Source: Gimesia aquarii
GTDB taxonomy: Bacteria > Planctomycetota > Planctomycetia > Planctomycetales > Planctomycetaceae
DNA length: 64,000 nucleotides
Reading direction: 5' to 3'
Assembly: GCF_007748195.1 (NCBI RefSeq)
Contig: NZ_CP037920.1
Coordinates: forward strand, 5,113,800 to 5,177,799
Below the pieces are notes generated by a model. That model saw only the letters and a list, made by a program, of their open reading frames with translations. It was not told the DNA's origin and ran no database searches. This document shows positions 1-64,000 of this stretch, one piece after another; positions within the stretch are counted from its first letter, which is position 1, and every line of letters begins with the position of its first letter. A program made the position numbers and the translations under genes.

Positions 1-785
1 GAACTCCCGGCGTATTGATCAGTAGCGTTGTTGTAATTATTAAGGCATACAGAAGCGTCAACACGGTATTGAGCTTGAGTAATATTCGTGGCAATCGCAC
101 CAGTCAGGATTGAATTTCCACCTGGCTTGGCTTTGATACGTTCACCCATGGCAATCGTATTACTTAAACCATCGGTAACGTCACGAATTCTTCTTACGCC
201 AGAGTTCCCAGATCCACCGACGAAAAAACCTCTCAGACCACGACCACCGTTTCCGTTCCACGCGGGATTGGTATCCCAGGCAGTATCGCCTCGTGAGAAC
301 ATGTAATTGGATCCACGGCGCGGAAGCTGCTCGGTCGAATCTCCATCCGATGGACACAACAGCATAGGGATGGATGTTCTGACCGCTTTATGATTGTTAT
401 CCCAGGGAACAAAATCAAATCCATTATAATTCGTAGTTCCATCGACCGCGGCGGCGGTACCACCCGCTGCAATCAAGTTGAAGAGCGGTGCCTGGTCAAT
501 AAAGGGAAGCAAACCCACAAATCCGCTCTGCCGCCGTCCACCTGGTCCACCATTAGAACCAGATGCCATAGGCATGCAACCATGTACTTCATGATAGCCG
601 TGAACCGCAATTCCCAACTGCTTCAATTTGTTTTTACACTCTGTCCGCCGCGCAGCTTCACGTGCTTGCTGGACAGCAGGAAGTAGCAGTGCGATGAGAA
701 TTGCAATAATCGCAATAACGACCAGTAATTCAATTAATGTAAAACCAAATGTAAAACTTCCTTTGCGTTTGTGTCTCTGTTTCAT
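1..785 (-). CDS. DUF1559 prepilin-like protein (partial, C-terminus cut by window edge)
   Basis: The reading frame starts at the ATG at 785 and runs off the left edge, giving about 261 residues. The N-terminus is basic, then shows a type IV prepilin-like signal (FTLIELLVVIAIIAILIALL) followed by LLPAVQQAREAARR, the hallmark of the large planctomycete DUF1559 family. Such proteins have one N-terminal membrane helix and a secreted pseudopilin-like domain; their role is unknown, and planctomycetes carry many paralogues. The rest is Gly/Asn-rich with a conserved-looking LSNTIAMGE stretch typical of the family. It is read leftward, away from the AT-rich gap at 786-1431, which should hold its promoter. 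The family call is firm, the function unknown. Confidence 0.9.
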   Translation of the reverse strand, partial: MKQRHKRKGSFTFGFTLIELLVVIAIIAILIALLLPAVQQAREAARRTECKNKLKQLGIAVHGYHEVHGCMPMASGSNGGPGGRRQSGFVGLLPFIDQAPLFNLIAAGGTAAAVDGTTNYNGFDFVPWDNNHKAVRTSIPMLLCPSDGDSTEQLPRRGSNYMFSRGDTAWDTNPAWNGNGGRGLRGFFVGGSGNSGVRRIRDVTDGLSNTIAMGERIKAKPGGNSILTGAIATNITQAQYRVDASVCLNNYNNATDQYAGS

Positions 786-1431
786 GTTAATCCCTCCACA
801 GTAAAAGAATAATGAGAAAAGTCCGCAACGAATTAAAAAGTGATGTACCGAATGGCTTATCAACTTCTAGAAACTTCAATGAATATTTTGTGTAAACCGA
901 TAATGAACCACAGATGTGACTTCTAGGTTTGTAGGTAGAACTGAGTATGAACCTTCAAACCTATCAGCATATTTATGTGTAAATAATTTCTATATGTAAT
1001 TAATACATCAGTTCATTAATATACTAACGATTAATTACTGCTTTTATATCGATATGTGGTATAATGTCAATTCAATTCTGTACAAAAATAAAATTCGCAT
1101 GTTGATTTTATTTCAACGATATTTGAAACTTAAAAATTAGAGAAACCCACTTTATTTAATATTAATAAGTAATTAAATATTATATAGTTACAGCGAATAC
1201 TACTTCCTCCAACCACCAGATTGTGCAAATAAACTTTAACCATTAACTGCATGATGTAAGATGGCAGATACAACAGGTTTGGAGAATCAATAGATTCAGA
1301 AACCCTGAATGATCAGTATTGTTACTACACAAAATATGAACAAATTTTCTAAAGTTTTTAAACACAAAATTAACCGTATGAACAGTACATTTCAGGTAAC
1401 ACCATAGTGATCACAGGGAGTCACTCGTTGT
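786..1431. other. AT-rich intergenic region between divergent genes
   Basis: This 646-base stretch separates a leftward and a rightward gene and is strikingly AT-rich, with several short TAATATT/AATATTA-type inverted arms around 1155-1190. No convincing coding frame, RNA gene or repeat array was seen. It presumably holds promoters for both flanking genes. GGGAG shortly before 1432 could serve the rightward gene as a ribosome binding site. Confidence 0.5.
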
Positions 1432-3144
1432 ATGACTAAAGCCGTCCGAAGAGTAATTCAATCGCGGCAAGTCGTTGGAATTTTCGTCGTTGTCATCTAT
1501 GGAACACTGGCGCTCTGGTCGACATGGCCATTAGCACGTTTCTCGACAACAAGCTTACTGACAGGAGCATCAAACTCGTTAACAGTTCCCATGTTTAACC
1601 TTTGGTCCATCTGGTGGAATACAGAGGGGTTTCTTCAAGGGTTAAATAGCTATTGGAATGCTCCAATCTTTCATCCGACCCAAAATACTTTTGCATTTTC
1701 AGAGCCACAAACAGTAACGATGATTATGGCTCCTATCATCTGGCTCACACATTCTCGCGTGCTCGCCTATAACATTTATCTTTGGCTTGCGTTACTGCTT
1801 AACGGTCTGTTCACATTCCTGCTGCTGAGAAAACTCGGCGTGAATCGTTCCACTGCAATCTGGGGTGGAGCCGCCATGCTGCTTTTGCCAATCGTGCACT
1901 GGCAGCTTGACGTTGTGCAGTTGACTCCCCTGTGGGGTATTTTGTGGACCTGGATTGTGTTATTGAAGATTTCCAGACATCCCTCTTTGCTTCGTGGCAC
2001 CGAACTTGGAATGGCATTCGGACTCACATTTCTAACATGTAGCCATCAGGGGTTATTCCTGTCATTGCTCCTCGTCGGAGCGTTCTGGACATTGTGGAAA
2101 CGATTGCTGAATCCAAGCCTGTGGACTGCTTGTGCTGTAGGCATTGGTGTTGCCATATTATTAATAGGCCCTGTTGTTTTCCACTTGCAAAAGGCGGCTA
2201 ATCAAAACCATTTCCAACGTTCTTCTCAGACAGTTTTACAGCTCTCTGCACTTCCGGGGGATTATACTGCATCCACTGGCAGGCATTTAATCAATTTCGG
2301 AATTCTGGCAGCAAGAGACCAATGGCAACTCTCACCCGGATGGTTCAAGGTTGGACTGGCGACGACAGGAATTATCTTCGGGTTGATGCGGTGTCGTTGG
2401 CGGTGGTGGACCATGTTTATGCTCATGACCATGCTACTAGCCTTTTTACTGTCCTTGGGACCAAATCTTAATATCTACGGATGGTACCCCTGGTGGACAC
2501 TCACAGAATACTGCCCTGGTTTTTCTCAGGTACGAAATGTCTTTCGATATGCATTTTTTGTGCAAATGACGATTGTATTGTTAGCCGCTCAGGGGCTTTA
2601 TGGCGCTTTTCTGATGAGTCGAAAATCCAGTTCGAAAAAACTACATAATTATATGGCGAAACCAGCGCTTCTCATTCTTGGCCTGATTGCACTGTTTGAA
2701 GTCTATCCGACTTCGCCTGTGCTCGGAAAAACTCCCCACATCGAAAGGCACGCCGGTTGGATTGCTTATATCCGAAACAATACTTCTCCCGATCATGCGA
2801 TTACCTGTATCCCCTTTGCACAGGGAGTTAAAGTCAAAGACTTTGAGACGACGACGCGATGGATGTACTTTGGCACGTTCCACGGGGTTCCACTTGTCAA
2901 CGGCTATTCAGGCTTCTTCCCGGATGAGTATTTTGAAATCAGAGATGCCTTGAACGTCGAGTCTCCATCAGAAGCAATTTTACAACAGCTTGCCGATACA
3001 AAAGTAGAATTTCTAGTCGTAATGCGTTCGGAGGAAAGAAAAAACGCGTTTATTGACTCCAAGTTCGACTCTGTATTATTGGAGCATGTTTTTTCTGACC
3101 CGGTCGGCGTAGACATCTTTCGATTGCGAAAAATTGAAAAATAA
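1432..3144 (+). CDS. Polytopic membrane protein, GT-C glycosyltransferase-like
   Basis: This 570-residue protein has roughly ten or more hydrophobic segments and a soluble C-terminal part (about residues 440-570). An early extracytoplasmic loop contains NLWSIWWN and YWNAPIFHP, the layout seen in planctomycete YfhO/PMT-like (GT-C fold) membrane proteins that act on lipid-linked sugars. No catalytic residue could be assigned with certainty, so enzymatic activity is inference from topology and loop pattern. A GGGAG sequence lies about 11 bases before the ATG. The gene converges on the sulfatase gene with only 20 bases between stops. It could equally be an uncharacterised membrane protein unrelated to sugar transfer. 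Confidence 0.55.
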   Translation: MTKAVRRVIQSRQVVGIFVVVIYGTLALWSTWPLARFSTTSLLTGASNSLTVPMFNLWSIWWNTEGFLQGLNSYWNAPIFHPTQNTFAFSEPQTVTMIMAPIIWLTHSRVLAYNIYLWLALLLNGLFTFLLLRKLGVNRSTAIWGGAAMLLLPIVHWQLDVVQLTPLWGILWTWIVLLKISRHPSLLRGTELGMAFGLTFLTCSHQGLFLSLLLVGAFWTLWKRLLNPSLWTACAVGIGVAILLIGPVVFHLQKAANQNHFQRSSQTVLQLSALPGDYTASTGRHLINFGILAARDQWQLSPGWFKVGLATTGIIFGLMRCRWRWWTMFMLMTMLLAFLLSLGPNLNIYGWYPWWTLTEYCPGFSQVRNVFRYAFFVQMTIVLLAAQGLYGAFLMSRKSSSKKLHNYMAKPALLILGLIALFEVYPTSPVLGKTPHIERHAGWIAYIRNNTSPDHAITCIPFAQGVKVKDFETTTRWMYFGTFHGVPLVNGYSGFFPDEYFEIRDALNVESPSEAILQQLADTKVEFLVVMRSEERKNAFIDSKFDSVLLEHVFSDPVGVDIFRLRKIEK

Positions 3145-3164
3145 AGTACTCGATATCCAGAGGT

Positions 3165-4973
3165 TTATTGAATTCGCTTGAGTATCAGCAAACGGAAATC
3201 CATGACCTGACTACCTGGAATGTCCAGGGCACGTAAGGTCAACTGGCCTGTGCCCTTCGCCAACATGATCTTCCCCAGTTTTAAAGGTTTAAAATCTTTG
3301 ACGAAAGATTCCGAGCGTTTAGCGCGGTCTTGTGCTTCGCCTTCTAACGACGGGTCGTGTGCTTCGGTAACCTTGCCCTGTACTTTTTTACCATTGAAAC
3401 TCAACTCAACGGTAGAACCTAAATCAGCCTGCGGACATGTATAATACAGTATCGCTTCATAGGTCCCTCCCTCGACGACTTCCGCATGCCAGGTGATGCT
3501 ATCGTTTGTGCTGGTCCAATTAAAAAAGAAAGAGCAGTTGGGGTGCCGCGAAGAGCGTTTGATTTTACCATGAGAGATCGCGTCTCGAGCCGGTAATTGC
3601 GTAGTGACACAGTTTCCATACCCGATTAAAAACGGACGATCAACATCAGGATATCCATGGGGCCAAACTGAAGCTTTCCAGTCAGCGGTTGCTTTTTTTA
3701 GCTTTGCAGTCACTAGAGGCTTTAGTTTCGAAATGTCTTTTCTTTGGCCGGGATCTTTGATCATGTCAAAGAGTTGGCCTTTATCGGACAAACGATATTG
3801 ATCGGTGCGCACACTCACACGTTGACGTAAACTGGAAAAAATCATTCGATCTGGCCAGGATTTCCCCGAATTCATCATCAGTGGCTTGAGACTGACTCCA
3901 TCAATGGGTTTTGGTTCAGGCCGGGAGATGCCAGCTAAGTCTGTCAGCGTGGGTAAGAGATCAATCGCTCCCGCGATCTGGGTGACCAAATACCCGGCAG
4001 GCAGATGCCCCGGCCATCGAATTACAAAAGGTGATCGAACCCCGCCCTCATCCAGGGAACCTTTCTTTCCTTTCATATCCCCATTCCAACGCACCCCATT
4101 CGGCCCATTGTCGGAAAAATAAACCACGATGGTATTGTCTGCAATTCCCAGACTTTTTAGTTTTTTAAGCACTCGCCCCACATTCCAGTCAATGTTCTCG
4201 CACATTGCCAGCGCTGCGCGAAGGTGATCCGGTTGTTCTTTATGAGGTTCGCGGTTGTGCATCTTGAGTTGTTTATCAGCAAAACGATCCCAGAAACGGT
4301 CAGGTACCTGCATAGGTGAATGAGGCGTGCAGTAAGGGATATAAGTAAAAAAAGGTTTACCGCTCTGAACCTGTTTTTCAATGAAGGCCATGGCTTTGTC
4401 TGTCAAGTCATCAGTAATGTAACCATTGCCTTTCACAAAGGTCCCATTATGATCCAGCATCGGGCTAAAATAGTGCCCCCAATGCCCTGACGTAAACCCA
4501 TAGTATTCATCAAATCCTTTCGCATTGGGATGGTTAGGGTATTGTGTTCCATTGTGCCATTTTCCAAAAGCTCCAGTGGCATAACCTGCAGTCTTGAAAA
4601 CCTGGGCAATCGTGTATTCATCCGCATTGAATCGTTCTTGCCCCCTGGAAACGCCAGTTGTTCCTGTACGTGCATGGTAGCGTCCCGTTAAAAATGCAGC
4701 ACGCGTCGGAGCACAGACTGCTCCCACATAGAAACGATCAAACCTCACACCATCTCTAGCCAGCGAATCAATATTCGGCGTATGCAGATTTGTATTGCCA
4801 TTACTGCTCAGATCCCCCCATCCCTGATCATCAGCCAGGATGATAACAATGTTGGGGTGTTGCGAAGCTTCCGCGGTCGATGAAATTTTCACTGGAGAAT
4901 GAATTTTTTCGTCTGCGAAGACAATACCCGTTATAGTGCAAACCAACAAACCCGCTGTTATTAAATGATTCAT
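3165..4973 (-). CDS. Secreted formylglycine-dependent sulfatase (arylsulfatase family)
   Basis: A type I sulfatase that would hydrolyse sulfate esters, probably on sulfated polysaccharides, outside the cytoplasm. The start is placed at the ATG at 4973 because the next residues (MNHLITAGLLVCTITGIVFA) form a signal peptide; a longer frame to 5069 would bury it. The metal-binding ILADDQGWGD motif lies about residues 45-54, and the modification motif CAPTRAAFLTGR has its Cys near residue 87, the residue converted to formylglycine by FGE-type enzymes. HNGT and GKWH motifs and FSDNGP further along also fit. The last ~130 residues form an extra beta-rich domain, common in planctomycete sulfatases. 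No sulfatase-modifying enzyme is visible in the window. The natural substrate cannot be told from sequence. Confidence 0.93.
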   Translation of the reverse strand: MNHLITAGLLVCTITGIVFADEKIHSPVKISSTAEASQHPNIVIILADDQGWGDLSSNGNTNLHTPNIDSLARDGVRFDRFYVGAVCAPTRAAFLTGRYHARTGTTGVSRGQERFNADEYTIAQVFKTAGYATGAFGKWHNGTQYPNHPNAKGFDEYYGFTSGHWGHYFSPMLDHNGTFVKGNGYITDDLTDKAMAFIEKQVQSGKPFFTYIPYCTPHSPMQVPDRFWDRFADKQLKMHNREPHKEQPDHLRAALAMCENIDWNVGRVLKKLKSLGIADNTIVVYFSDNGPNGVRWNGDMKGKKGSLDEGGVRSPFVIRWPGHLPAGYLVTQIAGAIDLLPTLTDLAGISRPEPKPIDGVSLKPLMMNSGKSWPDRMIFSSLRQRVSVRTDQYRLSDKGQLFDMIKDPGQRKDISKLKPLVTAKLKKATADWKASVWPHGYPDVDRPFLIGYGNCVTTQLPARDAISHGKIKRSSRHPNCSFFFNWTSTNDSITWHAEVVEGGTYEAILYYTCPQADLGSTVELSFNGKKVQGKVTEAHDPSLEGEAQDRAKRSESFVKDFKPLKLGKIMLAKGTGQLTLRALDIPGSQVMDFRLLILKRIQ

Positions 4974-5397
4974 GTAGACTCTCTTGATTGGATGGAATAA
5001 AGACCAGATTGAGTGTTTCTTCACAACCTCAAACTTTTCGTCGTTAGAGAAATTCTCAATGCTCCCCAAAAGTTGATTTTTACAATGATATCGAATCGCG
5101 TCAGCCGATTCACGTTTCTTTCCAATTTAAAATAAATCGTTCTGGTTTTTCTTATCTAATTAATTGATAAACATCTCTTTCAAATTATTCTCAGACAGTC
5201 AGTTCGATATCATTCGGCAAGACGTCCATAAATCGTTGCCGAAGCTAAGGTTCATCTAAAAAAGTTTTCGAAACTGAGACTGGCAAAGAGTGATCTTCTG
5301 TACGTAGAATGGAATTGTTAAACCTGAATATCACCGTAGAATTCCAAAGAATACAAACTGGTTTCTGAAATTTCGAAGCTTTTTGGGAAGACCTTGT
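4974..5397. other. Intergenic region between divergent sulfatase and S15 hydrolase genes
   Basis: This 424-base gap lies between two divergently read genes and must contain both promoters. It is AT-rich. Longer in-frame extensions of both neighbours enter it but lack signal-peptide logic. GGGAAG at 5385-5390 sits 7 bases before the chosen ATG of the downstream gene. No RNA gene, terminator or repeat array was recognised. Confidence 0.4.
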
Positions 5398-7281
5398 ATG
5401 TTATCAAATCATAAAATCAATCACTGGTCTAATTGGTTGAACTGTGTATTGGCCACCATCTCCCTACTACTGATTTTCAGTAACCAGACAAGTGCAGATG
5501 AAAAAAAAGCGAGTCCCCAATTTAAAGATGGAGAAGCGCAAATAGTCAAGGCGTTTGCAGACGCCGACTATTGGATTCGGCACGACTTGTGGGTCGAAAC
5601 GGAATTCGACTCTGATGGTGATGGCAAGCTGGACCGGATGCACGTCAGTGTTACGCGACCTCGACAAACTGAAAGTGAAGGTCTGAAACTTCCTGCAGTC
5701 TATATTTCAAGTCCGTACTTCGCTGGAACCGGTTCAAAGGGCAGACAATATTTTTGGGACACAAAACAGGAACTCGGAGCAGTACCAAAGAAACGAGAGC
5801 GTGTCCCCTCTGTCGTACGCAAGGGCATGCGGCCGATCATATCTAAGACACATATGAAAGACTGGGTACCACGCGGATACGTCGTCGTTCACTCGTCGTC
5901 TCCCGGCACAGGACTGTCACAGGGATGTCCCACGATTGGTGGTGATAATGAGTCACTCGCCCCCAAAGCAGTGATTGACTGGTTGTGTGGTCGAGCGAAA
6001 GGCTTCACAACCATCGATGGCTCTGAGCCAGTCACCGCCAAGTGGTGTACGGGCAAAGTTGGAATGACAGGAACATCGTTCAACGGTACTCTCGCTCTGG
6101 CGGCAGCCACAACTGGTGTTGAAGGGTTAGAAGCCATCATCCCCATCGCCCCAAATACATCATACTATCACTATTATCGATCAAACGGCCTGATCCGCCA
6201 TCCGTATGGTTACCTGGGAGAAGACATCGATTATCTTTATGACTTCGTCCACAGTGGTGACAAAAATCGCCGAGAACACTGCAACTGCGAAATACGTGAC
6301 AAAGAACTCTTGAAACAATTCGATCGAGTGAGCGGTGACTATAATCGCTTCTGGGCTGGACGTGATTACCTGAACGACATCAAGCCTGTCAAAGCAGCGG
6401 TGCTGATGTCGCATGCATTCAACGACTGGAATGTGATGCCGGAACACAGCGTTCGCATCTTTAAAGCACTGCAAGCAAACGGTGTCCCAACTCAAGCATA
6501 CTTTCATCAAGGTGGGCATGGTGGTCCTCCTCCAATGAAGCAGATGAATCGTTGGTTCACTCGCTATCTACACGGAGTCAAAAACGGTGTCGAGAAGGAC
6601 CCCAAAGCATGGATTGTACGTGCAGGTGCCAAACGTGATCAACCCACGTCCTATGCAGACTACCCAAACCCAAAAGCGAAGCCTGTGAAGCTCTTTCTCG
6701 GCGCTGGTGCCCCTGAACAGGGAATCCTCTCGATCAACACACAACCAGCCCAGGGTACAGAAAAACTGGTCGATAATTTCTCTTTTAATGGTACTGCTTT
6801 AGCTCAGGCAGAATGGACAGAACACCGCCTGATCTATGTTTCACCGAAGCTCTCAAAGCCAATTCACATTTCCGGGACTCCTCGAATTTCGATTCGGCTC
6901 GCCTGTAACAAACCTGCCGCGAACCTGTCAGTGTGGCTGGTTTCACTTCCCTGGACTGAAGGTAGAAACTCAAAGATCACCGACAACATCATCACTCGTG
7001 GCTGGGCTGATCCACAAAATCATCGTTCGCTGACAGAAAGTGAACCGCTGAAACCAGGTCAATTCTATGACTTATCATTCGATCTGCAACCCGACGATCA
7101 GATTATTCCGAAGGGGCAACAATTAGGCTTGATGATCTTCTCAAGTGATCGTGACTTCACCTTACGCCCTACCCCCGGAACAGAACTGACTGTGGACCTC
7201 GATAAGACATCAATGATGCTACCTATCGTAGGAGGCACGAGTGCACTGAAAGAATCTCTTGCACCCGGCAAAAAGAAATGA
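5398..7281 (+). CDS. Secreted S15 family alpha/beta hydrolase (PepX/CocE-like, X-Pro dipeptidyl-peptidase-like)
   Basis: This 627-residue secreted hydrolase starts at the ATG at 5398, preceded by GGGAAG at good spacing; a TTG five codons earlier lacks a site. A signal peptide (NCVLATISLLLIFSNQTSADE) leads into the catalytic domain. The nucleophile motif GMTGTSFNG places Ser at about residue 227. SHAFNDWNV carries the likely acid Asp and HQGGHGG the likely catalytic His, so the triad looks complete. The last ~200 residues form the jelly-roll C-terminal domain of the X-Pro dipeptidyl-peptidase/CocE family (ending near TPGTELTVDL). Members cleave X-Pro dipeptides or esters; the exact substrate is not decidable. 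It stands alone, between the divergent sulfatase and a convergent DUF1501 gene. Confidence 0.88.
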   Translation: MLSNHKINHWSNWLNCVLATISLLLIFSNQTSADEKKASPQFKDGEAQIVKAFADADYWIRHDLWVETEFDSDGDGKLDRMHVSVTRPRQTESEGLKLPAVYISSPYFAGTGSKGRQYFWDTKQELGAVPKKRERVPSVVRKGMRPIISKTHMKDWVPRGYVVVHSSSPGTGLSQGCPTIGGDNESLAPKAVIDWLCGRAKGFTTIDGSEPVTAKWCTGKVGMTGTSFNGTLALAAATTGVEGLEAIIPIAPNTSYYHYYRSNGLIRHPYGYLGEDIDYLYDFVHSGDKNRREHCNCEIRDKELLKQFDRVSGDYNRFWAGRDYLNDIKPVKAAVLMSHAFNDWNVMPEHSVRIFKALQANGVPTQAYFHQGGHGGPPPMKQMNRWFTRYLHGVKNGVEKDPKAWIVRAGAKRDQPTSYADYPNPKAKPVKLFLGAGAPEQGILSINTQPAQGTEKLVDNFSFNGTALAQAEWTEHRLIYVSPKLSKPIHISGTPRISIRLACNKPAANLSVWLVSLPWTEGRNSKITDNIITRGWADPQNHRSLTESEPLKPGQFYDLSFDLQPDDQIIPKGQQLGLMIFSSDRDFTLRPTPGTELTVDLDKTSMMLPIVGGTSALKESLAPGKKK

Positions 7282-7336
7282 ATTAACTTGACGGAGTATG
7301 AGTGAGCAAAGATTTTATTACTACATTCTGCTTTTA

Positions 7337-8803
7337 CTAAGACAACAGTCCTTTGACGACATTCGCCCCATCGACTCCCGTGAGCTTTAAATCGAGCCCC
7401 TGGTACTTCACTGTAAAGCGATTGTGGTCGATGCCCAGACAGTGCAGAATACTCGCATTTAAATCGTTAATGTGCACCGGATCTTTCACAATGTTATAGC
7501 AGTGATCGTCAGTTTCTCCGTAATCGATGCCTGGCTTAAAACCACCGCCGGCAACCCAGGTTGAAAAACAGCGACCATGATGATCACGGCCATGGTTGTC
7601 TTTGGTAAGTGTTCCCTGACTATAAATCGTCCGGCCAAATTCTCCTCCAAAGATAACAACTGTGTCGTCCAATAATCCTCTTTGTTTTAAATCTTTCACG
7701 AGGGCTGCTGCTGGCTGATCCACTTTATCACAATTATTACGAATGGCTTTCGGCAAGCTTCCATGTTGATCCCATCCACGTTGGAACAATTGAATGAAGG
7801 GCACACCACGTTCAGCCATACGACGTGCCAAAATACAATTGGCAGCGAAGGTTCCTTTTTTCTGTGAGTCGGGCCCGTACATGTCAAAGGTGGCCTGCGT
7901 TTCGCCACTCAAGTCCATCAAACCTGGAACCGAAGTTTGCATCCGATAGGCCATTTCGTACTGTGCAATCCGCGCTTCAATTTCTGGATCGCCCGAAAGT
8001 TCTGCTTTTTCCGCATTGATTTTTGCCAGTCCATCCAGCATTTTACGACGAAGTCCTCTGTCTAACCCTTTTGGATCGGACAGATACAATACAGGATCTC
8101 CAGCACTGCGAAACTGCACTCCCTGATGTCGAGAGGGTAAATTCCCACTGCTCCAGAGTCGTGAATAAAGTGCTTGACCTGGTGCATTTCCGACGGAGAT
8201 CATCACTACATAAGCGGGTAGATCCTTGTTGGGACTGCCTAATCCATAACTCAACCACGCTCCAAAACTGGGACGTCCTAATTGCTGCGTTCCCGTATTA
8301 ATGTAGGTAATGGCAGGATCATGGTTAATCGCCTCTGTGTTCATAGTGCGAATGATGGCAATGTCATCCGCGATCGATGCCGTATGCGGTAGAATATCGC
8401 TATTGATCCATGTCCCTCGTTCGCCATAGCGTTTGAAATTGAACATGGGTGCCACACAGGGAAACGATTTTTGACCACTGGTCATACCTGTGAGCCGTTG
8501 TCCTTTGCGAACTGACTCAGGTAGCTCTTTCCCGTGAATCTTCTTCAGGACCGGCTTATAATCAAATAAATCAATATGGCTGGGTCCACCGGCCATAAAA
8601 AGATAAATGACCCGTTTCGCTTTGGGTGCAAAATGGGGTAGTCCCGGCAATCCACGTTGCTCGGGACCAGTTTGACTGGCCGCTGATATTTTGGGTACTT
8701 CACCTAACAAACTGGCGAGCGCCGCAGCGCCGAGGCATCCACGCGAACGCGATAATAATTGTCGACGTGTTAACTGTCGCTGATATTCTTCAATTGGATT
8801 CAT
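7337..8803 (-). CDS. DUF1501 protein with Tat-like signal
   Basis: A 488-residue member of the planctomycete/verrucomicrobial DUF1501 family, whose fold resembles alkaline phosphatase/sulfatase enzymes but whose reaction is unknown. The N-terminus carries a twin-arginine-like [10 protein letters not shown] followed by a hydrophobic stretch, suggesting export. Family signatures are visible: [18 protein letters not shown] near residues 66-83, FGRTIYSQG, and [21 protein letters not shown]. It follows the cytochrome/DUF1553 gene by only 6 bases in the same direction, the pairing seen throughout planctomycete genomes, so the two products probably work together at the periplasm. It lacks the CxPxR sulfatase motif, so it is not a sulfatase. 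Confidence 0.92.
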
Positions 8804-8809
8804 TAATCT

Positions 8810-11800
8810 TTACTCGCGCGTTAATGTTTCGTCTAAATTTAAAATCATGTTTCCAACCACCGTCCAAGCTGCCACTTGTATGACATCCAGTTTTTTATCT
8901 CGGGGTGATTCGCCCATACTCAGTAATTCTTCAGCCGCTTTGGGATTTTTCTGATATTGTTTCAGACTTTCCTGATAAACGTTCAAAAGTACTTCGCGTT
9001 CTGAAGAACGGGGTTCTCTCGCAGTCGCCAATAAAAAAACATACGAGATTTTTTCGTCGTTTGTTGAGCCCCCTTCTTTCAATAACCGTTCTGCCAGGTG
9101 ACGAGCTGCTTCCACAAATTGGATATCATTCATTGTCACTAATGCTTGCAATGGTGTATTCGTACGTGGTCGTCTGATTGTGCACTTCTCCCGTGTAGGA
9201 GCATCAAATATCTGCATACTCGGTGGAGGCGCGGAACGCTTCCAGTAAGTGTAGAGACTACGACGATAGAGTTTTTCACCGTGATCCTGAACGAATAAGG
9301 GCTTGCCACTCAGTCCGACTTCTTTCCAAAGTCCGGGAGGTTGATATGGTTTCACGCCTGGTCCTCCCATTTTTTTGTTAAGTAGCCCACTGATATGAAG
9401 CGCACTGTCGCGAACAAATTCTCCCTGTAATCGAAATCGTGCGCCACGTGCCAACAGTTTATTTGCAGGATCTTGCAGATAAGCTTGGCGTAAGGCATCT
9501 GATGATTGCCGATAGGTTGCTGACATTACAATTTGCTTGAGCATCCGTTTGATATCCCAACCTGATTCGCGAAAATCGACAGCCAACCAATCGAGTAATT
9601 CAGGATGACTGGGAAAGGCCCCTTGTGAACCAAAATCTTCTGGTGTGGTGACAAGCCCCGTCCCAAATAACATTTGCCAGTAACGATTGACGGCGACACG
9701 AGCTGTGAGTGGATGGTTATCTTGAAAGAGCCACTGTGCCAAACCTAAGCGATTTTGCGGTGCTTCTTTTGCCATCGGAGGTAAAATGGAAGGGGTCCCC
9801 GGTTGCACTTTGTGCTTGGTAGGAGCATCATAAGCGCCACGTGCGAGGATGAACGTATCGCGAGGCTTCGCCATGTCACTCATCATCATCACCGTCGTCA
9901 ACGGTTTGAGGAGTTCTGTCTCCTCTGTTTTCAATTCCTGCTTTTTCTTGATTAAGGCGATATACTCTTTATCTTCATGTTCCAGATAATAATTGCGCAA
10001 TTGTTGCTGTTGTTCTGGCGTACGTTGATCAGGGGCCACAGCCAGAATAGAGGTGATCGGAAGCTGTTTCGAAAGTGTTTTAATTTCAGATTGACTCAAT
10101 GCGCGATTAAAAGCAGCCACTTCATCTACAGTTCCCTTCAACCGCGAACCGGGATGCCGACTACCGATCAGTAATGCCTTAGGGGTACGAATCGACTCGC
10201 TTAATCGATCTTGCTCAATGTTCCAATCCCATAACTGACCATCGACATAAATCTTGACTCCCTTCGCTTTGGAAGAGCCATCATAGGTCACAAACACATG
10301 ATGCCAGGTACCAGGTTTGATTTTTTTCTTTGAAGTTACTTTAATCGCATTGGTAGGCCATTTATTAATAATATGAACTGAGATTTTTTCACCAGTAATG
10401 AAAATGTCATATCCACGATGACTATTGGCATCATCCATTTTAGCCAATAGAACTCCTGACCCCTTGGGCTCCAGATTAAGCCAGCCACCCAGGGAAAATT
10501 GATCCGTGCGTTCAAAATCACACACGTTTCCTAAATCAATATAGGTCTTACCATCAAACTTCACCCCCTGATCGTGTGGAGATTTCACCCAGTTTGCATT
10601 TCCATGGATGGTCCCTTTTCGCTTCGGATCAACTTGATCGACAACCTGCTTGCCTTCTCCTTGAGCGAGTACAAAATGCAATAACTGACCTTTAAGATCA
10701 GTGGGACTTTCTTGTCGCTGTTTTTCTTTCGTGGTGAGCCAGTCTGTAAATTGGGGAGTCGCAGCTTTCTTTCGGGCGGCAAGCTGCTTTTGGTTCGCTT
10801 CCATTTTGGCACGCGTTTGCGGCAGTTTTTTTTGTTTTTCCGGATCGACCAGTTCCACGATCGGTTTTGCGTTCCCCTTTCGTGTCTGACTTCCGCCATC
10901 AGCGCTGATATTAAAAAATCCAAAGAAGCGGTAATAATCTTCATGTGAAATGGGATCGTATTTATGCTCATGGCACTGAGCACACTCCATACTGAGCCCC
11001 AACCAGACAGTTGAAGTTGTCTTCACACGATCGACAGCGTACTCAACCCTGTATTCTTCGGGAATCAGTCCTCCTTCATCCGTCGTACCATTATTACGAT
11101 TAAACCCTGAGGAAACTTTTTGTAACGGTGTTGCATTGGGAATCAAATCTCCCGCCAATTGCTCTATTGAAAACTGGTCAAAGGGAATATTTGAGTTATA
11201 TAACTCTACAATACGATCGCGCCAGGCCCACATATCTCGTGGTCCATCCGCATGATACACACTCGTATCACCATAACGGGCCGCATCAAGCCACATCAGA
11301 GCCATTCTCTCACCGTAATGCTTTGAATTTAACAAACGGTCAACCAGTTTTTCATAGGCATGGGGAGATTTGTCTTCGAGGAAGTTTTTGATCTCTGCAA
11401 CTGTGGGAGGCAGACCCGTCAAATCGAAAGTCAGTCGTCGAATTAACGTTCGCCGGTTGGCTTCAGCAGATGGTTTTAATTGTTGATGTTCCAGCCGGGC
11501 CAACACGAATTGATCGATGGGATTTTGAACCCAGTTGCTTTTCTTAACTTGAGGCAGCTTTGATTTTTCTGGTGAGAGAAACGCCCAGTGACTGTTCCAC
11601 TCGGCGCCTTCATCAATCCAGCGTTTAATCAGCTTCACCTGCGCAGGAGTTAATTTTTTATTTGACTCCAGAGGCGGCATTTTCAGATCGACGTCTGAAC
11701 TGGTAATGCGAGCATAGAGTTCACTTTGATCGGAATGCCCCGGAGTGATGGCACTATCCTTTGCAGCCTGTTCCATATCTAGACGAAGATCACCTTCTCG

Positions 11801-11989
11801 ATGTTCGGTATCAGGCCCATGACAATGAAAGCAGTTGTCAGAAAGAATCGGTCGAATATCACGACTGAAATCTATTTTTGTAGTAGATCCTGATTTTTTC
11901 GTTTGCCCGGTTTCAGCCAGACAGACATTGATTGTCAATATGAGACAACAAACCAGAGAAACCAAACTCAGGCGGGAAGGCGTGCGCAT
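8810..11989 (-). CDS. Planctomycete cytochrome (PSCyt1/DUF1549/DUF1553) with inserted LamG domain
   Basis: A 1059-residue exported multidomain protein. A signal peptide (LVCCLILTINVCLAE) precedes the planctomycete cytochrome C domain with heme motif CFHCH at residues 53-57 and a likely distal GLAMPP-type loop DLKMPPLES. DUF1549 follows (about 150-360) and contains a second CxxCH (CAQCH, residues 336-340), so two hemes are possible. A LamG/concanavalin-like domain (about 465-650) is inserted before DUF1553 (about 740-1030). LamG domains often bind carbohydrates, so the insertion hints at a polysaccharide partner. The gene is translationally adjacent to its DUF1501 partner. The function of the pair is unknown; an extracytoplasmic redox role on complex sugars is inference. 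Confidence 0.9.
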   Translation of the reverse strand: MRTPSRLSLVSLVCCLILTINVCLAETGQTKKSGSTTKIDFSRDIRPILSDNCFHCHGPDTEHREGDLRLDMEQAAKDSAITPGHSDQSELYARITSSDVDLKMPPLESNKKLTPAQVKLIKRWIDEGAEWNSHWAFLSPEKSKLPQVKKSNWVQNPIDQFVLARLEHQQLKPSAEANRRTLIRRLTFDLTGLPPTVAEIKNFLEDKSPHAYEKLVDRLLNSKHYGERMALMWLDAARYGDTSVYHADGPRDMWAWRDRIVELYNSNIPFDQFSIEQLAGDLIPNATPLQKVSSGFNRNNGTTDEGGLIPEEYRVEYAVDRVKTTSTVWLGLSMECAQCHEHKYDPISHEDYYRFFGFFNISADGGSQTRKGNAKPIVELVDPEKQKKLPQTRAKMEANQKQLAARKKAATPQFTDWLTTKEKQRQESPTDLKGQLLHFVLAQGEGKQVVDQVDPKRKGTIHGNANWVKSPHDQGVKFDGKTYIDLGNVCDFERTDQFSLGGWLNLEPKGSGVLLAKMDDANSHRGYDIFITGEKISVHIINKWPTNAIKVTSKKKIKPGTWHHVFVTYDGSSKAKGVKIYVDGQLWDWNIEQDRLSESIRTPKALLIGSRHPGSRLKGTVDEVAAFNRALSQSEIKTLSKQLPITSILAVAPDQRTPEQQQQLRNYYLEHEDKEYIALIKKKQELKTEETELLKPLTTVMMMSDMAKPRDTFILARGAYDAPTKHKVQPGTPSILPPMAKEAPQNRLGLAQWLFQDNHPLTARVAVNRYWQMLFGTGLVTTPEDFGSQGAFPSHPELLDWLAVDFRESGWDIKRMLKQIVMSATYRQSSDALRQAYLQDPANKLLARGARFRLQGEFVRDSALHISGLLNKKMGGPGVKPYQPPGLWKEVGLSGKPLFVQDHGEKLYRRSLYTYWKRSAPPPSMQIFDAPTREKCTIRRPRTNTPLQALVTMNDIQFVEAARHLAERLLKEGGSTNDEKISYVFLLATAREPRSSEREVLLNVYQESLKQYQKNPKAAEELLSMGESPRDKKLDVIQVAAWTVVGNMILNLDETLTRE

Positions 11990-12265
11990 AGGGAATTATG
12001 TCCTTCAAAATTGAACACAATCAACGATCTTGGTGCGTCTCAAGAAAATCCGAAACTACGACATCGCAGTACGTGGAGAACAGGTGGGTCCCAATTAAAT
12101 GATCGTTATAATAGATGTTAGGGATGTCCGAAGCCGATTGTCAAGGCTTTTCCCATTGAAAGACGACCGTTGATTCCAACCACAGATTAACAAACAATGT
12201 TCATAAATCCGTAAAACATGAGATTGATCTTATTTGATTTGAAATCTGTTAAACGAAAGAGAAAT

Positions 12266-13657
12266 CTAGGCCATGATCTCTGGGATTAGTTCGCCACCAA
12301 ATTGAGAAAGCTGTTTATAACGACCACCGTGGAAATAAGTCAGTTTATTGTCATCCAGTCCGAGCAGGTGCAGCATGGTGACATGCACATCGCGTATGGG
12401 ATGAACCACTTCGACAGCTTCGGAAGCAATTTCATCAGTCGCTCCGATAACTGCACCACGTTTCACACCTCCGCCTGCAAACCACATATTCATCGCATCG
12501 ATGTTGTGACCACGACCGAGCGCAGTGACACCTCCTCGGTAATTGTTATCAGGAGTGCGACCGAATTCCCCCGTCCAGACAACAAGCGTTTCATCGAGCA
12601 GACCGCGTGCCTTGAGGTCTTTAATTAAGGCGGCAATGGGTTGATCAACACTGGCAATGCGTGAGGAATGGCCTCGTTCGAGATAGTCATGGCTGTCCCA
12701 CCCCCCAGAGAAAATCTGTACGAACCGAACCCCCTGCTCTACGAGACGCCGTGCCAACATGCATTGACGACCAAAGGCGGCTGTTTCTTTGCGATCCAGC
12801 CCATAAGCGGACTGTAGATGCTGAGGTTCACTGTTGAGATCAATGATACCCGGAACTGACATCTGCATGCGGTACGCAAGCTCGTAGCTTTCCATACGCG
12901 CCTGTAACTCCGCGTGCTCGGGATGTGCATCCGCATGAAGAGAGTTGAGCATCGCCAGTTGATCCAACGCTTTTCGCTGATGCGCGCGAGATTTGTACTT
13001 GGGGGGATTCAGATCAAGGATCGGTGAACCGGTAGACCGTAATCTTGTCCCCTGATAGTGCGAAGGGAGAAAGCCATTGGTCCAGTTTGCAGGACCTGCC
13101 TGTGGGAGTGCCAATTCTGTCATGACAACATAACCGGGAAGATTCTGGTTCTCGGACCCAAGTCCGTAAGTCACCCAGGCCCCCACACCTGGATCGCCAC
13201 CGAGCCGACTGCCAGTATTCATGTGAAGCAAAGCTTCGGGATGATTGAGCGATTCAGCCTGACAACCACGGTAGACGCATAATTCGTCTGCAACGACTGG
13301 ATCTGCCAGGAACTTCCACTGGTCGGACATGTCGATTCCTGCATTCCCCACCTTGCGTGATTTGAAAGGACTGCCGACATAAAATCGCTTGCCTGTTGCT
13401 AATCCTTTTGTTCGCTTAGACTCAGTCAAATGCAGTTGATTCAATTTTGGCTTGGGGTCGAACGTGTCTGCCTGTGATGGTCCTCCTTCCATAAAGAGCA
13501 TGATCACCGCTTTCGCCTTTGGCTGATGCAGAGATGGTTTGGGAGCTAAAGGATTCGTCACCTTTTTCTCAGCAGCCTGCAGGTCAGTGAGCGCCAACGC
13601 CCCCAATGATGCACCCATCCCATATAAAAACTCACGGCGGGGTATTGCAGTTGTCAT
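12266..13657 (-). CDS. DUF1501 protein with Tat signal (operon end)
   Basis: A second DUF1501 protein, 463 residues from the ATG at 13657. That start is chosen because MTTAIPRREFLYGMGASLG is a clear twin-arginine signal; the frame continues upstream to 13789 but overlaps the preceding gene. It shows FMEGGPSQADTFDPKP, TGEFGRTPDN and GRGHNIDAMNMWFAGGGVK, the family's conserved blocks. It is the last gene of a run that begins with an ECF sigma factor, with 47 bases between the preceding stop and this ATG. It is paralogous to the protein at 7337-8803 but clearly divergent. The biochemical role is unknown. Confidence 0.92.
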   Translation of the reverse strand: MTTAIPRREFLYGMGASLGALALTDLQAAEKKVTNPLAPKPSLHQPKAKAVIMLFMEGGPSQADTFDPKPKLNQLHLTESKRTKGLATGKRFYVGSPFKSRKVGNAGIDMSDQWKFLADPVVADELCVYRGCQAESLNHPEALLHMNTGSRLGGDPGVGAWVTYGLGSENQNLPGYVVMTELALPQAGPANWTNGFLPSHYQGTRLRSTGSPILDLNPPKYKSRAHQRKALDQLAMLNSLHADAHPEHAELQARMESYELAYRMQMSVPGIIDLNSEPQHLQSAYGLDRKETAAFGRQCMLARRLVEQGVRFVQIFSGGWDSHDYLERGHSSRIASVDQPIAALIKDLKARGLLDETLVVWTGEFGRTPDNNYRGGVTALGRGHNIDAMNMWFAGGGVKRGAVIGATDEIASEAVEVVHPIRDVHVTMLHLLGLDDNKLTYFHGGRYKQLSQFGGELIPEIMA

Positions 13658-13704
13658 TGTCTCGTCCTGATTATTCTTGAGAGAATTGATATCAAATAAA
13701 GATC

Positions 13705-16524
13705 TTAGTAAACAAACAGAAATTCGTTGGAGTTCAATAGCAGTAGACAGACATCGGCGAGTGCGCGCGTCTCGGCGTCTACGGTCCACGGCTTCGCATC
13801 CGGAACGTAGTCTTCATACACGTTCAACTTTTCGATGAATTCGAATGTATCGCCGGTCAGTTCCTCAACCAGTGACCTCACGACCTGCGTCGGATATTCG
13901 ATCTTTTCCGGCTGATGTTCTCGATGATAAATCTGCATCTCTTTCAAATACTTTTCCAGGCTCTCCTGCTCTTGTGGAGTGGGACGTCGGCTATATGCCA
14001 GTTGGATGGCTCGGTTTATCCACTCCGCGGGTTGAGAGGGTCGTTCCTGCTGAATTCGTAAAGCAAAGGCAATGGACCGATCTGTCATCGTGTCACTATT
14101 GAGTAGAGTAAAGGCCTGTGGAGATACCGATGCAGAGTTTCTCATTTCACAAGACTCATTGGGATTCGGAAGATTCATAATTTCGAGGAAGGGATCAGCC
14201 TGACCACGAACTCGGTATGCATAAATCGTACGACGATTTCGTTCAGCCGGAGTTCGTGAAGGTTGATGGGCGGGTGCAATCGAAAACTGAATCATACGCG
14301 GCTGTAGCGCCACTTCCCTATTGATCTCAGGCATTATGGGAACCCCACCCATTTCTGGATTCAATTCGCCACTAATGAGCAGCGCACTGTCTCTCAATTC
14401 CTCAGCCGTGAGTCGGCGTGGCGGGAATGATGCCAGGAGCGCATTGTCAGGGTCAATAGTCGCCTGCTTCTTTACATTAAGTGGTTTGCTGGAGCGTTGA
14501 TAAACCTCAGAAGACATGATTAATCGATGCAGGCGTTTCAATTTCCAGCCATGTTTGATGAAGTCGGTTGTCAGCCAGTCAAGCAACTCAGGATGAGTCG
14601 GCTTCCCCCCTTTGGCTCCAAAATTGTTCGCGGTCTTCACGAGACCTTTACCAAAGTGGTATTGCCAGACTCGATTGACGATCGAACGTGCTGTGAGTGG
14701 ATTCTTGTCATTTGCAATCCACTCTGCCAACGAAAGGCGACGTCCCTGAAGGTCGGCTGTGATTTGATGAGGATTCCCTGCTTGTGAATTGACCGCAAGT
14801 CCCGTCGCACTCAACACTCCAGGTGAAACGGGATGTGAAGGTGCTTCGAGAGAACCACCACTGAGAATGAAATTTTCTGGTCGCCACTTGTGATTGATGC
14901 GTTTTGGTGGTCGTAGCTTTCTGCCATTCTTATAGTCATCCTGTCCGTTATAAACCGCCTGCGCCATCGGCTCATAACGTTCCAGGCGACGTTGCCAGAT
15001 CCATACATCCTGTTCACGCACCTTCTTGATTCCCTTTTCTTCTGGTGTCAGGCCTACATGACGAGGCGGCTTTTTGTCTTCGGGATCTTTTTTCCGGGCG
15101 TTTTCGTTCTTGTAAGGCAAATTATGCTCGGCATACCATTTCTTTGCCGCTGCTTCCTGTTTGTTAACAACTTTGTCGCGCTCGGCTTTCGCATACTCGA
15201 GGAGTTCTGCAACTAATTTTCGTTTTTCAGCGAATCCCTTGCGGTTCTCCTCAGGCAGAAAAGCGACGTTCATTTCCGCCGGCTGTGTGGCCGCGAACGC
15301 GGCATACATGCTGTAGTAGTCGCGGGTTGGTACGGGATCAAACTTGTGATCGTGACATTTACAGCATCGCATGGGGATTGAGAGAAAGGATTGACCTACA
15401 TTATGAACCAGATCATCGAGATAAATCTGTCGAAGTTCTTTTTGCGGAATCATCGCAGTTCCCCAAGGTCCCATCCGTAGAAATCCTGTTGCAATGACTG
15501 CCTCTGGATCACCGGGACGAAGTTCATCGCCTGCGATTTGTTCTACAACAAATTCATTAAAAGGTTTGTCTCTGTTAAAAGACCGAATCACATAGTCGCG
15601 ATAACGCCAGGCGTTTGATCGCTCATAGTCATTCGAAAAACCAGCCGTATCGGAATACCTCACGACATCCAGCCAATGTTGTGCCCAGCGTTCTCCATAA
15701 GCATGACTCTGCAATAATCGATCAATGAGGTCAGCCCATGCCTGTTGCGGATTTTTTTTCCACGCCTTGCGAAATTGTGACACATCTTTGAGGCCAGGAG
15801 GCAAACCGGTCAGATCGTAGGTCGCACGCCGAATCAAGGTTGGGGCATCGGCCTGCGGTGCTACTTTGAGCTTTTCTTTATCAATTTTTCTTTGAACAAA
15901 GAAGTCGATTGGGTGTTGCCCCGCCAGCTTCATCTTTTGCATGTCTACCTGTTTCAACGGTTGGAATGCCCAGATATCTTCCGGCCGGTAGCGACGATAG
16001 GTCCAGTCATCTGCTAACCCTCCACTTGTATCAACAATGATCCCCTCATCATTTTCACGAACAGACCATTCCTGCTTCTGGATCGCTAATTGTGTCTTCG
16101 CGTCCGGCCACGGAGCCCCCGCAGCAATCCATTTTCTGATCCATTCCGTTTCAGTCTTCGTCAGTCGATCATTCTCTTTGGGCGGCATTTCAGAACCATT
16201 CCAAAGAACAGCCTGATATAGTGGACTCTTATTGGGATTACCTGGTACGAGTGGCGGTTCTTCCGGGTCAGTACCTTTAAGCATTCCCTCGCGCGTCATC
16301 AGATTATAATCACCGCGGACATCTTTCGGATCATGACCATGACAACCAAAGCATTTGACTTTGAGCAGAGGCAAAACTTTCAGAGTGAAAAGACGCTCCG
16401 CGGCAACTTGATCCCGTTTCTTATTCTGCTCCGCGGATTGGCTCAAGTTTGCCATATTCAATGCAAAACACAGTCCCGTAATGATGGCAATCAATGAAAG
16501 ATACTTATGGCTTGCCATTATCAT
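13705..16524 (-). CDS. Planctomycete cytochrome (PSCyt1/DUF1549/DUF1553)
   Basis: A 939-residue exported protein with an N-terminal hydrophobic signal, a cytochrome C domain with CFGCH (residues 58-62), DUF1549 (about 205-410) containing a second heme-type motif CCKCH, and C-terminal DUF1553 (about 620-900). Unlike its paralogue at 8810-11989 it has no LamG insertion; instead a Lys/Glu-rich helical segment (about 430-530) separates the domains. The start overlaps the end of the FecR-LamG gene by 20 bases, and AAGGAG sits just upstream, indicating translational coupling. ATGs at 16524 and 16518 are both possible. It probably forms a periplasmic complex with the next gene product (DUF1501). Confidence 0.9.
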   Translation of the reverse strand: MIMASHKYLSLIAIITGLCFALNMANLSQSAEQNKKRDQVAAERLFTLKVLPLLKVKCFGCHGHDPKDVRGDYNLMTREGMLKGTDPEEPPLVPGNPNKSPLYQAVLWNGSEMPPKENDRLTKTETEWIRKWIAAGAPWPDAKTQLAIQKQEWSVRENDEGIIVDTSGGLADDWTYRRYRPEDIWAFQPLKQVDMQKMKLAGQHPIDFFVQRKIDKEKLKVAPQADAPTLIRRATYDLTGLPPGLKDVSQFRKAWKKNPQQAWADLIDRLLQSHAYGERWAQHWLDVVRYSDTAGFSNDYERSNAWRYRDYVIRSFNRDKPFNEFVVEQIAGDELRPGDPEAVIATGFLRMGPWGTAMIPQKELRQIYLDDLVHNVGQSFLSIPMRCCKCHDHKFDPVPTRDYYSMYAAFAATQPAEMNVAFLPEENRKGFAEKRKLVAELLEYAKAERDKVVNKQEAAAKKWYAEHNLPYKNENARKKDPEDKKPPRHVGLTPEEKGIKKVREQDVWIWQRRLERYEPMAQAVYNGQDDYKNGRKLRPPKRINHKWRPENFILSGGSLEAPSHPVSPGVLSATGLAVNSQAGNPHQITADLQGRRLSLAEWIANDKNPLTARSIVNRVWQYHFGKGLVKTANNFGAKGGKPTHPELLDWLTTDFIKHGWKLKRLHRLIMSSEVYQRSSKPLNVKKQATIDPDNALLASFPPRRLTAEELRDSALLISGELNPEMGGVPIMPEINREVALQPRMIQFSIAPAHQPSRTPAERNRRTIYAYRVRGQADPFLEIMNLPNPNESCEMRNSASVSPQAFTLLNSDTMTDRSIAFALRIQQERPSQPAEWINRAIQLAYSRRPTPQEQESLEKYLKEMQIYHREHQPEKIEYPTQVVRSLVEELTGDTFEFIEKLNVYEDYVPDAKPWTVDAETRALADVCLLLLNSNEFLFVY

Positions 16525-18166
16525 ACATCTCCTTAATTTCTTCTGCGGTCAGAGCAGCAGCAAAAATTGCCAACTCGTCAATACGACCATTGAGATTCCG
16601 GATGGCAAATCGCGCATCGGGTTTGGTTGACATCGACCAGTTTCCAATCGTTGCGGCTCCGATTCGCGTTGTTTTCACCAGTTGTGAATCAGGAATACTT
16701 TCTGAATATAAAACTTTACCATTTAAATAATGAGTTGTACGTTGAGCGTCTACATCATAAGTGGTTGCCAGATGCAACCATTTCCCACTGAGGGACGGCT
16801 TCCAAAACGGAGGCGAAAGCACTTTACGATCTGGTGCTCCTTGTGTACCACGCTTACTGGGTCTTACTGAAAAGTAGATTTGCCCCGTATCCAAAATTTG
16901 CCAGTGGGGCTCACCCTGATTGTAATTGTCTGTCAGAAAAAGCGAATTGTACCAGCGGTCGAGACTGTCAATGCGGACCCAGCAGGCAAACGTCAGTGAA
17001 CTGAACTCTCCAGGAATCTGTACCCGCACACGATCGCCCGGCTGTTTGAATTCCAGGGCGCGTTTCATTTTCCAACGTCCGGGGACAGACCGTGCACCAA
17101 CAATGGCGCCATCCAACTCACTGTTTTTTGGCAGTACATCACACTTAAGTCTGCGTTCCCACCCTCCATTCTGGTCAAAAGCGAAGTAAGTAATCAGTCT
17201 TGGATCATTCCTTAGTTTTTCAGACCAGGCTTTCCACTGCTCGTATCGAGCAGTACGCCTCCCTTGTGCGCGAGACTCCAACGCAGCAATATCGAGATAC
17301 CGCTCCGGGGTCATTTCAGACCTCTCGAATATGCCAGTGGGATTACGAACCAGTGCCTGTCCGGCCGTTAGAAGCTGCTTCTGATTATTTTCCTGCAATT
17401 CGACTTCACCATCAAAAACCTGCACATCGGCTCCTTCCTCTGAAACAGACAGGCCGAACTCTGTTCCCAGGTCGACCACCTTCATATCATCCACTTCGAG
17501 TGAAAAACCGCGTGCTGCCGGTGGAACTTGTGCCCTGAGTCGCCCATTATGTACCCGCGCAAGAGTCTCTGATTCAATTTCCAAGTCAGCCGGTCCTTCG
17601 ATAATCAGGGTAGCACCACAAAAAAACTCAACCTGAGCGAATCCCGATTGAATCGCTAAACGCCCGGGTGGGAGTGCATCACCAACTTCGATAGCAGCTT
17701 GACCATCATCCCAGGTGACGTCCATCAGTCGAGTGATAATCGCCACACCACGGGAAGTGGCTTCCTCACGTTGCGGCTGTGAATTGGAATCCGCGGTTAC
17801 AGAAACTCTTTGATTAGAATCTGGTGAAAATTCTAAATAGACAATGCGCCCGATGAGAGCACAAATCAGTAACATGGCAGTAGCGACGATCCAATAGTTA
17901 AAGCGGAATGGACGGGCTGCTGAATGCCTTACTGGCTTTACCCGTTGAACATTGTCATTTGTGGAATCTTCAACAGCAGGTCGAATGAGTCCCGCATCGC
18001 CTTCCAGCTTCAAAGCCGCACTCATTATTTGTTGTTGAAGAAAGAATTTCCGAGCAGACTCATCTTGACTCAAAATTTCCTGAATACGGGCCATTCCCTC
18101 ATTGTTAAGCGTGCCTGCTTCCCAATCAAATAGTAGTGATTCCAGTTCTTCAATTTGTGAACTCAT
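16505..18166 (-). CDS. FecR-like, LamG-domain anti-sigma/sensor protein
   Basis: A 553-residue single-span membrane protein. The first ~60 residues (MSSQIEELESLLFDWEAG...) are a cytoplasmic Asp/Glu-rich helical region of the kind that holds ECF sigma factors. A membrane helix follows (about 95-113, YWIVATAMLLICALIGRIVY). Then comes a FecR domain (about 150-270, with VVDLGTEFGLSV and VFDGEVEL), and a LamG/concanavalin-like domain fills the C-terminus (about 345-545). It starts 3 bases after the sigma gene stops. By family knowledge, such proteins relay an extracytoplasmic signal to the sigma factor; the LamG domain suggests that the signal is a glycan. That is inference. Confidence 0.85.
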   Translation of the reverse strand: MSSQIEELESLLFDWEAGTLNNEGMARIQEILSQDESARKFFLQQQIMSAALKLEGDAGLIRPAVEDSTNDNVQRVKPVRHSAARPFRFNYWIVATAMLLICALIGRIVYLEFSPDSNQRVSVTADSNSQPQREEATSRGVAIITRLMDVTWDDGQAAIEVGDALPPGRLAIQSGFAQVEFFCGATLIIEGPADLEIESETLARVHNGRLRAQVPPAARGFSLEVDDMKVVDLGTEFGLSVSEEGADVQVFDGEVELQENNQKQLLTAGQALVRNPTGIFERSEMTPERYLDIAALESRAQGRRTARYEQWKAWSEKLRNDPRLITYFAFDQNGGWERRLKCDVLPKNSELDGAIVGARSVPGRWKMKRALEFKQPGDRVRVQIPGEFSSLTFACWVRIDSLDRWYNSLFLTDNYNQGEPHWQILDTGQIYFSVRPSKRGTQGAPDRKVLSPPFWKPSLSGKWLHLATTYDVDAQRTTHYLNGKVLYSESIPDSQLVKTTRIGAATIGNWSMSTKPDARFAIRNLNGRIDELAIFAAALTAEEIKEMYDNGKP

Positions 18167-18169
18167 AAT

Positions 18170-18691
18170 TTAACCTTCTGCAGCCATTCGTTTCTGTACA
18201 CAATCAGCCAATTGTCGCCGAATGCGTAACAAGGCAACCTTGATTGAAGAAACAGACCGGTTCGCATTTTGACTCATTTCTGCAACCGATTTTGTACGAA
18301 AATATCGTTCTTCAATCAGTTCGCGATTCGATGAAGTTAACAGCCCAAGACAAGGCCGCAACGCTTCTCGAATGGCATCAATCTGTTCAGACTGACTGGC
18401 TGCTTCATCGCTCAGCATTTCCGCCAAGCTCGAATTCAGCAGCATCCGATCACGCTGCTTATCACGCAATTGTGCCAGTACCTGAAATCGGACAATCGCA
18501 AACGCCCAGGGCAAGAAAGGTCTTGTCTGATCATATTCTGCGATTTTCCGCCACAACACCAGGTTGGTCTCCTGTAAAACATCCTCAGCACGACTGTGGT
18601 CACCCAGCAAAGAATAGACATACCCGTAGAGCCGATTCTGGTTCTCTGTCAGTTGTTGCACAAATTGTTCATTATTGTCCGCTTGCCCCAT
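18170..18691 (-). CDS. ECF-type RNA polymerase sigma factor
   Basis: A 173-residue sigma-70 family factor with region 2 (about residues 10-75: LYGYVYSLLGDHSRAEDVLQ then PFLPWAFAIVRF) and region 4 (about 110-165: LIEERYFRTKSVAEMSQ, helix-turn-helix). This matches the subgroup common in Rhodopirellula and Verrucomicrobia. The start is well supported: AGGAGGAATT immediately precedes the ATG. It heads a tight four-gene operon (sigma, FecR-LamG, cytochrome/DUF1553, DUF1501) and probably directs that operon's own transcription in response to the FecR protein. The target promoter was not identified. Confidence 0.93.
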   Translation of the reverse strand: MGQADNNEQFVQQLTENQNRLYGYVYSLLGDHSRAEDVLQETNLVLWRKIAEYDQTRPFLPWAFAIVRFQVLAQLRDKQRDRMLLNSSLAEMLSDEAASQSEQIDAIREALRPCLGLLTSSNRELIEERYFRTKSVAEMSQNANRSVSSIKVALLRIRRQLADCVQKRMAAEG

Positions 18692-19103
18692 AATTCCTCC
18701 GATTTACAGGTTATTACCGTCAACATCACTGAGGTTACATCAAATCAGGAAAATCTTTGACAAGAAAGGCGAATTAGTAAGAAATACTATCGAAATGTAG
18801 AAAGCAGGTATAAGTGGAATCAGCTTTTCTCAGTCTGACTTATTGAATTCAGATAACTAACAAAGTTTATAATCTCTAATACAATGCCTTTGCTGATAGA
18901 CCAATTTCGCGTCCTGATCCGCTCTTGTTCAGGACCAGAATTCCGAACCACTAATACAAAATGACATTTCTTTAAAACTTTGATCGCACGAGTTCGGCTG
19001 TATATAATCATCAAATACAACACACCGGAACTTAAAATTATTGAGCAGCCGGCAGTTCATTTGAGATTTACGCAATCAACGAACTCAGTCTCCAGGCAAC
19101 AAA
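18692..19103. other. Intergenic region between divergent sigma operon and glycosidase-like gene
   Basis: This 412-base gap lies between two divergent genes and should hold the sigma operon promoter. A hairpin with arms GTCCTGA (18911-18917) and TCAGGAC (18929-18935) and an 11-base loop is present, but it has no T tract and is not obviously a terminator. No coding frame or RNA gene was seen. Confidence 0.45.
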
Positions 19104-20273
19104 ATGACATTTTCCAATACAACCAGAAGAGAGTTTCTTCTTTCGACGACCTCAATTGCAGCTTCTCTTTCTTTGGGTTTTCCTCATATCTCATTTGCAA
19201 AAACGACTCAAACCAAACCGGAAGGGTTCTTCACTCTAGGGAAAAAAGACGATCGCTGGTGGCTGATCGGGCCTGATGGAAAACGATTTTTTACCTTGGG
19301 ATTAAATCACGTTGATCCCGCAACAATCCGTTATCCTGAAAATATTGATCAATGGCGCAATGGCTATGGTAACAGTATGAAACGCTGGTTAACGGAATCA
19401 GTTGCCCCGAATCTTAAAAACTGGGGTTTTAATACTCTGGGGTGGAATCAGGAAGTCATCACCAGTAAACCTTTAAACCACCGCCATTCTCGCCATTTTA
19501 CTCGTGAAGAATACCACTGGTTAAATATGCCCTATTGTCACCAACTCCCATTCGCTGACTTCCACCAATGGGAATCTGAGACACGCAACCCCGATTTCTT
19601 TTCAGAAGGGTTTGCTGACTGGTGTGATCATGTCGCACGCGAACACTGTGTTCCATTGGCCGATGATCCGAATCTGATTGGCTACTTTTATATTGACTGT
19701 CCCTGTTGGCTCCATGTAAGAAAGCATAATCAATGGAAAGGTCCTCTGTTTGATTCACAAAAGCTGAAAACAGAATCTGGTAAAGCAGAGCTCAGAAGAC
19801 TCGCCCGCCAATATTATAAGGTGACGCATGACGCGATCCGTCGCTACGACCAACATCATCTCATCTTAGGTGATCGATACGAGGCAAACGCTCCCCTGAC
19901 AATGGAAATCATCGACTCAGCGCGTCCTTTTGTTGACGTCTTAAGTTTTCAGGATTTCCGTGATCCAGTGAACCATCTGCATGAGTGGCATCGTAAAAGT
20001 AAAATGCCGGTTCTGTGGGCTGATGGAGCACGCGGTATTAAACAGGATGATGGTACAATTAGAAACGATGGAAACTGGTATGCAAAGACACTTTCCGCAC
20101 TACGAAAGAATCCGGGATGTATTGGCGCCCATCTATGTGGCGCGTACTACAGAAACCGAGTACGTCGTCGGGGTCTTCTCGATGAAAACGAACAACCTGA
20201 TATTGAAATGATCAATGCGATTCGGAATGCCAATCTTTTAGCTGAAGACTGGGTAAAAAGCTTCAGTGAATGA
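19104..20273 (+). CDS. Tat-exported glycosidase-like (TIM-barrel, agarase-like) protein
   Basis: A 389-residue protein with a twin-arginine signal (NTTRREFLLSTTSIAASLSL). The mature part opens with WWLIGPDGKRFFTLGLNHVD, the pattern that opens many GH-clan-A barrels such as GH50-type agarases, and contains LADDPNLIGYFYIDCP at the strand where an acid/base Glu normally lies. Here the strand reads YIDCPCW and the later one MPVLWADG, so neither shows the usual Glu and activity on agarose is doubtful. It probably acts on, or binds, an extracellular polysaccharide. It is divergent from the sigma operon and convergent with the RND genes. Family placement is moderate, substrate unknown. Confidence 0.6.
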   Translation: MTFSNTTRREFLLSTTSIAASLSLGFPHISFAKTTQTKPEGFFTLGKKDDRWWLIGPDGKRFFTLGLNHVDPATIRYPENIDQWRNGYGNSMKRWLTESVAPNLKNWGFNTLGWNQEVITSKPLNHRHSRHFTREEYHWLNMPYCHQLPFADFHQWESETRNPDFFSEGFADWCDHVAREHCVPLADDPNLIGYFYIDCPCWLHVRKHNQWKGPLFDSQKLKTESGKAELRRLARQYYKVTHDAIRRYDQHHLILGDRYEANAPLTMEIIDSARPFVDVLSFQDFRDPVNHLHEWHRKSKMPVLWADGARGIKQDDGTIRNDGNWYAKTLSALRKNPGCIGAHLCGAYYRNRVRRRGLLDENEQPDIEMINAIRNANLLAEDWVKSFSE

Positions 20274-20305
20274 ATTTGTCACCAAACTCACAATCATCAT
20301 TCTTT

Positions 20306-20328
20306 TGTAAATTGAAATCAATTTTACA
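20306..20328. terminator. Possible bidirectional terminator hairpin
   Basis: Arms TGTAAATTGA and TCAATTTTACA (one bulged base) surround an AA loop between the convergent stops at 20273 and 20341. T-rich sequence (TTTT at 20303-20306) lies beside it. The stem is AT-only, so a true rho-independent terminator is only plausible. Confidence 0.3.
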
Positions 20329-20340
20329 TTGAGATACAAA

Positions 20341-23300
20341 TTAACGATTGCGGAATTTCATCAAGACATAAGCAGCCGGCACGAAATACAGGGCTAAGAG
20401 CGTCGCTCCCCCCACACCACCTGCAATGGTGATTGCCAGGGGTGGCCAAAAATCGCCACCGCTGAGAATTAAAGGCAAGAACCCCGCAATTGTAGTGAAC
20501 GTAGTTGAAAGCACATGCCGGGTGCAGCCATTTACAACATTTACAATTGCTGCGACATCACCACGACTTGCATCAGGATCAGCCCGAATCCCGGCCATCA
20601 CCACAATCGAATCGTTGACGGCAAGCCCCATCAATCCCATGGTGCCGAGAATCGCCATGAATCCAAATGGATAGCCAAAATACCACAATGCAGCCGGACC
20701 CAGACCAACGGCTAAACCAGCCACAGATGCAATAATAAAAGCGATTCGAAACGAACGAAACGAGATCACCAGGATTGAGACCATCAGCGAAATTAAAATG
20801 ACAGCATCAGCGATCAAATTGGTGACCGCTTCATTTCTCGCTGCCGTTTCGCCTGCAAAGTCGATTGTATAGCCAAGCGGAAGCTTGAAACTCGATTGCT
20901 TTAAACGCGAACGAAAATCAGCTAACACAACCGCTGGTAATTTTCCTGCAGTAATATACGCTTTCAATTCGTTAGTATACTCACCATTGATGCGTGTGAT
21001 CGTAGAGATGTCTGCATCGAGTTGAAAGTCGGAAACTGCAGACAGTGGAGGACCTTCGGAATCCATGATTTCCCCACGTGCATTCATCCGAGGTCCTGTT
21101 GGCTGAATGATTAAACCCTGTAACTCATCAAGGTCCATTTCCTCAGCATCAGTAATCCGCACAATGACCGGAATTTCAAACTCACGATGCCGAATCGTTC
21201 CTGCTTTGAAGCCTTCTAATGCTGTATAAAGTTGACTGGCAATATCGGATTGAGTCAGCCCCGCCGCGTTCAGCTTGTCTTTATCAAAATCGAGTTCTAA
21301 ACTGGTCGTCACTTCTCCCAAATCTGACCGAGTATATATCACATCAGGTGTTTCGCTCAAAATTTTTCGTAGTTCAGAACCAAGTTGTTCCAAAACTCGC
21401 AGGTCTGGTCCTTTTAATAGAATCTCGATCGGGGCATCAACTGGTGGCCCCTGCTCCAGTTGACGGACCAAAATTCGCGCATCACGATTCGATTGGGTCA
21501 ACTTAGTTTGCAAGTCACGAACAAAACGAGGCGTATTCATGCCGGGTTCGAGATCAATAAATGCCTGACCGTAGTAGGTGGCATGCTGTCGGCGAGGTAC
21601 GATGTTATAGTAAAAACTGGGAGCACTTTCTCCCATAAACCAATTCGTATGACGTACTCCAGGTTCGTTTCTGATTAGTTCGTTCAAAGATGTGATAACG
21701 TTGCGTGTCTGTTCCTGTGAGGTCCCCACAGGTAATTCGACCTCAATTTGTATCTGATTGCGATCTGAGGCCGGAAAAAACTGTTCGGGCAATTGGCTCG
21801 TTTGTACAAACCCCAGCACTGGCAACCCAATCCCCACTAACAATCCCAGTAGTGGATGTTGGCAGACAATGGAAATAGAACGTTGATACATTTTTGAAAA
21901 CAAAGGAATTGATAATCCCGTCACCTGCTTTGCATGCTCAGCATTTTGGTCAGTCTTGCGAGAGATCATCCCAAGTAATGCGGGAACGATAGTCAGAGCG
22001 AGCAGTAAGGAGGCATTGATTGCGAGAATCACACTGACTGCGATCGTACCTACAAATTCGCCAGGTGGACCGGGTAACATCGCAATCGGTAAAAACGCGA
22101 GTGTCGTTGTTAGTGTTGAACACAATAATGGCATTGCCAAATGATGCACAGCTTGCGCGATCGCAGTCGAAATTGGCAAACCGGAGTGCATACGCTGGCG
22201 GCATTCATCGACCATCACAATCGCGTTATCGATCAATAACCCCAGTGCGATCACAATTCCTGTAATCGACATTTGATGAATTGGAATTTTCAATATCCGT
22301 AACCCAGCTAGCACGATCAAGGCCGTCAGCGGTAATGCCAATCCAATAACTGTCGCACTTCGCCAATCCATCATCACAATGATAACAATCATGACAGCAA
22401 TCATTCCCAGCAATAGATTACTGAGTAGTTCCTGCATACGAAGCGCGACAAATGGTCGCTGAGAAAAGATCACACTTAACTCAACATTTTTGGGTAATTG
22501 TTTTTTTAAACCCAGCAATAAGCGATCAAGACGATCCGACCAAAGATCAACCCGATAGTCATCACGTACATAGGCACATATTACGATTGCCTCTTGTCCA
22601 TCAATCAAGGTCGCATTGATTGGATTCGCTTCGGTTTGAATTGACACATTAGCCAGATCGGAAAGCTTGACCGATTCACCACCACTTCCCGGCTTAATCA
22701 GTGTCTCTTTCAAACCAGCTAATGAATCGAACTTGTCCCCATATGTGATAGGACGTTCGATTTGGTTTTGCTTGAGTGTACCGGCAGGAAATCGTGGTTG
22801 ACTTTGTTCAATTTGCTGACCTAGTGCCCCAACAGTCAACCCCGTCGATGCAAGCTTATCAAGGTCCACCTCAACAACAGCTTCTTCACCGGGATCACCG
22901 AAGATACGTGTCGTTTCCGTACCCGCCAGTCGGTCAATTCTGGCCTGTAAATCAATCGCGATCCTTCTAAGAGTGAAGGCATCTGCCGGACCGCCAGATT
23001 TCGCGCTTAACGCCACCATCGCAGCATAGGATTTCATTTCAGCGATGCGAATCTCAGGCGAAAGTGCTTGTGCAGGTAAATCAGATTTGGCCTGTTCGAT
23101 TTTATCTCGTACGCGCGACCAGACTTCAGGGATATTTGATACAGAATCCCGAAGTTCCACTTTTATCAATGAGACACCAGGTCGTGATCGAGATTGAATC
23201 GTTTTAATTTCAGCAATACTTCGGATTGCCTGCTCGATTTTCGTTGTTACTAATGAATCAACACGATCCGTATCCGCTCCCGGATAGCTGATGCTCACGA

Positions 23301-23433
23301 CCGCCACACGCCTGGAGAGCACGGGATCTTCGAGTCGAGGTGAGTTATAAAAAGCAGCTACACCAGAAGCAACCACTAAAACCAAGGCCATAATCAACAG
23401 CCGTGGATTTCGATAAAAGAATGTCGAAATCAT
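20341..23433 (-). CDS. RND family efflux transporter permease (AcrB/MMPL-type)
   Basis: A 1030-residue inner-membrane proton-driven pump with the RND layout: an N-terminal helix, a large periplasmic domain, a helix block around 335-490, a second periplasmic domain and a final helix block around 845-1025. [17 protein letters not shown] is the TM4 region with the Asp used in proton relay; the neighbouring position is Asn, as in many divergent HAE members. Its ATG overlaps the adaptor's stop codon in an ATGA arrangement, so the two are translationally coupled. It is the last gene of the PAL/PKS cluster and the natural candidate for exporting the cluster's lipophilic product. An independent drug-efflux role cannot be excluded. 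Confidence 0.93.
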
Positions 23434-24719
23434 AGGCTCGGCACTTGCTCCGGTTTTTTGTTATCCTTCAATCTCGTTTTTTTCTGTTCTGCATGACGTA
23501 CAATTTGACCGGGTACAATACGATGGAGTCCTTCGACGACAACAGACATGCCCTCGCGTAAATTTCCAAGTACTAAAGCTCGATCATTACCAACGTCAAT
23601 CACTTCTACATAGCGTCGCACGATTGTCGGTTTTTCCTCTATCGTCTCCACCAGATAAACAGACCATAACCCTGCAATTTCTTTCATCAATGCAGAAACA
23701 GGTAACCAAAATCCTGATTGCTGTTGCGCAGTGGGGAATAAAACATCAACCCGTTCTCCGGCAGTAAACGAATTGGCCGCCTTCGAGTCACGCGGCTGGA
23801 GTACCACTGTCCGTGTTTGTGTCAAGGCATCGACCGTAGGGTGAATCGCTGTAACTTGCCCGAAAATGGTTTGCTGATCTTGTTCAATTGGTAATTCCTG
23901 CCCCAGTGTGAGAGTTTCAGCAACTTCCGCTGGAAGTCGAACCCACACGCGGTATGCATCGATCTTTGCAATCTTTAATACAGTTCGACCTGGAGAAACA
24001 ACGCTTCCCGGATCAATCATTTTGTCGATGATCACACCTGTAAAGGGAGCTGTCACATTACAAGCTGCAATCGTGGCATCAACTTCCTGTAATTGTCCTC
24101 TTAAATCTTTAATCTGTGCTGTTAAACCGGTTATTTTTTGCTGACGTGATTTTTGATTCAAGGTCTGTATTTGTTCTTCACTACTTTTCAATCTTTCATT
24201 GAGATTGTCTCTATTTTCAGACGAGGGAAGCGAGTTCTTCACTTCAGTTTCAAGTCGGTCCAATTCGCTACGCAACTGATTGATTTTCGCCACCATCTGC
24301 TCGCTACTCTGGCCTGTCTTTGGTTGGTTAAGCGAGTTTAAGTCAGCCTGGGCAGCCGTTAATTGCGATTGCAAATTGAATTTTTTCTTGAGGAAAGGCT
24401 CATCATCTAATTGTGCCAATATCTCGCCCTGTTTTACAGCTGAACCGACATCAATGAACACCTCTGCTACCTTACCCGCTTGTATAAAGCTCAAATCACT
24501 ACTACGAACCGGCTTGATCAAACCAGAAAACCGTTCAATGAGATCGGGAATCTGATCTTGTTTTAACGTGATCGTTTTCACGCCAATTGTTTCAGTTTGC
24601 CTTACTTCGCTTTTTGAGGTTGTTCGATTGGCACTCGTGGGAGAATCACAGGCAGATAAACCAAATGGAAGAAGGATGCCGAAAATCAGGCAAAGCCGTT
24701 GGAACACGCATTGTATCAT
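23430..24719 (-). CDS. RND periplasmic adaptor (membrane fusion protein), lipoprotein
   Basis: A 429-residue adaptor starting at the ATG at 24719, because the following residues (QRLCLIFGILLPFGLSAC) form a lipoprotein signal with lipobox LSAC. The longer frame to 24812 has no signal logic. It has a biotinyl-lipoyl-like half (FIDVGSAVKQGEILAQLDDEP), a coiled-coil hairpin (about 110-215), the second lipoyl half (ITAPFTGVIIDKMIDPGSVV-like) and beta-barrel and membrane-proximal domains. It would link the RND permease to an outer-membrane channel; no TolC-like gene is present in the window. It lies about 200 bases after the second halogenase-like gene, in the same direction. Confidence 0.9.
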   Translation of the reverse strand: MIQCVFQRLCLIFGILLPFGLSACDSPTSANRTTSKSEVRQTETIGVKTITLKQDQIPDLIERFSGLIKPVRSSDLSFIQAGKVAEVFIDVGSAVKQGEILAQLDDEPFLKKKFNLQSQLTAAQADLNSLNQPKTGQSSEQMVAKINQLRSELDRLETEVKNSLPSSENRDNLNERLKSSEEQIQTLNQKSRQQKITGLTAQIKDLRGQLQEVDATIAACNVTAPFTGVIIDKMIDPGSVVSPGRTVLKIAKIDAYRVWVRLPAEVAETLTLGQELPIEQDQQTIFGQVTAIHPTVDALTQTRTVVLQPRDSKAANSFTAGERVDVLFPTAQQQSGFWLPVSALMKEIAGLWSVYLVETIEEKPTIVRRYVEVIDVGNDRALVLGNLREGMSVVVEGLHRIVPGQIVRHAEQKKTRLKDNKKPEQVPSL

Positions 24720-24921
24720 ATTGTAGAAACCAAAATTCCCTGTACTGGCTTGGGTAGAGCAAAACAAACCTGAGTCTGCACATCGACATGCCCTCAAATG
24801 CCAGAACCTCATTTCAACCTCTTGGTTACAGTATGTGGAAATTTCATGAAATGGCTCCAGGCCGCATCAGCAGCATTTCACAAATTCGATAACTGTATTA
24901 AAGGCAGAATCGATAGAGAAA

Positions 24922-26586
24922 TCAACTCAGTTTCAGACCTGCGGTAAGGGGTGCAGGTGGATCAACCTGTTCTGCTTTTTTCTGTGGAAAGATCACATCA
25001 AAAACTCCCCGGAACGCATCTTTCATGACCGAGGATGATTTTGCCATGGGGATCGGTGAGGCTGGAGTTAAACCTACCTGTTTTACAATTTCGGCATACA
25101 AAGTTTCCATTTGCGCTAAATTAGCAGAGAACTGTCTATCAAACTCATACCAGTTTAACTCAGTGATTAAAGCTTCGTTTTTATTTCGTATAATAGGTAA
25201 GTTAGAAATATTGACGAGGCCTGATATCTCCTGACTCGGAATTTTTTGATGCCATAACCGAAAGTAGTCTTGCATCTGATGATTCAAGTCTGACAAGCGG
25301 TTCAACTTGGAAACATTTCGCATATACATTGCATGGTTACAAAGTCGTTCCTGCATAAAAATGAAACCGGAGAGTGACCAGTAAATCAAATAATCCCACA
25401 TCACTTTGACAGGCATCACCTGCGGATTGCCGAATAACTGATACTGATCGCGATAGACGGCAGCCGTGCCGTGAAAAAACTTTTTGAAGATCCGGTCATA
25501 ACTGAATGCCCTGATACGGTGGCCTCGCCAGGTTAAATCCCGCCAGATTAAATCGGTCAAAAAAGTGTTTGCAAATGCGATGAAGTCACTACCCGGAGAA
25601 TAAAATGGATCCAGAAAAAAACCGGCCTCGCCTGTGATTCCCCAACGCTGACCTGAAAATACTTGCTGACATTCCCGGGAATAATTTTTATAGACAAGGA
25701 AGTCTTGAACCTCAGCATTCTGTTTTCGAAGCTGGCTTGCGAGTTGCGGCTCATTTTTTTCCAGCCAGGCCAGAGATTTCTCTAAAGTGTTGATCTCTGT
25801 AAGTGGATGAAATTGTTGTTCAGCAACAATCCCAATACTCGTCGAACCCGATGCCAATGGAATCAACCAGACCCAATAACCCTGGCCCATTAAATGGTTC
25901 GTGCTGTACCAGCGGGAAGTCTTCCCCTCGTGGCCGGATTGCCAATCTGGATCGTCTGACCAATCATCGACTTTTAACCGATCGTCGATCCGAAACCAGG
26001 CCGCATTACATTTTTGGTCTGTCGGTTTTTGTAATCCCAAATGTTGTTTTAACAAAGCGCGGCGACCACTGGCATCCACCACCCAACGCGATGCGACCGT
26101 TTGTGTCATTTCATCACGCGCGTATGTCACCTCATGTCTGCGATTCCACTTATTGATTTGTAGCTTCTTGATGTCGGCACGATCAAGAAAATCAATCCCC
26201 TGCTCTCGGCAGCGCTCTCCCAGAAAGTTTTCAAACCGTCCGCGATCTAATTGATAGCTTGCCGCTGGCGCATATCGAGTCCCCCCAATTTCCAAACGTT
26301 TCTCAATTCGTGAATTATCGCCATATGGAAAAAAGAAACGCAGACCCAGTTTGGGCAATTGTTCTTCGACGATATGCTGTTTCAATCCGAGTACATCGGC
26401 AAAATAATAAGCACCGACCTCGACCGTCGATTCGCCCACTTTATGAGTCGCTTCAGGTACGGGATGTGCCATTTTATCGAGCACAGTAATTTGTGCCTTG
26501 GGCAATTTTTGACGACACTGGAGCGCTAAAGCTAACCCAGCCAAACCGCCACCTAAAATTGTGACATCACTTTGTGTTGCCGCCAT
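24922..26586 (-). CDS. Flavin-dependent halogenase-like monooxygenase (copy 2)
   Basis: A 554-residue FAD protein of the tryptophan/phenol halogenase superfamily. The dinucleotide motif GGGLAGLAL lies at residues 12-20. KVGEST follows at 49-54. Lys79 in [10 protein letters not shown] sits where halogenases carry the catalytic lysine that carries the hypohalous species. WVWLIP at 238-243 matches the family WxWxIP motif that blocks simple monooxygenation. [14 protein letters not shown] is the second FAD-binding block. It is a diverged tandem paralogue of the gene just upstream (78 bases apart). Both probably act on the cluster's aromatic or polyene product; hydroxylation or another oxidation remains possible. 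No flavin reductase partner is encoded nearby. Confidence 0.8.
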
Positions 26587-26664
26587 TATTCTTTTCCCCT
26601 AACGGAATTCATTTTTTTCAGTTATTAACAATTATCATTATGTAAATGGTAAACCATCTGGCGA

Positions 26665-28311
26665 CTATAAATTCATTGCTTCAAATACTCGATCGAGTCG
26701 GTTTTGAGAGCAATGTCCCTCCTCTGCTGAGGATGCCAGTTCGGGATATTGCAAGCTAATTCGCGATGTAATTTCTAACATTAAGTCTTTGACAATCTCG
26801 ACATTCCTGGTAAATCGTGCTTTTAACGCTTTGTCTTCTAATTCCTCCGACAATTCCCCATTCAACTGAATCAAGATTTCGATGGATCGTTGATCAACAA
26901 ATGTCGCATCGATAATGGCAACATCTTCCAGATCATGCCACTCTCGAAAAAACTGCTGCATCTGCACGTTCAATGCCCGCATCGCTTGAATCTCTCGTGA
27001 CAAAGACTGAATAAACGTCGGCTCGGTCAGTTTGTCTTGAAAATAGAGCAAAGCTGGGAAGCTCCAATACAAAGCATAATCCCAAACATATTTCAAAGAC
27101 ATAATTCGTGGATTTCCGAAAAGGGGATACTGTTCCTGATATGCTAATAAATTGTTCTGGAACAATGTCATAAAAATGCTTTGGAACGCGGGCGCCAAAT
27201 GGGTAATCGGTCGAGTTGATAAATCAGTCGTGATCAACTCAGTAATCATTGTGTTACCGATCGCGATATAATCGATACCCGGTGAATAAAACGGATCAAG
27301 AAATACACCCGCTTCACCCGTTAATGCCCAGCGATCCTTAGAAAAGACCTGCTGGCACCCACGAGCAAGTTGTTTCATGGCCATGAAATCTTTCAATTTA
27401 TCCTGATGTGGCTCCAGCCGCGCTGCACATTCAGGTTCGTGAATACGTAACCACGCGAGTGCCTTATCGAATCGATTTAACTCATTGAGTTGATGCAGTC
27501 GAGGATCAAATACAATTCCCAGACTGGTGGCACCAGATGACAACGGAATAATCCAAACCCAATAACCAGAACCTAATAAATGATTTGTGCTCAACCAGCG
27601 ACGAGGAACCCGCCCTGTGCGCTGCCCCCACTCTGGTTCATCACACCATTCATCAACTCGAATCTCTGCATCCAACCGAAACCAGACTGCATTAATATTA
27701 TGATCAATTTCTTCGGAAAGATTTAATTTTCGTTTCAAAAAACTTTGTCGACCGCTGGCATCAATCAACCAGCGACACTGGAGCGAGTGGGCTACATGAT
27801 TCTGTTCATATTCAATTCGATGTGATGCCGAATCAGTATCCGTTGCCATTTCAATCTGACGCACAAAAGAATCTGTGATTAAATCGGCTCCCATTTTCTG
27901 AACCGTCTCGGCAAGATAATTCTCCAAACGTCCCCGATCTACCTGATATCCGGGCGCTGGAAAAAATTCGCTCGTTCCTACTTCCGTACCAGCTGAAATT
28001 GGTTGGTCATTCTGATTGAAGAAAAACCGCAAACCTAATTTTGGCAGATGCTGATCGGCTAAATGCTTTTTCAGGTTGAGTCGTTCCCCTAAATAATGGG
28101 CTCCAATTTCAACCGTGGATTCCCCCACCTTATGTGAGGCTTCGGGAACAGGAAACGATTTCTTTTCAATAATTGTGATCGAAGTTTCAGGACGCTGCAT
28201 CAGCGTCTGTCTGGCGAGTGTCAAACCAGCTAGTCCCCCACCGATGATCACGACATCACATTGGTCCTTTTCCATGTTGAGATTCTTTTCTCCACTTTTC
28301 GTCTGGTTCAT
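26665..28311 (-). CDS. Flavin-dependent halogenase-like monooxygenase (copy 1)
   Basis: A 548-residue paralogue of the previous protein. The start at 28311 is chosen because ATGA overlaps the PKS stop codon, a typical translational coupling; an ATG at 28275 is the alternative. GGGLAGLTL (about residues 24-32), HKVGESTVE, Lys91 in [10 protein letters not shown] and WVWIIP at about 251-256 reproduce the halogenase signature set. [19 protein letters not shown] forms the flavin loop. Conservation of both the Lys and WxWxIP in both copies argues for halogenation rather than simple hydroxylation, but substrate and halide are unknown. Being coupled to the PKS gene, it almost certainly tailors the PKS product. 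Confidence 0.82.
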   Translation of the reverse strand: MNQTKSGEKNLNMEKDQCDVVIIGGGLAGLTLARQTLMQRPETSITIIEKKSFPVPEASHKVGESTVEIGAHYLGERLNLKKHLADQHLPKLGLRFFFNQNDQPISAGTEVGTSEFFPAPGYQVDRGRLENYLAETVQKMGADLITDSFVRQIEMATDTDSASHRIEYEQNHVAHSLQCRWLIDASGRQSFLKRKLNLSEEIDHNINAVWFRLDAEIRVDEWCDEPEWGQRTGRVPRRWLSTNHLLGSGYWVWIIPLSSGATSLGIVFDPRLHQLNELNRFDKALAWLRIHEPECAARLEPHQDKLKDFMAMKQLARGCQQVFSKDRWALTGEAGVFLDPFYSPGIDYIAIGNTMITELITTDLSTRPITHLAPAFQSIFMTLFQNNLLAYQEQYPLFGNPRIMSLKYVWDYALYWSFPALLYFQDKLTEPTFIQSLSREIQAMRALNVQMQQFFREWHDLEDVAIIDATFVDQRSIEILIQLNGELSEELEDKALKARFTRNVEIVKDLMLEITSRISLQYPELASSAEEGHCSQNRLDRVFEAMNL

Positions 28312-31300
28312 TCTACGGTACTCCCTGCTTGGACTAAATCTGAAATCCAATGGTGTTTTCGCTCGAAGGGAGAAGTCGGTAAACTCATTTTACGTGGTTG
28401 CAGCCTGGCATACGGTGCCGACAGATCCAGTGAACAGCCACGTACAAATAAATTTGCCAAAGTCGGTACGATCGAACCAGGCGATTCGTCTTTCGATAAC
28501 GTACTTGGCAAGACAGTCAAACTTTGTGCTGCCGACCATTTTTCGTTCACTTCTTCAACAGCTTGACCGATTCCAATTTGTAAAATCAATTCGCATTTCA
28601 TTTCGACAAAACTCGCTAACGTTTCGGCAATATTGTCCTTCGCGACGGCATGTTCTCGCCAGAAACTCCCTGCCAGTAATTGCTGTATGGGAACCGCTTG
28701 ACCAGTCAAACTATTTAAGATCAGACGATTCGCAGGAAAATAGTTCAGTGTATCGGCGAATTCTTCAAACTGCTGCAATGCCGTAACTGTGACTTCGTCA
28801 AACTTAGTTTCGTCGATGTTAGACAAAGACGATTGAATGCCCGGATTCTTCAACAGCCGATTCCGTTCGACGACCAGTTTTAAGCCCTCCTCAGAACTCA
28901 TCATCCCAGTAAAAACGGCCGCTGAATATTGCCCGATTCCAAAACCAGCCACGACATCAGATTCTACTCCATACGTCTGCCATACCTCGGCTAAACCAAG
29001 TTGACAGACAAATTGAATCACATCAAGCGGCAGATCAATCGTATTTCCTGCGACTGACTCGTCGGTAAACCAGCTGATTAAATCAGTCGCTGAGTCTGAA
29101 CCAGAGTTTGTGAGCGTTTGATAGACTCCGTTCATACGATCAACTAATTCACGAAACGGGTATTGATCTTGATAGAGAATTCGCGACTGTAACAACTCCT
29201 GCTTACTCGCATCATGAAACACCCAACCCAGTTTCGGTGTTTCTTTTGCATAGCCAGCCAAGAAACCTTCACGCTGTAAACTCAACTGAGCATGATCCCC
29301 TTCACCGCTTGTCAATTCCTTTGCCAACTCTTGCAATTGCGAGACCATGTCTGCCTGAGTTGCTCCCATGATGCCAATTCGATTATCAAAAATGCGTCGA
29401 CCCGTTGCGGCTGTGTAGCAAAAATCAGTGAGGTTCACCGCTTCGTTAGCTACCAGACAATCATGATATCTTGTAACAGTTTGCTGTAAACTTGAAAGTG
29501 AATTCGCGGACATTGTTAAGAGTGAAACCGGTGGATCAGCTGGCTGGTCCACAACAGTTAATTGATGGGGTGCTCTATGTTCTAGTTGAGAACTTAATAT
29601 GACATGTGCGTTCGTGCCCGCTAATCCGAGCGCTGTCACAGCCGCGATCCGCTCTTCACTTTCCGGCCAGACAGTCTGCTCTTGTACCAAATCGAGAGGC
29701 AGACGTTTCCAGGGGATATGGGGACTCGGTTCTTTGCAGTGTAATTGCTGTGGAATCACGCCATGCTGCATTGCCAGTACTGCTTTGATCAGTCCAGAAA
29801 TTCCCCCGGCTGCTTCCAGGTGACTAATATTGGCTTTTACTGATCCAACCAGCAAACGATTTTTCTGATTTCGTCCTCGCCCAAAGACGGCAGCTGCAGC
29901 CGTCAATTCCATCGGATCTCCATACTCGGTCCCCGTTCCGTGGGCTTCCAGGTATTGTACCTGAGCCGGACTGATCTTTGCGTCCTGCAGGGCATCTTGA
30001 ATCAAGCGACTTTGAGAGCGGCTGTTGGGAGTCGTGATACTACTGCTGAATCCATTATGGCTGATCGCCCCACCACGTACGACTGCCAGAATTTGATCGC
30101 CATCCCGTTCGGCATCTGATAAACGCTTCAGGACAACGACTCCACAGCCTTCGCCGCGTCCAAATCCATCAGCGCCGGCGGAAAATGATTTGCAGCGCCC
30201 ATCTGGTGAGAGCATACCTGTTTTGGCCATCAACAGCGAGTTGAAGGGTGTGAGAATGGCATTCACGCCTCCCGCCAATGCCAGATTGCAATGACCTTCC
30301 TGTAAACTTCGCATCGCCTGACACACGGCAACCAGCGAACTGCTGCTCGCCGTATCGATTGCCAGGCTCGGCCCTTCAAATCCGAATGAATAACTGATGC
30401 GTCCCACACCCGCACTATGGGAAAAACCGGCTCCCTGGAAATCCGCTAGAATATCGTGGTTTTCCAACGTCGATAACGAGGCATAGTCTGAGGACATAAT
30501 CCCCATAAAGACGCCTACATTGGAATCCTGCAGCGGGTATGGCTTCACCCCTGCATCCTCGAGCGCGGTCCAACAATTTTCGAGCAACAACCGATGCTGA
30601 GGATCAAGCCAGCACGCTTCTTCATGCGAGATACCAAAAAAGTCGGCATCGAAACAATCGATGTCATCCAGGAATCCGCCTTCCCTGGTATACATCTTAC
30701 CTGGTTCTCGATTGGGACTGTAAAATGCCTCTACATCCCAACGATCAGAGGGAACTTCTCGCACCGAATCAACTCCGGCCAGCAAGTTCTCCCAAAACTC
30801 ATTAACATCTTTTGCACCGGGAAAACGACAACTCATGCCGATAATAGCAATATCATCGCGGGCAATTTGATCTGCAGAAACAGAGATCGAGACTGATTCA
30901 TCACTCGCTGCTGGTAATCCTGTTTCAACATCGGAGGAATTTGCTTCAGCCGCTTCGTCGATCATGCCCAGGACATGGTCAGCGATCGCGGTGATTGTCG
31001 GATGATCGAATAACATCGTTTGGGAGACGACGTAATCGTCGCCCAGCATCGATTGCAGTTGCATACTGAATTCCACCGCCATCAAGGAATCCATGCCCAT
31101 CTCGATCAGAGGCCGATCAATCTCAGGCGGTTCAGGTGTTGACAAAATTTGCTGAAACTGGTTCTGAATCGTCTCTATTAACAGTTTTTGTCGCGCAGAA
31201 CCTTGTAATGTTTTTAACTTTCCGACCATCTCTGAATCGCCCGCCTTCGATTTCTGCGAGGCTGCGGATAATTTCTCAAACAAGGGAGGCGATTCGGAAC

Positions 31301-34300
31301 CGCCGCCCATCCGTTTCCAATCAACGTCTAACACAAGTGCCTGTTGCAAACTGGCTCGAACCGCCTTTTCCAGAACATGATGGGCATCATCAACGGTTAA
31401 CGGAGTAATCCCCTGAAGAGCGAGGCGTTTGACAATCAACTCATTATCGGCCATTCCTTCCGTCCAGGGGCCCCAGTTGAGACTGATAGCAGGCAGTCCC
31501 TGTTGTCGACGGCGATCGGCCAAACCATCCAGGAACCCATTTGCGGCTGCGTAATTTGTTTGCCCCGGTGATCCTAACAACGACGCAGCCGAAGAATACA
31601 ACACAAAGAAATCGAGGTCGAAATCACGTGTTAATTCATCGAGCAAACTCGCGCCCAGAACCTTTGGCTCCAGGACTTTCTCAAATCGTTCCCAGGTCTG
31701 ATCGGCAATCAAACCATCGTCGAGTACACCGGCTGCATGAATCACACCTTTGAGCACAGGCCAGTCTGTACCAAATTTGTTACAAAGTTGTTCCATATCC
31801 TTACGCAAACTGGAATCGGCTTGATGAATGACGGTACGGCAACCTAACTTCTCAATCTCATTGACCAGTTCCAATGTCGATTCGCTCGGTGGGCGACGCG
31901 ACACCAACACCACATGCGAGGCTCCTTTCTTTGCCAACCAAAGCCCGGCCTGTCGTCCGAGCATTCCGAGTCCACCGGTAATGAGATAACTCCCCTGCGA
32001 GTCAATTGGAAATTCAATTTCATCGATCGAAGTCAAACGCGTTTGCTGCAATCGCGGTACATAATACCGGTTGGATCGAATCACGATTTGATTTTCGACC
32101 GTGTCATTCAAGATGTATTCAGCCACTGATTCAGCTTGCTCGTTACCTTCAGAAAGATCATTGCGATTAACGTCAACCAGGCGACAATGGAATTCAGGAT
32201 GCTCTGCTCCTAACGCACGACCAAAGCCCCAGAACTGAGATTGAATCGGATCAACGTGCTGAGCTTCTCCTGCTTTTGATTCCCCGGACAATGATGCATC
32301 AGAAAGACTAATACTATTACTGGTCACAATTTGAAAACCGCACTCAAATCCCTGGACTTTCTCGACCCGACAAGCAGAAAACAGCGCGAGCAAACTCGGA
32401 AAATGCAAACGCGAGGTTGATAACGTCGATTCAGATTCGACATCACTCGAATCACATGCTAACCAGACCACCCCCTGTGGAATGGCTTTGTGTTCATCCT
32501 CACGAAGTATCTGCAGTAACTCTTGCCAGTGTTGCTGACACTGACCATTCAGTTGGTAAAAGTCATCCGCATTTACCTGGAGTGTTTCCGTAGTTGCCAA
32601 CTGGATATGAACCGCCCGATGCCCCTTTTCGCAGATCAAGTTTCGAATCGACTCTGCGAGAAGTTGATGACCTGAAGCAGCCCCAGTTGCAGTATTTCGT
32701 TCCTGACTGATAATCAACCAGTTTTTCGGTTCAAGTTCCGTCATAGGAAGACGATAGTTCTGCCACTGCAAATCGTATAACAAGCGCGTATCGGAGGTGC
32801 CACTCATTCGTCGCAGCAACGCACGATCGAGTCGTTTGACGGTCAAGTTTTTAATCTCAGCTAAGACAGTCCCCTGTCGATCCAGCAATGAAATATCAGC
32901 AGATCGAACATCCCCTTCCGGTTCAGTCCACGTCGCAAAACTGAACACGTCCTCTGTCATCGCGCGGTGACAAACCACGCGCTCAATCCCGACGGGTAAA
33001 AATAAATCGTCAGCATTTTCACGTAGTAGGCCGGCGGCAAGAGAATGAAAAGCACCGTCGAGTAGCGTTGGCGGAATCGTGTAACCCCGCAAGTCACCCA
33101 TGGTCTGCAATTCTGCTACAACAAATTCTGTGGAAAATTTGAGCGACTTGACAACTCGAAACGCAGGACCATAGTTCAATTCCAGACTGCCAAGTAAGCC
33201 ATAAAATTGATCGACATCGGCTGTTTCGGACAGATTTGTGAGAATGTCCTGTAAGTTGATTGCCGGAGGCTGGCTGGCTTCTGACTCCACAACCATGGAT
33301 CGAAAACATCGAGTCCAGTTCTCTGTTTGTTCCGGGCTCGCATAAACTTGCAAGCTTTTGCCTGATTCATCGTTTGTACGTAAGACAGACTGTATCCGGG
33401 TTCGTCCCTGAAGACGCAAAGGTTGCTCAAATACGATCTCTTTCAATTCAATCGCTGGTTGTACTGCTAACGCAAGATCAATAAAGCCTGCGCCAGGAAA
33501 TACAATCGATCCCATGACCTCGTGGTCGGTTAACCAGGGCGGACTGTCCGGTTCGATAATTTTTTCAAATCGTATTTCGTCAGTGAGCCCTGCCAGCGAG
33601 CACTTTTCCCCAAGCAAAGGATGTGTTGAATGTGAAATTGCCTGAGCGGCCTTCGGCTTGGCTGGTCCCCAATAACGTTGTCGTTGAAACGGATAAGTCG
33701 GCAGCAGTAGATTTTGATCAGATTGTTTGGGATTCAGTTGATTAAAATCAGGCGTTATCCCCTGCACATACCCCTGGCCCACGACATCAAGCAAAGATAC
33801 CTCATCATCAACACTTTTGTCTAAACAACACGCAAGCGAAGACTGACTACCATGCCAGACCGAGCGTGCCATACCGGTCAACACGGGTTGAGGTCCCAGT
33901 TCAAGTAGGAAACTGGCTTGCATTTCCTGCAAGCTCGAAATGCTATCCGCATAACGAACCGGTTTTCGGATATGATTGGCCCAATAGGTTCCGTCTAATA
34001 TTTGTTCGTTTCCGATCAATTGACCTGTCACATTACAAATCAAAGGAATACGGGCGGGTTGAAAGTCCAATGAATCAGCGAAACGTGTGAATGCTTCCAA
34101 CGCCGGTTCCATCAAATGGGAATGGAATGCTTGGGATGTGTTTAATTTTTTACAGCGAACGCCTTCTTCCGAAAACTGTTGAGTTATCTCGTCAACAATC
34201 GCTGTTTCACCGCTGATAACAGTATGCAGACCATTTTGAGCCGCAACAGAAACACCCGGATATTCGGCTACAATGGACTCGACTTTTTCATAAGCCGCAA

Positions 34301-36413
34301 AAACAGCAGCCATAGAACCACCGGTGGGGAGGTCACCAATCAATCGCCCCCGCTCACAAATCAGACGAAAACCTTGTTCCCAATCCATCACACCAGCCAC
34401 ACAGGCTGCCGCATATTGCCCCACACTATGTCCCAGCACAACATTAGGTCGCAATCCCCAACTGAGTAGTAATTGCGCTAAGCCTCTTTGGATCGCAAAT
34501 AGTCCCGGCTGCGTCCATTCGGTTCGATTGAGGAGTGTTTCCTGCCGCCAAAGTACGTCGAGTAAAGATTGCCCCGATAAATCCTGCATCATTGCTTCAC
34601 AGTCATCAAGGGCCGCTCGAAACTGGGGCTGTGTCTCATAGAGTTCGGCAGCCATCCCCACATACTGAGAGCCTTGTCCCGTAAATTGCCAGGCGACTGT
34701 TGATGAAGGCTGTGCTTGTCCGATGTGAACACCTTGCTGATTATCACTTCGGTAAATTCGATCGAGTAACTGTTCAGCTTTCTGATGTGAGTGAACAACC
34801 ATCGCGAGGCGCTGTTCCATGTGTCGTCGTCCGACACCCGCCGTGTGTGCTATACTTGCCAGTGGAACTTCATGATGCTGAGTGAGCCAATTACGATATT
34901 GGTTTGTCTGCTCCAGTAATGCCTGCTCTGTTTTGGCTGATATGACCAGAAGTTGAGGCTTCTCCTTTCGCTGTTCATGCTTTGTCTCTTTGAAATGCTG
35001 CGCACGCTCACTAATAGCATGATTCCGATGACCATTACGATTCGTTGTTCTTGGAGAATAACTCGTAAGCACAACATGGGCATTCGTGCCACTCATTCCG
35101 AAAGCGCTGACGCCGGCAATCAGTTGTGATGCATTTGGCCAGGGTGTCGTTTCAGTGACGATATTCACCGGAATTTGATCCCAGGGAATATGCGGGTTGG
35201 GTTGTTCAAAATTCAGTTGCGGTGGAATCGCCTGATTTTTCATCGCAAGCAACACTTTAATCAACCCCGCCATGCCCGCTGCCGCTTCCAGGTGCCCGAT
35301 GTTCGTTTTGACCGAACCAACCAATAGAGGATTTTCTTCGCTACGCCCTTTCGCCAGTGCCGCCACAGCCGCCTGCATTTCAATCGGGTCACCTAGTTCG
35401 GTCCCTGTCCCATGGGCTTCTAAATAAGCGACATCATGCGGATTGATTTTCGCCCTTCTCAGTGCTTCCTGAATCACGCGTTCTTGTGCCCGCGGATTAG
35501 GAACAGTCAACCCGCTACTAAAACCGTTGTGACCAATGGCAGAACCACGGATGACTGCTAAAATGGGATCTCCGTCACGCTCAGCATCTCGAAGTCGTTT
35601 CAATGTGACAACGCCACAACCTTCGCCGCGCACATACCCGTTGGCACCCGCATCAAAAGCCCGCGATTCACCGGTCGGCGACAAGGCTTTCAATTTACAC
35701 GTAAGAATGTTAGTCGTGGGCGAAGCGATCACATTGACACCCCCTGCCAGTGCTTGATCGCATTCCTTTCGAGTTAAACTGAGACAAGCCAGATGGAGAG
35801 CCACTAATGAAGAAGAACACGCCGTATCCACAGCGAGACTCGGACCTTCGAGTCCCAGATAATAAGCCAGACGACCACTTAAAAAACTTCCCGCGGCACC
35901 GGTGGCAATATAAGGATTCAAATTTAAAAATGAGTCACTGGCTTCATTCTGATAATCGTTATGCATCCAACCAACGAAGACACCGGTTCGTGGCCCGATT
36001 TTCTCAGTTGTCCAACCTGCTCTTTCCAGAGATTCCCAACCGGTCTCAAGCAGCAGCCGCTGCTGAGGATCAACCCAAGTCGCTTCACGAGGTGAAATGC
36101 CAAAAAAATCAGCATCAAATGAATCGATCTCATCCAGAAAGGCCCCCGTGCGGGCATACATTTTCCCTGGAGTCTCTGGATTTTCGGAATGGAAGGCTGC
36201 TAAATCCCAGCGAGAATCGGGAACTTCATTCAATTCGTTGCGTTGATCGATCAAGCTCTGCCAAAACTGTTCGGGACTACTCGAAGTCTGGGGAAAACGA
36301 CAGGCGATCGAAACAATGGCAATCTCCTCAGTGGGAGCATGTTGCGCGGCAGCAAGCTCCTGCTTCAATTCCCGAATTTTCAGTAAAGCCTGTTTATTTG
36401 GAGATAATTTCAT
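28308..36413 (-). CDS. Type I polyketide synthase KS-AT-DH-KR-ACP with degenerate C-terminal KS-AT
   Basis: A 2701-residue PKS from the ATG at 36413 (frame open to 36434; residue numbers below count from 36434). The N-terminal helix MKLSPNKQALLKIRELKQEL looks like a docking coil. KS1 (about 37-460) has DTACSSS with Cys206, His341 and His381. AT1 (about 580-890) has GHSVG with Ser670 and SQAFHSH, predicting malonyl-CoA. DH (about 935-1200) has HEVMGSIVFP (His971) and LLDGAFH (Asp1126). KR (about 1480-1650) has GGLGMLG, an LDD motif (B-type) and NYAAAN. ACP carries GMDSL (Ser1783). No ER or thioesterase was found. KS2 (about 1860-2290) reads DTASSSS, Ser2030 replacing the nucleophile Cys. AT2 (about 2300-2690) reads GFGIG where GHSxG belongs and lacks the specificity segment. 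Confidence 0.95.
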   Translation of the reverse strand: MKLSPNKQALLKIRELKQELAAAQHAPTEEIAIVSIACRFPQTSSSPEQFWQSLIDQRNELNEVPDSRWDLAAFHSENPETPGKMYARTGAFLDEIDSFDADFFGISPREATWVDPQQRLLLETGWESLERAGWTTEKIGPRTGVFVGWMHNDYQNEASDSFLNLNPYIATGAAGSFLSGRLAYYLGLEGPSLAVDTACSSSLVALHLACLSLTRKECDQALAGGVNVIASPTTNILTCKLKALSPTGESRAFDAGANGYVRGEGCGVVTLKRLRDAERDGDPILAVIRGSAIGHNGFSSGLTVPNPRAQERVIQEALRRAKINPHDVAYLEAHGTGTELGDPIEMQAAVAALAKGRSEENPLLVGSVKTNIGHLEAAAGMAGLIKVLLAMKNQAIPPQLNFEQPNPHIPWDQIPVNIVTETTPWPNASQLIAGVSAFGMSGTNAHVVLTSYSPRTTNRNGHRNHAISERAQHFKETKHEQRKEKPQLLVISAKTEQALLEQTNQYRNWLTQHHEVPLASIAHTAGVGRRHMEQRLAMVVHSHQKAEQLLDRIYRSDNQQGVHIGQAQPSSTVAWQFTGQGSQYVGMAAELYETQPQFRAALDDCEAMMQDLSGQSLLDVLWRQETLLNRTEWTQPGLFAIQRGLAQLLLSWGLRPNVVLGHSVGQYAAACVAGVMDWEQGFRLICERGRLIGDLPTGGSMAAVFAAYEKVESIVAEYPGVSVAAQNGLHTVISGETAIVDEITQQFSEEGVRCKKLNTSQAFHSHLMEPALEAFTRFADSLDFQPARIPLICNVTGQLIGNEQILDGTYWANHIRKPVRYADSISSLQEMQASFLLELGPQPVLTGMARSVWHGSQSSLACCLDKSVDDEVSLLDVVGQGYVQGITPDFNQLNPKQSDQNLLLPTYPFQRQRYWGPAKPKAAQAISHSTHPLLGEKCSLAGLTDEIRFEKIIEPDSPPWLTDHEVMGSIVFPGAGFIDLALAVQPAIELKEIVFEQPLRLQGRTRIQSVLRTNDESGKSLQVYASPEQTENWTRCFRSMVVESEASQPPAINLQDILTNLSETADVDQFYGLLGSLELNYGPAFRVVKSLKFSTEFVVAELQTMGDLRGYTIPPTLLDGAFHSLAAGLLRENADDLFLPVGIERVVCHRAMTEDVFSFATWTEPEGDVRSADISLLDRQGTVLAEIKNLTVKRLDRALLRRMSGTSDTRLLYDLQWQNYRLPMTELEPKNWLIISQERNTATGAASGHQLLAESIRNLICEKGHRAVHIQLATTETLQVNADDFYQLNGQCQQHWQELLQILREDEHKAIPQGVVWLACDSSDVESESTLSTSRLHFPSLLALFSACRVEKVQGFECGFQIVTSNSISLSDASLSGESKAGEAQHVDPIQSQFWGFGRALGAEHPEFHCRLVDVNRNDLSEGNEQAESVAEYILNDTVENQIVIRSNRYYVPRLQQTRLTSIDEIEFPIDSQGSYLITGGLGMLGRQAGLWLAKKGASHVVLVSRRPPSESTLELVNEIEKLGCRTVIHQADSSLRKDMEQLCNKFGTDWPVLKGVIHAAGVLDDGLIADQTWERFEKVLEPKVLGASLLDELTRDFDLDFFVLYSSAASLLGSPGQTNYAAANGFLDGLADRRRQQGLPAISLNWGPWTEGMADNELIVKRLALQGITPLTVDDAHHVLEKAVRASLQQALVLDVDWKRMGGGSESPPLFEKLSAASQKSKAGDSEMVGKLKTLQGSARQKLLIETIQNQFQQILSTPEPPEIDRPLIEMGMDSLMAVEFSMQLQSMLGDDYVVSQTMLFDHPTITAIADHVLGMIDEAAEANSSDVETGLPAASDESVSISVSADQIARDDIAIIGMSCRFPGAKDVNEFWENLLAGVDSVREVPSDRWDVEAFYSPNREPGKMYTREGGFLDDIDCFDADFFGISHEEACWLDPQHRLLLENCWTALEDAGVKPYPLQDSNVGVFMGIMSSDYASLSTLENHDILADFQGAGFSHSAGVGRISYSFGFEGPSLAIDTASSSSLVAVCQAMRSLQEGHCNLALAGGVNAILTPFNSLLMAKTGMLSPDGRCKSFSAGADGFGRGEGCGVVVLKRLSDAERDGDQILAVVRGGAISHNGFSSSITTPNSRSQSRLIQDALQDAKISPAQVQYLEAHGTGTEYGDPMELTAAAAVFGRGRNQKNRLLVGSVKANISHLEAAGGISGLIKAVLAMQHGVIPQQLHCKEPSPHIPWKRLPLDLVQEQTVWPESEERIAAVTALGLAGTNAHVILSSQLEHRAPHQLTVVDQPADPPVSLLTMSANSLSSLQQTVTRYHDCLVANEAVNLTDFCYTAATGRRIFDNRIGIMGATQADMVSQLQELAKELTSGEGDHAQLSLQREGFLAGYAKETPKLGWVFHDASKQELLQSRILYQDQYPFRELVDRMNGVYQTLTNSGSDSATDLISWFTDESVAGNTIDLPLDVIQFVCQLGLAEVWQTYGVESDVVAGFGIGQYSAAVFTGMMSSEEGLKLVVERNRLLKNPGIQSSLSNIDETKFDEVTVTALQQFEEFADTLNYFPANRLILNSLTGQAVPIQQLLAGSFWREHAVAKDNIAETLASFVEMKCELILQIGIGQAVEEVNEKWSAAQSLTVLPSTLSKDESPGSIVPTLANLFVRGCSLDLSAPYARLQPRKMSLPTSPFERKHHWISDLVQAGSTVE

Positions 36414-36633
36414 ACTGGCTCGTATTGAACACATTTCCGATAATTAGTGAGACGACTTCACTCGTTGAGGAATGTTAGTCTCATTCCACCTAATCCCAGA
36501 TCGACAAGTACCGGGAAGACGAGGAAGACCTAGTTCACTAATCTTAGTTGTTTGCGGCAATTAGATAAACAGGGAAATAAAGCGATCGGGAGCAGAGGTT
36601 CTATCCATTCGCAATTGATCTTAGGATCGAAGT

Positions 36634-38739
36634 TCAATTTTTCAATTCGCGAATCAGCTGTTCTAAAGCCTCTTGCTCTGATAACCCTTCAATTTCAGCT
36701 TCCAAATCGGATGTTTCACTGGGATTATCAGTAAACAAAATGTCACCACCACCTTCTTTTTGAGGTATTTTGACAGTCTGTTCACGACTCACACTGCTTC
36801 CAGAAGTTTCGCGATCTGAATCGTCGTTGGAATGAATTTCTTCAAGAATTGACGACAAAAAAGCGGCCAATTCTGCAATGCTGGGATAATCGAATACTAA
36901 TGTCGCTGGTAAATCGACAGCGTGACCGAGCCTTTGTTTCAACCGTTCCTGCAAATCGACAATCAACAAAGAATCGAGGCCTGCTTCAATAAAACGTTCG
37001 TCAGCATTCGGTAGTTCGTCCAACTGCAGCATCTGTTGCACATCCAGTTGGAGCATGGAAGTAATTTCACGCAATCGATTCGCCGGATGTGATTTTAGCA
37101 TTTCCATCACCCAGGCTGAGTGAACTTTCTGCTTCGCAGCTTCCCGCTCTGACTCTTCCGTTGATACTGAAACATCTATGTCAGTTTTGGGCTGTATCTC
37201 TTGCTGCGTTTCAGTAATCATCGATTCTGCTTGTTCGCGCAGAACCCGCTTGAGTACTTTACCCGAAGGATTCCGCGGCAATTCGTCGATCAGCAATAAA
37301 TGCTTGGGCATCTTATAGCTCGCAAGATTTTGCTGACAGAACTCACGAAGCTGCTCAAGGACCTCAGTATGCGTTACTTCGGAACCAGTTTGAAGATCCT
37401 TGGCTAGCACAATGAACGCAACAACCTTCTCACCCAAAATGGCATCTGCTAATCCAACCACTGCTACATCTGAAATTGCGGCATGTTCATGCAGGGTTCT
37501 TTCAACTTCTGCCGGAAAGACTTTGAGCCCTGCGATTGAAATCATATCCTTTACACGGTCGACAATATAGAAGTAACCCTGCTCATCAATCCGCCCAATA
37601 TCACCAGAATGAAACCAACCATCGCGGATTGCAATCGCTGTATCGTCGGGACGATTCCAATATCCCAGCATCACATTGGGACCACGAACCACAATCTCTC
37701 CTAATTCTCCGGGTACACAAGTCTCACCTGTCTCAGTATGAACCACTTTCATTTCAACCAGATCAACGGGAGACCCAATTGATCCAGGGATAAATTTCAA
37801 ACGATGATTATAACTGGCAAAAGGTGCAGTTTCGGTTAAACCATAGCCTTCGTAGATCGGCATCTTGAATTTCTGTTGCCAGCGTTCAGCGACAATTTGT
37901 GGTAAGGTTGTTGCGGCCGAGAAACAATAGTTAATGCTTTTTAAATCTTCGAGGCTGCATGTTTCCTCGAGTAATTGAAACATGGTTGGCACACCAAACA
38001 GCTTATTCACCCCTTCATCCATGATTAAGGATTTGGATTCATTCAAATCAAAACGCTGCTGTAATACAATGGTTGCCGCTGCATGGAAACCAGAATTCAG
38101 TAACGCGTTCTGACCATAACAATGGAATAAAGGCACACTACAGAGAATGCGATCATCCTGATTTAAACCACACAAATTGTTAAAGGCGTGCACGGTTGCC
38201 CGTACATTTTGATGTGACAACGTCGCCCCTTTGGGAAAACCAGTGGTCCCAGATGTGTAGAGAATGACTGCCGGATCGTCTGGTTTGGTCGGATAAATGT
38301 CAATGGGGCCTGATTCGCTGACGCTGAGAAATTCATCGGAAATTTTATCACCAGCCTCAGAAACCGAAATCAAATGCTGCATACAAGCTGGCATCTGTGA
38401 TTGTAAATCGACCGATTTGGATTCGACGACGACCAGTGCCACTGCAGTACAATCTTCAACAATAAACCGAATTTCCTGAGGAGTCAGCCGCGTACTCACA
38501 GAAACAGCAATCGCACCGACACGCAAAACCGCATAATACCAGACTACAAAAGCGGGTGTATTCGGTAGCGCAATTGCTACTCGATCCCCAGGGTGAACTG
38601 CAAACTCTTGCAAATAGCAGGCTGCCTGACTGCTTAGGTGTTCAAGCTCAGCATAAGTAAAACGGATTCCATTAAATACGAGTGCTTCACGCTCAGGAAA
38701 AATTTGTGCCGATACCGTTAAGTGTTCACAGATATTCAT
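36634..38739 (-). CDS. AMP-dependent acyl/aryl ligase fused to an acyl carrier protein (PKS loading protein)
   Basis: This 701-residue protein would adenylate a carboxylic acid and pass it to its own carrier domain. The adenylation domain (about 1-515) shows ILYTSGTTGFPKGATLSH, YGLTETAP, GWFHSGDIG and the C-terminal catalytic Lys region PRNPSGKVLKR. After a linker comes an ACP with EAGLDSLLIVD; Ser590 is the phosphopantetheine site. The last ~25 residues (SDLEAEIEGLSEQEALEQLI) look like a C-terminal docking helix, complementing the N-terminal coil of the PKS encoded next, 200 bases on. Placed directly after the ammonia-lyase gene, the likely substrate is cinnamate as PKS starter. Substrate is inference; domain calls are firm. 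Confidence 0.92.
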   Translation of the reverse strand: MNICEHLTVSAQIFPEREALVFNGIRFTYAELEHLSSQAACYLQEFAVHPGDRVAIALPNTPAFVVWYYAVLRVGAIAVSVSTRLTPQEIRFIVEDCTAVALVVVESKSVDLQSQMPACMQHLISVSEAGDKISDEFLSVSESGPIDIYPTKPDDPAVILYTSGTTGFPKGATLSHQNVRATVHAFNNLCGLNQDDRILCSVPLFHCYGQNALLNSGFHAAATIVLQQRFDLNESKSLIMDEGVNKLFGVPTMFQLLEETCSLEDLKSINYCFSAATTLPQIVAERWQQKFKMPIYEGYGLTETAPFASYNHRLKFIPGSIGSPVDLVEMKVVHTETGETCVPGELGEIVVRGPNVMLGYWNRPDDTAIAIRDGWFHSGDIGRIDEQGYFYIVDRVKDMISIAGLKVFPAEVERTLHEHAAISDVAVVGLADAILGEKVVAFIVLAKDLQTGSEVTHTEVLEQLREFCQQNLASYKMPKHLLLIDELPRNPSGKVLKRVLREQAESMITETQQEIQPKTDIDVSVSTEESEREAAKQKVHSAWVMEMLKSHPANRLREITSMLQLDVQQMLQLDELPNADERFIEAGLDSLLIVDLQERLKQRLGHAVDLPATLVFDYPSIAELAAFLSSILEEIHSNDDSDRETSGSSVSREQTVKIPQKEGGGDILFTDNPSETSDLEAEIEGLSEQEALEQLIRELKN

Positions 38740-38780
38740 GACGTCTCTGCAATCATTTTTGTGGTAAAAGTGCTTGGAAT

Positions 38781-40427
38781 TTATACTTCAAAAGCCGCTT
38801 TGAACGAGTCAACAAGCGGCTTGATCGCGGAAATGACTCCTTTGCCGGGTTTCAGACCTTGCTTAAGCATTTGTAAGTCTGCTTCCAACCAACGGTCATC
38901 ATCATGTCCCAGGAAAGGCTGCTTTTGTCCCGTTTTTTCTCCACAGGCATTATAGATGGCATCGTAAATTGGCACCAGAGGTTTTTGCAATAAGGCCCGA
39001 CCATCAAAATGTCCCAATTCTTGCTTGGCACGTAAGTCGACCGCTTGAATCGCGAACAGACTGGCAACTGCCATATAATCCTGAAACAGATCAACACAAC
39101 GCCAGGCCATATTCGCTGAAGTCCAGCTTAAACCGTTAATGTTTTGATTAAACTGCTCCGCATGAGTTGGAAAATGTTCTGTAATCGGATTGCCGAAATA
39201 GGTCAGCAGCGGCATAATCGAATTGCCTGTAATCTGAAGTCCTTTCAAACCCATGTTGTATATTCGAGAATCATCGCCGCGCAAAGAAGGTGGCAATCCG
39301 TGATTAAATTCTGGTGATACCAACTGTGCAATTTGCACATCAAGATGTTTGGCGAGTAATCCCAGAAATCGTCGCAAATCATCCATCGCGATTGCAACAT
39401 ACTGCCCCAAAAAATTCCCATTCTGATAAAAACGCTGCTCGGCACTATCAATGAGAGGATTGTCCGTCACCGAGTTCATTTCAGTGGCGATGACTTCGGA
39501 AACATGAGCCATTCCATCTACAATCGGTCCAAAATATTGGGGCAAACAACGCAATGAATATCGATCTTGTATAATTGAATTCGTAGAATTGCCGTTTTTG
39601 GACTCAGCTCCCAGGAATTCACGCATTACTTTCGCTGTCCAGAGTTGACCGGCATGCGGTTTATTCTGATGAACAAACGCGGCAAAAGGCTCGTGTTGAA
39701 CGTTCAAAGCTCGTAACATCATTGCCTGCATTGCTAAAGACATCGCCAGCAACGTCTGCGACTCATAGACACAATTGGCGGCTATCGCAGATGAAAAAGA
39801 GGTTCCATTGACAATCGCGAGCCCCTCTTTGGCTTGCAACTCAATCGGTTCCAGTTCCAGTTTTTTTAACGCCGCCAGGCCATCGATTTGCTGGCCATCG
39901 AGCAAAATCTGACAGCGCGATGAATGCCCTGTAATCGCGCGACCTATTGTCGCAAGCGGGACAAGGTCACCACTCGCTCCAATAGACCCTAATTCTCGAA
40001 CCACAGGAATGGCATCTGCGCAAATGAACCGAATTAACCGATCAATAATTTCACGCCGAACGCCTGATTTTCCCTGTAACAATACATTGGCGCGCAACAA
40101 CATCGCAGCACGAGTATGTCGACTGGAAACAGGTTCTCCCGTTGCAGTTGCCAGAAAGGCGAGTAAGTTGCGCTGTGATGCATTGACCAACTCATTTGGA
40201 ATCGCAACATCAGCCATTCCTCCAAAACAAGTTGTCACACCGTAGATGGGCTTGTTTTCAGCAACAGCAGTATCAACCACAGCTTTACTGGCGGCCAACT
40301 GTTTGAGTACCAGAGAGTCATTTGTGACCCGAGGCATTACTTGCCCTAACCCTACCTGGTAAACCGTATCAATTGATAGCATCCCGCCATCGAGCACTAC
40401 TTCAGAAGAACTTGCAGGGTTGGTCAT
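38781..40427 (-). CDS. Phenylalanine ammonia-lyase (MIO family, cyanobacterial-PAL-like)
   Basis: A 548-residue MIO enzyme that removes ammonia from an aromatic amino acid. The start is the ATG at 40427; the frame reaches a TTG at 40454. Counting from that TTG, the ASG triad forming the MIO cofactor is at 160-162 (GSIGASGDLVPL), Tyr71 lies in IYGVTTCFGG, and QDRYSLRC, NSVTDNPLID and FPTHAEQFNQN are the other active-site blocks. The substrate-selectivity pair is Phe100-Leu101 (LLAFLATA). Phe-Leu is typical of phenylalanine ammonia-lyases, whereas tyrosine lyases carry His and histidine lyases Ser-His. The sequence closely resembles Anabaena-type PALs. Product would be trans-cinnamate. First gene of the cluster, 41 bases before the ligase-ACP gene. 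Confidence 0.9.
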   Translation of the reverse strand: MTNPASSSEVVLDGGMLSIDTVYQVGLGQVMPRVTNDSLVLKQLAASKAVVDTAVAENKPIYGVTTCFGGMADVAIPNELVNASQRNLLAFLATATGEPVSSRHTRAAMLLRANVLLQGKSGVRREIIDRLIRFICADAIPVVRELGSIGASGDLVPLATIGRAITGHSSRCQILLDGQQIDGLAALKKLELEPIELQAKEGLAIVNGTSFSSAIAANCVYESQTLLAMSLAMQAMMLRALNVQHEPFAAFVHQNKPHAGQLWTAKVMREFLGAESKNGNSTNSIIQDRYSLRCLPQYFGPIVDGMAHVSEVIATEMNSVTDNPLIDSAEQRFYQNGNFLGQYVAIAMDDLRRFLGLLAKHLDVQIAQLVSPEFNHGLPPSLRGDDSRIYNMGLKGLQITGNSIMPLLTYFGNPITEHFPTHAEQFNQNINGLSWTSANMAWRCVDLFQDYMAVASLFAIQAVDLRAKQELGHFDGRALLQKPLVPIYDAIYNACGEKTGQKQPFLGHDDDRWLEADLQMLKQGLKPGKGVISAIKPLVDSFKAAFEV

Positions 40428-40764
40428 TTCGAGTGAATAAGGCCTTGTTAACAAATAATGCTGCTTAAATACGGAATCGCTTCGACATCTCGAGAATAAC
40501 GAATCAATGGAACGTAAGACATTTGAATGAATTCAAACTATCGTTTCACTGCCAATTGAGTCAATAGGTCTCTTCAATCGAATGACTTTAACCGAAAAAT
40601 TGAAACGCGGGTACAGGACATAAAACCAGCAGATCAAATCTTCAAATGTGAAAACTATGATAGAACATGGTCAGTGGTCAAGCATAGGGCAATCGAATGA
40701 ATATTTGCATTTGCTTTGTGAGACCGGGAGGTTTCAAAGATAAAACCCTTCCTGATGTGCCACG
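40428..40764. other. Intergenic region upstream of the PAL-PKS cluster
   Basis: This 337-base gap lies before the ammonia-lyase gene and after the stop of the large heme protein gene, both on the minus strand. It should contain the promoter of the whole biosynthetic cluster. No specific operator, terminator or small gene could be recognised with confidence; an imperfect GGGAGGTTT / AAACCCTTCC pair lies around 40726-40753. Confidence 0.4.
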
Positions 40765-43700
40765 TTATTTCAGATACTCAAGTATCTCGCTATAAATCGC
40801 GGTGCGGTCCAGCGGTTTCTCTACAGGTAAGTCATGGATCAAAACGGCGTAAGAGAGATGAAGTGGTTCACCTTTTTTCACCCAGGTTTTTATATAGGGT
40901 TCTTTCCGCTCCCTGAGCTGTTTCGGAAACGGGTTTGTGACAACGATGCCGTAATCGCGTGCATGCAACCAGGAAGGCCGGAAATTTTTGGGATTGGGAA
41001 CGACCATCAAACCAACTTGCCTGTCTCCGATGATTCCGGAATAGTCAAACCATTTTGCTTCTTTACCCCACATCGCAGCCGCATTTTTTTTGCCTTGATC
41101 ATTCAAAATTGATCCGTTGCCTCCTTGAACGCGGAGAGGTGATGCCACGCGAACCGCCAAACCGGATTCTTCCTGGTCTCCAAAATAGAAATCACGTTGA
41201 TCAGACTGAAAAGTGGCATCGATCCGCAGCAGTATGCCAGCAGGTACTCGATCAAAGTGATATTTAGTGATTTCACTACAAACCAAATGTGATTGATCTT
41301 CACTTTTGTAGAGATTTCGGACTATAAAATTCCCCGATTTTTTTGTGCCCGTTGGTGGTTTGATAAAACCGTCAAAAACAACATCCGCTTTTAAGCGCCA
41401 GTAATCATTCCCATCCACATCACCAAAACCAATCCAGATTCCAGGATGTATGATCGGATGGATTATGCCTTGCTCACCCGAATATCCTGGATCAATATCA
41501 TCAGGTCTGCGAGGTGGAAAATTTCGTGTCACTTGAATTCCACGGTGAGTCTTCACATTCACCAATGCGCGGCGCGTCAGTTTTTTTGACTTTTTGAGAT
41601 AGGTTGCAATACGTTGCTTACCAAAATTAATCTCAAGTTGATTAGGCTGATCAATAAAAGAAAATCCCTTTCGGTCACCGGCAATTTTCTGCGTCATCAA
41701 CCATGAGACGAGATCGGCAATCTGCTGAGCTGTCATCAGCTTTTCAAATCCTGCCGGCATAGGAGAGACTTTCGTTCCTACACGTTCCTCAATCTCTGCT
41801 TTGAGTATGGTCGTGACCTCCCCCTTTGAATTCACCAGCTTCAACGACCGACCCGACTCTTCGAGTACTGCGCCACTATAAACTTTACCATTAACAGTAG
41901 CGATTTGCTGTTGTGCGAATCCTTCCGTAATGACGGCGCTTGGTTTAATTATCGATTCAATCAGAACCTGAGGTGTCTTAGCACGTGAGCCGATATCCGA
42001 CAGGTCGGGAGCAAGTACACTGCCACGGCCTTCCATTTGATGGCATTTCACACATCCTGCGCCACGCGGATGCAGGAATAACTCACGGCCTCGTTCGCTA
42101 TCAGCAGAACCCATTAATGCGAGTACGTCATCTGCTGTGACCGATTTTGCAACGGGAGTAGATGGAAGCAATTGGCGTTCGAAAAGCACAATATAGTTTC
42201 CTCGCCTTGAGTCAGACTCTGGATGATTTGTATTTCCCCCCAGCTGAATTTGCCCTGCAGAAAAACGTTTTCTGTAAAAACGAAATACAGCGTCCGTGGT
42301 CTTCACTTCAAGCCCAGTCTCTTCAAATCCGTCAATCTGTCCGATTTTCATCCATGCCAGTGGGCTGGTACATCGGACATCTACCCCCACCAATACTGAG
42401 ACCTCTTCAGCGGAGGTCATCTTCAACCATCCCATGCCACTGGATCGATCATCATGATTGGCAGTTTGCAGAAATGGCATCCCCCGTAATTCAACGGGAA
42501 CTTGAGTGACTCGGTAATCACGATCCGTATAGTGCCGCTTTCCAATCATTAATCCCCTCCAGTCAATCGAATAGGGGTGACCGCTATTTACTTTGATGTC
42601 AGAAATAAATGCACGGTGTTCATAAGGAGGAATATGTCTAATGCGATATTTCCCTGAGGAAATGCGACCGGCCTGAGTGTTCTCTTGTGCCACAGCAACT
42701 TTCAGCGTCATCGTTTGATCGATTTTGATCGACCCCCTGTAACGAGTTGAAGTATTAACCGGACTAGAGCCATCGAGTGTGTAGGTTAACACTCCTCCGG
42801 GTATTAATGTCTTCAACGAAACACTGATGGGCTCGTGATATTCACCCGGCGGAGGACTCATTTCGACAAGGGGTTTCGCACTTCCTGTTTTTACAAGCCA
42901 ACTTTCCACTAAATCTGAAACGCGTTTATCATGATCGGTTCGATAAGCAAACACCTCTTCGGCTGTGATGGCATCATCTTGAAACAGTCCCAGAAGTGCT
43001 CCCAATCGGACATTAGCATGCGAATTGTCTATCCATGCTTTACGAGCTTCAGGACTACTGAGTTCTCTCAATGCGTTCCAGAGGGAATAAAATATCACGC
43101 GATCTTTTTCTCGCTTTAATTGATCCAGCAATTGGGGGACCCATTGAGTTTGATTTGCCTGCCAGATCGCTTGAACCACTTCGTGTCGCAGTCTCGGCTG
43201 CGTTACTGAGAGCTGTTCCTTGACAATATTCGGTAATTGCCTTTGCTTGCCAAATTGACGAACACGAAATGCAAGAATCCGCAAGGCTTGAATTCGCATG
43301 TTTTCCGAAGCATTCGCATTACCTGCCAAAGCAGACAAAAATTGTTCAATGGATGGGTCATCCGGGGAGAGTCTCCCCAGTGTCCACAATGCCCATGTTT
43401 GCTCTGCTCTGGTGAGATGACCTTCATTCAACCTGGCTAACAGATAAGATTGAGATTCTACACCACGGCGGATGAACTCTGCTTGTGCGTCAGTTCTCCA
43501 GGCAGGAAGGTGTGATGCGAGATCTTCGAACAATTCATCATGTGACCATTCTGCCAGTGGCTTCAGGCGATGTTTTTGCTTCCACTCAATCAGCGGGTTT
43601 GTCTTATATCGAATTCGATAAACACGGCCGACATCGACCTGCTTGCCAGCTTTGATGGTTGCGCCATAGGCATGTCCCCAACTCAAAATATAGAGCGCAC

Positions 43701-44871
43701 CATCTGGCCCTACTTCGATATCCGTAGGATCGAAGACACGACCTGAACTACTCGGTAAAGAACGACCTCCTTCAGCATGTGCAAATACAGTGGGAGATTT
43801 CCCTTTTGCTCTCATCAACGCCCCATCCCATTGAGGGCGGAACAGATAGACTTCGCGACGCATCCAGTCATTAACAAAAAAAACGTTTTGGTATTCAACC
43901 GGAAAGTGCTTCGCATGATAGTGAATGACACCGCTTCCCGATCCTTCAAATAATGGGCTACTGGCGGGAACTGTGGGTAGGTGCCCTACACCAGTCCAAT
44001 GATAACTCCACGGGTGCCCCCAACCGAAATGAGCACCATGAAAGGGAGCGAATATTTTATCTCCGTGTGTCTGATCATTATCGGTACCAAGCCAGTCAAA
44101 TCCATCGTCAAATGTAATATCCCACGGATTACGGAACCCGCGTGATACAATCTCCAGATTGCGGCCGTCCGGATCACACCGCAAAATGCCTCCCTGTTGG
44201 CCCCAGTCGTCAGCAGGCGTATGATATTTTTTTTGGTATTCTCCTTTCTTGAAAACCTCAATGGTTGTGTAGTCTGGAGCACCTTCTGGTGAGGGTAGAC
44301 CCCACAGCTCACGAAATGCTTTGGGAGCGAGTTGATCAAGCCGGTTATACCCTTTGGAATTCCCCTTGGACATATAGAGTTTTCCATCCGGGCCAAAGTT
44401 CAAACCATGTAGTGCATGTTCCAGATTTCCCAGTCCTGTATAGACGCGGACATACTCGTCAGCTTCATCATCACCATCCAGGTCGCGTACGATTGTGAGA
44501 TCAGGGGCGTTTGCAACCCATAAATCACGGCCTTTCCATGCAAGACCCTGAATGCAATTGAATCCTTCTGCGAAGCGCTTCGTGCGGTCTATGGTGCCAT
44601 CCTGATTATCATCGATCAGAATATCGATATGATCACCGGGAGATTCTGGTGATGGTGCGCGCCACTGCGGCCCCTGTCCTACAAAAATCCGACCAAGTCG
44701 GTCAAATGCCATCACACAAGGATTTCTGACAGCTGGCTCTTTGGCAACAACCTCAACCACAAAACCTTCAGGAACGACTGGTAATAAATCGGTTTCTTCA
44801 GCAATTACCGCTGCACAACTAAATAACGAAGTGCAAGCAATCACGTAACGTGTCAGAAAGTGGTAAAACAT
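40765..44871 (-). CDS. Giant PVC-type heme protein: propeller dehydrogenase-like, HEAT, cytochrome c and PmoA-like domains
   Basis: A 1368-residue exported protein. A signal peptide is followed by a glucose/sorbosone-dehydrogenase-like beta-propeller typical of PVC membrane-bound dehydrogenases (about 25-430, with VMAFDRLGRIFVGQG and NPWDITFDDGF), HEAT-like repeats (about 440-690), a chitobiase-like beta-sandwich (about 695-775) and a further beta domain. A cytochrome c domain has CVKCH with Cys940, Cys943 and His944 and PDLSDIGSR. The C-terminal ~290 residues resemble the PmoA-like DUF6807 domain (HPIIHPGIWIGFGDVDG). It is co-directional with, and 49 bases after, the LacI gene, so sugar-responsive control is likely. 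It probably oxidises a sugar or related substrate in the periplasm; the substrate is unknown. Confidence 0.85.
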   Translation of the reverse strand: MFYHFLTRYVIACTSLFSCAAVIAEETDLLPVVPEGFVVEVVAKEPAVRNPCVMAFDRLGRIFVGQGPQWRAPSPESPGDHIDILIDDNQDGTIDRTKRFAEGFNCIQGLAWKGRDLWVANAPDLTIVRDLDGDDEADEYVRVYTGLGNLEHALHGLNFGPDGKLYMSKGNSKGYNRLDQLAPKAFRELWGLPSPEGAPDYTTIEVFKKGEYQKKYHTPADDWGQQGGILRCDPDGRNLEIVSRGFRNPWDITFDDGFDWLGTDNDQTHGDKIFAPFHGAHFGWGHPWSYHWTGVGHLPTVPASSPLFEGSGSGVIHYHAKHFPVEYQNVFFVNDWMRREVYLFRPQWDGALMRAKGKSPTVFAHAEGGRSLPSSSGRVFDPTDIEVGPDGALYILSWGHAYGATIKAGKQVDVGRVYRIRYKTNPLIEWKQKHRLKPLAEWSHDELFEDLASHLPAWRTDAQAEFIRRGVESQSYLLARLNEGHLTRAEQTWALWTLGRLSPDDPSIEQFLSALAGNANASENMRIQALRILAFRVRQFGKQRQLPNIVKEQLSVTQPRLRHEVVQAIWQANQTQWVPQLLDQLKREKDRVIFYSLWNALRELSSPEARKAWIDNSHANVRLGALLGLFQDDAITAEEVFAYRTDHDKRVSDLVESWLVKTGSAKPLVEMSPPPGEYHEPISVSLKTLIPGGVLTYTLDGSSPVNTSTRYRGSIKIDQTMTLKVAVAQENTQAGRISSGKYRIRHIPPYEHRAFISDIKVNSGHPYSIDWRGLMIGKRHYTDRDYRVTQVPVELRGMPFLQTANHDDRSSGMGWLKMTSAEEVSVLVGVDVRCTSPLAWMKIGQIDGFEETGLEVKTTDAVFRFYRKRFSAGQIQLGGNTNHPESDSRRGNYIVLFERQLLPSTPVAKSVTADDVLALMGSADSERGRELFLHPRGAGCVKCHQMEGRGSVLAPDLSDIGSRAKTPQVLIESIIKPSAVITEGFAQQQIATVNGKVYSGAVLEESGRSLKLVNSKGEVTTILKAEIEERVGTKVSPMPAGFEKLMTAQQIADLVSWLMTQKIAGDRKGFSFIDQPNQLEINFGKQRIATYLKKSKKLTRRALVNVKTHRGIQVTRNFPPRRPDDIDPGYSGEQGIIHPIIHPGIWIGFGDVDGNDYWRLKADVVFDGFIKPPTGTKKSGNFIVRNLYKSEDQSHLVCSEITKYHFDRVPAGILLRIDATFQSDQRDFYFGDQEESGLAVRVASPLRVQGGNGSILNDQGKKNAAAMWGKEAKWFDYSGIIGDRQVGLMVVPNPKNFRPSWLHARDYGIVVTNPFPKQLRERKEPYIKTWVKKGEPLHLSYAVLIHDLPVEKPLDRTAIYSEILEYLK

Positions 44872-44920
44872 AAAGCAGTTCCAGGAGTGTCGATGAGGTA
44901 AAGTAACAAGGTTTCATTCT

Positions 44921-45982
44921 CTATGTCAGATCAGTGACAGACATCCCTTCCACCAAACGTGGTTGGACAGAAACATTCACAGCAGGTGTCTCAGGGTGAG
45001 CCATGCGCCAGATAAGCTGTTCCACTGCCTGACGGCCGATCTGCTCTGCACAGATATCAATGGTAGTCACCTCAGGATAAAGGCCGGTTAACAGTGGTAC
45101 TTCATTATTACAGGAAATCAGACTCAAATCTTTCCCAATCAATAAACCACGTCGCGTGCAGGCGCGGTAAACAAGTGCCGCAATGGAATCGGCGGGAACA
45201 AACACTGCAGTCGGTTGACGCTTCAGTTTCAATAAACGACCTACCAGCCTGTCTACCAGTTCAACATCCTCAACTGATTTGAGAGGTAGACCCCAGTCGG
45301 CATCTTTACCGAAAATGTTTTCAAGTGTCGCACCTCCCTGAGTGGCATGCCATGTGAAACTCGCACAACGTTGACCAAGTGTCACATGATTTGGTTTAGG
45401 ATCAAGAATGGCAATTCGTTGATGTCCTCGCGAAAGCAGATATTCAGCCGCCAGACGACCGATTTCAGAATCATTCGACTCGACCACATCTCCCCAGTCT
45501 GCTTTTTGAGGACGTCCCAAAAACCAGACAGTAGGGATTTCGCGTAGACGCTGAATCAATTTTTGATCGGCGTTCGAAATCAACTCCGTCTGAAGCGCGC
45601 CTTTTGCCAGTATCCCATGCACCTGTTTCCGAGAGAGAACATCCGGTAATCGATCTACCAAAGGAAGATCTGCCAAAAGTACATTCGCTCCCTCTTCAGC
45701 CAGAGCTGATTCTGTACCGTGAATCCCACTTGCCACTGATGGTAACGAGGCCAACGAACGATCCATCCCAAGCAGAAGCATTGCTATGTTTCTTCTGAGT
45801 AAACGCTTGCCTTCAGGCAAGGATTTTCGCCGACGCAAGCGGGTATAATTGAGTTTTTTGATGACTTTCATGACACGTTCTGTCGTTTCAGCTGAAACAT
45901 TTGGCTCACCAGCCAACACACGACTGACAGTGCCTATCGAAACTTCGGCTGCCTTAGCAACATCTTTCACAGTGACTTGCAT
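44921..45982 (-). CDS. LacI family transcriptional regulator
   Basis: A 353-residue regulator starting at the ATG at 45982, preceded by AGGAGAAG at ideal spacing (a TTG at 46012 is less likely). The N-terminal helix-turn-helix and hinge read VTVKDVAKAAEVSIGTVSRVLAG, classic LacI. The remainder is a periplasmic-binding-protein-like ligand domain (IAMLLLGMD, RGHQRIAILDPK, AVFVPADSIAALV). Ligands are usually sugars or nucleosides. Two palindromes upstream (46016-46042 and 46196-46209) are strong operator candidates, suggesting autoregulation. The heme protein gene downstream is probably in the same transcript. Confidence 0.93.
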   Translation of the reverse strand: MQVTVKDVAKAAEVSIGTVSRVLAGEPNVSAETTERVMKVIKKLNYTRLRRRKSLPEGKRLLRRNIAMLLLGMDRSLASLPSVASGIHGTESALAEEGANVLLADLPLVDRLPDVLSRKQVHGILAKGALQTELISNADQKLIQRLREIPTVWFLGRPQKADWGDVVESNDSEIGRLAAEYLLSRGHQRIAILDPKPNHVTLGQRCASFTWHATQGGATLENIFGKDADWGLPLKSVEDVELVDRLVGRLLKLKRQPTAVFVPADSIAALVYRACTRRGLLIGKDLSLISCNNEVPLLTGLYPEVTTIDICAEQIGRQAVEQLIWRMAHPETPAVNVSVQPRLVEGMSVTDLT

Positions 45983-46015
45983 AACTTCTCCTGAATGAAA
46001 TTTCCGAATCAATAT

Positions 46016-46042
46016 ACCATTTATTTCATTGAAATAAATGGT
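46016..46042. promoter_or_regulatory. 27-bp perfect palindrome, candidate operator before the LacI gene
   Basis: Arms ACCATTTATTTCA and TGAAATAAATGGT are perfect inverted repeats of 13 bases around a single central T, beginning 34 bases upstream of the LacI-family start codon. This position overlaps where the gene's promoter or leader would be, fitting autorepression. Which protein binds is inference. Confidence 0.65.
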
Positions 46043-46195
46043 GAAACAGGAAAATCGTCAGAAAAATCAACGATTGATAATGAGAGAATTTAACCAGTTT
46101 ATTGAATAATTTGTTTTCACACTTCAAAAAATCGACCCGTTCAGGATCCAGACTTTGGTGATCATCACACTTATTTCAATTGCATCACTCAATTC

Positions 46196-46209
46196 TGAAA
46201 ACGTTTTCA
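46196..46209. promoter_or_regulatory. LacI-family-type operator palindrome TGAAAACGTTTTCA
   Basis: A perfect 14-bp palindrome with the central CpG and TGAAA/TTTCA arms typical of LacI/CcpA-class operators. It lies 214 bases upstream of the LacI gene and about 290 bases before the rightward gene at 46502, so it could serve either, or form a loop with the palindrome at 46016-46042, which shares TGAAA/TTTCA half-sites. Confidence 0.65.
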
Positions 46210-46501
46210 AACCTCCGACTGATTCAGTTTACGCAAGTTTTTTTAAAGAGATTTGATGACCTCAGATTAAGAATGGTTGATTCTCATCTTGGGATTAACC
46301 ATCTCAACTCGAACACCTCAATTTGATCCAAGACTTGCCTGGTCAGGCCAAAGTGCTATTATGAAATTGATGAGTACTCCATCTCACAGTCAGAAGTGAC
46401 TATTTGCTAATTCGAACGGCATATCAATCATCTTCGAGGTGTGCTGACGACACAAGGACAGCTGAGCTACGTGGCTAAATATCTACCGAATGGAGTGAAT
46501 C

Positions 46502-47788
46502 ATGATGGAGCATGAACTGTCTGCGTATCCCGATGTGATGGCGAAAGCGCTTGTGGATCGCTGGCAAGAAGCAATGTATCCGCCTGAAGACTTACCATCA
46601 CAAAAAAATATTGCCGCTTTACTCGACACGATGTATCAGGCGAGTTTACTCCGTGAAGAAGGTAACGCAGTACGATGCCGCATTATCGTTGCACCGGCGA
46701 GCGACTTTGCTAACGAACTTGCTGTAGGCGACAGCCAATTACATGTGCTGCGATTTACGGAACCTTGCGAGTTCACGCCTCACGAGTTGAGGAAACTTGC
46801 AGCAGCTGCTGGATACTATCGCGCACTGCTGGCCGTTGACGTCTCTGCTGAGGGCGCAATGTCGATTTGGGGAATGATCGTCACCGGGACAACCTGGATC
46901 AATCAATTGGAAGACGACCGGATCCGTCATTCATTACTACCAGAACGTCTTGTGATCCAATGCCTGGGCCCCGGTCATATCATCGTAGCAGCAGGGAATG
47001 CTCGAATCTTAGAGTCTCTGAGCGGCAAATTATTAACCGATGGTTTTGATCCATTTCGTTCAAATTGGTTACCTCAGAAATTCGGCTCCGTTCGTACGTC
47101 GCTGTTGGCAGAATTAGACGAACTCATTCCTGATTCTGAAAAGAGCAACACACGGATGTGCGAATCGTTTGTGAAAGATATCGCGCAAAGTGTAGTGCGA
47201 CGAATCCTGCGTCTTGTTCGTAACCGAGGCCATGGTGGAATGCTGGTGTATCTGCCTGAGGAGAAAAATGACAGTCCGCTGTTAGACCAGTGGTTTCGTT
47301 TTCGAGTACGATTTGAGCAGGATGACTCGATCAATCGATTCCGCCGCCTGATGTTAAGCCTGATGAAGCGAGGACGAGAAGTCGGACAAGCACGCGGGCT
47401 TGAGGTTGTCACCTGGTATGATTACCTTCAAATGCAGGATGCTGAATTGGCTGAACTTGACAAAGCATTAATCGAACTCGGACACTTCTTCACTGACTTG
47501 ATGAATATCGACGGATCACTCGTGCTTGACCGTAGTTTTCGATTGATTGGTTTTGGCGGAGAGATACTCGGTGATTCACACACGGCAACAATTCACCGCG
47601 CACTAGACCTAGAAGCAGAACGGTCTGTTATTGAAAGAGCAGATTCGTCGGGCACCCGACATCGTTCTGCTTATCGACTGGTCTGTGGCTTGCAAGATGC
47701 CATTGCCGTCGTTGTCTCTCAAGACGGCGAAGTTCGATTCGTCGCTCATCACAACAACAAACTAACTTACTGGCCTTATTTGCCTTAA
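46502..47788 (+). CDS. Diadenylate cyclase-like protein (DisA_N/DAC domain)
   Basis: A 428-residue soluble protein whose C-terminal ~180 residues form a DAC domain, the fold that makes c-di-AMP from two ATP. It shows the two catalytic signatures in slightly altered form: DGSLVLD (Asp337-Gly338-Ser339, usually DGA) and GTRHRSA (Arg386-His387-Arg388), with GFGGEI between them. The N-terminal ~240 residues are unfamiliar, so this is not one of the standard DisA, CdaA or CdaS architectures. No membrane segment is seen. The next gene, 32 bases downstream in the same direction, encodes a cyclic-nucleotide-domain/thioredoxin-reductase fusion, suggesting a nucleotide signalling pair. Activity is likely but the DGA to DGS change should be noted. 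Confidence 0.8.
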   Translation: MMEHELSAYPDVMAKALVDRWQEAMYPPEDLPSQKNIAALLDTMYQASLLREEGNAVRCRIIVAPASDFANELAVGDSQLHVLRFTEPCEFTPHELRKLAAAAGYYRALLAVDVSAEGAMSIWGMIVTGTTWINQLEDDRIRHSLLPERLVIQCLGPGHIIVAAGNARILESLSGKLLTDGFDPFRSNWLPQKFGSVRTSLLAELDELIPDSEKSNTRMCESFVKDIAQSVVRRILRLVRNRGHGGMLVYLPEEKNDSPLLDQWFRFRVRFEQDDSINRFRRLMLSLMKRGREVGQARGLEVVTWYDYLQMQDAELAELDKALIELGHFFTDLMNIDGSLVLDRSFRLIGFGGEILGDSHTATIHRALDLEAERSVIERADSSGTRHRSAYRLVCGLQDAIAVVVSQDGEVRFVAHHNNKLTYWPYLP

Positions 47789-47820
47789 TAAAACGATCTA
47801 ATAAGAGGACGTCATTAGTC

Positions 47821-49458
47821 ATGACTTACCAAAATGCCGAAGAAATTGCGTTTCCCAAGTTGTCTGACGAAGTTATGCATCAGGTTGGCGAATTGGGAAC
47901 ACTGGAGACGTTCGAAAATGGACAACCTTTAATCGAAATTGGTCAAAAGGAGTATCCATTCTGTTTGGTTGTCTCCGGTGAAGTCTCAATCGTAGATACG
48001 ACAACTGGCCAAACGCGAGAAGTGGTGACCCATGGTCCCGGTGGGTTCATCGGAGATGTAGATATTCTGACAGGTAGACCTGCCGTCATCTCAGCGATTG
48101 CGAAATGCAAAACACAGGCATACATCATCAATGCGACTAAGGTAAGGCGTTTGCTTAATGAAATTCCCGACTTGAGCGAACTATTACTCGAAGCCTTTCA
48201 AATGCGACGTCGTATGCTGGAAGCTTCAGAGTTTCTTGGCACCCGTGTCATTGGAACGGCACAGTCGAAGGAGACTGCCAAAATTCGAGAATTCTTTTAC
48301 AAGAATCATGTACCTCATACGTTCTTTGATGTCGCGGAAGAGGAAGGCCATCAACAGTTGTGCCAATTGGATGCGACCATCGAAGATGTCCCAGTTGTGG
48401 CTTGCAGCGGGCACGTCGCGAAAAAACCATCTATCATCAAGATCGCGGAATGTCTTGGTATTTCGCGGGAAGTCGAAACAGAGCCTTATGATTTTGTGAT
48501 TGTCGGTGCTGGACCGGCTGGTTTAGCTGCAGCGGTATATGCCGCTTCTGAAGGAATCAAAACACTCGTAATTGATAGCATTGGTCCGGGTGGTCAAGCG
48601 GGAGGCAGTTCCAAGATTGAAAATTTCATCGGTTTTCCTTCAGGTCTCAGTGGTGCGGAGCTGGCAAACCGCGGGTACTTGCAAGCCCTGAAATTTGGAG
48701 CACAATTCACATCACCGGTCTCTGTGAAAACAATTCGGCAGGATGAAAACGGCGATCACCTGCTCGATCTCTGTACCGGACAAACAGCCAGAGCCAAGTG
48801 TGTTCTGGCAGCGACAGGTGTGACGTATCGACAACTTGATCTTGAAGGATGTCGTCGACTTGAAGGTGCCGGAGTTTATTATGCCGCAACATCAGTAGAA
48901 GCACGCGTGTGTCGCGACTCTACCGCAATCATTGTAGGTAGTGGCAATTCTGCAGGTCAGGCCGCCATGTTCCTTGCCGACCATGCCAGTCATGTCAAGA
49001 TGCTGATTCGGGGCGATGAGTTGGGAAAAGGAATGTCTTCCTACCTGTGCAACCGCATTCTCAAACATAAAGGTATTGAAGTGATTCCCAATACGGAAAT
49101 CAGTGGGATCAACGGAGACCAATATGTTGAGTCCGTTCTGGTAAGGAACAACAAAACGGAAGCCGAAGACCAACTTGATTGTACAGGAGTATTTATTTTT
49201 ATTGGTGCGCGTCCTCATACCGACTGGCTCCCTGAATCTGTTCGTCGTGACGAAAAAGGCTTTGTGTTAACTGGTTCTGCGATTCATAATGACGAATTCT
49301 GGACGCAAGACAGAACCCCATGTGATCTCGAAACAACATGTCCGGGAATCCTCGCTGCTGGTGATGTGCGCTCTGGTACAACCAAGCGATGTGGCTTCGC
49401 AGTCGGCGACGGCTCTCTTGCCGTCACCTGTGTTCATCGATACCTGAACCAAATTTGA
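47821..49458 (+). CDS. Cyclic-nucleotide-binding domain fused to thioredoxin-reductase-like flavoprotein
   Basis: A 545-residue fusion. Residues about 10-135 form a cNMP-binding (CAP-type) beta-roll with GGFIGDVDILTGRPAV as phosphate-binding cassette. About 140-215 resembles a thioredoxin/glutaredoxin-like fold without a CxxC. About 223-545 is a TrxB-like FAD/NAD(P) domain with VIVGAGPAGLAAAVYAASEG (GAGPAG at 229-234), GPGGQAGGSSKIENFIGFP and IVGSGNSAGQAA. The redox-active CxxC of genuine thioredoxin reductases is missing: that segment reads VYYAATSVEAR. It is therefore probably not a disulfide reductase but a nucleotide-gated flavoprotein of unknown substrate. It forms an operon with the diadenylate-cyclase-like gene upstream. 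Confidence 0.85.
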   Translation: MTYQNAEEIAFPKLSDEVMHQVGELGTLETFENGQPLIEIGQKEYPFCLVVSGEVSIVDTTTGQTREVVTHGPGGFIGDVDILTGRPAVISAIAKCKTQAYIINATKVRRLLNEIPDLSELLLEAFQMRRRMLEASEFLGTRVIGTAQSKETAKIREFFYKNHVPHTFFDVAEEEGHQQLCQLDATIEDVPVVACSGHVAKKPSIIKIAECLGISREVETEPYDFVIVGAGPAGLAAAVYAASEGIKTLVIDSIGPGGQAGGSSKIENFIGFPSGLSGAELANRGYLQALKFGAQFTSPVSVKTIRQDENGDHLLDLCTGQTARAKCVLAATGVTYRQLDLEGCRRLEGAGVYYAATSVEARVCRDSTAIIVGSGNSAGQAAMFLADHASHVKMLIRGDELGKGMSSYLCNRILKHKGIEVIPNTEISGINGDQYVESVLVRNNKTEAEDQLDCTGVFIFIGARPHTDWLPESVRRDEKGFVLTGSAIHNDEFWTQDRTPCDLETTCPGILAAGDVRSGTTKRCGFAVGDGSLAVTCVHRYLNQI

Positions 49459-49533
49459 TCTAATTCACAGATCACTATGTTTTAAAACAGGACGGTTTCT
49501 TAACAAGAACGAGTTACTAATCTGCCTCCATAT

Positions 49534-49558
49534 TAAAAAAGGAAACTATGATTTCCTT
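49534..49558 (-). terminator. Rho-independent terminator of the GH42-like gene
   Basis: On the minus strand, arms AAGGAAA and TTTCCTT (loop of 6) are followed by a run of Ts (read from 49540 down to 49534). The hairpin begins within the stop codon of the gene at 49557-51815, leaving little 3' untranslated sequence. It may also slow transcripts arriving from the convergent reductase gene. Confidence 0.6.
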
Positions 49559-51815
49559 AAGGTTTAATCGTCACTTCCAACACGATTGCTTCGCTACCGG
49601 GCAACTCGATTTGCAATGGAAATTTAGTTCCCAAAGATTTACCTGTGCGAAGATTTCGACACCCAGAGATTGGCAAAGTTGTTTCAATACGGAGCGGAAT
49701 GTTCTGTGAAGACAAAGCGATACCACTGCCCGGTCCATCGACACTAGCCTGACGTGTGGGATTCGCAACAATGGCCCAAATTTCTGTTTGGTCTTTGGTT
49801 CGATAACGTAACAATTCAACGCCATGCTCCCGTTGATCTTCTCGAGTGACACGCACAGGCTCCTGAATCCCCTCTTTGGCAATCCAGTCACCAATCCATT
49901 TTCTCCAGTGATTACCGAAGTCGGCTCCACGCAAAGATTGATCAAAATAGCCAGTGGGAGAAAGATTTAAATAAAGCGTACGTCCGCTACCAAGTTGATG
50001 TTCAAAACGAGTTCCGGAAAGACTTCGTTCGACAATTGGCATATTAGAATCGAGCAGGCAGTTTTCTTGAGGCAAACGTTCTGCAAAAGGTCGGCGATAG
50101 CGCTCGCCATCTACTTCGAATCGTCGATTTCCATCAAACCAACCCGACTTTGATACACGTTTGAGTCCGAAGAGTTGATCCAGGGGAGGAGTCAGATATC
50201 CACTTCCGTGTTGATCGGTTATTGCAGGAGCATAATCTGCGATGACAGCGCCTCCACTCTTGACGAATGCTTTGATCGCCTGACATTCTTCACTGCTTAA
50301 AGCAAACGCTTGTGGTAAAATCAAAAGTTTGATCCCCCTGCTTTGCAGCTCACCGGCGCGTAGTTCCTGTGTATCGATCCAACGTGGTTGATGTCCCAGG
50401 TCTTCGAGAAGACGTGTCCAGGCGACACGATTCTTTCCACTCGATAAGCAAGAATTGTCAAGACTGGATGAACGCCTCGGCCAGGTTTTACCGTGGGTCG
50501 TCGCATCAATGGCCCAACCAACCTGGACACTCGGATGAGAATAGAGCAACGCAATTGGGGAAAAAACGGGTTCGGTTTGCGGCGCAGCTAAAACCTGCAA
50601 GGAATCTGCCTGGACCGCGGCAAATGTGTTACTTAACTTTTCGACCGCAGGATTGATTTTCCCGGCATTAAACCAGGGCTTACCTCCCGAGTCGGGCCAG
50701 GCGATCACTCCACGATTGCCATGAGCTAGATAGTACCACAAAAACCATTGATCTCGGGCTATATTGCCAGAAGCAAAATAGGTTTGCATCTGATACCGCC
50801 GTGGCGTATCAGCCCAAAAGCTGCGTAAAAGTTCGTTTGTACCACCAATGTCATATGCTTCCATCCATTGCACAGAATGGCGCAGTAGGCTGTAGTCAAA
50901 TCCGCCATACGCCGATGGTTGTTGTCCACCCACTACACCAATCGGTACTGTGGGGGCATGGCTGCGCACATGTTGGACCGAGGCAGCGAAGGTTTCCGCA
51001 TGCATCTGATCCATAAATGTTCGAAAGTCAAGCCAGGGTGCCAGTCGCCATTTGCTCGGTGGTAAATTTTTGAGCTGCTGCCGGACTTTCTCATAAGTCA
51101 CCGGCTGAGCAGAAGTAAGTTTTGCTGATTCAGATACCGCTGGTAACTGCCATGCACGTTGCCAGGCTGAATTGGAAGAATACTGAGATTTCAACCATTT
51201 GCGAAACGCGGCAATGGCTTGAGGTGAATAATCGACTTCCAACGGCGAATTAAAACTGCCTAACGAGACTTCATCATCTAATGCGATGGCGGCAACGGGC
51301 CCATTCAGAATGGGCGGTATGTTCGCATCAATCCGACGAGTCAACTCCTGAAATGTTTTGGGATCGGCAAAAGACCAGGGTCGCGGTGAGGGTGCGCCTG
51401 ATTTCGGAATTGAACTGAGTCCGGAACGTGGTGTCAGATGCAAGATCCCCTTACCGGCGGCATGATCGACATAATACGGCCACTCCTGTTGGGCTCCCCA
51501 CGCTGCAAGTTTTTGCTTGCCTTCACCATAATCAATGTGCCAACCATTGAGATGAATTTTTTTGTAAAGATCTCTATCGTTTGTTGCACGTGTTTTGTAC
51601 TGCCAAACCAGGATAAGAAAATTGTATTGCTCATCAAATTTTCGATTCTGTGGAATGGAAACATGAGTAATTTGATTCTGATTCAACCAATGATTGAGAT
51701 GAGGTGACCAATCGTTTTCTGCAAAGACGAAAGATGGAGAAAACCAACAAGCCAAAACCGCAATGATACTTACCATTCTCCTGAATTGGAGAATCATGAT
51801 TTGAGAATCAAACAT
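49557..51815 (-). CDS. Exported GH42-like beta-galactosidase-type protein with trimerisation-like domain
   Basis: A 752-residue protein with signal peptide (MVSIIAVLACWFSPSFVFAE) after a short N-terminus. AGAGG lies 9 bases before the ATG at 51815; an ATG at 51776 would start nearer the signal. The first ~450 residues look like a TIM barrel of the GH42 kind, with VAAIALDDEVSLGSF and DQWFLWYYLAHGNRGVIAWPDSGG. A GATase-like domain (about 455-640: KLLILPQAFALSSEECQAI, FVKSGGAVIADYAP) matches the beta-galactosidase trimerisation domain, and a small beta domain ends the protein. The canonical catalytic pair was not located with certainty. It likely acts on extracytoplasmic glycans. Confidence 0.65.
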   Translation of the reverse strand: MFDSQIMILQFRRMVSIIAVLACWFSPSFVFAENDWSPHLNHWLNQNQITHVSIPQNRKFDEQYNFLILVWQYKTRATNDRDLYKKIHLNGWHIDYGEGKQKLAAWGAQQEWPYYVDHAAGKGILHLTPRSGLSSIPKSGAPSPRPWSFADPKTFQELTRRIDANIPPILNGPVAAIALDDEVSLGSFNSPLEVDYSPQAIAAFRKWLKSQYSSNSAWQRAWQLPAVSESAKLTSAQPVTYEKVRQQLKNLPPSKWRLAPWLDFRTFMDQMHAETFAASVQHVRSHAPTVPIGVVGGQQPSAYGGFDYSLLRHSVQWMEAYDIGGTNELLRSFWADTPRRYQMQTYFASGNIARDQWFLWYYLAHGNRGVIAWPDSGGKPWFNAGKINPAVEKLSNTFAAVQADSLQVLAAPQTEPVFSPIALLYSHPSVQVGWAIDATTHGKTWPRRSSSLDNSCLSSGKNRVAWTRLLEDLGHQPRWIDTQELRAGELQSRGIKLLILPQAFALSSEECQAIKAFVKSGGAVIADYAPAITDQHGSGYLTPPLDQLFGLKRVSKSGWFDGNRRFEVDGERYRRPFAERLPQENCLLDSNMPIVERSLSGTRFEHQLGSGRTLYLNLSPTGYFDQSLRGADFGNHWRKWIGDWIAKEGIQEPVRVTREDQREHGVELLRYRTKDQTEIWAIVANPTRQASVDGPGSGIALSSQNIPLRIETTLPISGCRNLRTGKSLGTKFPLQIELPGSEAIVLEVTIKP

Positions 51816-52201
51816 GGCTACTACCTCTGTGGAGTTAAATTATCACGTGAGACTCTCTCACAAGTATCAAAACATTCTAACATTTGATTTTATGTAGTGC
51901 CCCGCAGTGGTAAAGTCTGAAAATCACATATTTTGGGTTGTTTACCGAAGACTGTTTTAGAGAGAGTTTCTCTCTGGACACGTAAACCGAAAATGGAAGT
52001 AATCGGAATACTTGAATCATAGTTGTGTATTTATTACAGAAATCTGCTCACTGCGGCCGATATGAAGTATTAGGCGGATTTTATCGATCAAGTAAAGTTG
52101 AAAAAAACACCCTCAGCTGTATCAAAACTACACTCAGCGAATGAAAAAATTATCCTGAATCGGGGGGGGGGGTGACATAACGTGCTATTCAAGGAACGAA
52201 T
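51816..52201. other. Intergenic region with an 11-G homopolymer
   Basis: This 386-base gap separates the leftward GH42-like gene from a rightward cytochrome gene and holds both promoters. No gene was recognised. Its striking content is an uninterrupted run of eleven G at 52162-52172, listed separately. Confidence 0.5.
52162..52172 (+). repeat. Poly-G tract (11 G) upstream of the cytochrome gene
   Basis: Eleven consecutive G in an otherwise AT-rich leader, ending 29 bases before the start codon at 52202. Tracts of this length are prone to slippage and can alter promoter spacing or leader structure. It may also be a sequencing or assembly uncertainty. Confidence 0.8.
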
Positions 52202-52702
52202 ATGATGCATCGATGGTTATTGATAACAGGAATCGCTATTTTCGTATTTGGAGCCGCATTCGCATCAGGAGAAAATCGTAAGTCGGAACCAGATCAAGGT
52301 GACCAACAATCTGCTTTGATGCTTGCCAAGCTTGCCAGCACTCAGAAAATCACCAATGGATTAGTTACCAAAGATTTTGAACAAATTCTCCGTGGTGCCA
52401 ACGAATTGGACCGCATCTGTAGTGCCACCGCCTGGGCTTCACACAGCGATCGCATTTATGCCCACCATCGTACTGAACTACGCAGGCAGTCACAAAAACT
52501 TGCAAAAATGGCCAAGGAAGAAAATCTCGACGGAGCCGCTTTTACATACATGCAATCACTGACAACGTGTATCAGCTGCCACGAATACTGCCGTGATGTC
52601 CTGAAAATCGCTGACGAGTCAGAAATTAAGCTGAAAGTGGTACCGATCCCCGTCAATGTACAGGAAGCCGATGCAGCAAAGAAAAAAACAAACCGTCGTT
52701 AA
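52202..52702 (+). CDS. Small exported c-type cytochrome
   Basis: A 166-residue protein with an N-terminal signal (WLLITGIAIFVFGAAFASGE) and one heme motif near the C-terminus, CISCH at residues 123-127. Heme attachment near the end of a mostly helical protein is the pattern of four-helix-bundle cytochromes (class II/c'-like). AAGGAACG precedes the start; the ATG at 52202 is directly followed by a second ATG. A Lys/Arg-rich tail ends the protein. It is monocistronic. The redox partner and role are unknown. Confidence 0.8.
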   Translation: MMHRWLLITGIAIFVFGAAFASGENRKSEPDQGDQQSALMLAKLASTQKITNGLVTKDFEQILRGANELDRICSATAWASHSDRIYAHHRTELRRQSQKLAKMAKEENLDGAAFTYMQSLTTCISCHEYCRDVLKIADESEIKLKVVPIPVNVQEADAAKKKTNRR

Positions 52703-53112
52703 GCATCTGAAAATAGCTTTAATATAGAACGCCTCTCATTTACTGTATCCGCCGCTCAGACTCTGTTGAATCAAATGTAGAATAACTCTTCAGATCAAAT
52801 TCCACTCTGAATTTACAGCAAACTTTATCAAACATTCCCTTTTTGTGGCCTGCGCTTGAGAGCACCATAACCTTCTCGCTTCTATTCGCTTAAAATACGC
52901 ATTCACTCTGGCTAAACAGGATATGTGAGCTCCGCAGTATTGAAGCAGGATTCCAGGTGACACGAAGCACCTGATATCATCACGTAGATTTTATCTACGC
53001 TTCGTTGATGCTTTATCTTTGTGCCTGCTGGTGCGCCGAATGCATATAAATCACGTTGATTAGATTAAGATATCGATAGGATATAGGTTTTTCGCGCTGG
53101 AGGCGGAATGGA
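52703..53112. other. Intergenic region upstream of the P-type ATPase
   Basis: A 410-base leader region. It contains the dyad at 52984-52998 (listed separately) and GGAGG at 53099-53103, a strong ribosome binding site for the ATPase. No small gene or RNA was recognised. Confidence 0.5.
52984..52998. promoter_or_regulatory. LysR-type T-N11-A dyad GTAGA-N5-TCTAC before the cation ATPase
   Basis: GTAGATTTTATCTAC is a perfect 5-base dyad, extendable to CGTAGAT/ATCTACG. It has the T-N11-A geometry of LysR-type binding boxes. It lies 114 bases before the ATPase start codon. The same GTAGA-N5-TCTAC recurs at 58093-58107, directly before the NhaR-like regulator gene, so that regulator is the likely binder (inference). 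Confidence 0.6.
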
Positions 53113-55896
53113 ATGAGTCTGAATGACTCAGTACGGACGTTGAGTGAGGGATGCAGCATGGAGACACTAATCAAAAAGCACTTACATCATGTTTCAGTAG
53201 ACGAAGCCGTTCAATTACTGGATGTTGATTCGCAAAAAGGTCTGGACGAATTTGAAATTGAGGCACGTCAAAAACGTTTTGGTCCCAACACAATCCCCAC
53301 ACAGACTGGTTCGGGTCCTTTAAAACGATTACTACTACAGTTTCATCAACCACTGGTATACATCCTAATTGCCGCAGGCACCATCACCGGGTTGTTACAG
53401 GAGTGGGTTGATTCCGGAGTCATTTTTGGTGTCGTACTGGTGAATGCTTTGATTGGATATTTACAGGAGTCCAAAGCAGCCAAGGCACTGGAAGCTCTCG
53501 CCAACACAGTTACGACAGATGCAACCGTTGTTCGGGCCGGTGAAACACGCAATGTACCATCCACAGAGCTTGTTCCAGGCGATATAGTGCTCTTGCAATC
53601 TGGTGATAAGGTCCCCGCGGACTTAAGACTGATTGAGACACGCGACTTACAGATTGACGAATCGGCGTTGACGGGAGAATCGGTACCCGTCGAGAAACAC
53701 TCTCAGGTATATCAACCGAACACACCACTCGCCGAGCGTCAAAATATGGCGTATTCTTCAACCCTTGTCACTTATGGCCAGGGACGAGGTGTGATATTCG
53801 CGACTGGAAGCCATACCGAAGTGGGCCGCATTTCCGAATTGATTTCAGAGGCCGACATTTTACAAACTCCCCTGACCCGAAAGGTAACCTGGTTCAGCCA
53901 GGTGCTGTTAGTGGTGATTCTCATCCTGGCTGCCATCACGTTTGGGATTGGAGTAATACGGGGCGAATCTGCCTACGTCATGTTTATGGCCGCTGTAGCA
54001 TTAGCGGTAGGAGCAATTCCCGAGGGACTGCCCGCAGCAGTCACCATCACTTTGGCAATTGGTGTAGCGCGAATGGCACGACGTCGGGCCATTATTCGTC
54101 GGCTACCAGCGGTTGAAACGCTGGGAAGCACCACAATTATCTGCTCGGATAAAACAGGAACGCTGACTGAAAACCAGATGACAGTCCGAGCGATCTGGGC
54201 AGGAGGTGAACAATATGATGTGACCGGTGTGGGCTATGCCGCTTCAGGAACCATTCACGTTAGTGGAAATGAGTCTAACCATGACTTGAATGTCGCGGCG
54301 CGCGAGTGTCTGCTAGCAGGACTCTTATGCAACGATTCAAGATTGGTCAAAAAGGAGGCACGTTGGGAAGTCCAAGGCGATCCAACAGAAGGCGCTCTGC
54401 TGACCTCCGCTGCCAAAGCCGGCTTAGACAACGACGAACTAATAACTGGAATACCTCGAATCGATGTCATTCCGTTCGAATCTGAATACCAATACATGGC
54501 CACACTTCATGAAATGGGAACAGAGTCACCAGGACGTATCTATGTCAAAGGGGCTATGGAGGTCATCTTGTCCAAGTGTACCTCGGCTTTAAATGCCTCT
54601 GGTGAATGCGTTCCACTTCCGCTTGAGAAAATTCAACATGAGTTTGATCAATTAGCTACTCAAGGATTGCGCGTGCTTGCGTTTGCGCGAGGTGAGATTG
54701 AACGTGGCACACCCGACACAAATCGACTGTCCCATGCGAATGTGAGTAACTTAACGTTTCTCGGACTTCAAGGAATGATCGACCCGCCTCGGGCTGAAGC
54801 AATTGCTGCAGTAAAAGCATGTCAGACAGCTGGTGTCCGCGTAAAGATGATTACCGGCGATCACGCTTTGACTGCTGCCGCGATCGCTCAACAAGTAGGT
54901 TTGGATGGCATGGCGACACAAAGCGATATTCCTCCCAAGGTCGTTTCGGGGAAAGAGCTAACTAAGATCTCCGATCGGGATCTGATTAGTGTTGCAGAAA
55001 CCAGTGCGGTATTTGCGCGCGTGACTCCAGAAGAAAAACTGCGTTTGGTCCGTGCTCTTCAAGCTCAGAAACAGATCGTGGCAATGACAGGAGATGGGGT
55101 AAATGACGCACCAGCACTGAAACAGGCAGACATTGGAGTCGCGATGGGCGTGGGTGGCACGGAAGTCGCAAAAGAAGCTGCCGACATGGTTTTGACCGAT
55201 GATAATTTCGCTTCCATTGAAGCTGCTGTCGAAGAAGGACGTGGTGTTTTCGACAACCTGACGAAATTTATCGTCTGGACATTACCGACAAATCTGGGGG
55301 AAGGTTTAGTCATTCTGGCAGCAGTTTTTCTGGGAGTCACCTTACCAATCCTGCCCGTTCAGATTCTGTGGATCAATATGACAACAGCGGTTTTATTGGG
55401 ATTGATGCTGGCATTTGAGCCCAAAGAAGAAGATATCATGCAGCGTCCTCCCCGAGATCCTGGCACCCCCTTACTCACTAGTGAACTCATTGGACGTATT
55501 TTTCTAGTCGGAACTTTATTACTCCTCGGCGCGTTTGGGCTGTTTGAGTGGGCTTTATTAAGTGGTTCTAGTATTGAAGAGGCACGGACCATTGCCGTGA
55601 ATGTGTTTGTCATGGTCGAACTCTTCTATCTGTTCAATTGCCGCAGTCTGACAAGATCGATGTTCCAACTCGGTCTGTTTAGTAATCTCTGGGTTGTTGG
55701 TGGAGCGGCCATCATGATCGTGCTGCAATTGCTTTACACTTATGCCCCGTCTATGAACCGTCTCTTTCACAGTACTCCTATCGGCTGGAACTGGTGGGGT
55801 TGGATTATTTCTGTCGGTGTTACCGCATACTGTGTTGTTGGTTTTGAAAAATGGATACGCCGTCGTCAAACGTCACTGACATCGAAGGAAAACTAA
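53113..55896 (+). CDS. P-type cation-transporting ATPase (P2-type, SERCA/PacL-like)
   Basis: A 927-residue pump with N-terminal cation-ATPase domain, actuator motif LTGES, phosphorylation site ICSDKTGT (Asp346), TGDG..ND hinge ([13 protein letters not shown]) and ten predicted helices. TM4 reads [10 protein letters not shown], as in P2A pumps, including the cation-ligand Glu. TM6, however, reads NMTTAVLLG (Asn755 to Ala759) where Ca-ATPases carry N-x-x-T-D. The missing Asp argues against Ca2+ as substrate and leaves Na+, K+, Mg2+ or H+ open. GGAGG lies 9 bases before the ATG; an ATG at 53158 is an alternative. The dyad upstream links it to the NhaR-like regulator, favouring a sodium role (inference). 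Confidence 0.9.
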
Positions 55897-55987
55897 AAAG
55901 CTACTTGAAAAAATGATTCGACCAGACTTGTCTCCATTGTAAATGTCGAAATTCAAAAGCATCTTGTCAGAACCAGGAGCTTATGTC

Positions 55988-57130
55988 ATGGAACTCAAGA
56001 ACTTAAATCAACATATTCATAATTTAATATCGCTCACTGCTACAGAGGCTCCTGTCATCAGTTGCTATCAGTCGCTGGTCAATAGGCGCCTTAAAGACAG
56101 AAATATTTTTGTTGAACGAATACGAACCCTACAACACAGATTGAGTGGTTCTGAACGAGAAGACTTTGATACGGCTCTCGCTCAAATCCAGCGATATCTC
56201 GATACGGAATTATTACCGGATGCACAAGGGATTGCCATTTTCTGTCGAGCCGGTAAGGAACCTTTTTTCCTACCAATGCAATTCCGGGTCCCACTCCCAA
56301 ATTGGATCGCTGTTGACAATGTTCCTAATATTTACCACTTAATCGAACTGAAAGATACCTATCATCGCTACATCGTGATGATTGCCACCGAAGAAAGTGT
56401 CCGCATACTGCAAGTGAATCTGGGAAGTATCACAGCACAAATGTGGAACGAGAGACCAGAGTTGCGTAAGCGAGTAGGACGCGAATGGACCAAAGCACAT
56501 TTTCAAAGATATTTGAAGGAACGCAAACGCAAGTTTCTCAAAGAATCGATTGCATTACTTGATAAGTTGATGGTGGCAGGTGATTATTCGCACTTAATTC
56601 TTGCAGGAAATACGAATGTCGTGTCTCAAATAAAAAATGAACTGCCAAAACACTTAATGGAACGTGTAATTGATAGCGTGACTGCATCCGGTTCAACACC
56701 GCTGAAAGATGTTGTGGAGAGTACACTTGCCGCTTTTGTCGAAGCGGAAGAACAGGAATCGAGAGCCAAAGTCAGGGATTTGCTGAGTCAACTCCGCACA
56801 GGTGGATTGGCAGTCGCAGGAACCGGCCCCAGCTATCGCGCGTTATGCCTTGGGCAAGTGGATGTTCTGGTTTTGCATAAAGATTATCAGCCAGGGATGG
56901 TTTGGTTATGCAATCAATGCTTTAATCTCGATCTTGATTCCGTACAACCCGAGTCATGCCCTGAATGTGGGTCACGGACGTTTCGCAAGGTTGATATTAA
57001 AGAGAAAATGGTCAGCCTGGCAGAAGAATTCGATAGCACAATCGAAGTTGTTAACCAGAGTGATGAGTTAGTCCAGCTTGGCAGTGTCGGTTGTCTGCTC
57101 AGCTACCGGTTATTCGACGATTACATTTAG
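55988..57130 (+). CDS. baeRF family 10-like protein (bacterial archaeo-eukaryotic release factor homologue)
   Basis: A 380-residue protein starting at the ATG at 55988, which has AGGAG 9 bases before it; the frame opens at 55943 without a good site. The architecture resembles bacterial homologues of eRF1/Pelota: an N-terminal domain, a central RNase-H-like domain (about 115-240) and an L7Ae-like domain 3 (about 250-380) with a zinc ribbon built from CNQC and CPECG. These proteins are thought to act on ribosomes or in ribosome rescue under stress, but none of this branch is well characterised. It lies 91 bases after the ATPase gene in the same direction. The family call rests on domain pattern and the zinc ribbon. 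Confidence 0.7.
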   Translation: MELKNLNQHIHNLISLTATEAPVISCYQSLVNRRLKDRNIFVERIRTLQHRLSGSEREDFDTALAQIQRYLDTELLPDAQGIAIFCRAGKEPFFLPMQFRVPLPNWIAVDNVPNIYHLIELKDTYHRYIVMIATEESVRILQVNLGSITAQMWNERPELRKRVGREWTKAHFQRYLKERKRKFLKESIALLDKLMVAGDYSHLILAGNTNVVSQIKNELPKHLMERVIDSVTASGSTPLKDVVESTLAAFVEAEEQESRAKVRDLLSQLRTGGLAVAGTGPSYRALCLGQVDVLVLHKDYQPGMVWLCNQCFNLDLDSVQPESCPECGSRTFRKVDIKEKMVSLAEEFDSTIEVVNQSDELVQLGSVGCLLSYRLFDDYI

Positions 57131-57188
57131 CCTTTCTCCCGGTAGATTCGAGAATGCTTACTTCTGATACGAATTGATCATACGAAAC

Positions 57189-58079
57189 TTAGAGCGAACT
57201 GTAGTCTTCACAAATGGCAAGTACTGCCGGGTGTTTTATACGACGTTCAACAGAAATTGCATAATAGCGTTCGCAGACTGCATCAGTACGACCGACAACA
57301 CGTACTTTGTGCTGATGACAAATCTCTTTTTCAATCATCGTAGGCGCAGGAAAAATGCCAACCCCGTCCTGACCGAAGACTTTCATCAGAGCAGTATCTT
57401 CAAACTCACCCACAATTCGCGGTCGAAGACCTTCTGTATAAAACCACTGTTCCAGATTACGGCGTACCGCAGTTTTGTCCTCTGGTAATAAGAGTGGCGC
57501 CGCATTCAGAGAGTTGGGAAAATTCCCACAAAACTTTGAAGCAAGTTGCGACGTCGCGAAAAATGACAACCCAGACTCTCCCAGCAAATGATTGAATGCT
57601 TTCACACTTGCTGTTGGACTGACAGGCGCGTCGGAAAACATGAGATCCAGACGATGTACCGCCAGTTCAGCCAGTAATTCATCATGCTTACCCTGACGAC
57701 AGACGATATGAACGTCCTCTTCCAATTGGAATGCCGGTTCCAACAACCGGTGAGCTACAAGTTTTGCTAAAACTTCGACAATCCCGACTTCGAACCGAGC
57801 AGGTCGACTGCCTGACTTCTTGCGTACCGCATCTTGCAATTCACGGCCCACAGAAAAGATCTCTTCGGCATATCGAAAAACCGTGTGCCCAAATTCTGTT
57901 AGCACCAAATTTCGACCGGCACGGTCAAAAAGCTTCTCGCTAAAAGAAGATTCCAGCTGTTGGAGCTGTTTGCTGATGGTCGGATGGGCCAAATGTAACA
58001 GTTTGGCAGCACGCGCGATACTACCCTCACGCGCCACTAGCCAGAAGTAATACAGGTGATGATAATTGAGCCAGTCCAT
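57189..58079 (-). CDS. NhaR-like LysR family transcriptional regulator
   Basis: A 296-residue LysR-type regulator. The N-terminal helix-turn-helix region begins NYHHLYYFWLVAREGSIARA, the opening typical of NhaR, the sodium- and pH-responsive activator of Na+/H+ antiporter genes. An effector-binding domain follows (about 92-290). Upstream, 14 bases before the ATG, lies GTAGA-N5-TCTAC, a T-N11-A box, fitting autoregulation; the same box precedes the P-type ATPase gene. LysR regulators also often sit beside dab operons, so control of the inorganic-carbon pump is the alternative. The gene converges on the baeRF gene (58 bases between stops). Confidence 0.85.
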   Translation of the reverse strand: MDWLNYHHLYYFWLVAREGSIARAAKLLHLAHPTISKQLQQLESSFSEKLFDRAGRNLVLTEFGHTVFRYAEEIFSVGRELQDAVRKKSGSRPARFEVGIVEVLAKLVAHRLLEPAFQLEEDVHIVCRQGKHDELLAELAVHRLDLMFSDAPVSPTASVKAFNHLLGESGLSFFATSQLASKFCGNFPNSLNAAPLLLPEDKTAVRRNLEQWFYTEGLRPRIVGEFEDTALMKVFGQDGVGIFPAPTMIEKEICHQHKVRVVGRTDAVCERYYAISVERRIKHPAVLAICEDYSSL

Positions 58080-58092
58080 ACATTGAAGATAT

Positions 58093-58107
58093 GTAGACTC
58101 TATCTAC
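58093..58107. promoter_or_regulatory. LysR-type T-N11-A dyad before the NhaR-like gene
   Basis: GTAGACTCTATCTAC has the same half-sites and the same 5-base spacer length as the dyad at 52984-52998. It sits 14-28 bases upstream of the regulator's start codon, a position suited to autoregulation. Only these two copies were seen in the window by eye. Confidence 0.6.
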
Positions 58108-58189
58108 GTGTCAACACTGTCTGATCAGAGTCGCTCAATGCTGGAGCGGATCGAATAAGAGCTTTAATAGTGAAGAAATACCAGTGAGT

Positions 58190-58582
58190 TCATTCAGAGA
58201 CCAGCTCGAGTAACTCTCCGATTTTTTTATGTTTTTCGATGGAATGCCTTAGTGGTTGATCGGTTAGAACTTCATACCGATTTTGACGCCCCACCTTCTC
58301 GCGGTGAATAAATCCCTCTTCTTCCAGATCTTGAATAATCCTTTGAACAGCTCGTTCTGTGATGCCAACCTGGGCAGCAACTTGTCGTAACACGATCTCC
58401 GGTTCTCGATGCAACAAAATAAGAACGTGTGCATGATTCGTGAGAAATGTCCATCGATTCCCAGATGCTTCGGCAGGTTTGGCCGGTGTATCAGTCTGTT
58501 GATTTACTTTCGAATCTGTCTCTTTGGAACCTGAATTTTTTTTATGGTCACTTTGTTTTTTCGTCTTCGATGACTTACCCAT
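58190..58582 (-). CDS. Winged-helix transcriptional regulator (MarR/ArsR-like)
   Basis: A 130-residue protein. The start at 58582 has AGAGG 5 bases before it; the frame can be extended to a GTG at 58606. A Lys/Ser/Gln-rich disordered N-terminus of ~50 residues precedes one winged-helix domain: [40 protein letters not shown] (recognition region) and [14 protein letters not shown] (wing). It is divergent from dabB, with a 277-base gap containing three related 16-bp sites, so it is a good candidate regulator of the dab operon. No ligand-binding residues are apparent. Confidence 0.8.
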
Positions 58583-58694
58583 CATATCCTCTTTTGGTGG
58601 CATCACTTTGCGGCAATTCTTAACACGTTCTTAATTTATTCGTCAGCCTCACAATAAATCGAGTGATTTCAGGCGAATTATACATGAATATCGA

Positions 58695-58710
58695 TTCGTG
58701 AAACATAAAT
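58695..58710 (+). promoter_or_regulatory. dab upstream repeat, copy 1 (TTCGTGAAACATAAAT)
   Basis: First of three similarly oriented 16-bp elements before dabB with consensus TTCRYGAA followed by CATAAAT. Its first part (GATTCGTGAAA) is the exact inverse of the TTTCACGAATC in copy 3. Candidate operator for the winged-helix or LysR regulator. Confidence 0.5.
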
Positions 58711-58782
58711 CTTTTGGCTACAGCATTATTTTGTCCTCAATTTTGGCTTGAATCGAATTTTTTCTCAAGAATTCCAAAAATA

Positions 58783-58798
58783 TACACGAAACATAATT
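58783..58798 (+). promoter_or_regulatory. dab upstream repeat, copy 2 (TACACGAAACATAATT)
   Basis: Second, weaker copy of the element (consensus TTCACGAAtCATAAAT), lying 62 bases before the dabB start codon. Confidence 0.4.
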
Positions 58799-58824
58799 GA
58801 CGACAAATTTTTCATGCTTTATAT

Positions 58825-58840
58825 TTCACGAATCATAAAT
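58825..58840 (+). promoter_or_regulatory. dab upstream repeat, copy 3 (TTCACGAATCATAAAT)
   Basis: Third copy, ending 7 bases before the AGGAG ribosome binding site of dabB. This location would let a bound regulator block transcription or sit just downstream of the promoter. Confidence 0.5.
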
Positions 58841-58859
58841 AACTAAAAGGAGTACACCA

Positions 58860-60443
58860 ATGATGAGTGATTTGAGTGCCATTTTGGCTTTACCTGCATT
58901 TCTAATGCTATTATCTGTATTGATTCCCGCCGACTGGGCCAATGCTAAGGCACGTCAGGTTCGCCAACTGATTACAGGGATTGCCGGAATCCAATTTGTG
59001 ATGGCGTTTGTCATTATGGCTTTTTATGTAGCGCACATGGCACTGAACACAAACACACAACCATTCAATAGTGTCATTCACTCGTCTGGAACACATCTCA
59101 TTTTTTATGATGGTATTTCAGGATTTATGTTTGCTCTAGTGAGCTTCATTGGGTGGGTCATTTGCCGATTCTCTGTTCGTTATCTCGATGGTGAAGCGGC
59201 TCAAGGAACTTATTTCCGTTGGACAGGCTTTACAGTCGGCGCCGTTTCCTTCATGGCCATCTCAGGAAATTTACTCTTGTTTGTGCTTGCCTGGATTATG
59301 GCCAGTCTGGGTTTGCATCACTTGCTTGTGTTTTATAAAAATCGACCGGCCGCGCAACGTGCTGCCTGGACCAAATTCACAGTCAGTCGGATTGGTGATG
59401 CAGCATTAGCAGCAGCACTCATTCTGATTTACATAGAATTTCAAACACTGAATTTTTCTGAAATCTTCGCAGCAATCAGCTCACAAGCAGATCAAATCTC
59501 ACCACGAGTGATTTGGGCTGGGTGGTTTTTGGTTTTTGGTGCCATTGCCAAATCCGCCCAGTTCCCTTTCCATACCTGGTTACCTCAGACCATGGAAACA
59601 CCGACTCCCGTTTCGGCTTTAATGCATGCGGGAATCGTGAATGCAGGAGGCTATCTCATTATTCGAACCAGCCCGCTTGTATCACTGACCCCTACAGCTT
59701 TAACTGCATTAGCGATTGTCGGTGCCTTTACTGCATGTTTCGCAGCACTCATTATGTTAACACAAACCAGCGTGAAAAAATCGCTGGCTTATTCGACGAT
59801 AGCTCAAATGGGGTTCATGATGCTGCAATGTGGTTTGGGAGCATTTTCTGCAGCGATGTTACACATTCTTGCCCATTCACTTTACAAAGCTCATGCCTTC
59901 TTGAGTAGCGGTAGTGTACTGGAACAAAATCAGGCGATTAGAATCATTGGAGAAAAACGTGAAATAAAACAGGTATCCTGGTCAAAACTGGGTACGCTGA
60001 GCGTCGCTGTTGTGTGCATGTTCCTTTTGATATCGTCTCTCTTTGGCATCAACCCCACAACAAAACCAGGCGGGATTTTGCTCGGATTTGTACTGTGTCT
60101 GGCTTTAATCAGCTGGATCGGACAGTCACTGCAATCTGCCAGTCGCCAACTCTTCATCCGGGCTTCCGTAACTGGGGTGTTACTCTGTTTTGCTTATTGC
60201 GTCAGTTTTCTCTCAGTCGACAAAATCGTTGCTCCCAGTCTGCCGACAGTTCAGACATCCGCGATCACCTGGCTCATCGCATCAGTCGTACTGTTTGGAT
60301 TCGGCGGCATGTTTATGCTGACTAAAATTGTGGTCAGTCCCACGAATTTCAGATGGCTCAACATCTTCTATGTCCACGCATCAAACGGATTTTATATCGA
60401 GTCCTGGTTGCGTCATAAATTTGGAACGCTCGCCAAAGAATAA
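58860..60443 (+). CDS. dabB: DabB: NuoL-like proton-conducting subunit of the inorganic carbon transporter
   Basis: A 527-residue polytopic protein of the NADH-quinone oxidoreductase chain L / Mrp antiporter family. It keeps the proton channel block (GAIAKSAQFPFHTWLPQTME, PVSALMHAGIVNAGGY) but no other complex I subunits are near. Instead it is followed 67 bases later by a DUF2309 protein, the arrangement of DAB energy-coupled inorganic carbon pumps, where DabB supplies proton movement for DabA. AAAAGGAG precedes the ATG at 58860. Upstream lie three repeated elements and divergent regulator genes. The dab assignment rests on this pairing and the conserved neighbour. Confidence 0.9.
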   Translation: MMSDLSAILALPAFLMLLSVLIPADWANAKARQVRQLITGIAGIQFVMAFVIMAFYVAHMALNTNTQPFNSVIHSSGTHLIFYDGISGFMFALVSFIGWVICRFSVRYLDGEAAQGTYFRWTGFTVGAVSFMAISGNLLLFVLAWIMASLGLHHLLVFYKNRPAAQRAAWTKFTVSRIGDAALAAALILIYIEFQTLNFSEIFAAISSQADQISPRVIWAGWFLVFGAIAKSAQFPFHTWLPQTMETPTPVSALMHAGIVNAGGYLIIRTSPLVSLTPTALTALAIVGAFTACFAALIMLTQTSVKKSLAYSTIAQMGFMMLQCGLGAFSAAMLHILAHSLYKAHAFLSSGSVLEQNQAIRIIGEKREIKQVSWSKLGTLSVAVVCMFLLISSLFGINPTTKPGGILLGFVLCLALISWIGQSLQSASRQLFIRASVTGVLLCFAYCVSFLSVDKIVAPSLPTVQTSAITWLIASVVLFGFGGMFMLTKIVVSPTNFRWLNIFYVHASNGFYIESWLRHKFGTLAKE

Positions 60444-60510
60444 TCTCTCCTTCTGGTTTGCATAGCCAATCACAACTCAAACTCGCTGAAATCAAATAAG
60501 GATTATCAAG

Positions 60511-63105
60511 ATGATCTCACAAGCAGAATCCACTTTGCTGCCTTTACCCTCCTCGGGCACTTTAGAAAAACAAGCAGTAGAACAACCTCATATCATTGAA
60601 CAAGTTGCTGAAGTTCTCAAGCAAGTCAATGAAGTGATCGCTCCTGTCTGGCCACTTAATGATTATGTGGCCGTCAATCCTTACAATGGAATTTCAGAAC
60701 GTTCTTTCTTAAACGCACGAAATTTTTTGCGGGTCTTTTCAGACTGCGAAACTCTCATGCCATTGGAACATTATGCGAATGAATTTCAGCAAGGTCAGTT
60801 TAACAGGAATCATATCGAAGCCGCTCTGGTAGAATTAAAAGTCGATGGAATTGGTAATGGTCACCTCAATTCCGTGACTGAAATCGAAGAAATGCTCAAG
60901 CAAATCGGTGGCCTTGCTCATGAATCGAGTGAAGCTGCCAATGTTCCCAACAATGATCGTCGAATTCGTACTCTATCCGAGTTTTATGATCAGACATTAA
61001 GTGCGAACTGGACCCCAACGATTTGTGATGAAGTCTCGAAATACTGTTCCATGCATTATGATGAAGGACAAGCAGTTTGGTCGAGTCCCTGGAGTCATCT
61101 TTCATTATATGAATCCTGGCGGTCAGCGGCTTTACATGATCGAAATGTTGAGGTACTCGGCCTCAAGGGATTCCGAAGCTATGTCTCAAAGCTACCACAG
61201 ACTGCTGAAGCCTCTATTATTTACTCATTGCAGAGCCTGAATGTTCTACCAGAGCTTTGGGAAACGTTCCTGCTTTGCCAGGCATTCACGATTCCTGGCT
61301 GGAGTGCGTGGACCAAATATCAATCAGAACAAAGCGAACAGAGTGCAGAATTTGGGAATGACCTGGCTGGCTTACTGGCAATGCGTCTTGCCTATGATGC
61401 TGCATTGGCAAAATCTTTCTCATTCAATGTGAACTGGGCCTCCTATGCGAGTGGCGAACCTGTTTCATTCAAGTTTCCACACCACGCTGGAGACGACGAA
61501 TTTCTGCGATATACACTTTTACGAGCCAGCGAAATTGGATATCGAAATCGACTGTTAAATTCTGTTCCTACAAAGTCACGAAAAAATGAAAAACAACAAA
61601 ATGGATCAGAATCCGTCGATTCAGGCACAAATGATTCGAAACGTAAATTAGCACAAATGGTCTTCTGTATCGACGTCCGATCGGAACGAATTCGTCGGCA
61701 AATAGAGTCTCTTTCGAATCGAGTTGAGACTTTCGGATTTGCAGGTTTCTTTGGTTTACCAATCGAATTCGTACGACTCGGAGAGCAATCTGGAGATAGC
61801 CATGTACCGGTACTCTTAAAACCACAGTTCCAATTACATGAAGAATTGCACACAAAAGATGAATCCTCGCTATCAAAGACACTCCAGGATCGTAGTTTGA
61901 TCAGATCGTTTCGAAAATTATGGAAAAGTCTGCAAACTTCAGCTGTGGGTTGCTTCTCTTTTGTAGAAACGACGGGCCTGTTTTATGGGTTCAAACTTTT
62001 AGGTCGAACTGTCAACGTTACCGATTCAAAAATGAATGCAGGATACGATGGAATTGGCAAAGCAAACCATGAGCATCTAAAGCCTACTTTGGAAAGTCTC
62101 AATCAACAAGGTATCTCGACATCAGATCAAATTGAGCTTGCTGAATCCATGTTGAAAAATCTGGGATTGACTGAAAATTTTGCAAGACTTGTGGCGTTCT
62201 GTGGACATGCCAGCCAGACAGAAAATAATCCTTTGAAAGCTGGTCTGGATTGTGGTGCCTGCGGTGGACACTCTGGTGAGCCCAATGCAAGATTGGCAGC
62301 AATGCTTCTCAATCATCTTGAAATTCGACAGGCTTTAGCTGATCGAAACATTCATATCCCCGATGACACTTACTTTCTAGGTGGCTTGCATAATACGACG
62401 ACCGACAAAATTGAGCTTTTTGACCTGGAAATGGTTCCCGAATCACATCAAGCAGACCTGCAGGAATTGCAGAATTACTCTCAAAGTGCGACTGAGCAAA
62501 CTCAGGTTGAACGAATGCCATCGATTGGGAGTCAATCACTGGCGGATCTTTTGCGAAGAGCCGGCGATTGGTCCGAAGTACGACCTGAGTGGGGATTGGC
62601 AGGTAATGCCGCATTTATCGTTGCCCCACGCTCCCTGACCAAAGAAATTGATCTGGATGGTCGTTCCTTCTTACATAGTTACAACCACCAGACTGACCCT
62701 GAAGGTGAAGTCCTGGAAAACATCATGACAGCACCAATGATCGTTGCTCATTGGATTAACATGCAATATTACGCTTCCACTGTAGATAACCATCACTTCG
62801 GTAGCGGAAACAAAACGTTGCATAACGTGGTGGGAGGCTTCGGAATACTTTCTGGCAATAGCGGCGACCTGATGACAGGATTACCGTGGCAATCACTGCA
62901 TTCAGGTGAAGATTACCAGCATTTACCCATGCGGTTACAGGTTGTGATTGCTGCTCCGAGGGAAAGTATTGAAAAAGCGATCAAGAAGCATCAAATGATT
63001 GCCAATCTACTCGGTGGTGGCTGGCTTCATCTGATAGCATTGGATCATGAAACCAGGTTCCAGTACACAGAAGATGGTAACTGGGAAGAGATCGATCTGA
63101 ACTAA
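60511..63105 (+). CDS. dabA: DabA: zinc-dependent inorganic carbon (CO2/bicarbonate) pump subunit (DUF2309)
   Basis: An 864-residue DUF2309/UPF0753 protein. The beta-carbonic-anhydrase-like zinc site is intact: FCIDVRSER gives Cys386 and Asp388 with Arg390, and FCGHASQ...GLDCGACGG gives His566 and Cys581. The 15-residue spacing between the His and last Cys equals that described for Halothiobacillus DabA (His524, Cys539). With DabB it would hydrate CO2 vectorially to accumulate bicarbonate. AAGGA precedes the ATG. No carboxysome or RuBisCO gene is in the window, so the carbon may feed anaplerotic carboxylation rather than autotrophy (inference). Confidence 0.94.
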   Translation: MISQAESTLLPLPSSGTLEKQAVEQPHIIEQVAEVLKQVNEVIAPVWPLNDYVAVNPYNGISERSFLNARNFLRVFSDCETLMPLEHYANEFQQGQFNRNHIEAALVELKVDGIGNGHLNSVTEIEEMLKQIGGLAHESSEAANVPNNDRRIRTLSEFYDQTLSANWTPTICDEVSKYCSMHYDEGQAVWSSPWSHLSLYESWRSAALHDRNVEVLGLKGFRSYVSKLPQTAEASIIYSLQSLNVLPELWETFLLCQAFTIPGWSAWTKYQSEQSEQSAEFGNDLAGLLAMRLAYDAALAKSFSFNVNWASYASGEPVSFKFPHHAGDDEFLRYTLLRASEIGYRNRLLNSVPTKSRKNEKQQNGSESVDSGTNDSKRKLAQMVFCIDVRSERIRRQIESLSNRVETFGFAGFFGLPIEFVRLGEQSGDSHVPVLLKPQFQLHEELHTKDESSLSKTLQDRSLIRSFRKLWKSLQTSAVGCFSFVETTGLFYGFKLLGRTVNVTDSKMNAGYDGIGKANHEHLKPTLESLNQQGISTSDQIELAESMLKNLGLTENFARLVAFCGHASQTENNPLKAGLDCGACGGHSGEPNARLAAMLLNHLEIRQALADRNIHIPDDTYFLGGLHNTTTDKIELFDLEMVPESHQADLQELQNYSQSATEQTQVERMPSIGSQSLADLLRRAGDWSEVRPEWGLAGNAAFIVAPRSLTKEIDLDGRSFLHSYNHQTDPEGEVLENIMTAPMIVAHWINMQYYASTVDNHHFGSGNKTLHNVVGGFGILSGNSGDLMTGLPWQSLHSGEDYQHLPMRLQVVIAAPRESIEKAIKKHQMIANLLGGGWLHLIALDHETRFQYTEDGNWEEIDLN

Positions 63106-63234
63106 TTCCATACTCGTTCTCATAAAATTTTGTCTCTAATAAAACCAACATAAAGGTAAGCAAAACCATAATAGTGGTAGTGATATTGAGAAAACTACCC
63201 CATCAACTTCGTTACTAAAGTAAGAGGATTCACC

Positions 63235-63576
63235 ATGCATATATCCATCACAGATCGGAATAAAATTTTGAATAGTGATCTAAGAGAATTGTGTGAGCGA
63301 CGGTTAGATTTTGCGTTGTCAAGATTCGAATCATCGATTAAAAATATTGATCTTGTGATTGTAGACGAAAATGGACCACGAGGTGGTGTTGATAAAGCAT
63401 GTCGCATTTGCATCTCTCTTTACCGTGCAGGCGACATAGTGATTAATGAAAAAGCTTCGGATGTCGCTACTTGCGTTTCAGGAATTGCCGAACGAGCCAG
63501 TCGTGCCGTCGCTCGCGCAGTGGAACGATCTCAGCAGTTTGATCGAACCAAAAAAGAGGTTCATGAAACAACCTAA
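63235..63576 (+). CDS. HPF/RaiA-like ribosome-associated protein (short form)
   Basis: A 113-residue protein of the sigma-54 modulation / S30EA fold: MHISITDRN at the start, LRELCERRLDFALSRFE as first helix and a second helix in the SGIAERASRAVARAVER region. Such proteins bind the small ribosomal subunit and quiet or dimerise ribosomes under stress. AGAGGA precedes the ATG. It lies 129 bases after dabA in the same direction. Short (no C-terminal extension) forms resemble HPF/YfiA rather than long HPF. The family is likely; the exact role is unknown. Confidence 0.78.
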   Translation: MHISITDRNKILNSDLRELCERRLDFALSRFESSIKNIDLVIVDENGPRGGVDKACRICISLYRAGDIVINEKASDVATCVSGIAERASRAVARAVERSQQFDRTKKEVHETT

Positions 63577-63802
63577 AGTAAATGAAACAGAACACTCCCT
63601 TTACCTGGTCGCCTTATCGGTAATAGAATACGCCAGTACCAAATGAAATCGGTTTAACATTACACTTGGTGCAGGCAATTCATTACTACTAGAGGCGGCC
63701 AATTTCCATTAATAGTATTGCAGAAAAAATGCAAACGAATGGATAATAGGTCTGTGAGAACCATGATTCTACAATCTATTTTTCAGACAGTATCGGAAAC
63801 GC

Positions 63803-64000
63803 ATGACGCAATCGCTAATATACGACCTGCTTACTATTTTGGCGGCAGGACTCATTGCAAGTTTAGTATGTCGATGGTTGCGAGCATCTGTATTAATTGG
63901 TTACCTGATTGCAGGTGCGCTCCTGGGACAAGGTGTGCTTGGCTGGGTACTGGATAAAAACCATCAGTTAGAGCACTTCGCAGAAGCAGGCGTTTTTCTA
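63803..64000 (+). CDS. Kef/CPA2-type cation:proton antiporter (partial, N-terminus only)
   Basis: The frame opens at the ATG at 63803 and runs to the window edge, giving 66 residues. MTQSLIYDLLTILAAGLIAS is a first membrane helix, and VLIGYLIAGALLGQ is the signature of the CPA2/KefB family (GYLLAGILLGP-like). The partial protein reads on through HQLEHFAEAGVFL, which also matches (LAELGVVLLLF-type). It probably exchanges Na+ or K+ for H+. It extends the ion-homeostasis theme of the preceding genes. It lies about 230 bases after the HPF-like gene. Confidence 0.85.
   Translation, partial: MTQSLIYDLLTILAAGLIASLVCRWLRASVLIGYLIAGALLGQGVLGWVLDKNHQLEHFAEAGVFL

Follow-up and report, generated by a model that had tools for sequence, protein, structure and literature searches.

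Gene content and borders of the block

Within the window, a stretch of 64,000 nucleotides from Gimesia aquarii, seven genes on the minus strand (20341-40427) encode an ammonia lyase (PAL), a ligase fused to an acyl carrier protein (LIG), a type I polyketide synthase (PKS), two flavoproteins of the halogenase family (FDH1 and FDH2), an RND adaptor and an RND pump (Table 1). A preceding sequence-only reading had described seven same-strand genes with ATGA couplings and docking helices. The ORF calls, Pfam and the translations bear out the gene set, ATGA overlaps were found at PKS/FDH1 and at MFP/RND, and the ligase has a docking-like helix at its C-terminus and the PKS one at its N-terminus, both conserved in genome G216. 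The PAL start was taken at the ATG (40427), the version of the ORF tool beginning at TTG 40454, and FDH1 was started at ATG 28311, matching G216.

The collinear block was found in 3 of 17 genomes of the genus (G000, G048 and G216), with identities of 69-100% by gene or domain in the two further genomes. Given this recurrence and a dN/dS of 0.05-0.21 (window versus G216) across each of the seven genes, the block is not a chance arrangement. Its borders are set by G216, where different neighbours surround the same seven genes and flanking genes are thereby ruled out as members. The gene at 40765-44871 was also rejected, being present in four genomes of the genus without a LIG match, and base composition gave no case for recent foreign acquisition, as the G+C content of the block resembles its surroundings. 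A description of the block was not found in the literature searched, which comprised open-licence PMC papers.

Table 1. Genes and domains of the block, with their positions in the window and the evidence for each assignment.
Feature	Coordinates	Strand	Evidence
PAL, MIO-type aromatic amino acid lyase, Phe-Leu selectivity pair	38781..40427	-	PF00221 E 1.8e-133; 9eq5; alignment
LIG, acyl/aryl ligase (AMP-binding and C-terminal domain), ACP and C-terminal docking-like helix	36634..38739	-	PF00501, PF13193, PF00550
ACP of LIG, about aa 560-632, GLDSL	36844..37062	-	PF00550 at aa 567-628
PKS, 2708 aa, KS1-AT1-DH-KR-ACP-KS2-AT2	28308..36434	-	Pfam, translation
KS1, active-site motif DTACSSSL	35055..36326	-	motif reading
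AT1, GHSVGQ and AFHS	33825..34709	-	translation, alignment
DH, HEVMGSIVFP and LLDGAFH	32805..33629	-	PF21089, PF14765, translation
KR, GGLGMLG, LDD, Tyr	31335..31994	-	PF08659, translation
ACP of PKS, GMDSL	30960..31199	-	PF00550
KS2, Ser2030 replacing the catalytic Cys, both His motifs kept	29565..30860	-	motifs; dN/dS 0.039
AT2, truncated acyltransferase, GFGIG for GHSxG, no AFH stretch or small subdomain	28365..29279	-	alignments; dN/dS 0.187
FDH1, flavin-dependent halogenase family	26665..28311	-	PF04820; aligned Lys, WVWIIP, DPFYSPG
FDH2, flavin-dependent halogenase family	24922..26586	-	PF04820; aligned Lys, WVWLIP, DPFYSPG
RND periplasmic adaptor (MFP)	23430..24812	-	TIGR01730, 146.5 bits vs cut-off 94.9
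RND permease, AcrB type	20341..23433	-	PF00873 E 5.4e-141

Lyase, ligase and starter unit

In the alignment PAL carries the MIO triad Ala-Ser-Gly (GSIGASGDLVPL), and its selectivity position holds Phe-Leu, not a His pair. This pair had been noticed earlier and was recovered as LLAFLAT, aligned to WFLKT of 2nyn; it also occurs in G046 and in the solved chains 2nyn and 9eq5, the latter being the best solved relative (688 bits) and named a histidine ammonia-lyase. With 329 bits, PAL does not reach the 519.15 bits required by NCBI's phenylalanine ammonia-lyase model, which is 680 positions long. It is likewise under the cut-off of the HutH models, and the NCBIfam model it matches best is one for histidine ammonia-lyase. 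For neither PAL nor LIG is the activity named by a curated model, a point against the pathway proposed below.

A profile search of the genome contigs with the PAL alignment matched 592 stretches, of which 587 were confirmed and 80 loci were examined, most of the latter with only 30-35% identity. Probing these 80 loci with the block proteins gave no second copy of the block, several contigs ending early. Among the matches listed, Phe-Leu was present in 2 of 14 lyases read (L062 and L072), and seven loci from three other phyla (four cyanobacterial, two from Herpetosiphon and one deltaproteobacterial) had a LIG relative, 44-49% identical, adjoining the lyase or one gene away. Three lyases near LIG relatives (L063, L067 and L068) carry a Tyr-His pair, and thus the link of the LIG family to cinnamate is not exclusive. 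Also against a cinnamate reading, the best NCBIfam match of LIG is a long-chain-fatty-acid-CoA ligase model (438.5 bits, under the cut-off of 476), and the solved structures it matches best carry the names fatty-acyl-CoA synthase and feruloyl-CoA synthetase. The aryl-acid priming proposed in the sequence-only reading is nevertheless supported by the Phe-Leu pair together with the LIG relatives beside lyases in other phyla. Judged from these sequences, the starter would be an aryl acid, most likely cinnamate.

An inactive KS-AT pair at the end of the polyketide synthase

The PKS had been read as KS-AT-DH-KR-ACP without ER or TE; Pfam likewise gave neither ER nor TE, and a second KS and a truncated AT after the ACP had been overlooked. 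The AT1 motif is presumably of the malonyl type, and GGLGMLG, LDD and Tyr are taken to be KR motifs, the Tyr being catalytic. In the C-terminal pair both nucleophiles are gone in all three orthologues. All three share the KS2 motif DTASSSSL, which none of 27 further KS loci read has, and KS2 retains both His motifs, while AT2 has lost the catalytic Ser, the AFH His and one subdomain. KS1 and KS2 group together in the KS tree (98/97) and are under similar purifying constraint (dN/dS 0.041 and 0.039, respectively, window versus G216). Descent of AT2 from AT1 is unsupported, the identity to AT1 being 24% and AT2 scoring equally well with other ATs. A dead AT is not unique to the block either, as in G061 an ordinary-looking large PKS has a KS with Cys followed by an AT in which the serine of GHS is missing, as are the AFH stretch and the small subdomain. 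The predicted fold of the KS2-AT2 monomer (three-row alignment) had a mean pLDDT of 32 and was discarded.

With Ser in KS2, GFG in AT2 and no second ACP found by Pfam, the protein does not correspond to a bimodular cis-AT PKS. As a KS homologue without the condensing Cys, KS2 shows one trait of a chain length factor (KS-beta). It is conceivable, though doubtful, that this type I PKS possesses its own chain length factor in cis, with the duplicated KS2 (Cys to Ser) and the gutted AT2 pairing with or propping KS1 and setting polyene length; this becomes less probable in that only the KS grouping is supported, and not the descent of AT2 from AT1. If true, a type I enzyme would mirror in cis the KS/CLF pairs known from type II aryl polyene systems. 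Like those pairs, the PKS contains a second KS homologue that lacks the condensing Cys yet is under selection; unlike a type II CLF, KS2 lies in cis at a type I C-terminus, with a dead AT behind it and Ser instead of Gln (compare sections of PMC3691225).

The same PKS domains would also fit a single extension round, a point against the iterative reading. One pass through KS1-AT1-DH-KR-ACP would convert cinnamate to 5-phenylpenta-2,4-dienoyl-ACP, which would then be halogenated and released, and KS2-AT2 would be a degenerate second module. One module's domains are enough for such a short product, KS2-AT2 is placed where a second module would begin, the large PKS of G061 likewise has a dead, truncated AT after a KS, and modular cinnamate-primed PKSs are known (phenylnannolone, in the sections of PMC5577590 consulted). 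A remnant would be expected to decay, yet KS2 is constrained like KS1, and an RND pump with two halogenases would seem lavish for a small dienoic acid; we regard the short product as possible but rather unlikely.

No TE, KAS III or acyltransferase explaining release was found in the block, which weighs against the pathway proposed below. KS2 might itself serve in release or transfer, taking the finished chain on Ser2030 and passing it to an acceptor or water, and this would account for the missing TE. Both His motifs, a hydroxyl nucleophile, strong constraint and the lack of any other release domain in Pfam are consistent with such a role. However, no acceptor or partner gene was identified, and ketosynthases with Ser in place of Cys are familiar mainly as condensing enzymes that have been crippled; this role is improbable. 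Of what had been observed earlier, the gene set, the Phe-Leu pair, the couplings and the docking-like helices stand, and the single-module PKS does not.

Halogenases

PF04820 and the family motifs in both FDH1 and FDH2 agree with the two halogenase-like flavoproteins claimed before. Each protein has the motifs of flavin-dependent halogenases (GxGxxG, aligned Lys, WxWxIP and halide-site motif), in which we take the Lys to be catalytic and the last motif to form the halide site. Hydroxylases or other oxidases, giving a product without halogen, are an unlikely alternative reading of the pair: the NCBIfam matches are all under cut-off and include LodB, geranylgeranyl reductase and QhpG types, and the best solved match of FDH1, 3nix, is named flavoprotein/dehydrogenase, yet the aligned Lys and WxWxIP occur in 24/24 FDH rows, DPFYSPG in both proteins, and most solved matches are named halogenases.

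In the tree, FDH1 and FDH2 belong to one 16-row group (96/99) that also contains halogenases from planctomycete clusters of the aryl-polyene type. DUF3261, an aryl-polyene marker, lies at most 10 kb from the halogenase in 5 of 9 non-genus genomes in this group versus 0 of 8 outside it, and the nearest relative of FDH2 (96/95), in G264, adjoins a KS/Ketoacyl-synt_2 pair. The halogenase partners of the PKS appear to derive from a type II aryl-polyene kind of cluster. Against the proposed halogenated phenyl-polyene, DUF3261 had no match in the block-bearing genomes G000, G048 and G216, the FDH1-like gene of G288 sits among RecQ and rRNA-methyltransferase genes on a 27 kb contig without a KS match, and such halogenases act poorly on a phenyl ring that is not activated.

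Comparison with known systems

Free-standing KS/CLF, KR, DH and ACP are absent and replaced by one PKS of 2708 aa, which sets the block apart from type II aryl polyene clusters (APE, xanthomonadin, flexirubin). In the sections of PMC3691225 and PMC3949708 consulted, xanthomonadin, arcuflavin and other type II aryl polyenes share with the block an AMP ligase that activates an aryl starter, a polyene chain and, in many clusters, a halogenase gene; they use dissociated enzymes and hydroxybenzoate starters, whereas the block has one type I polypeptide and PAL. By sequence, halogenases from such clusters are kin of FDH1 and FDH2.

An iterative type I PKS that starts from phenylacetate is credited with making the celluxanthenes (cex, Acetivibrio thermocellus). 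Matched against the text available to us of PMC12144888, the block has the same KS, AT, DH, KR and ACP without ER, an AMP-dependent ligase in the cluster with a predicted aryl preference, and a phenyl-polyene proposed from a non-phenolic aryl acid. The phenylacetate starter, two KAS III and Trp-derived tetronate release are particular to cex, whose gene list in that text has no PAL or halogenase and is given without mention of a dead KS-AT (PMC12144888). Phenylnannolone likewise involves an AMP ligase-carrier didomain that loads cinnamate, and yields a phenyl-polyene, the product type proposed for the block; its PKS differs in being modular and pyrone-forming with a thioesterase, and in the corresponding sections of PMC5577590 the cinnamate is suggested to have a source other than an ammonia lyase and no halogenase is mentioned.

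As far as these sources extend, celluxanthenes (type I, phenylacetate) and phenylnannolone (cinnamate-loading didomain) weaken the idea that the aryl polyenes described so far depend only on FAS-like type II enzymes and on phenolic starters. The earlier interpretation accordingly holds for aryl-acid priming, KR and DH without ER, and halogenase kinship, and fails on PKS architecture.

Proposed pathway and significance

Taking together the genes and domains present, the state of their motifs, their conservation, the trees and the synteny, we infer with about even confidence that an iterative type I PKS in the block builds a phenyl-polyene (or phenyl-oligoene) acid derivative, which is halogenated and exported. 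Phenylalanine would be deaminated by PAL to cinnamate, which LIG would adenylate and load onto its fused ACP, and the cinnamoyl group would be handed to KS1 through the docking helices. KS1-AT1-DH-KR-ACP would then be used iteratively with malonyl-CoA, every round stopping at the enoyl stage because the PKS has no ER. KS2-AT2 would perform no condensation or extender loading by the normal mechanism and may be kept for structure, chain-length setting or chain transfer. FDH1 and FDH2 would each add one halogen to the chain or ring, and the product would leave through the adaptor and pump.

Type I aryl polyenes are already known from the celluxanthenes, in the available text of PMC12144888, hence the kind itself is not new. 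New in the block are the predicted priming through PAL, the two halogenases together and a KS-AT at the C-terminus that is catalytically dead.

Few natural products are known from Planctomycetota. Here, one compact block brings PAL together with a type I PKS and halogenases of the aryl-polyene type, and could be tried in a laboratory strain of E. coli. Moreover, a conserved but dead KS-AT ending a PKS that is otherwise minimal is a clean test case for chain counting and release in type I enzymes, as Ser2030, or the entire KS2-AT2 pair, can be altered within one protein.

The gene block and its spread

The gene set named by the sequence-only reading was right, and its coordinates are collected in the table together with those of other loci and of the flanking genes. 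The window lies within one 7.40 Mb contig, which holds a single PF00221 lyase. The form of FDH1, a protein of the flavin-dependent halogenase family, that starts at the ATG is present in the genome G216, and the RND adaptor and permease genes overlap by 4 bases.

Positions of the gene block, its flanking genes and compared loci (window coordinates unless a locus or contig is named)
Feature	Position	Strand	Observation
Gene block	20341-40427	minus	PAL, LIG (ligase-ACP fusion), PKS, FDH1, FDH2, RND adaptor, RND permease
FDH1 start	ATG 28311	minus	4-base overlap with PKS stop
FDH1 start, ORF list	TTG 28350		upstream of the ATG
Flanking genes	13705-18691		consecutive sigma-70-type factor, FecR/laminin-G protein, PSCyt1/PSCyt2/PSD1 protein
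1368-aa protein	40765-44871		DUF7133, DUF6807, chitobiase C-terminal-like and cytochrome c domains; matched in 6/17 genus genomes
DACNV gene and fusion	46502-49458		sub-cut-off DAC (diadenylate cyclase-like) match, then cNMP-binding and pyridine-nucleotide oxidoreductase fusion; possible nucleotide-signalling redox pair
L145 (KS-AT of G061)	G061:C127:116639-119095		within 5741-aa PKS ORF
Nostoc gene run	L072:8770-16105		DAHP synthase, lyase, LIG-like ligase, TPP enzyme, KAS III-like gene in succession
L063 gene run	L063:9938-14636		P450 gene between lyase and LIG-like ligase

An orthologue of LIG occurs in three of 17 genomes of the genus, the block being collinear in G048 (90-100% identity by gene or domain) and in G216 (69-95%), where the flanking genes differ. 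At an E-value of 1e-100 or lower, PAL had matches in 5 of 392 phylum genomes. Three of these belong to the genus; the other two are distant (43-46%), namely G046, on a 3 kb contig, and G180. In G180 the neighbouring ligase has 25% identity to LIG, and the 30 kb examined gave no match to the PKS or FDH.

A second KS-AT pair with altered motifs

The single KS-AT-DH-KR-ACP module proposed earlier does not hold, since Pfam gives two KS and two AT stretches in the order KS1-AT1-DH-KR-ACP-KS2-AT2. KS1 carries the motif DTACSSSL and KS2 DTASSSSL, the latter domain retaining the HGTGT and NISH histidines; AT1 has GHSVGQ and AFHS, and AT2 has GFGIGQ and in the alignment is without the stretch carrying AFHS. 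The three orthologues (window, G048 and G216) are alike at the KS/AT motif positions compared. Searching the 392 phylum genomes for KS2-AT2, with at most two candidates scored per genome, we matched 41 genomes and listed 57 places, of which 30 were kept as loci and examined for motifs. Serine replaces cysteine only in the three orthologues, the other 27 loci having Cys; within this sample the substitution is unique to the block. The AT serine motif is altered in three of these 27 (L145, L157, L162), and two yielded no aligned AT motif. L145, from a planctomycete of another family, is an AT-dead module in which the KS has Cys and the AT behind it has no GHS serine; because the AFH stretch and small subdomain are missing from this AT too, a dead AT unique to the block was ruled out.

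Between the window and G216, dN/dS was 0.041 for KS1, 0.039 for KS2, 0.080 for AT1 and 0.187 for AT2, values that are rough because dS is near 0.9. The 100-residue PKS bin of highest identity, 2001-2100 (99%), contains Ser2030. A 33-row KS tree places KS1 with KS2 (support 98/97), although by identity the G061 KS is as close to each of them as they are to one another (57% to KS1, 55% to KS2; KS1 versus KS2 54%). Duplication of a KS is the simplest account of the two KS domains. AT2 is only 24% identical to AT1, and some other ATs are at least as close to AT2.

The starter unit

PAL has the MIO triad and the Phe-Leu selectivity pair assigned to it earlier. Of 14 lyases examined from the PAL scan (80 loci listed of 587 confirmed matches), those of L062 and L072 have Phe-Leu as well, and in nine the second position is His; Phe-Leu also occurs in the G046 lyase and in the solved chains 9eq5 and 2nyn. 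Among the matches listed, a LIG-like ligase lies near the lyase in at least seven loci (7/80), including 6 of the 13 loci in which the lyase identity is at least 41%; in L062, L063, L067, L068, L072, L074 and L076 this ligase, 44-49% identical to LIG, adjoins the lyase or is one gene off. Because the lyases of L063, L067 and L068 have a Tyr-His pair, the ligases near them may take coumarate. The ACP fusion is absent from the aligned LIG relatives (four of the seven found near lyases, plus the distant G180 ligase). Curated models, all below their cut-offs, indicate a histidine lyase for PAL and a fatty-acid ligase for LIG. Judged from sequence, an aryl acid starter is supported and cinnamate is its likely identity. 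The L072 and L063 gene runs look like a cinnamoyl-CoA pathway.

The halogenases

FDH1 and FDH2 are 40-42% identical and are not sisters in the tree, both lying inside a 16-row group (96/99), and FDH2 clusters with the G264 halogenase (96/95). The aligned Lys and WxWxIP are retained in all 24 family rows. Outside the genus, FDH was matched in 17 genomes, in which we sought DUF3261, counting up to 10 kb as nearby. It lies nearby in five (G085, G045, G264, G259, G125), all of them belonging to the nine non-genus genomes represented in the 16-row group, and in none of the eight outside that group; in G018 it lies on a different contig from FDH, and it is absent from 11 of the 17. Pfam analysis of chosen FDH neighbours in G085 and G264 gave KS, Ketoacyl-synt_2, lipid-A-type acyltransferase and DUF3261; G085 additionally has MMPL and O-methyltransferase. 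A lipid-A-type acyltransferase adjoins FDH in G097 and G174, and in G097 a KS gene lies about 4 kb away. A counter-example is G288, whose annotated FDH neighbours are RecQ and an rRNA methyltransferase.

Proposed pathway and known systems

Cinnamoyl-ACP formed on LIG would be handed to KS1, AT1 supplying malonyl for extension; KR and then DH would process the chain, leaving conjugated enes without an ER, and the product would be halogenated and exported by the RND pair. In keeping with the docking helices proposed earlier, the LIG tail and PKS head, both conserved in G216, resemble a matching docking pair of a known type. By eye, the PKS C-terminus has no comparable helix, as would be fitting for the last enzyme of the line. 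Iteration and chain length, like the halogen, the release step and the acceptor, are inferred.

Gene deletion and labelling assign the celluxanthenes to a pathway that starts from phenylacetate and uses an iterative type I PKS (PMC12144888), and a ligase-carrier didomain loads cinnamate in phenylnannolone synthesis (PMC5577590). The Lysobacter and Azoarcus systems are described as type II; they have an unusual CLF, and many clusters of this type carry halogenase genes (PMC3691225, PMC3949708). As described in these papers, all of these systems have parts in common with the block and none is identical to it.
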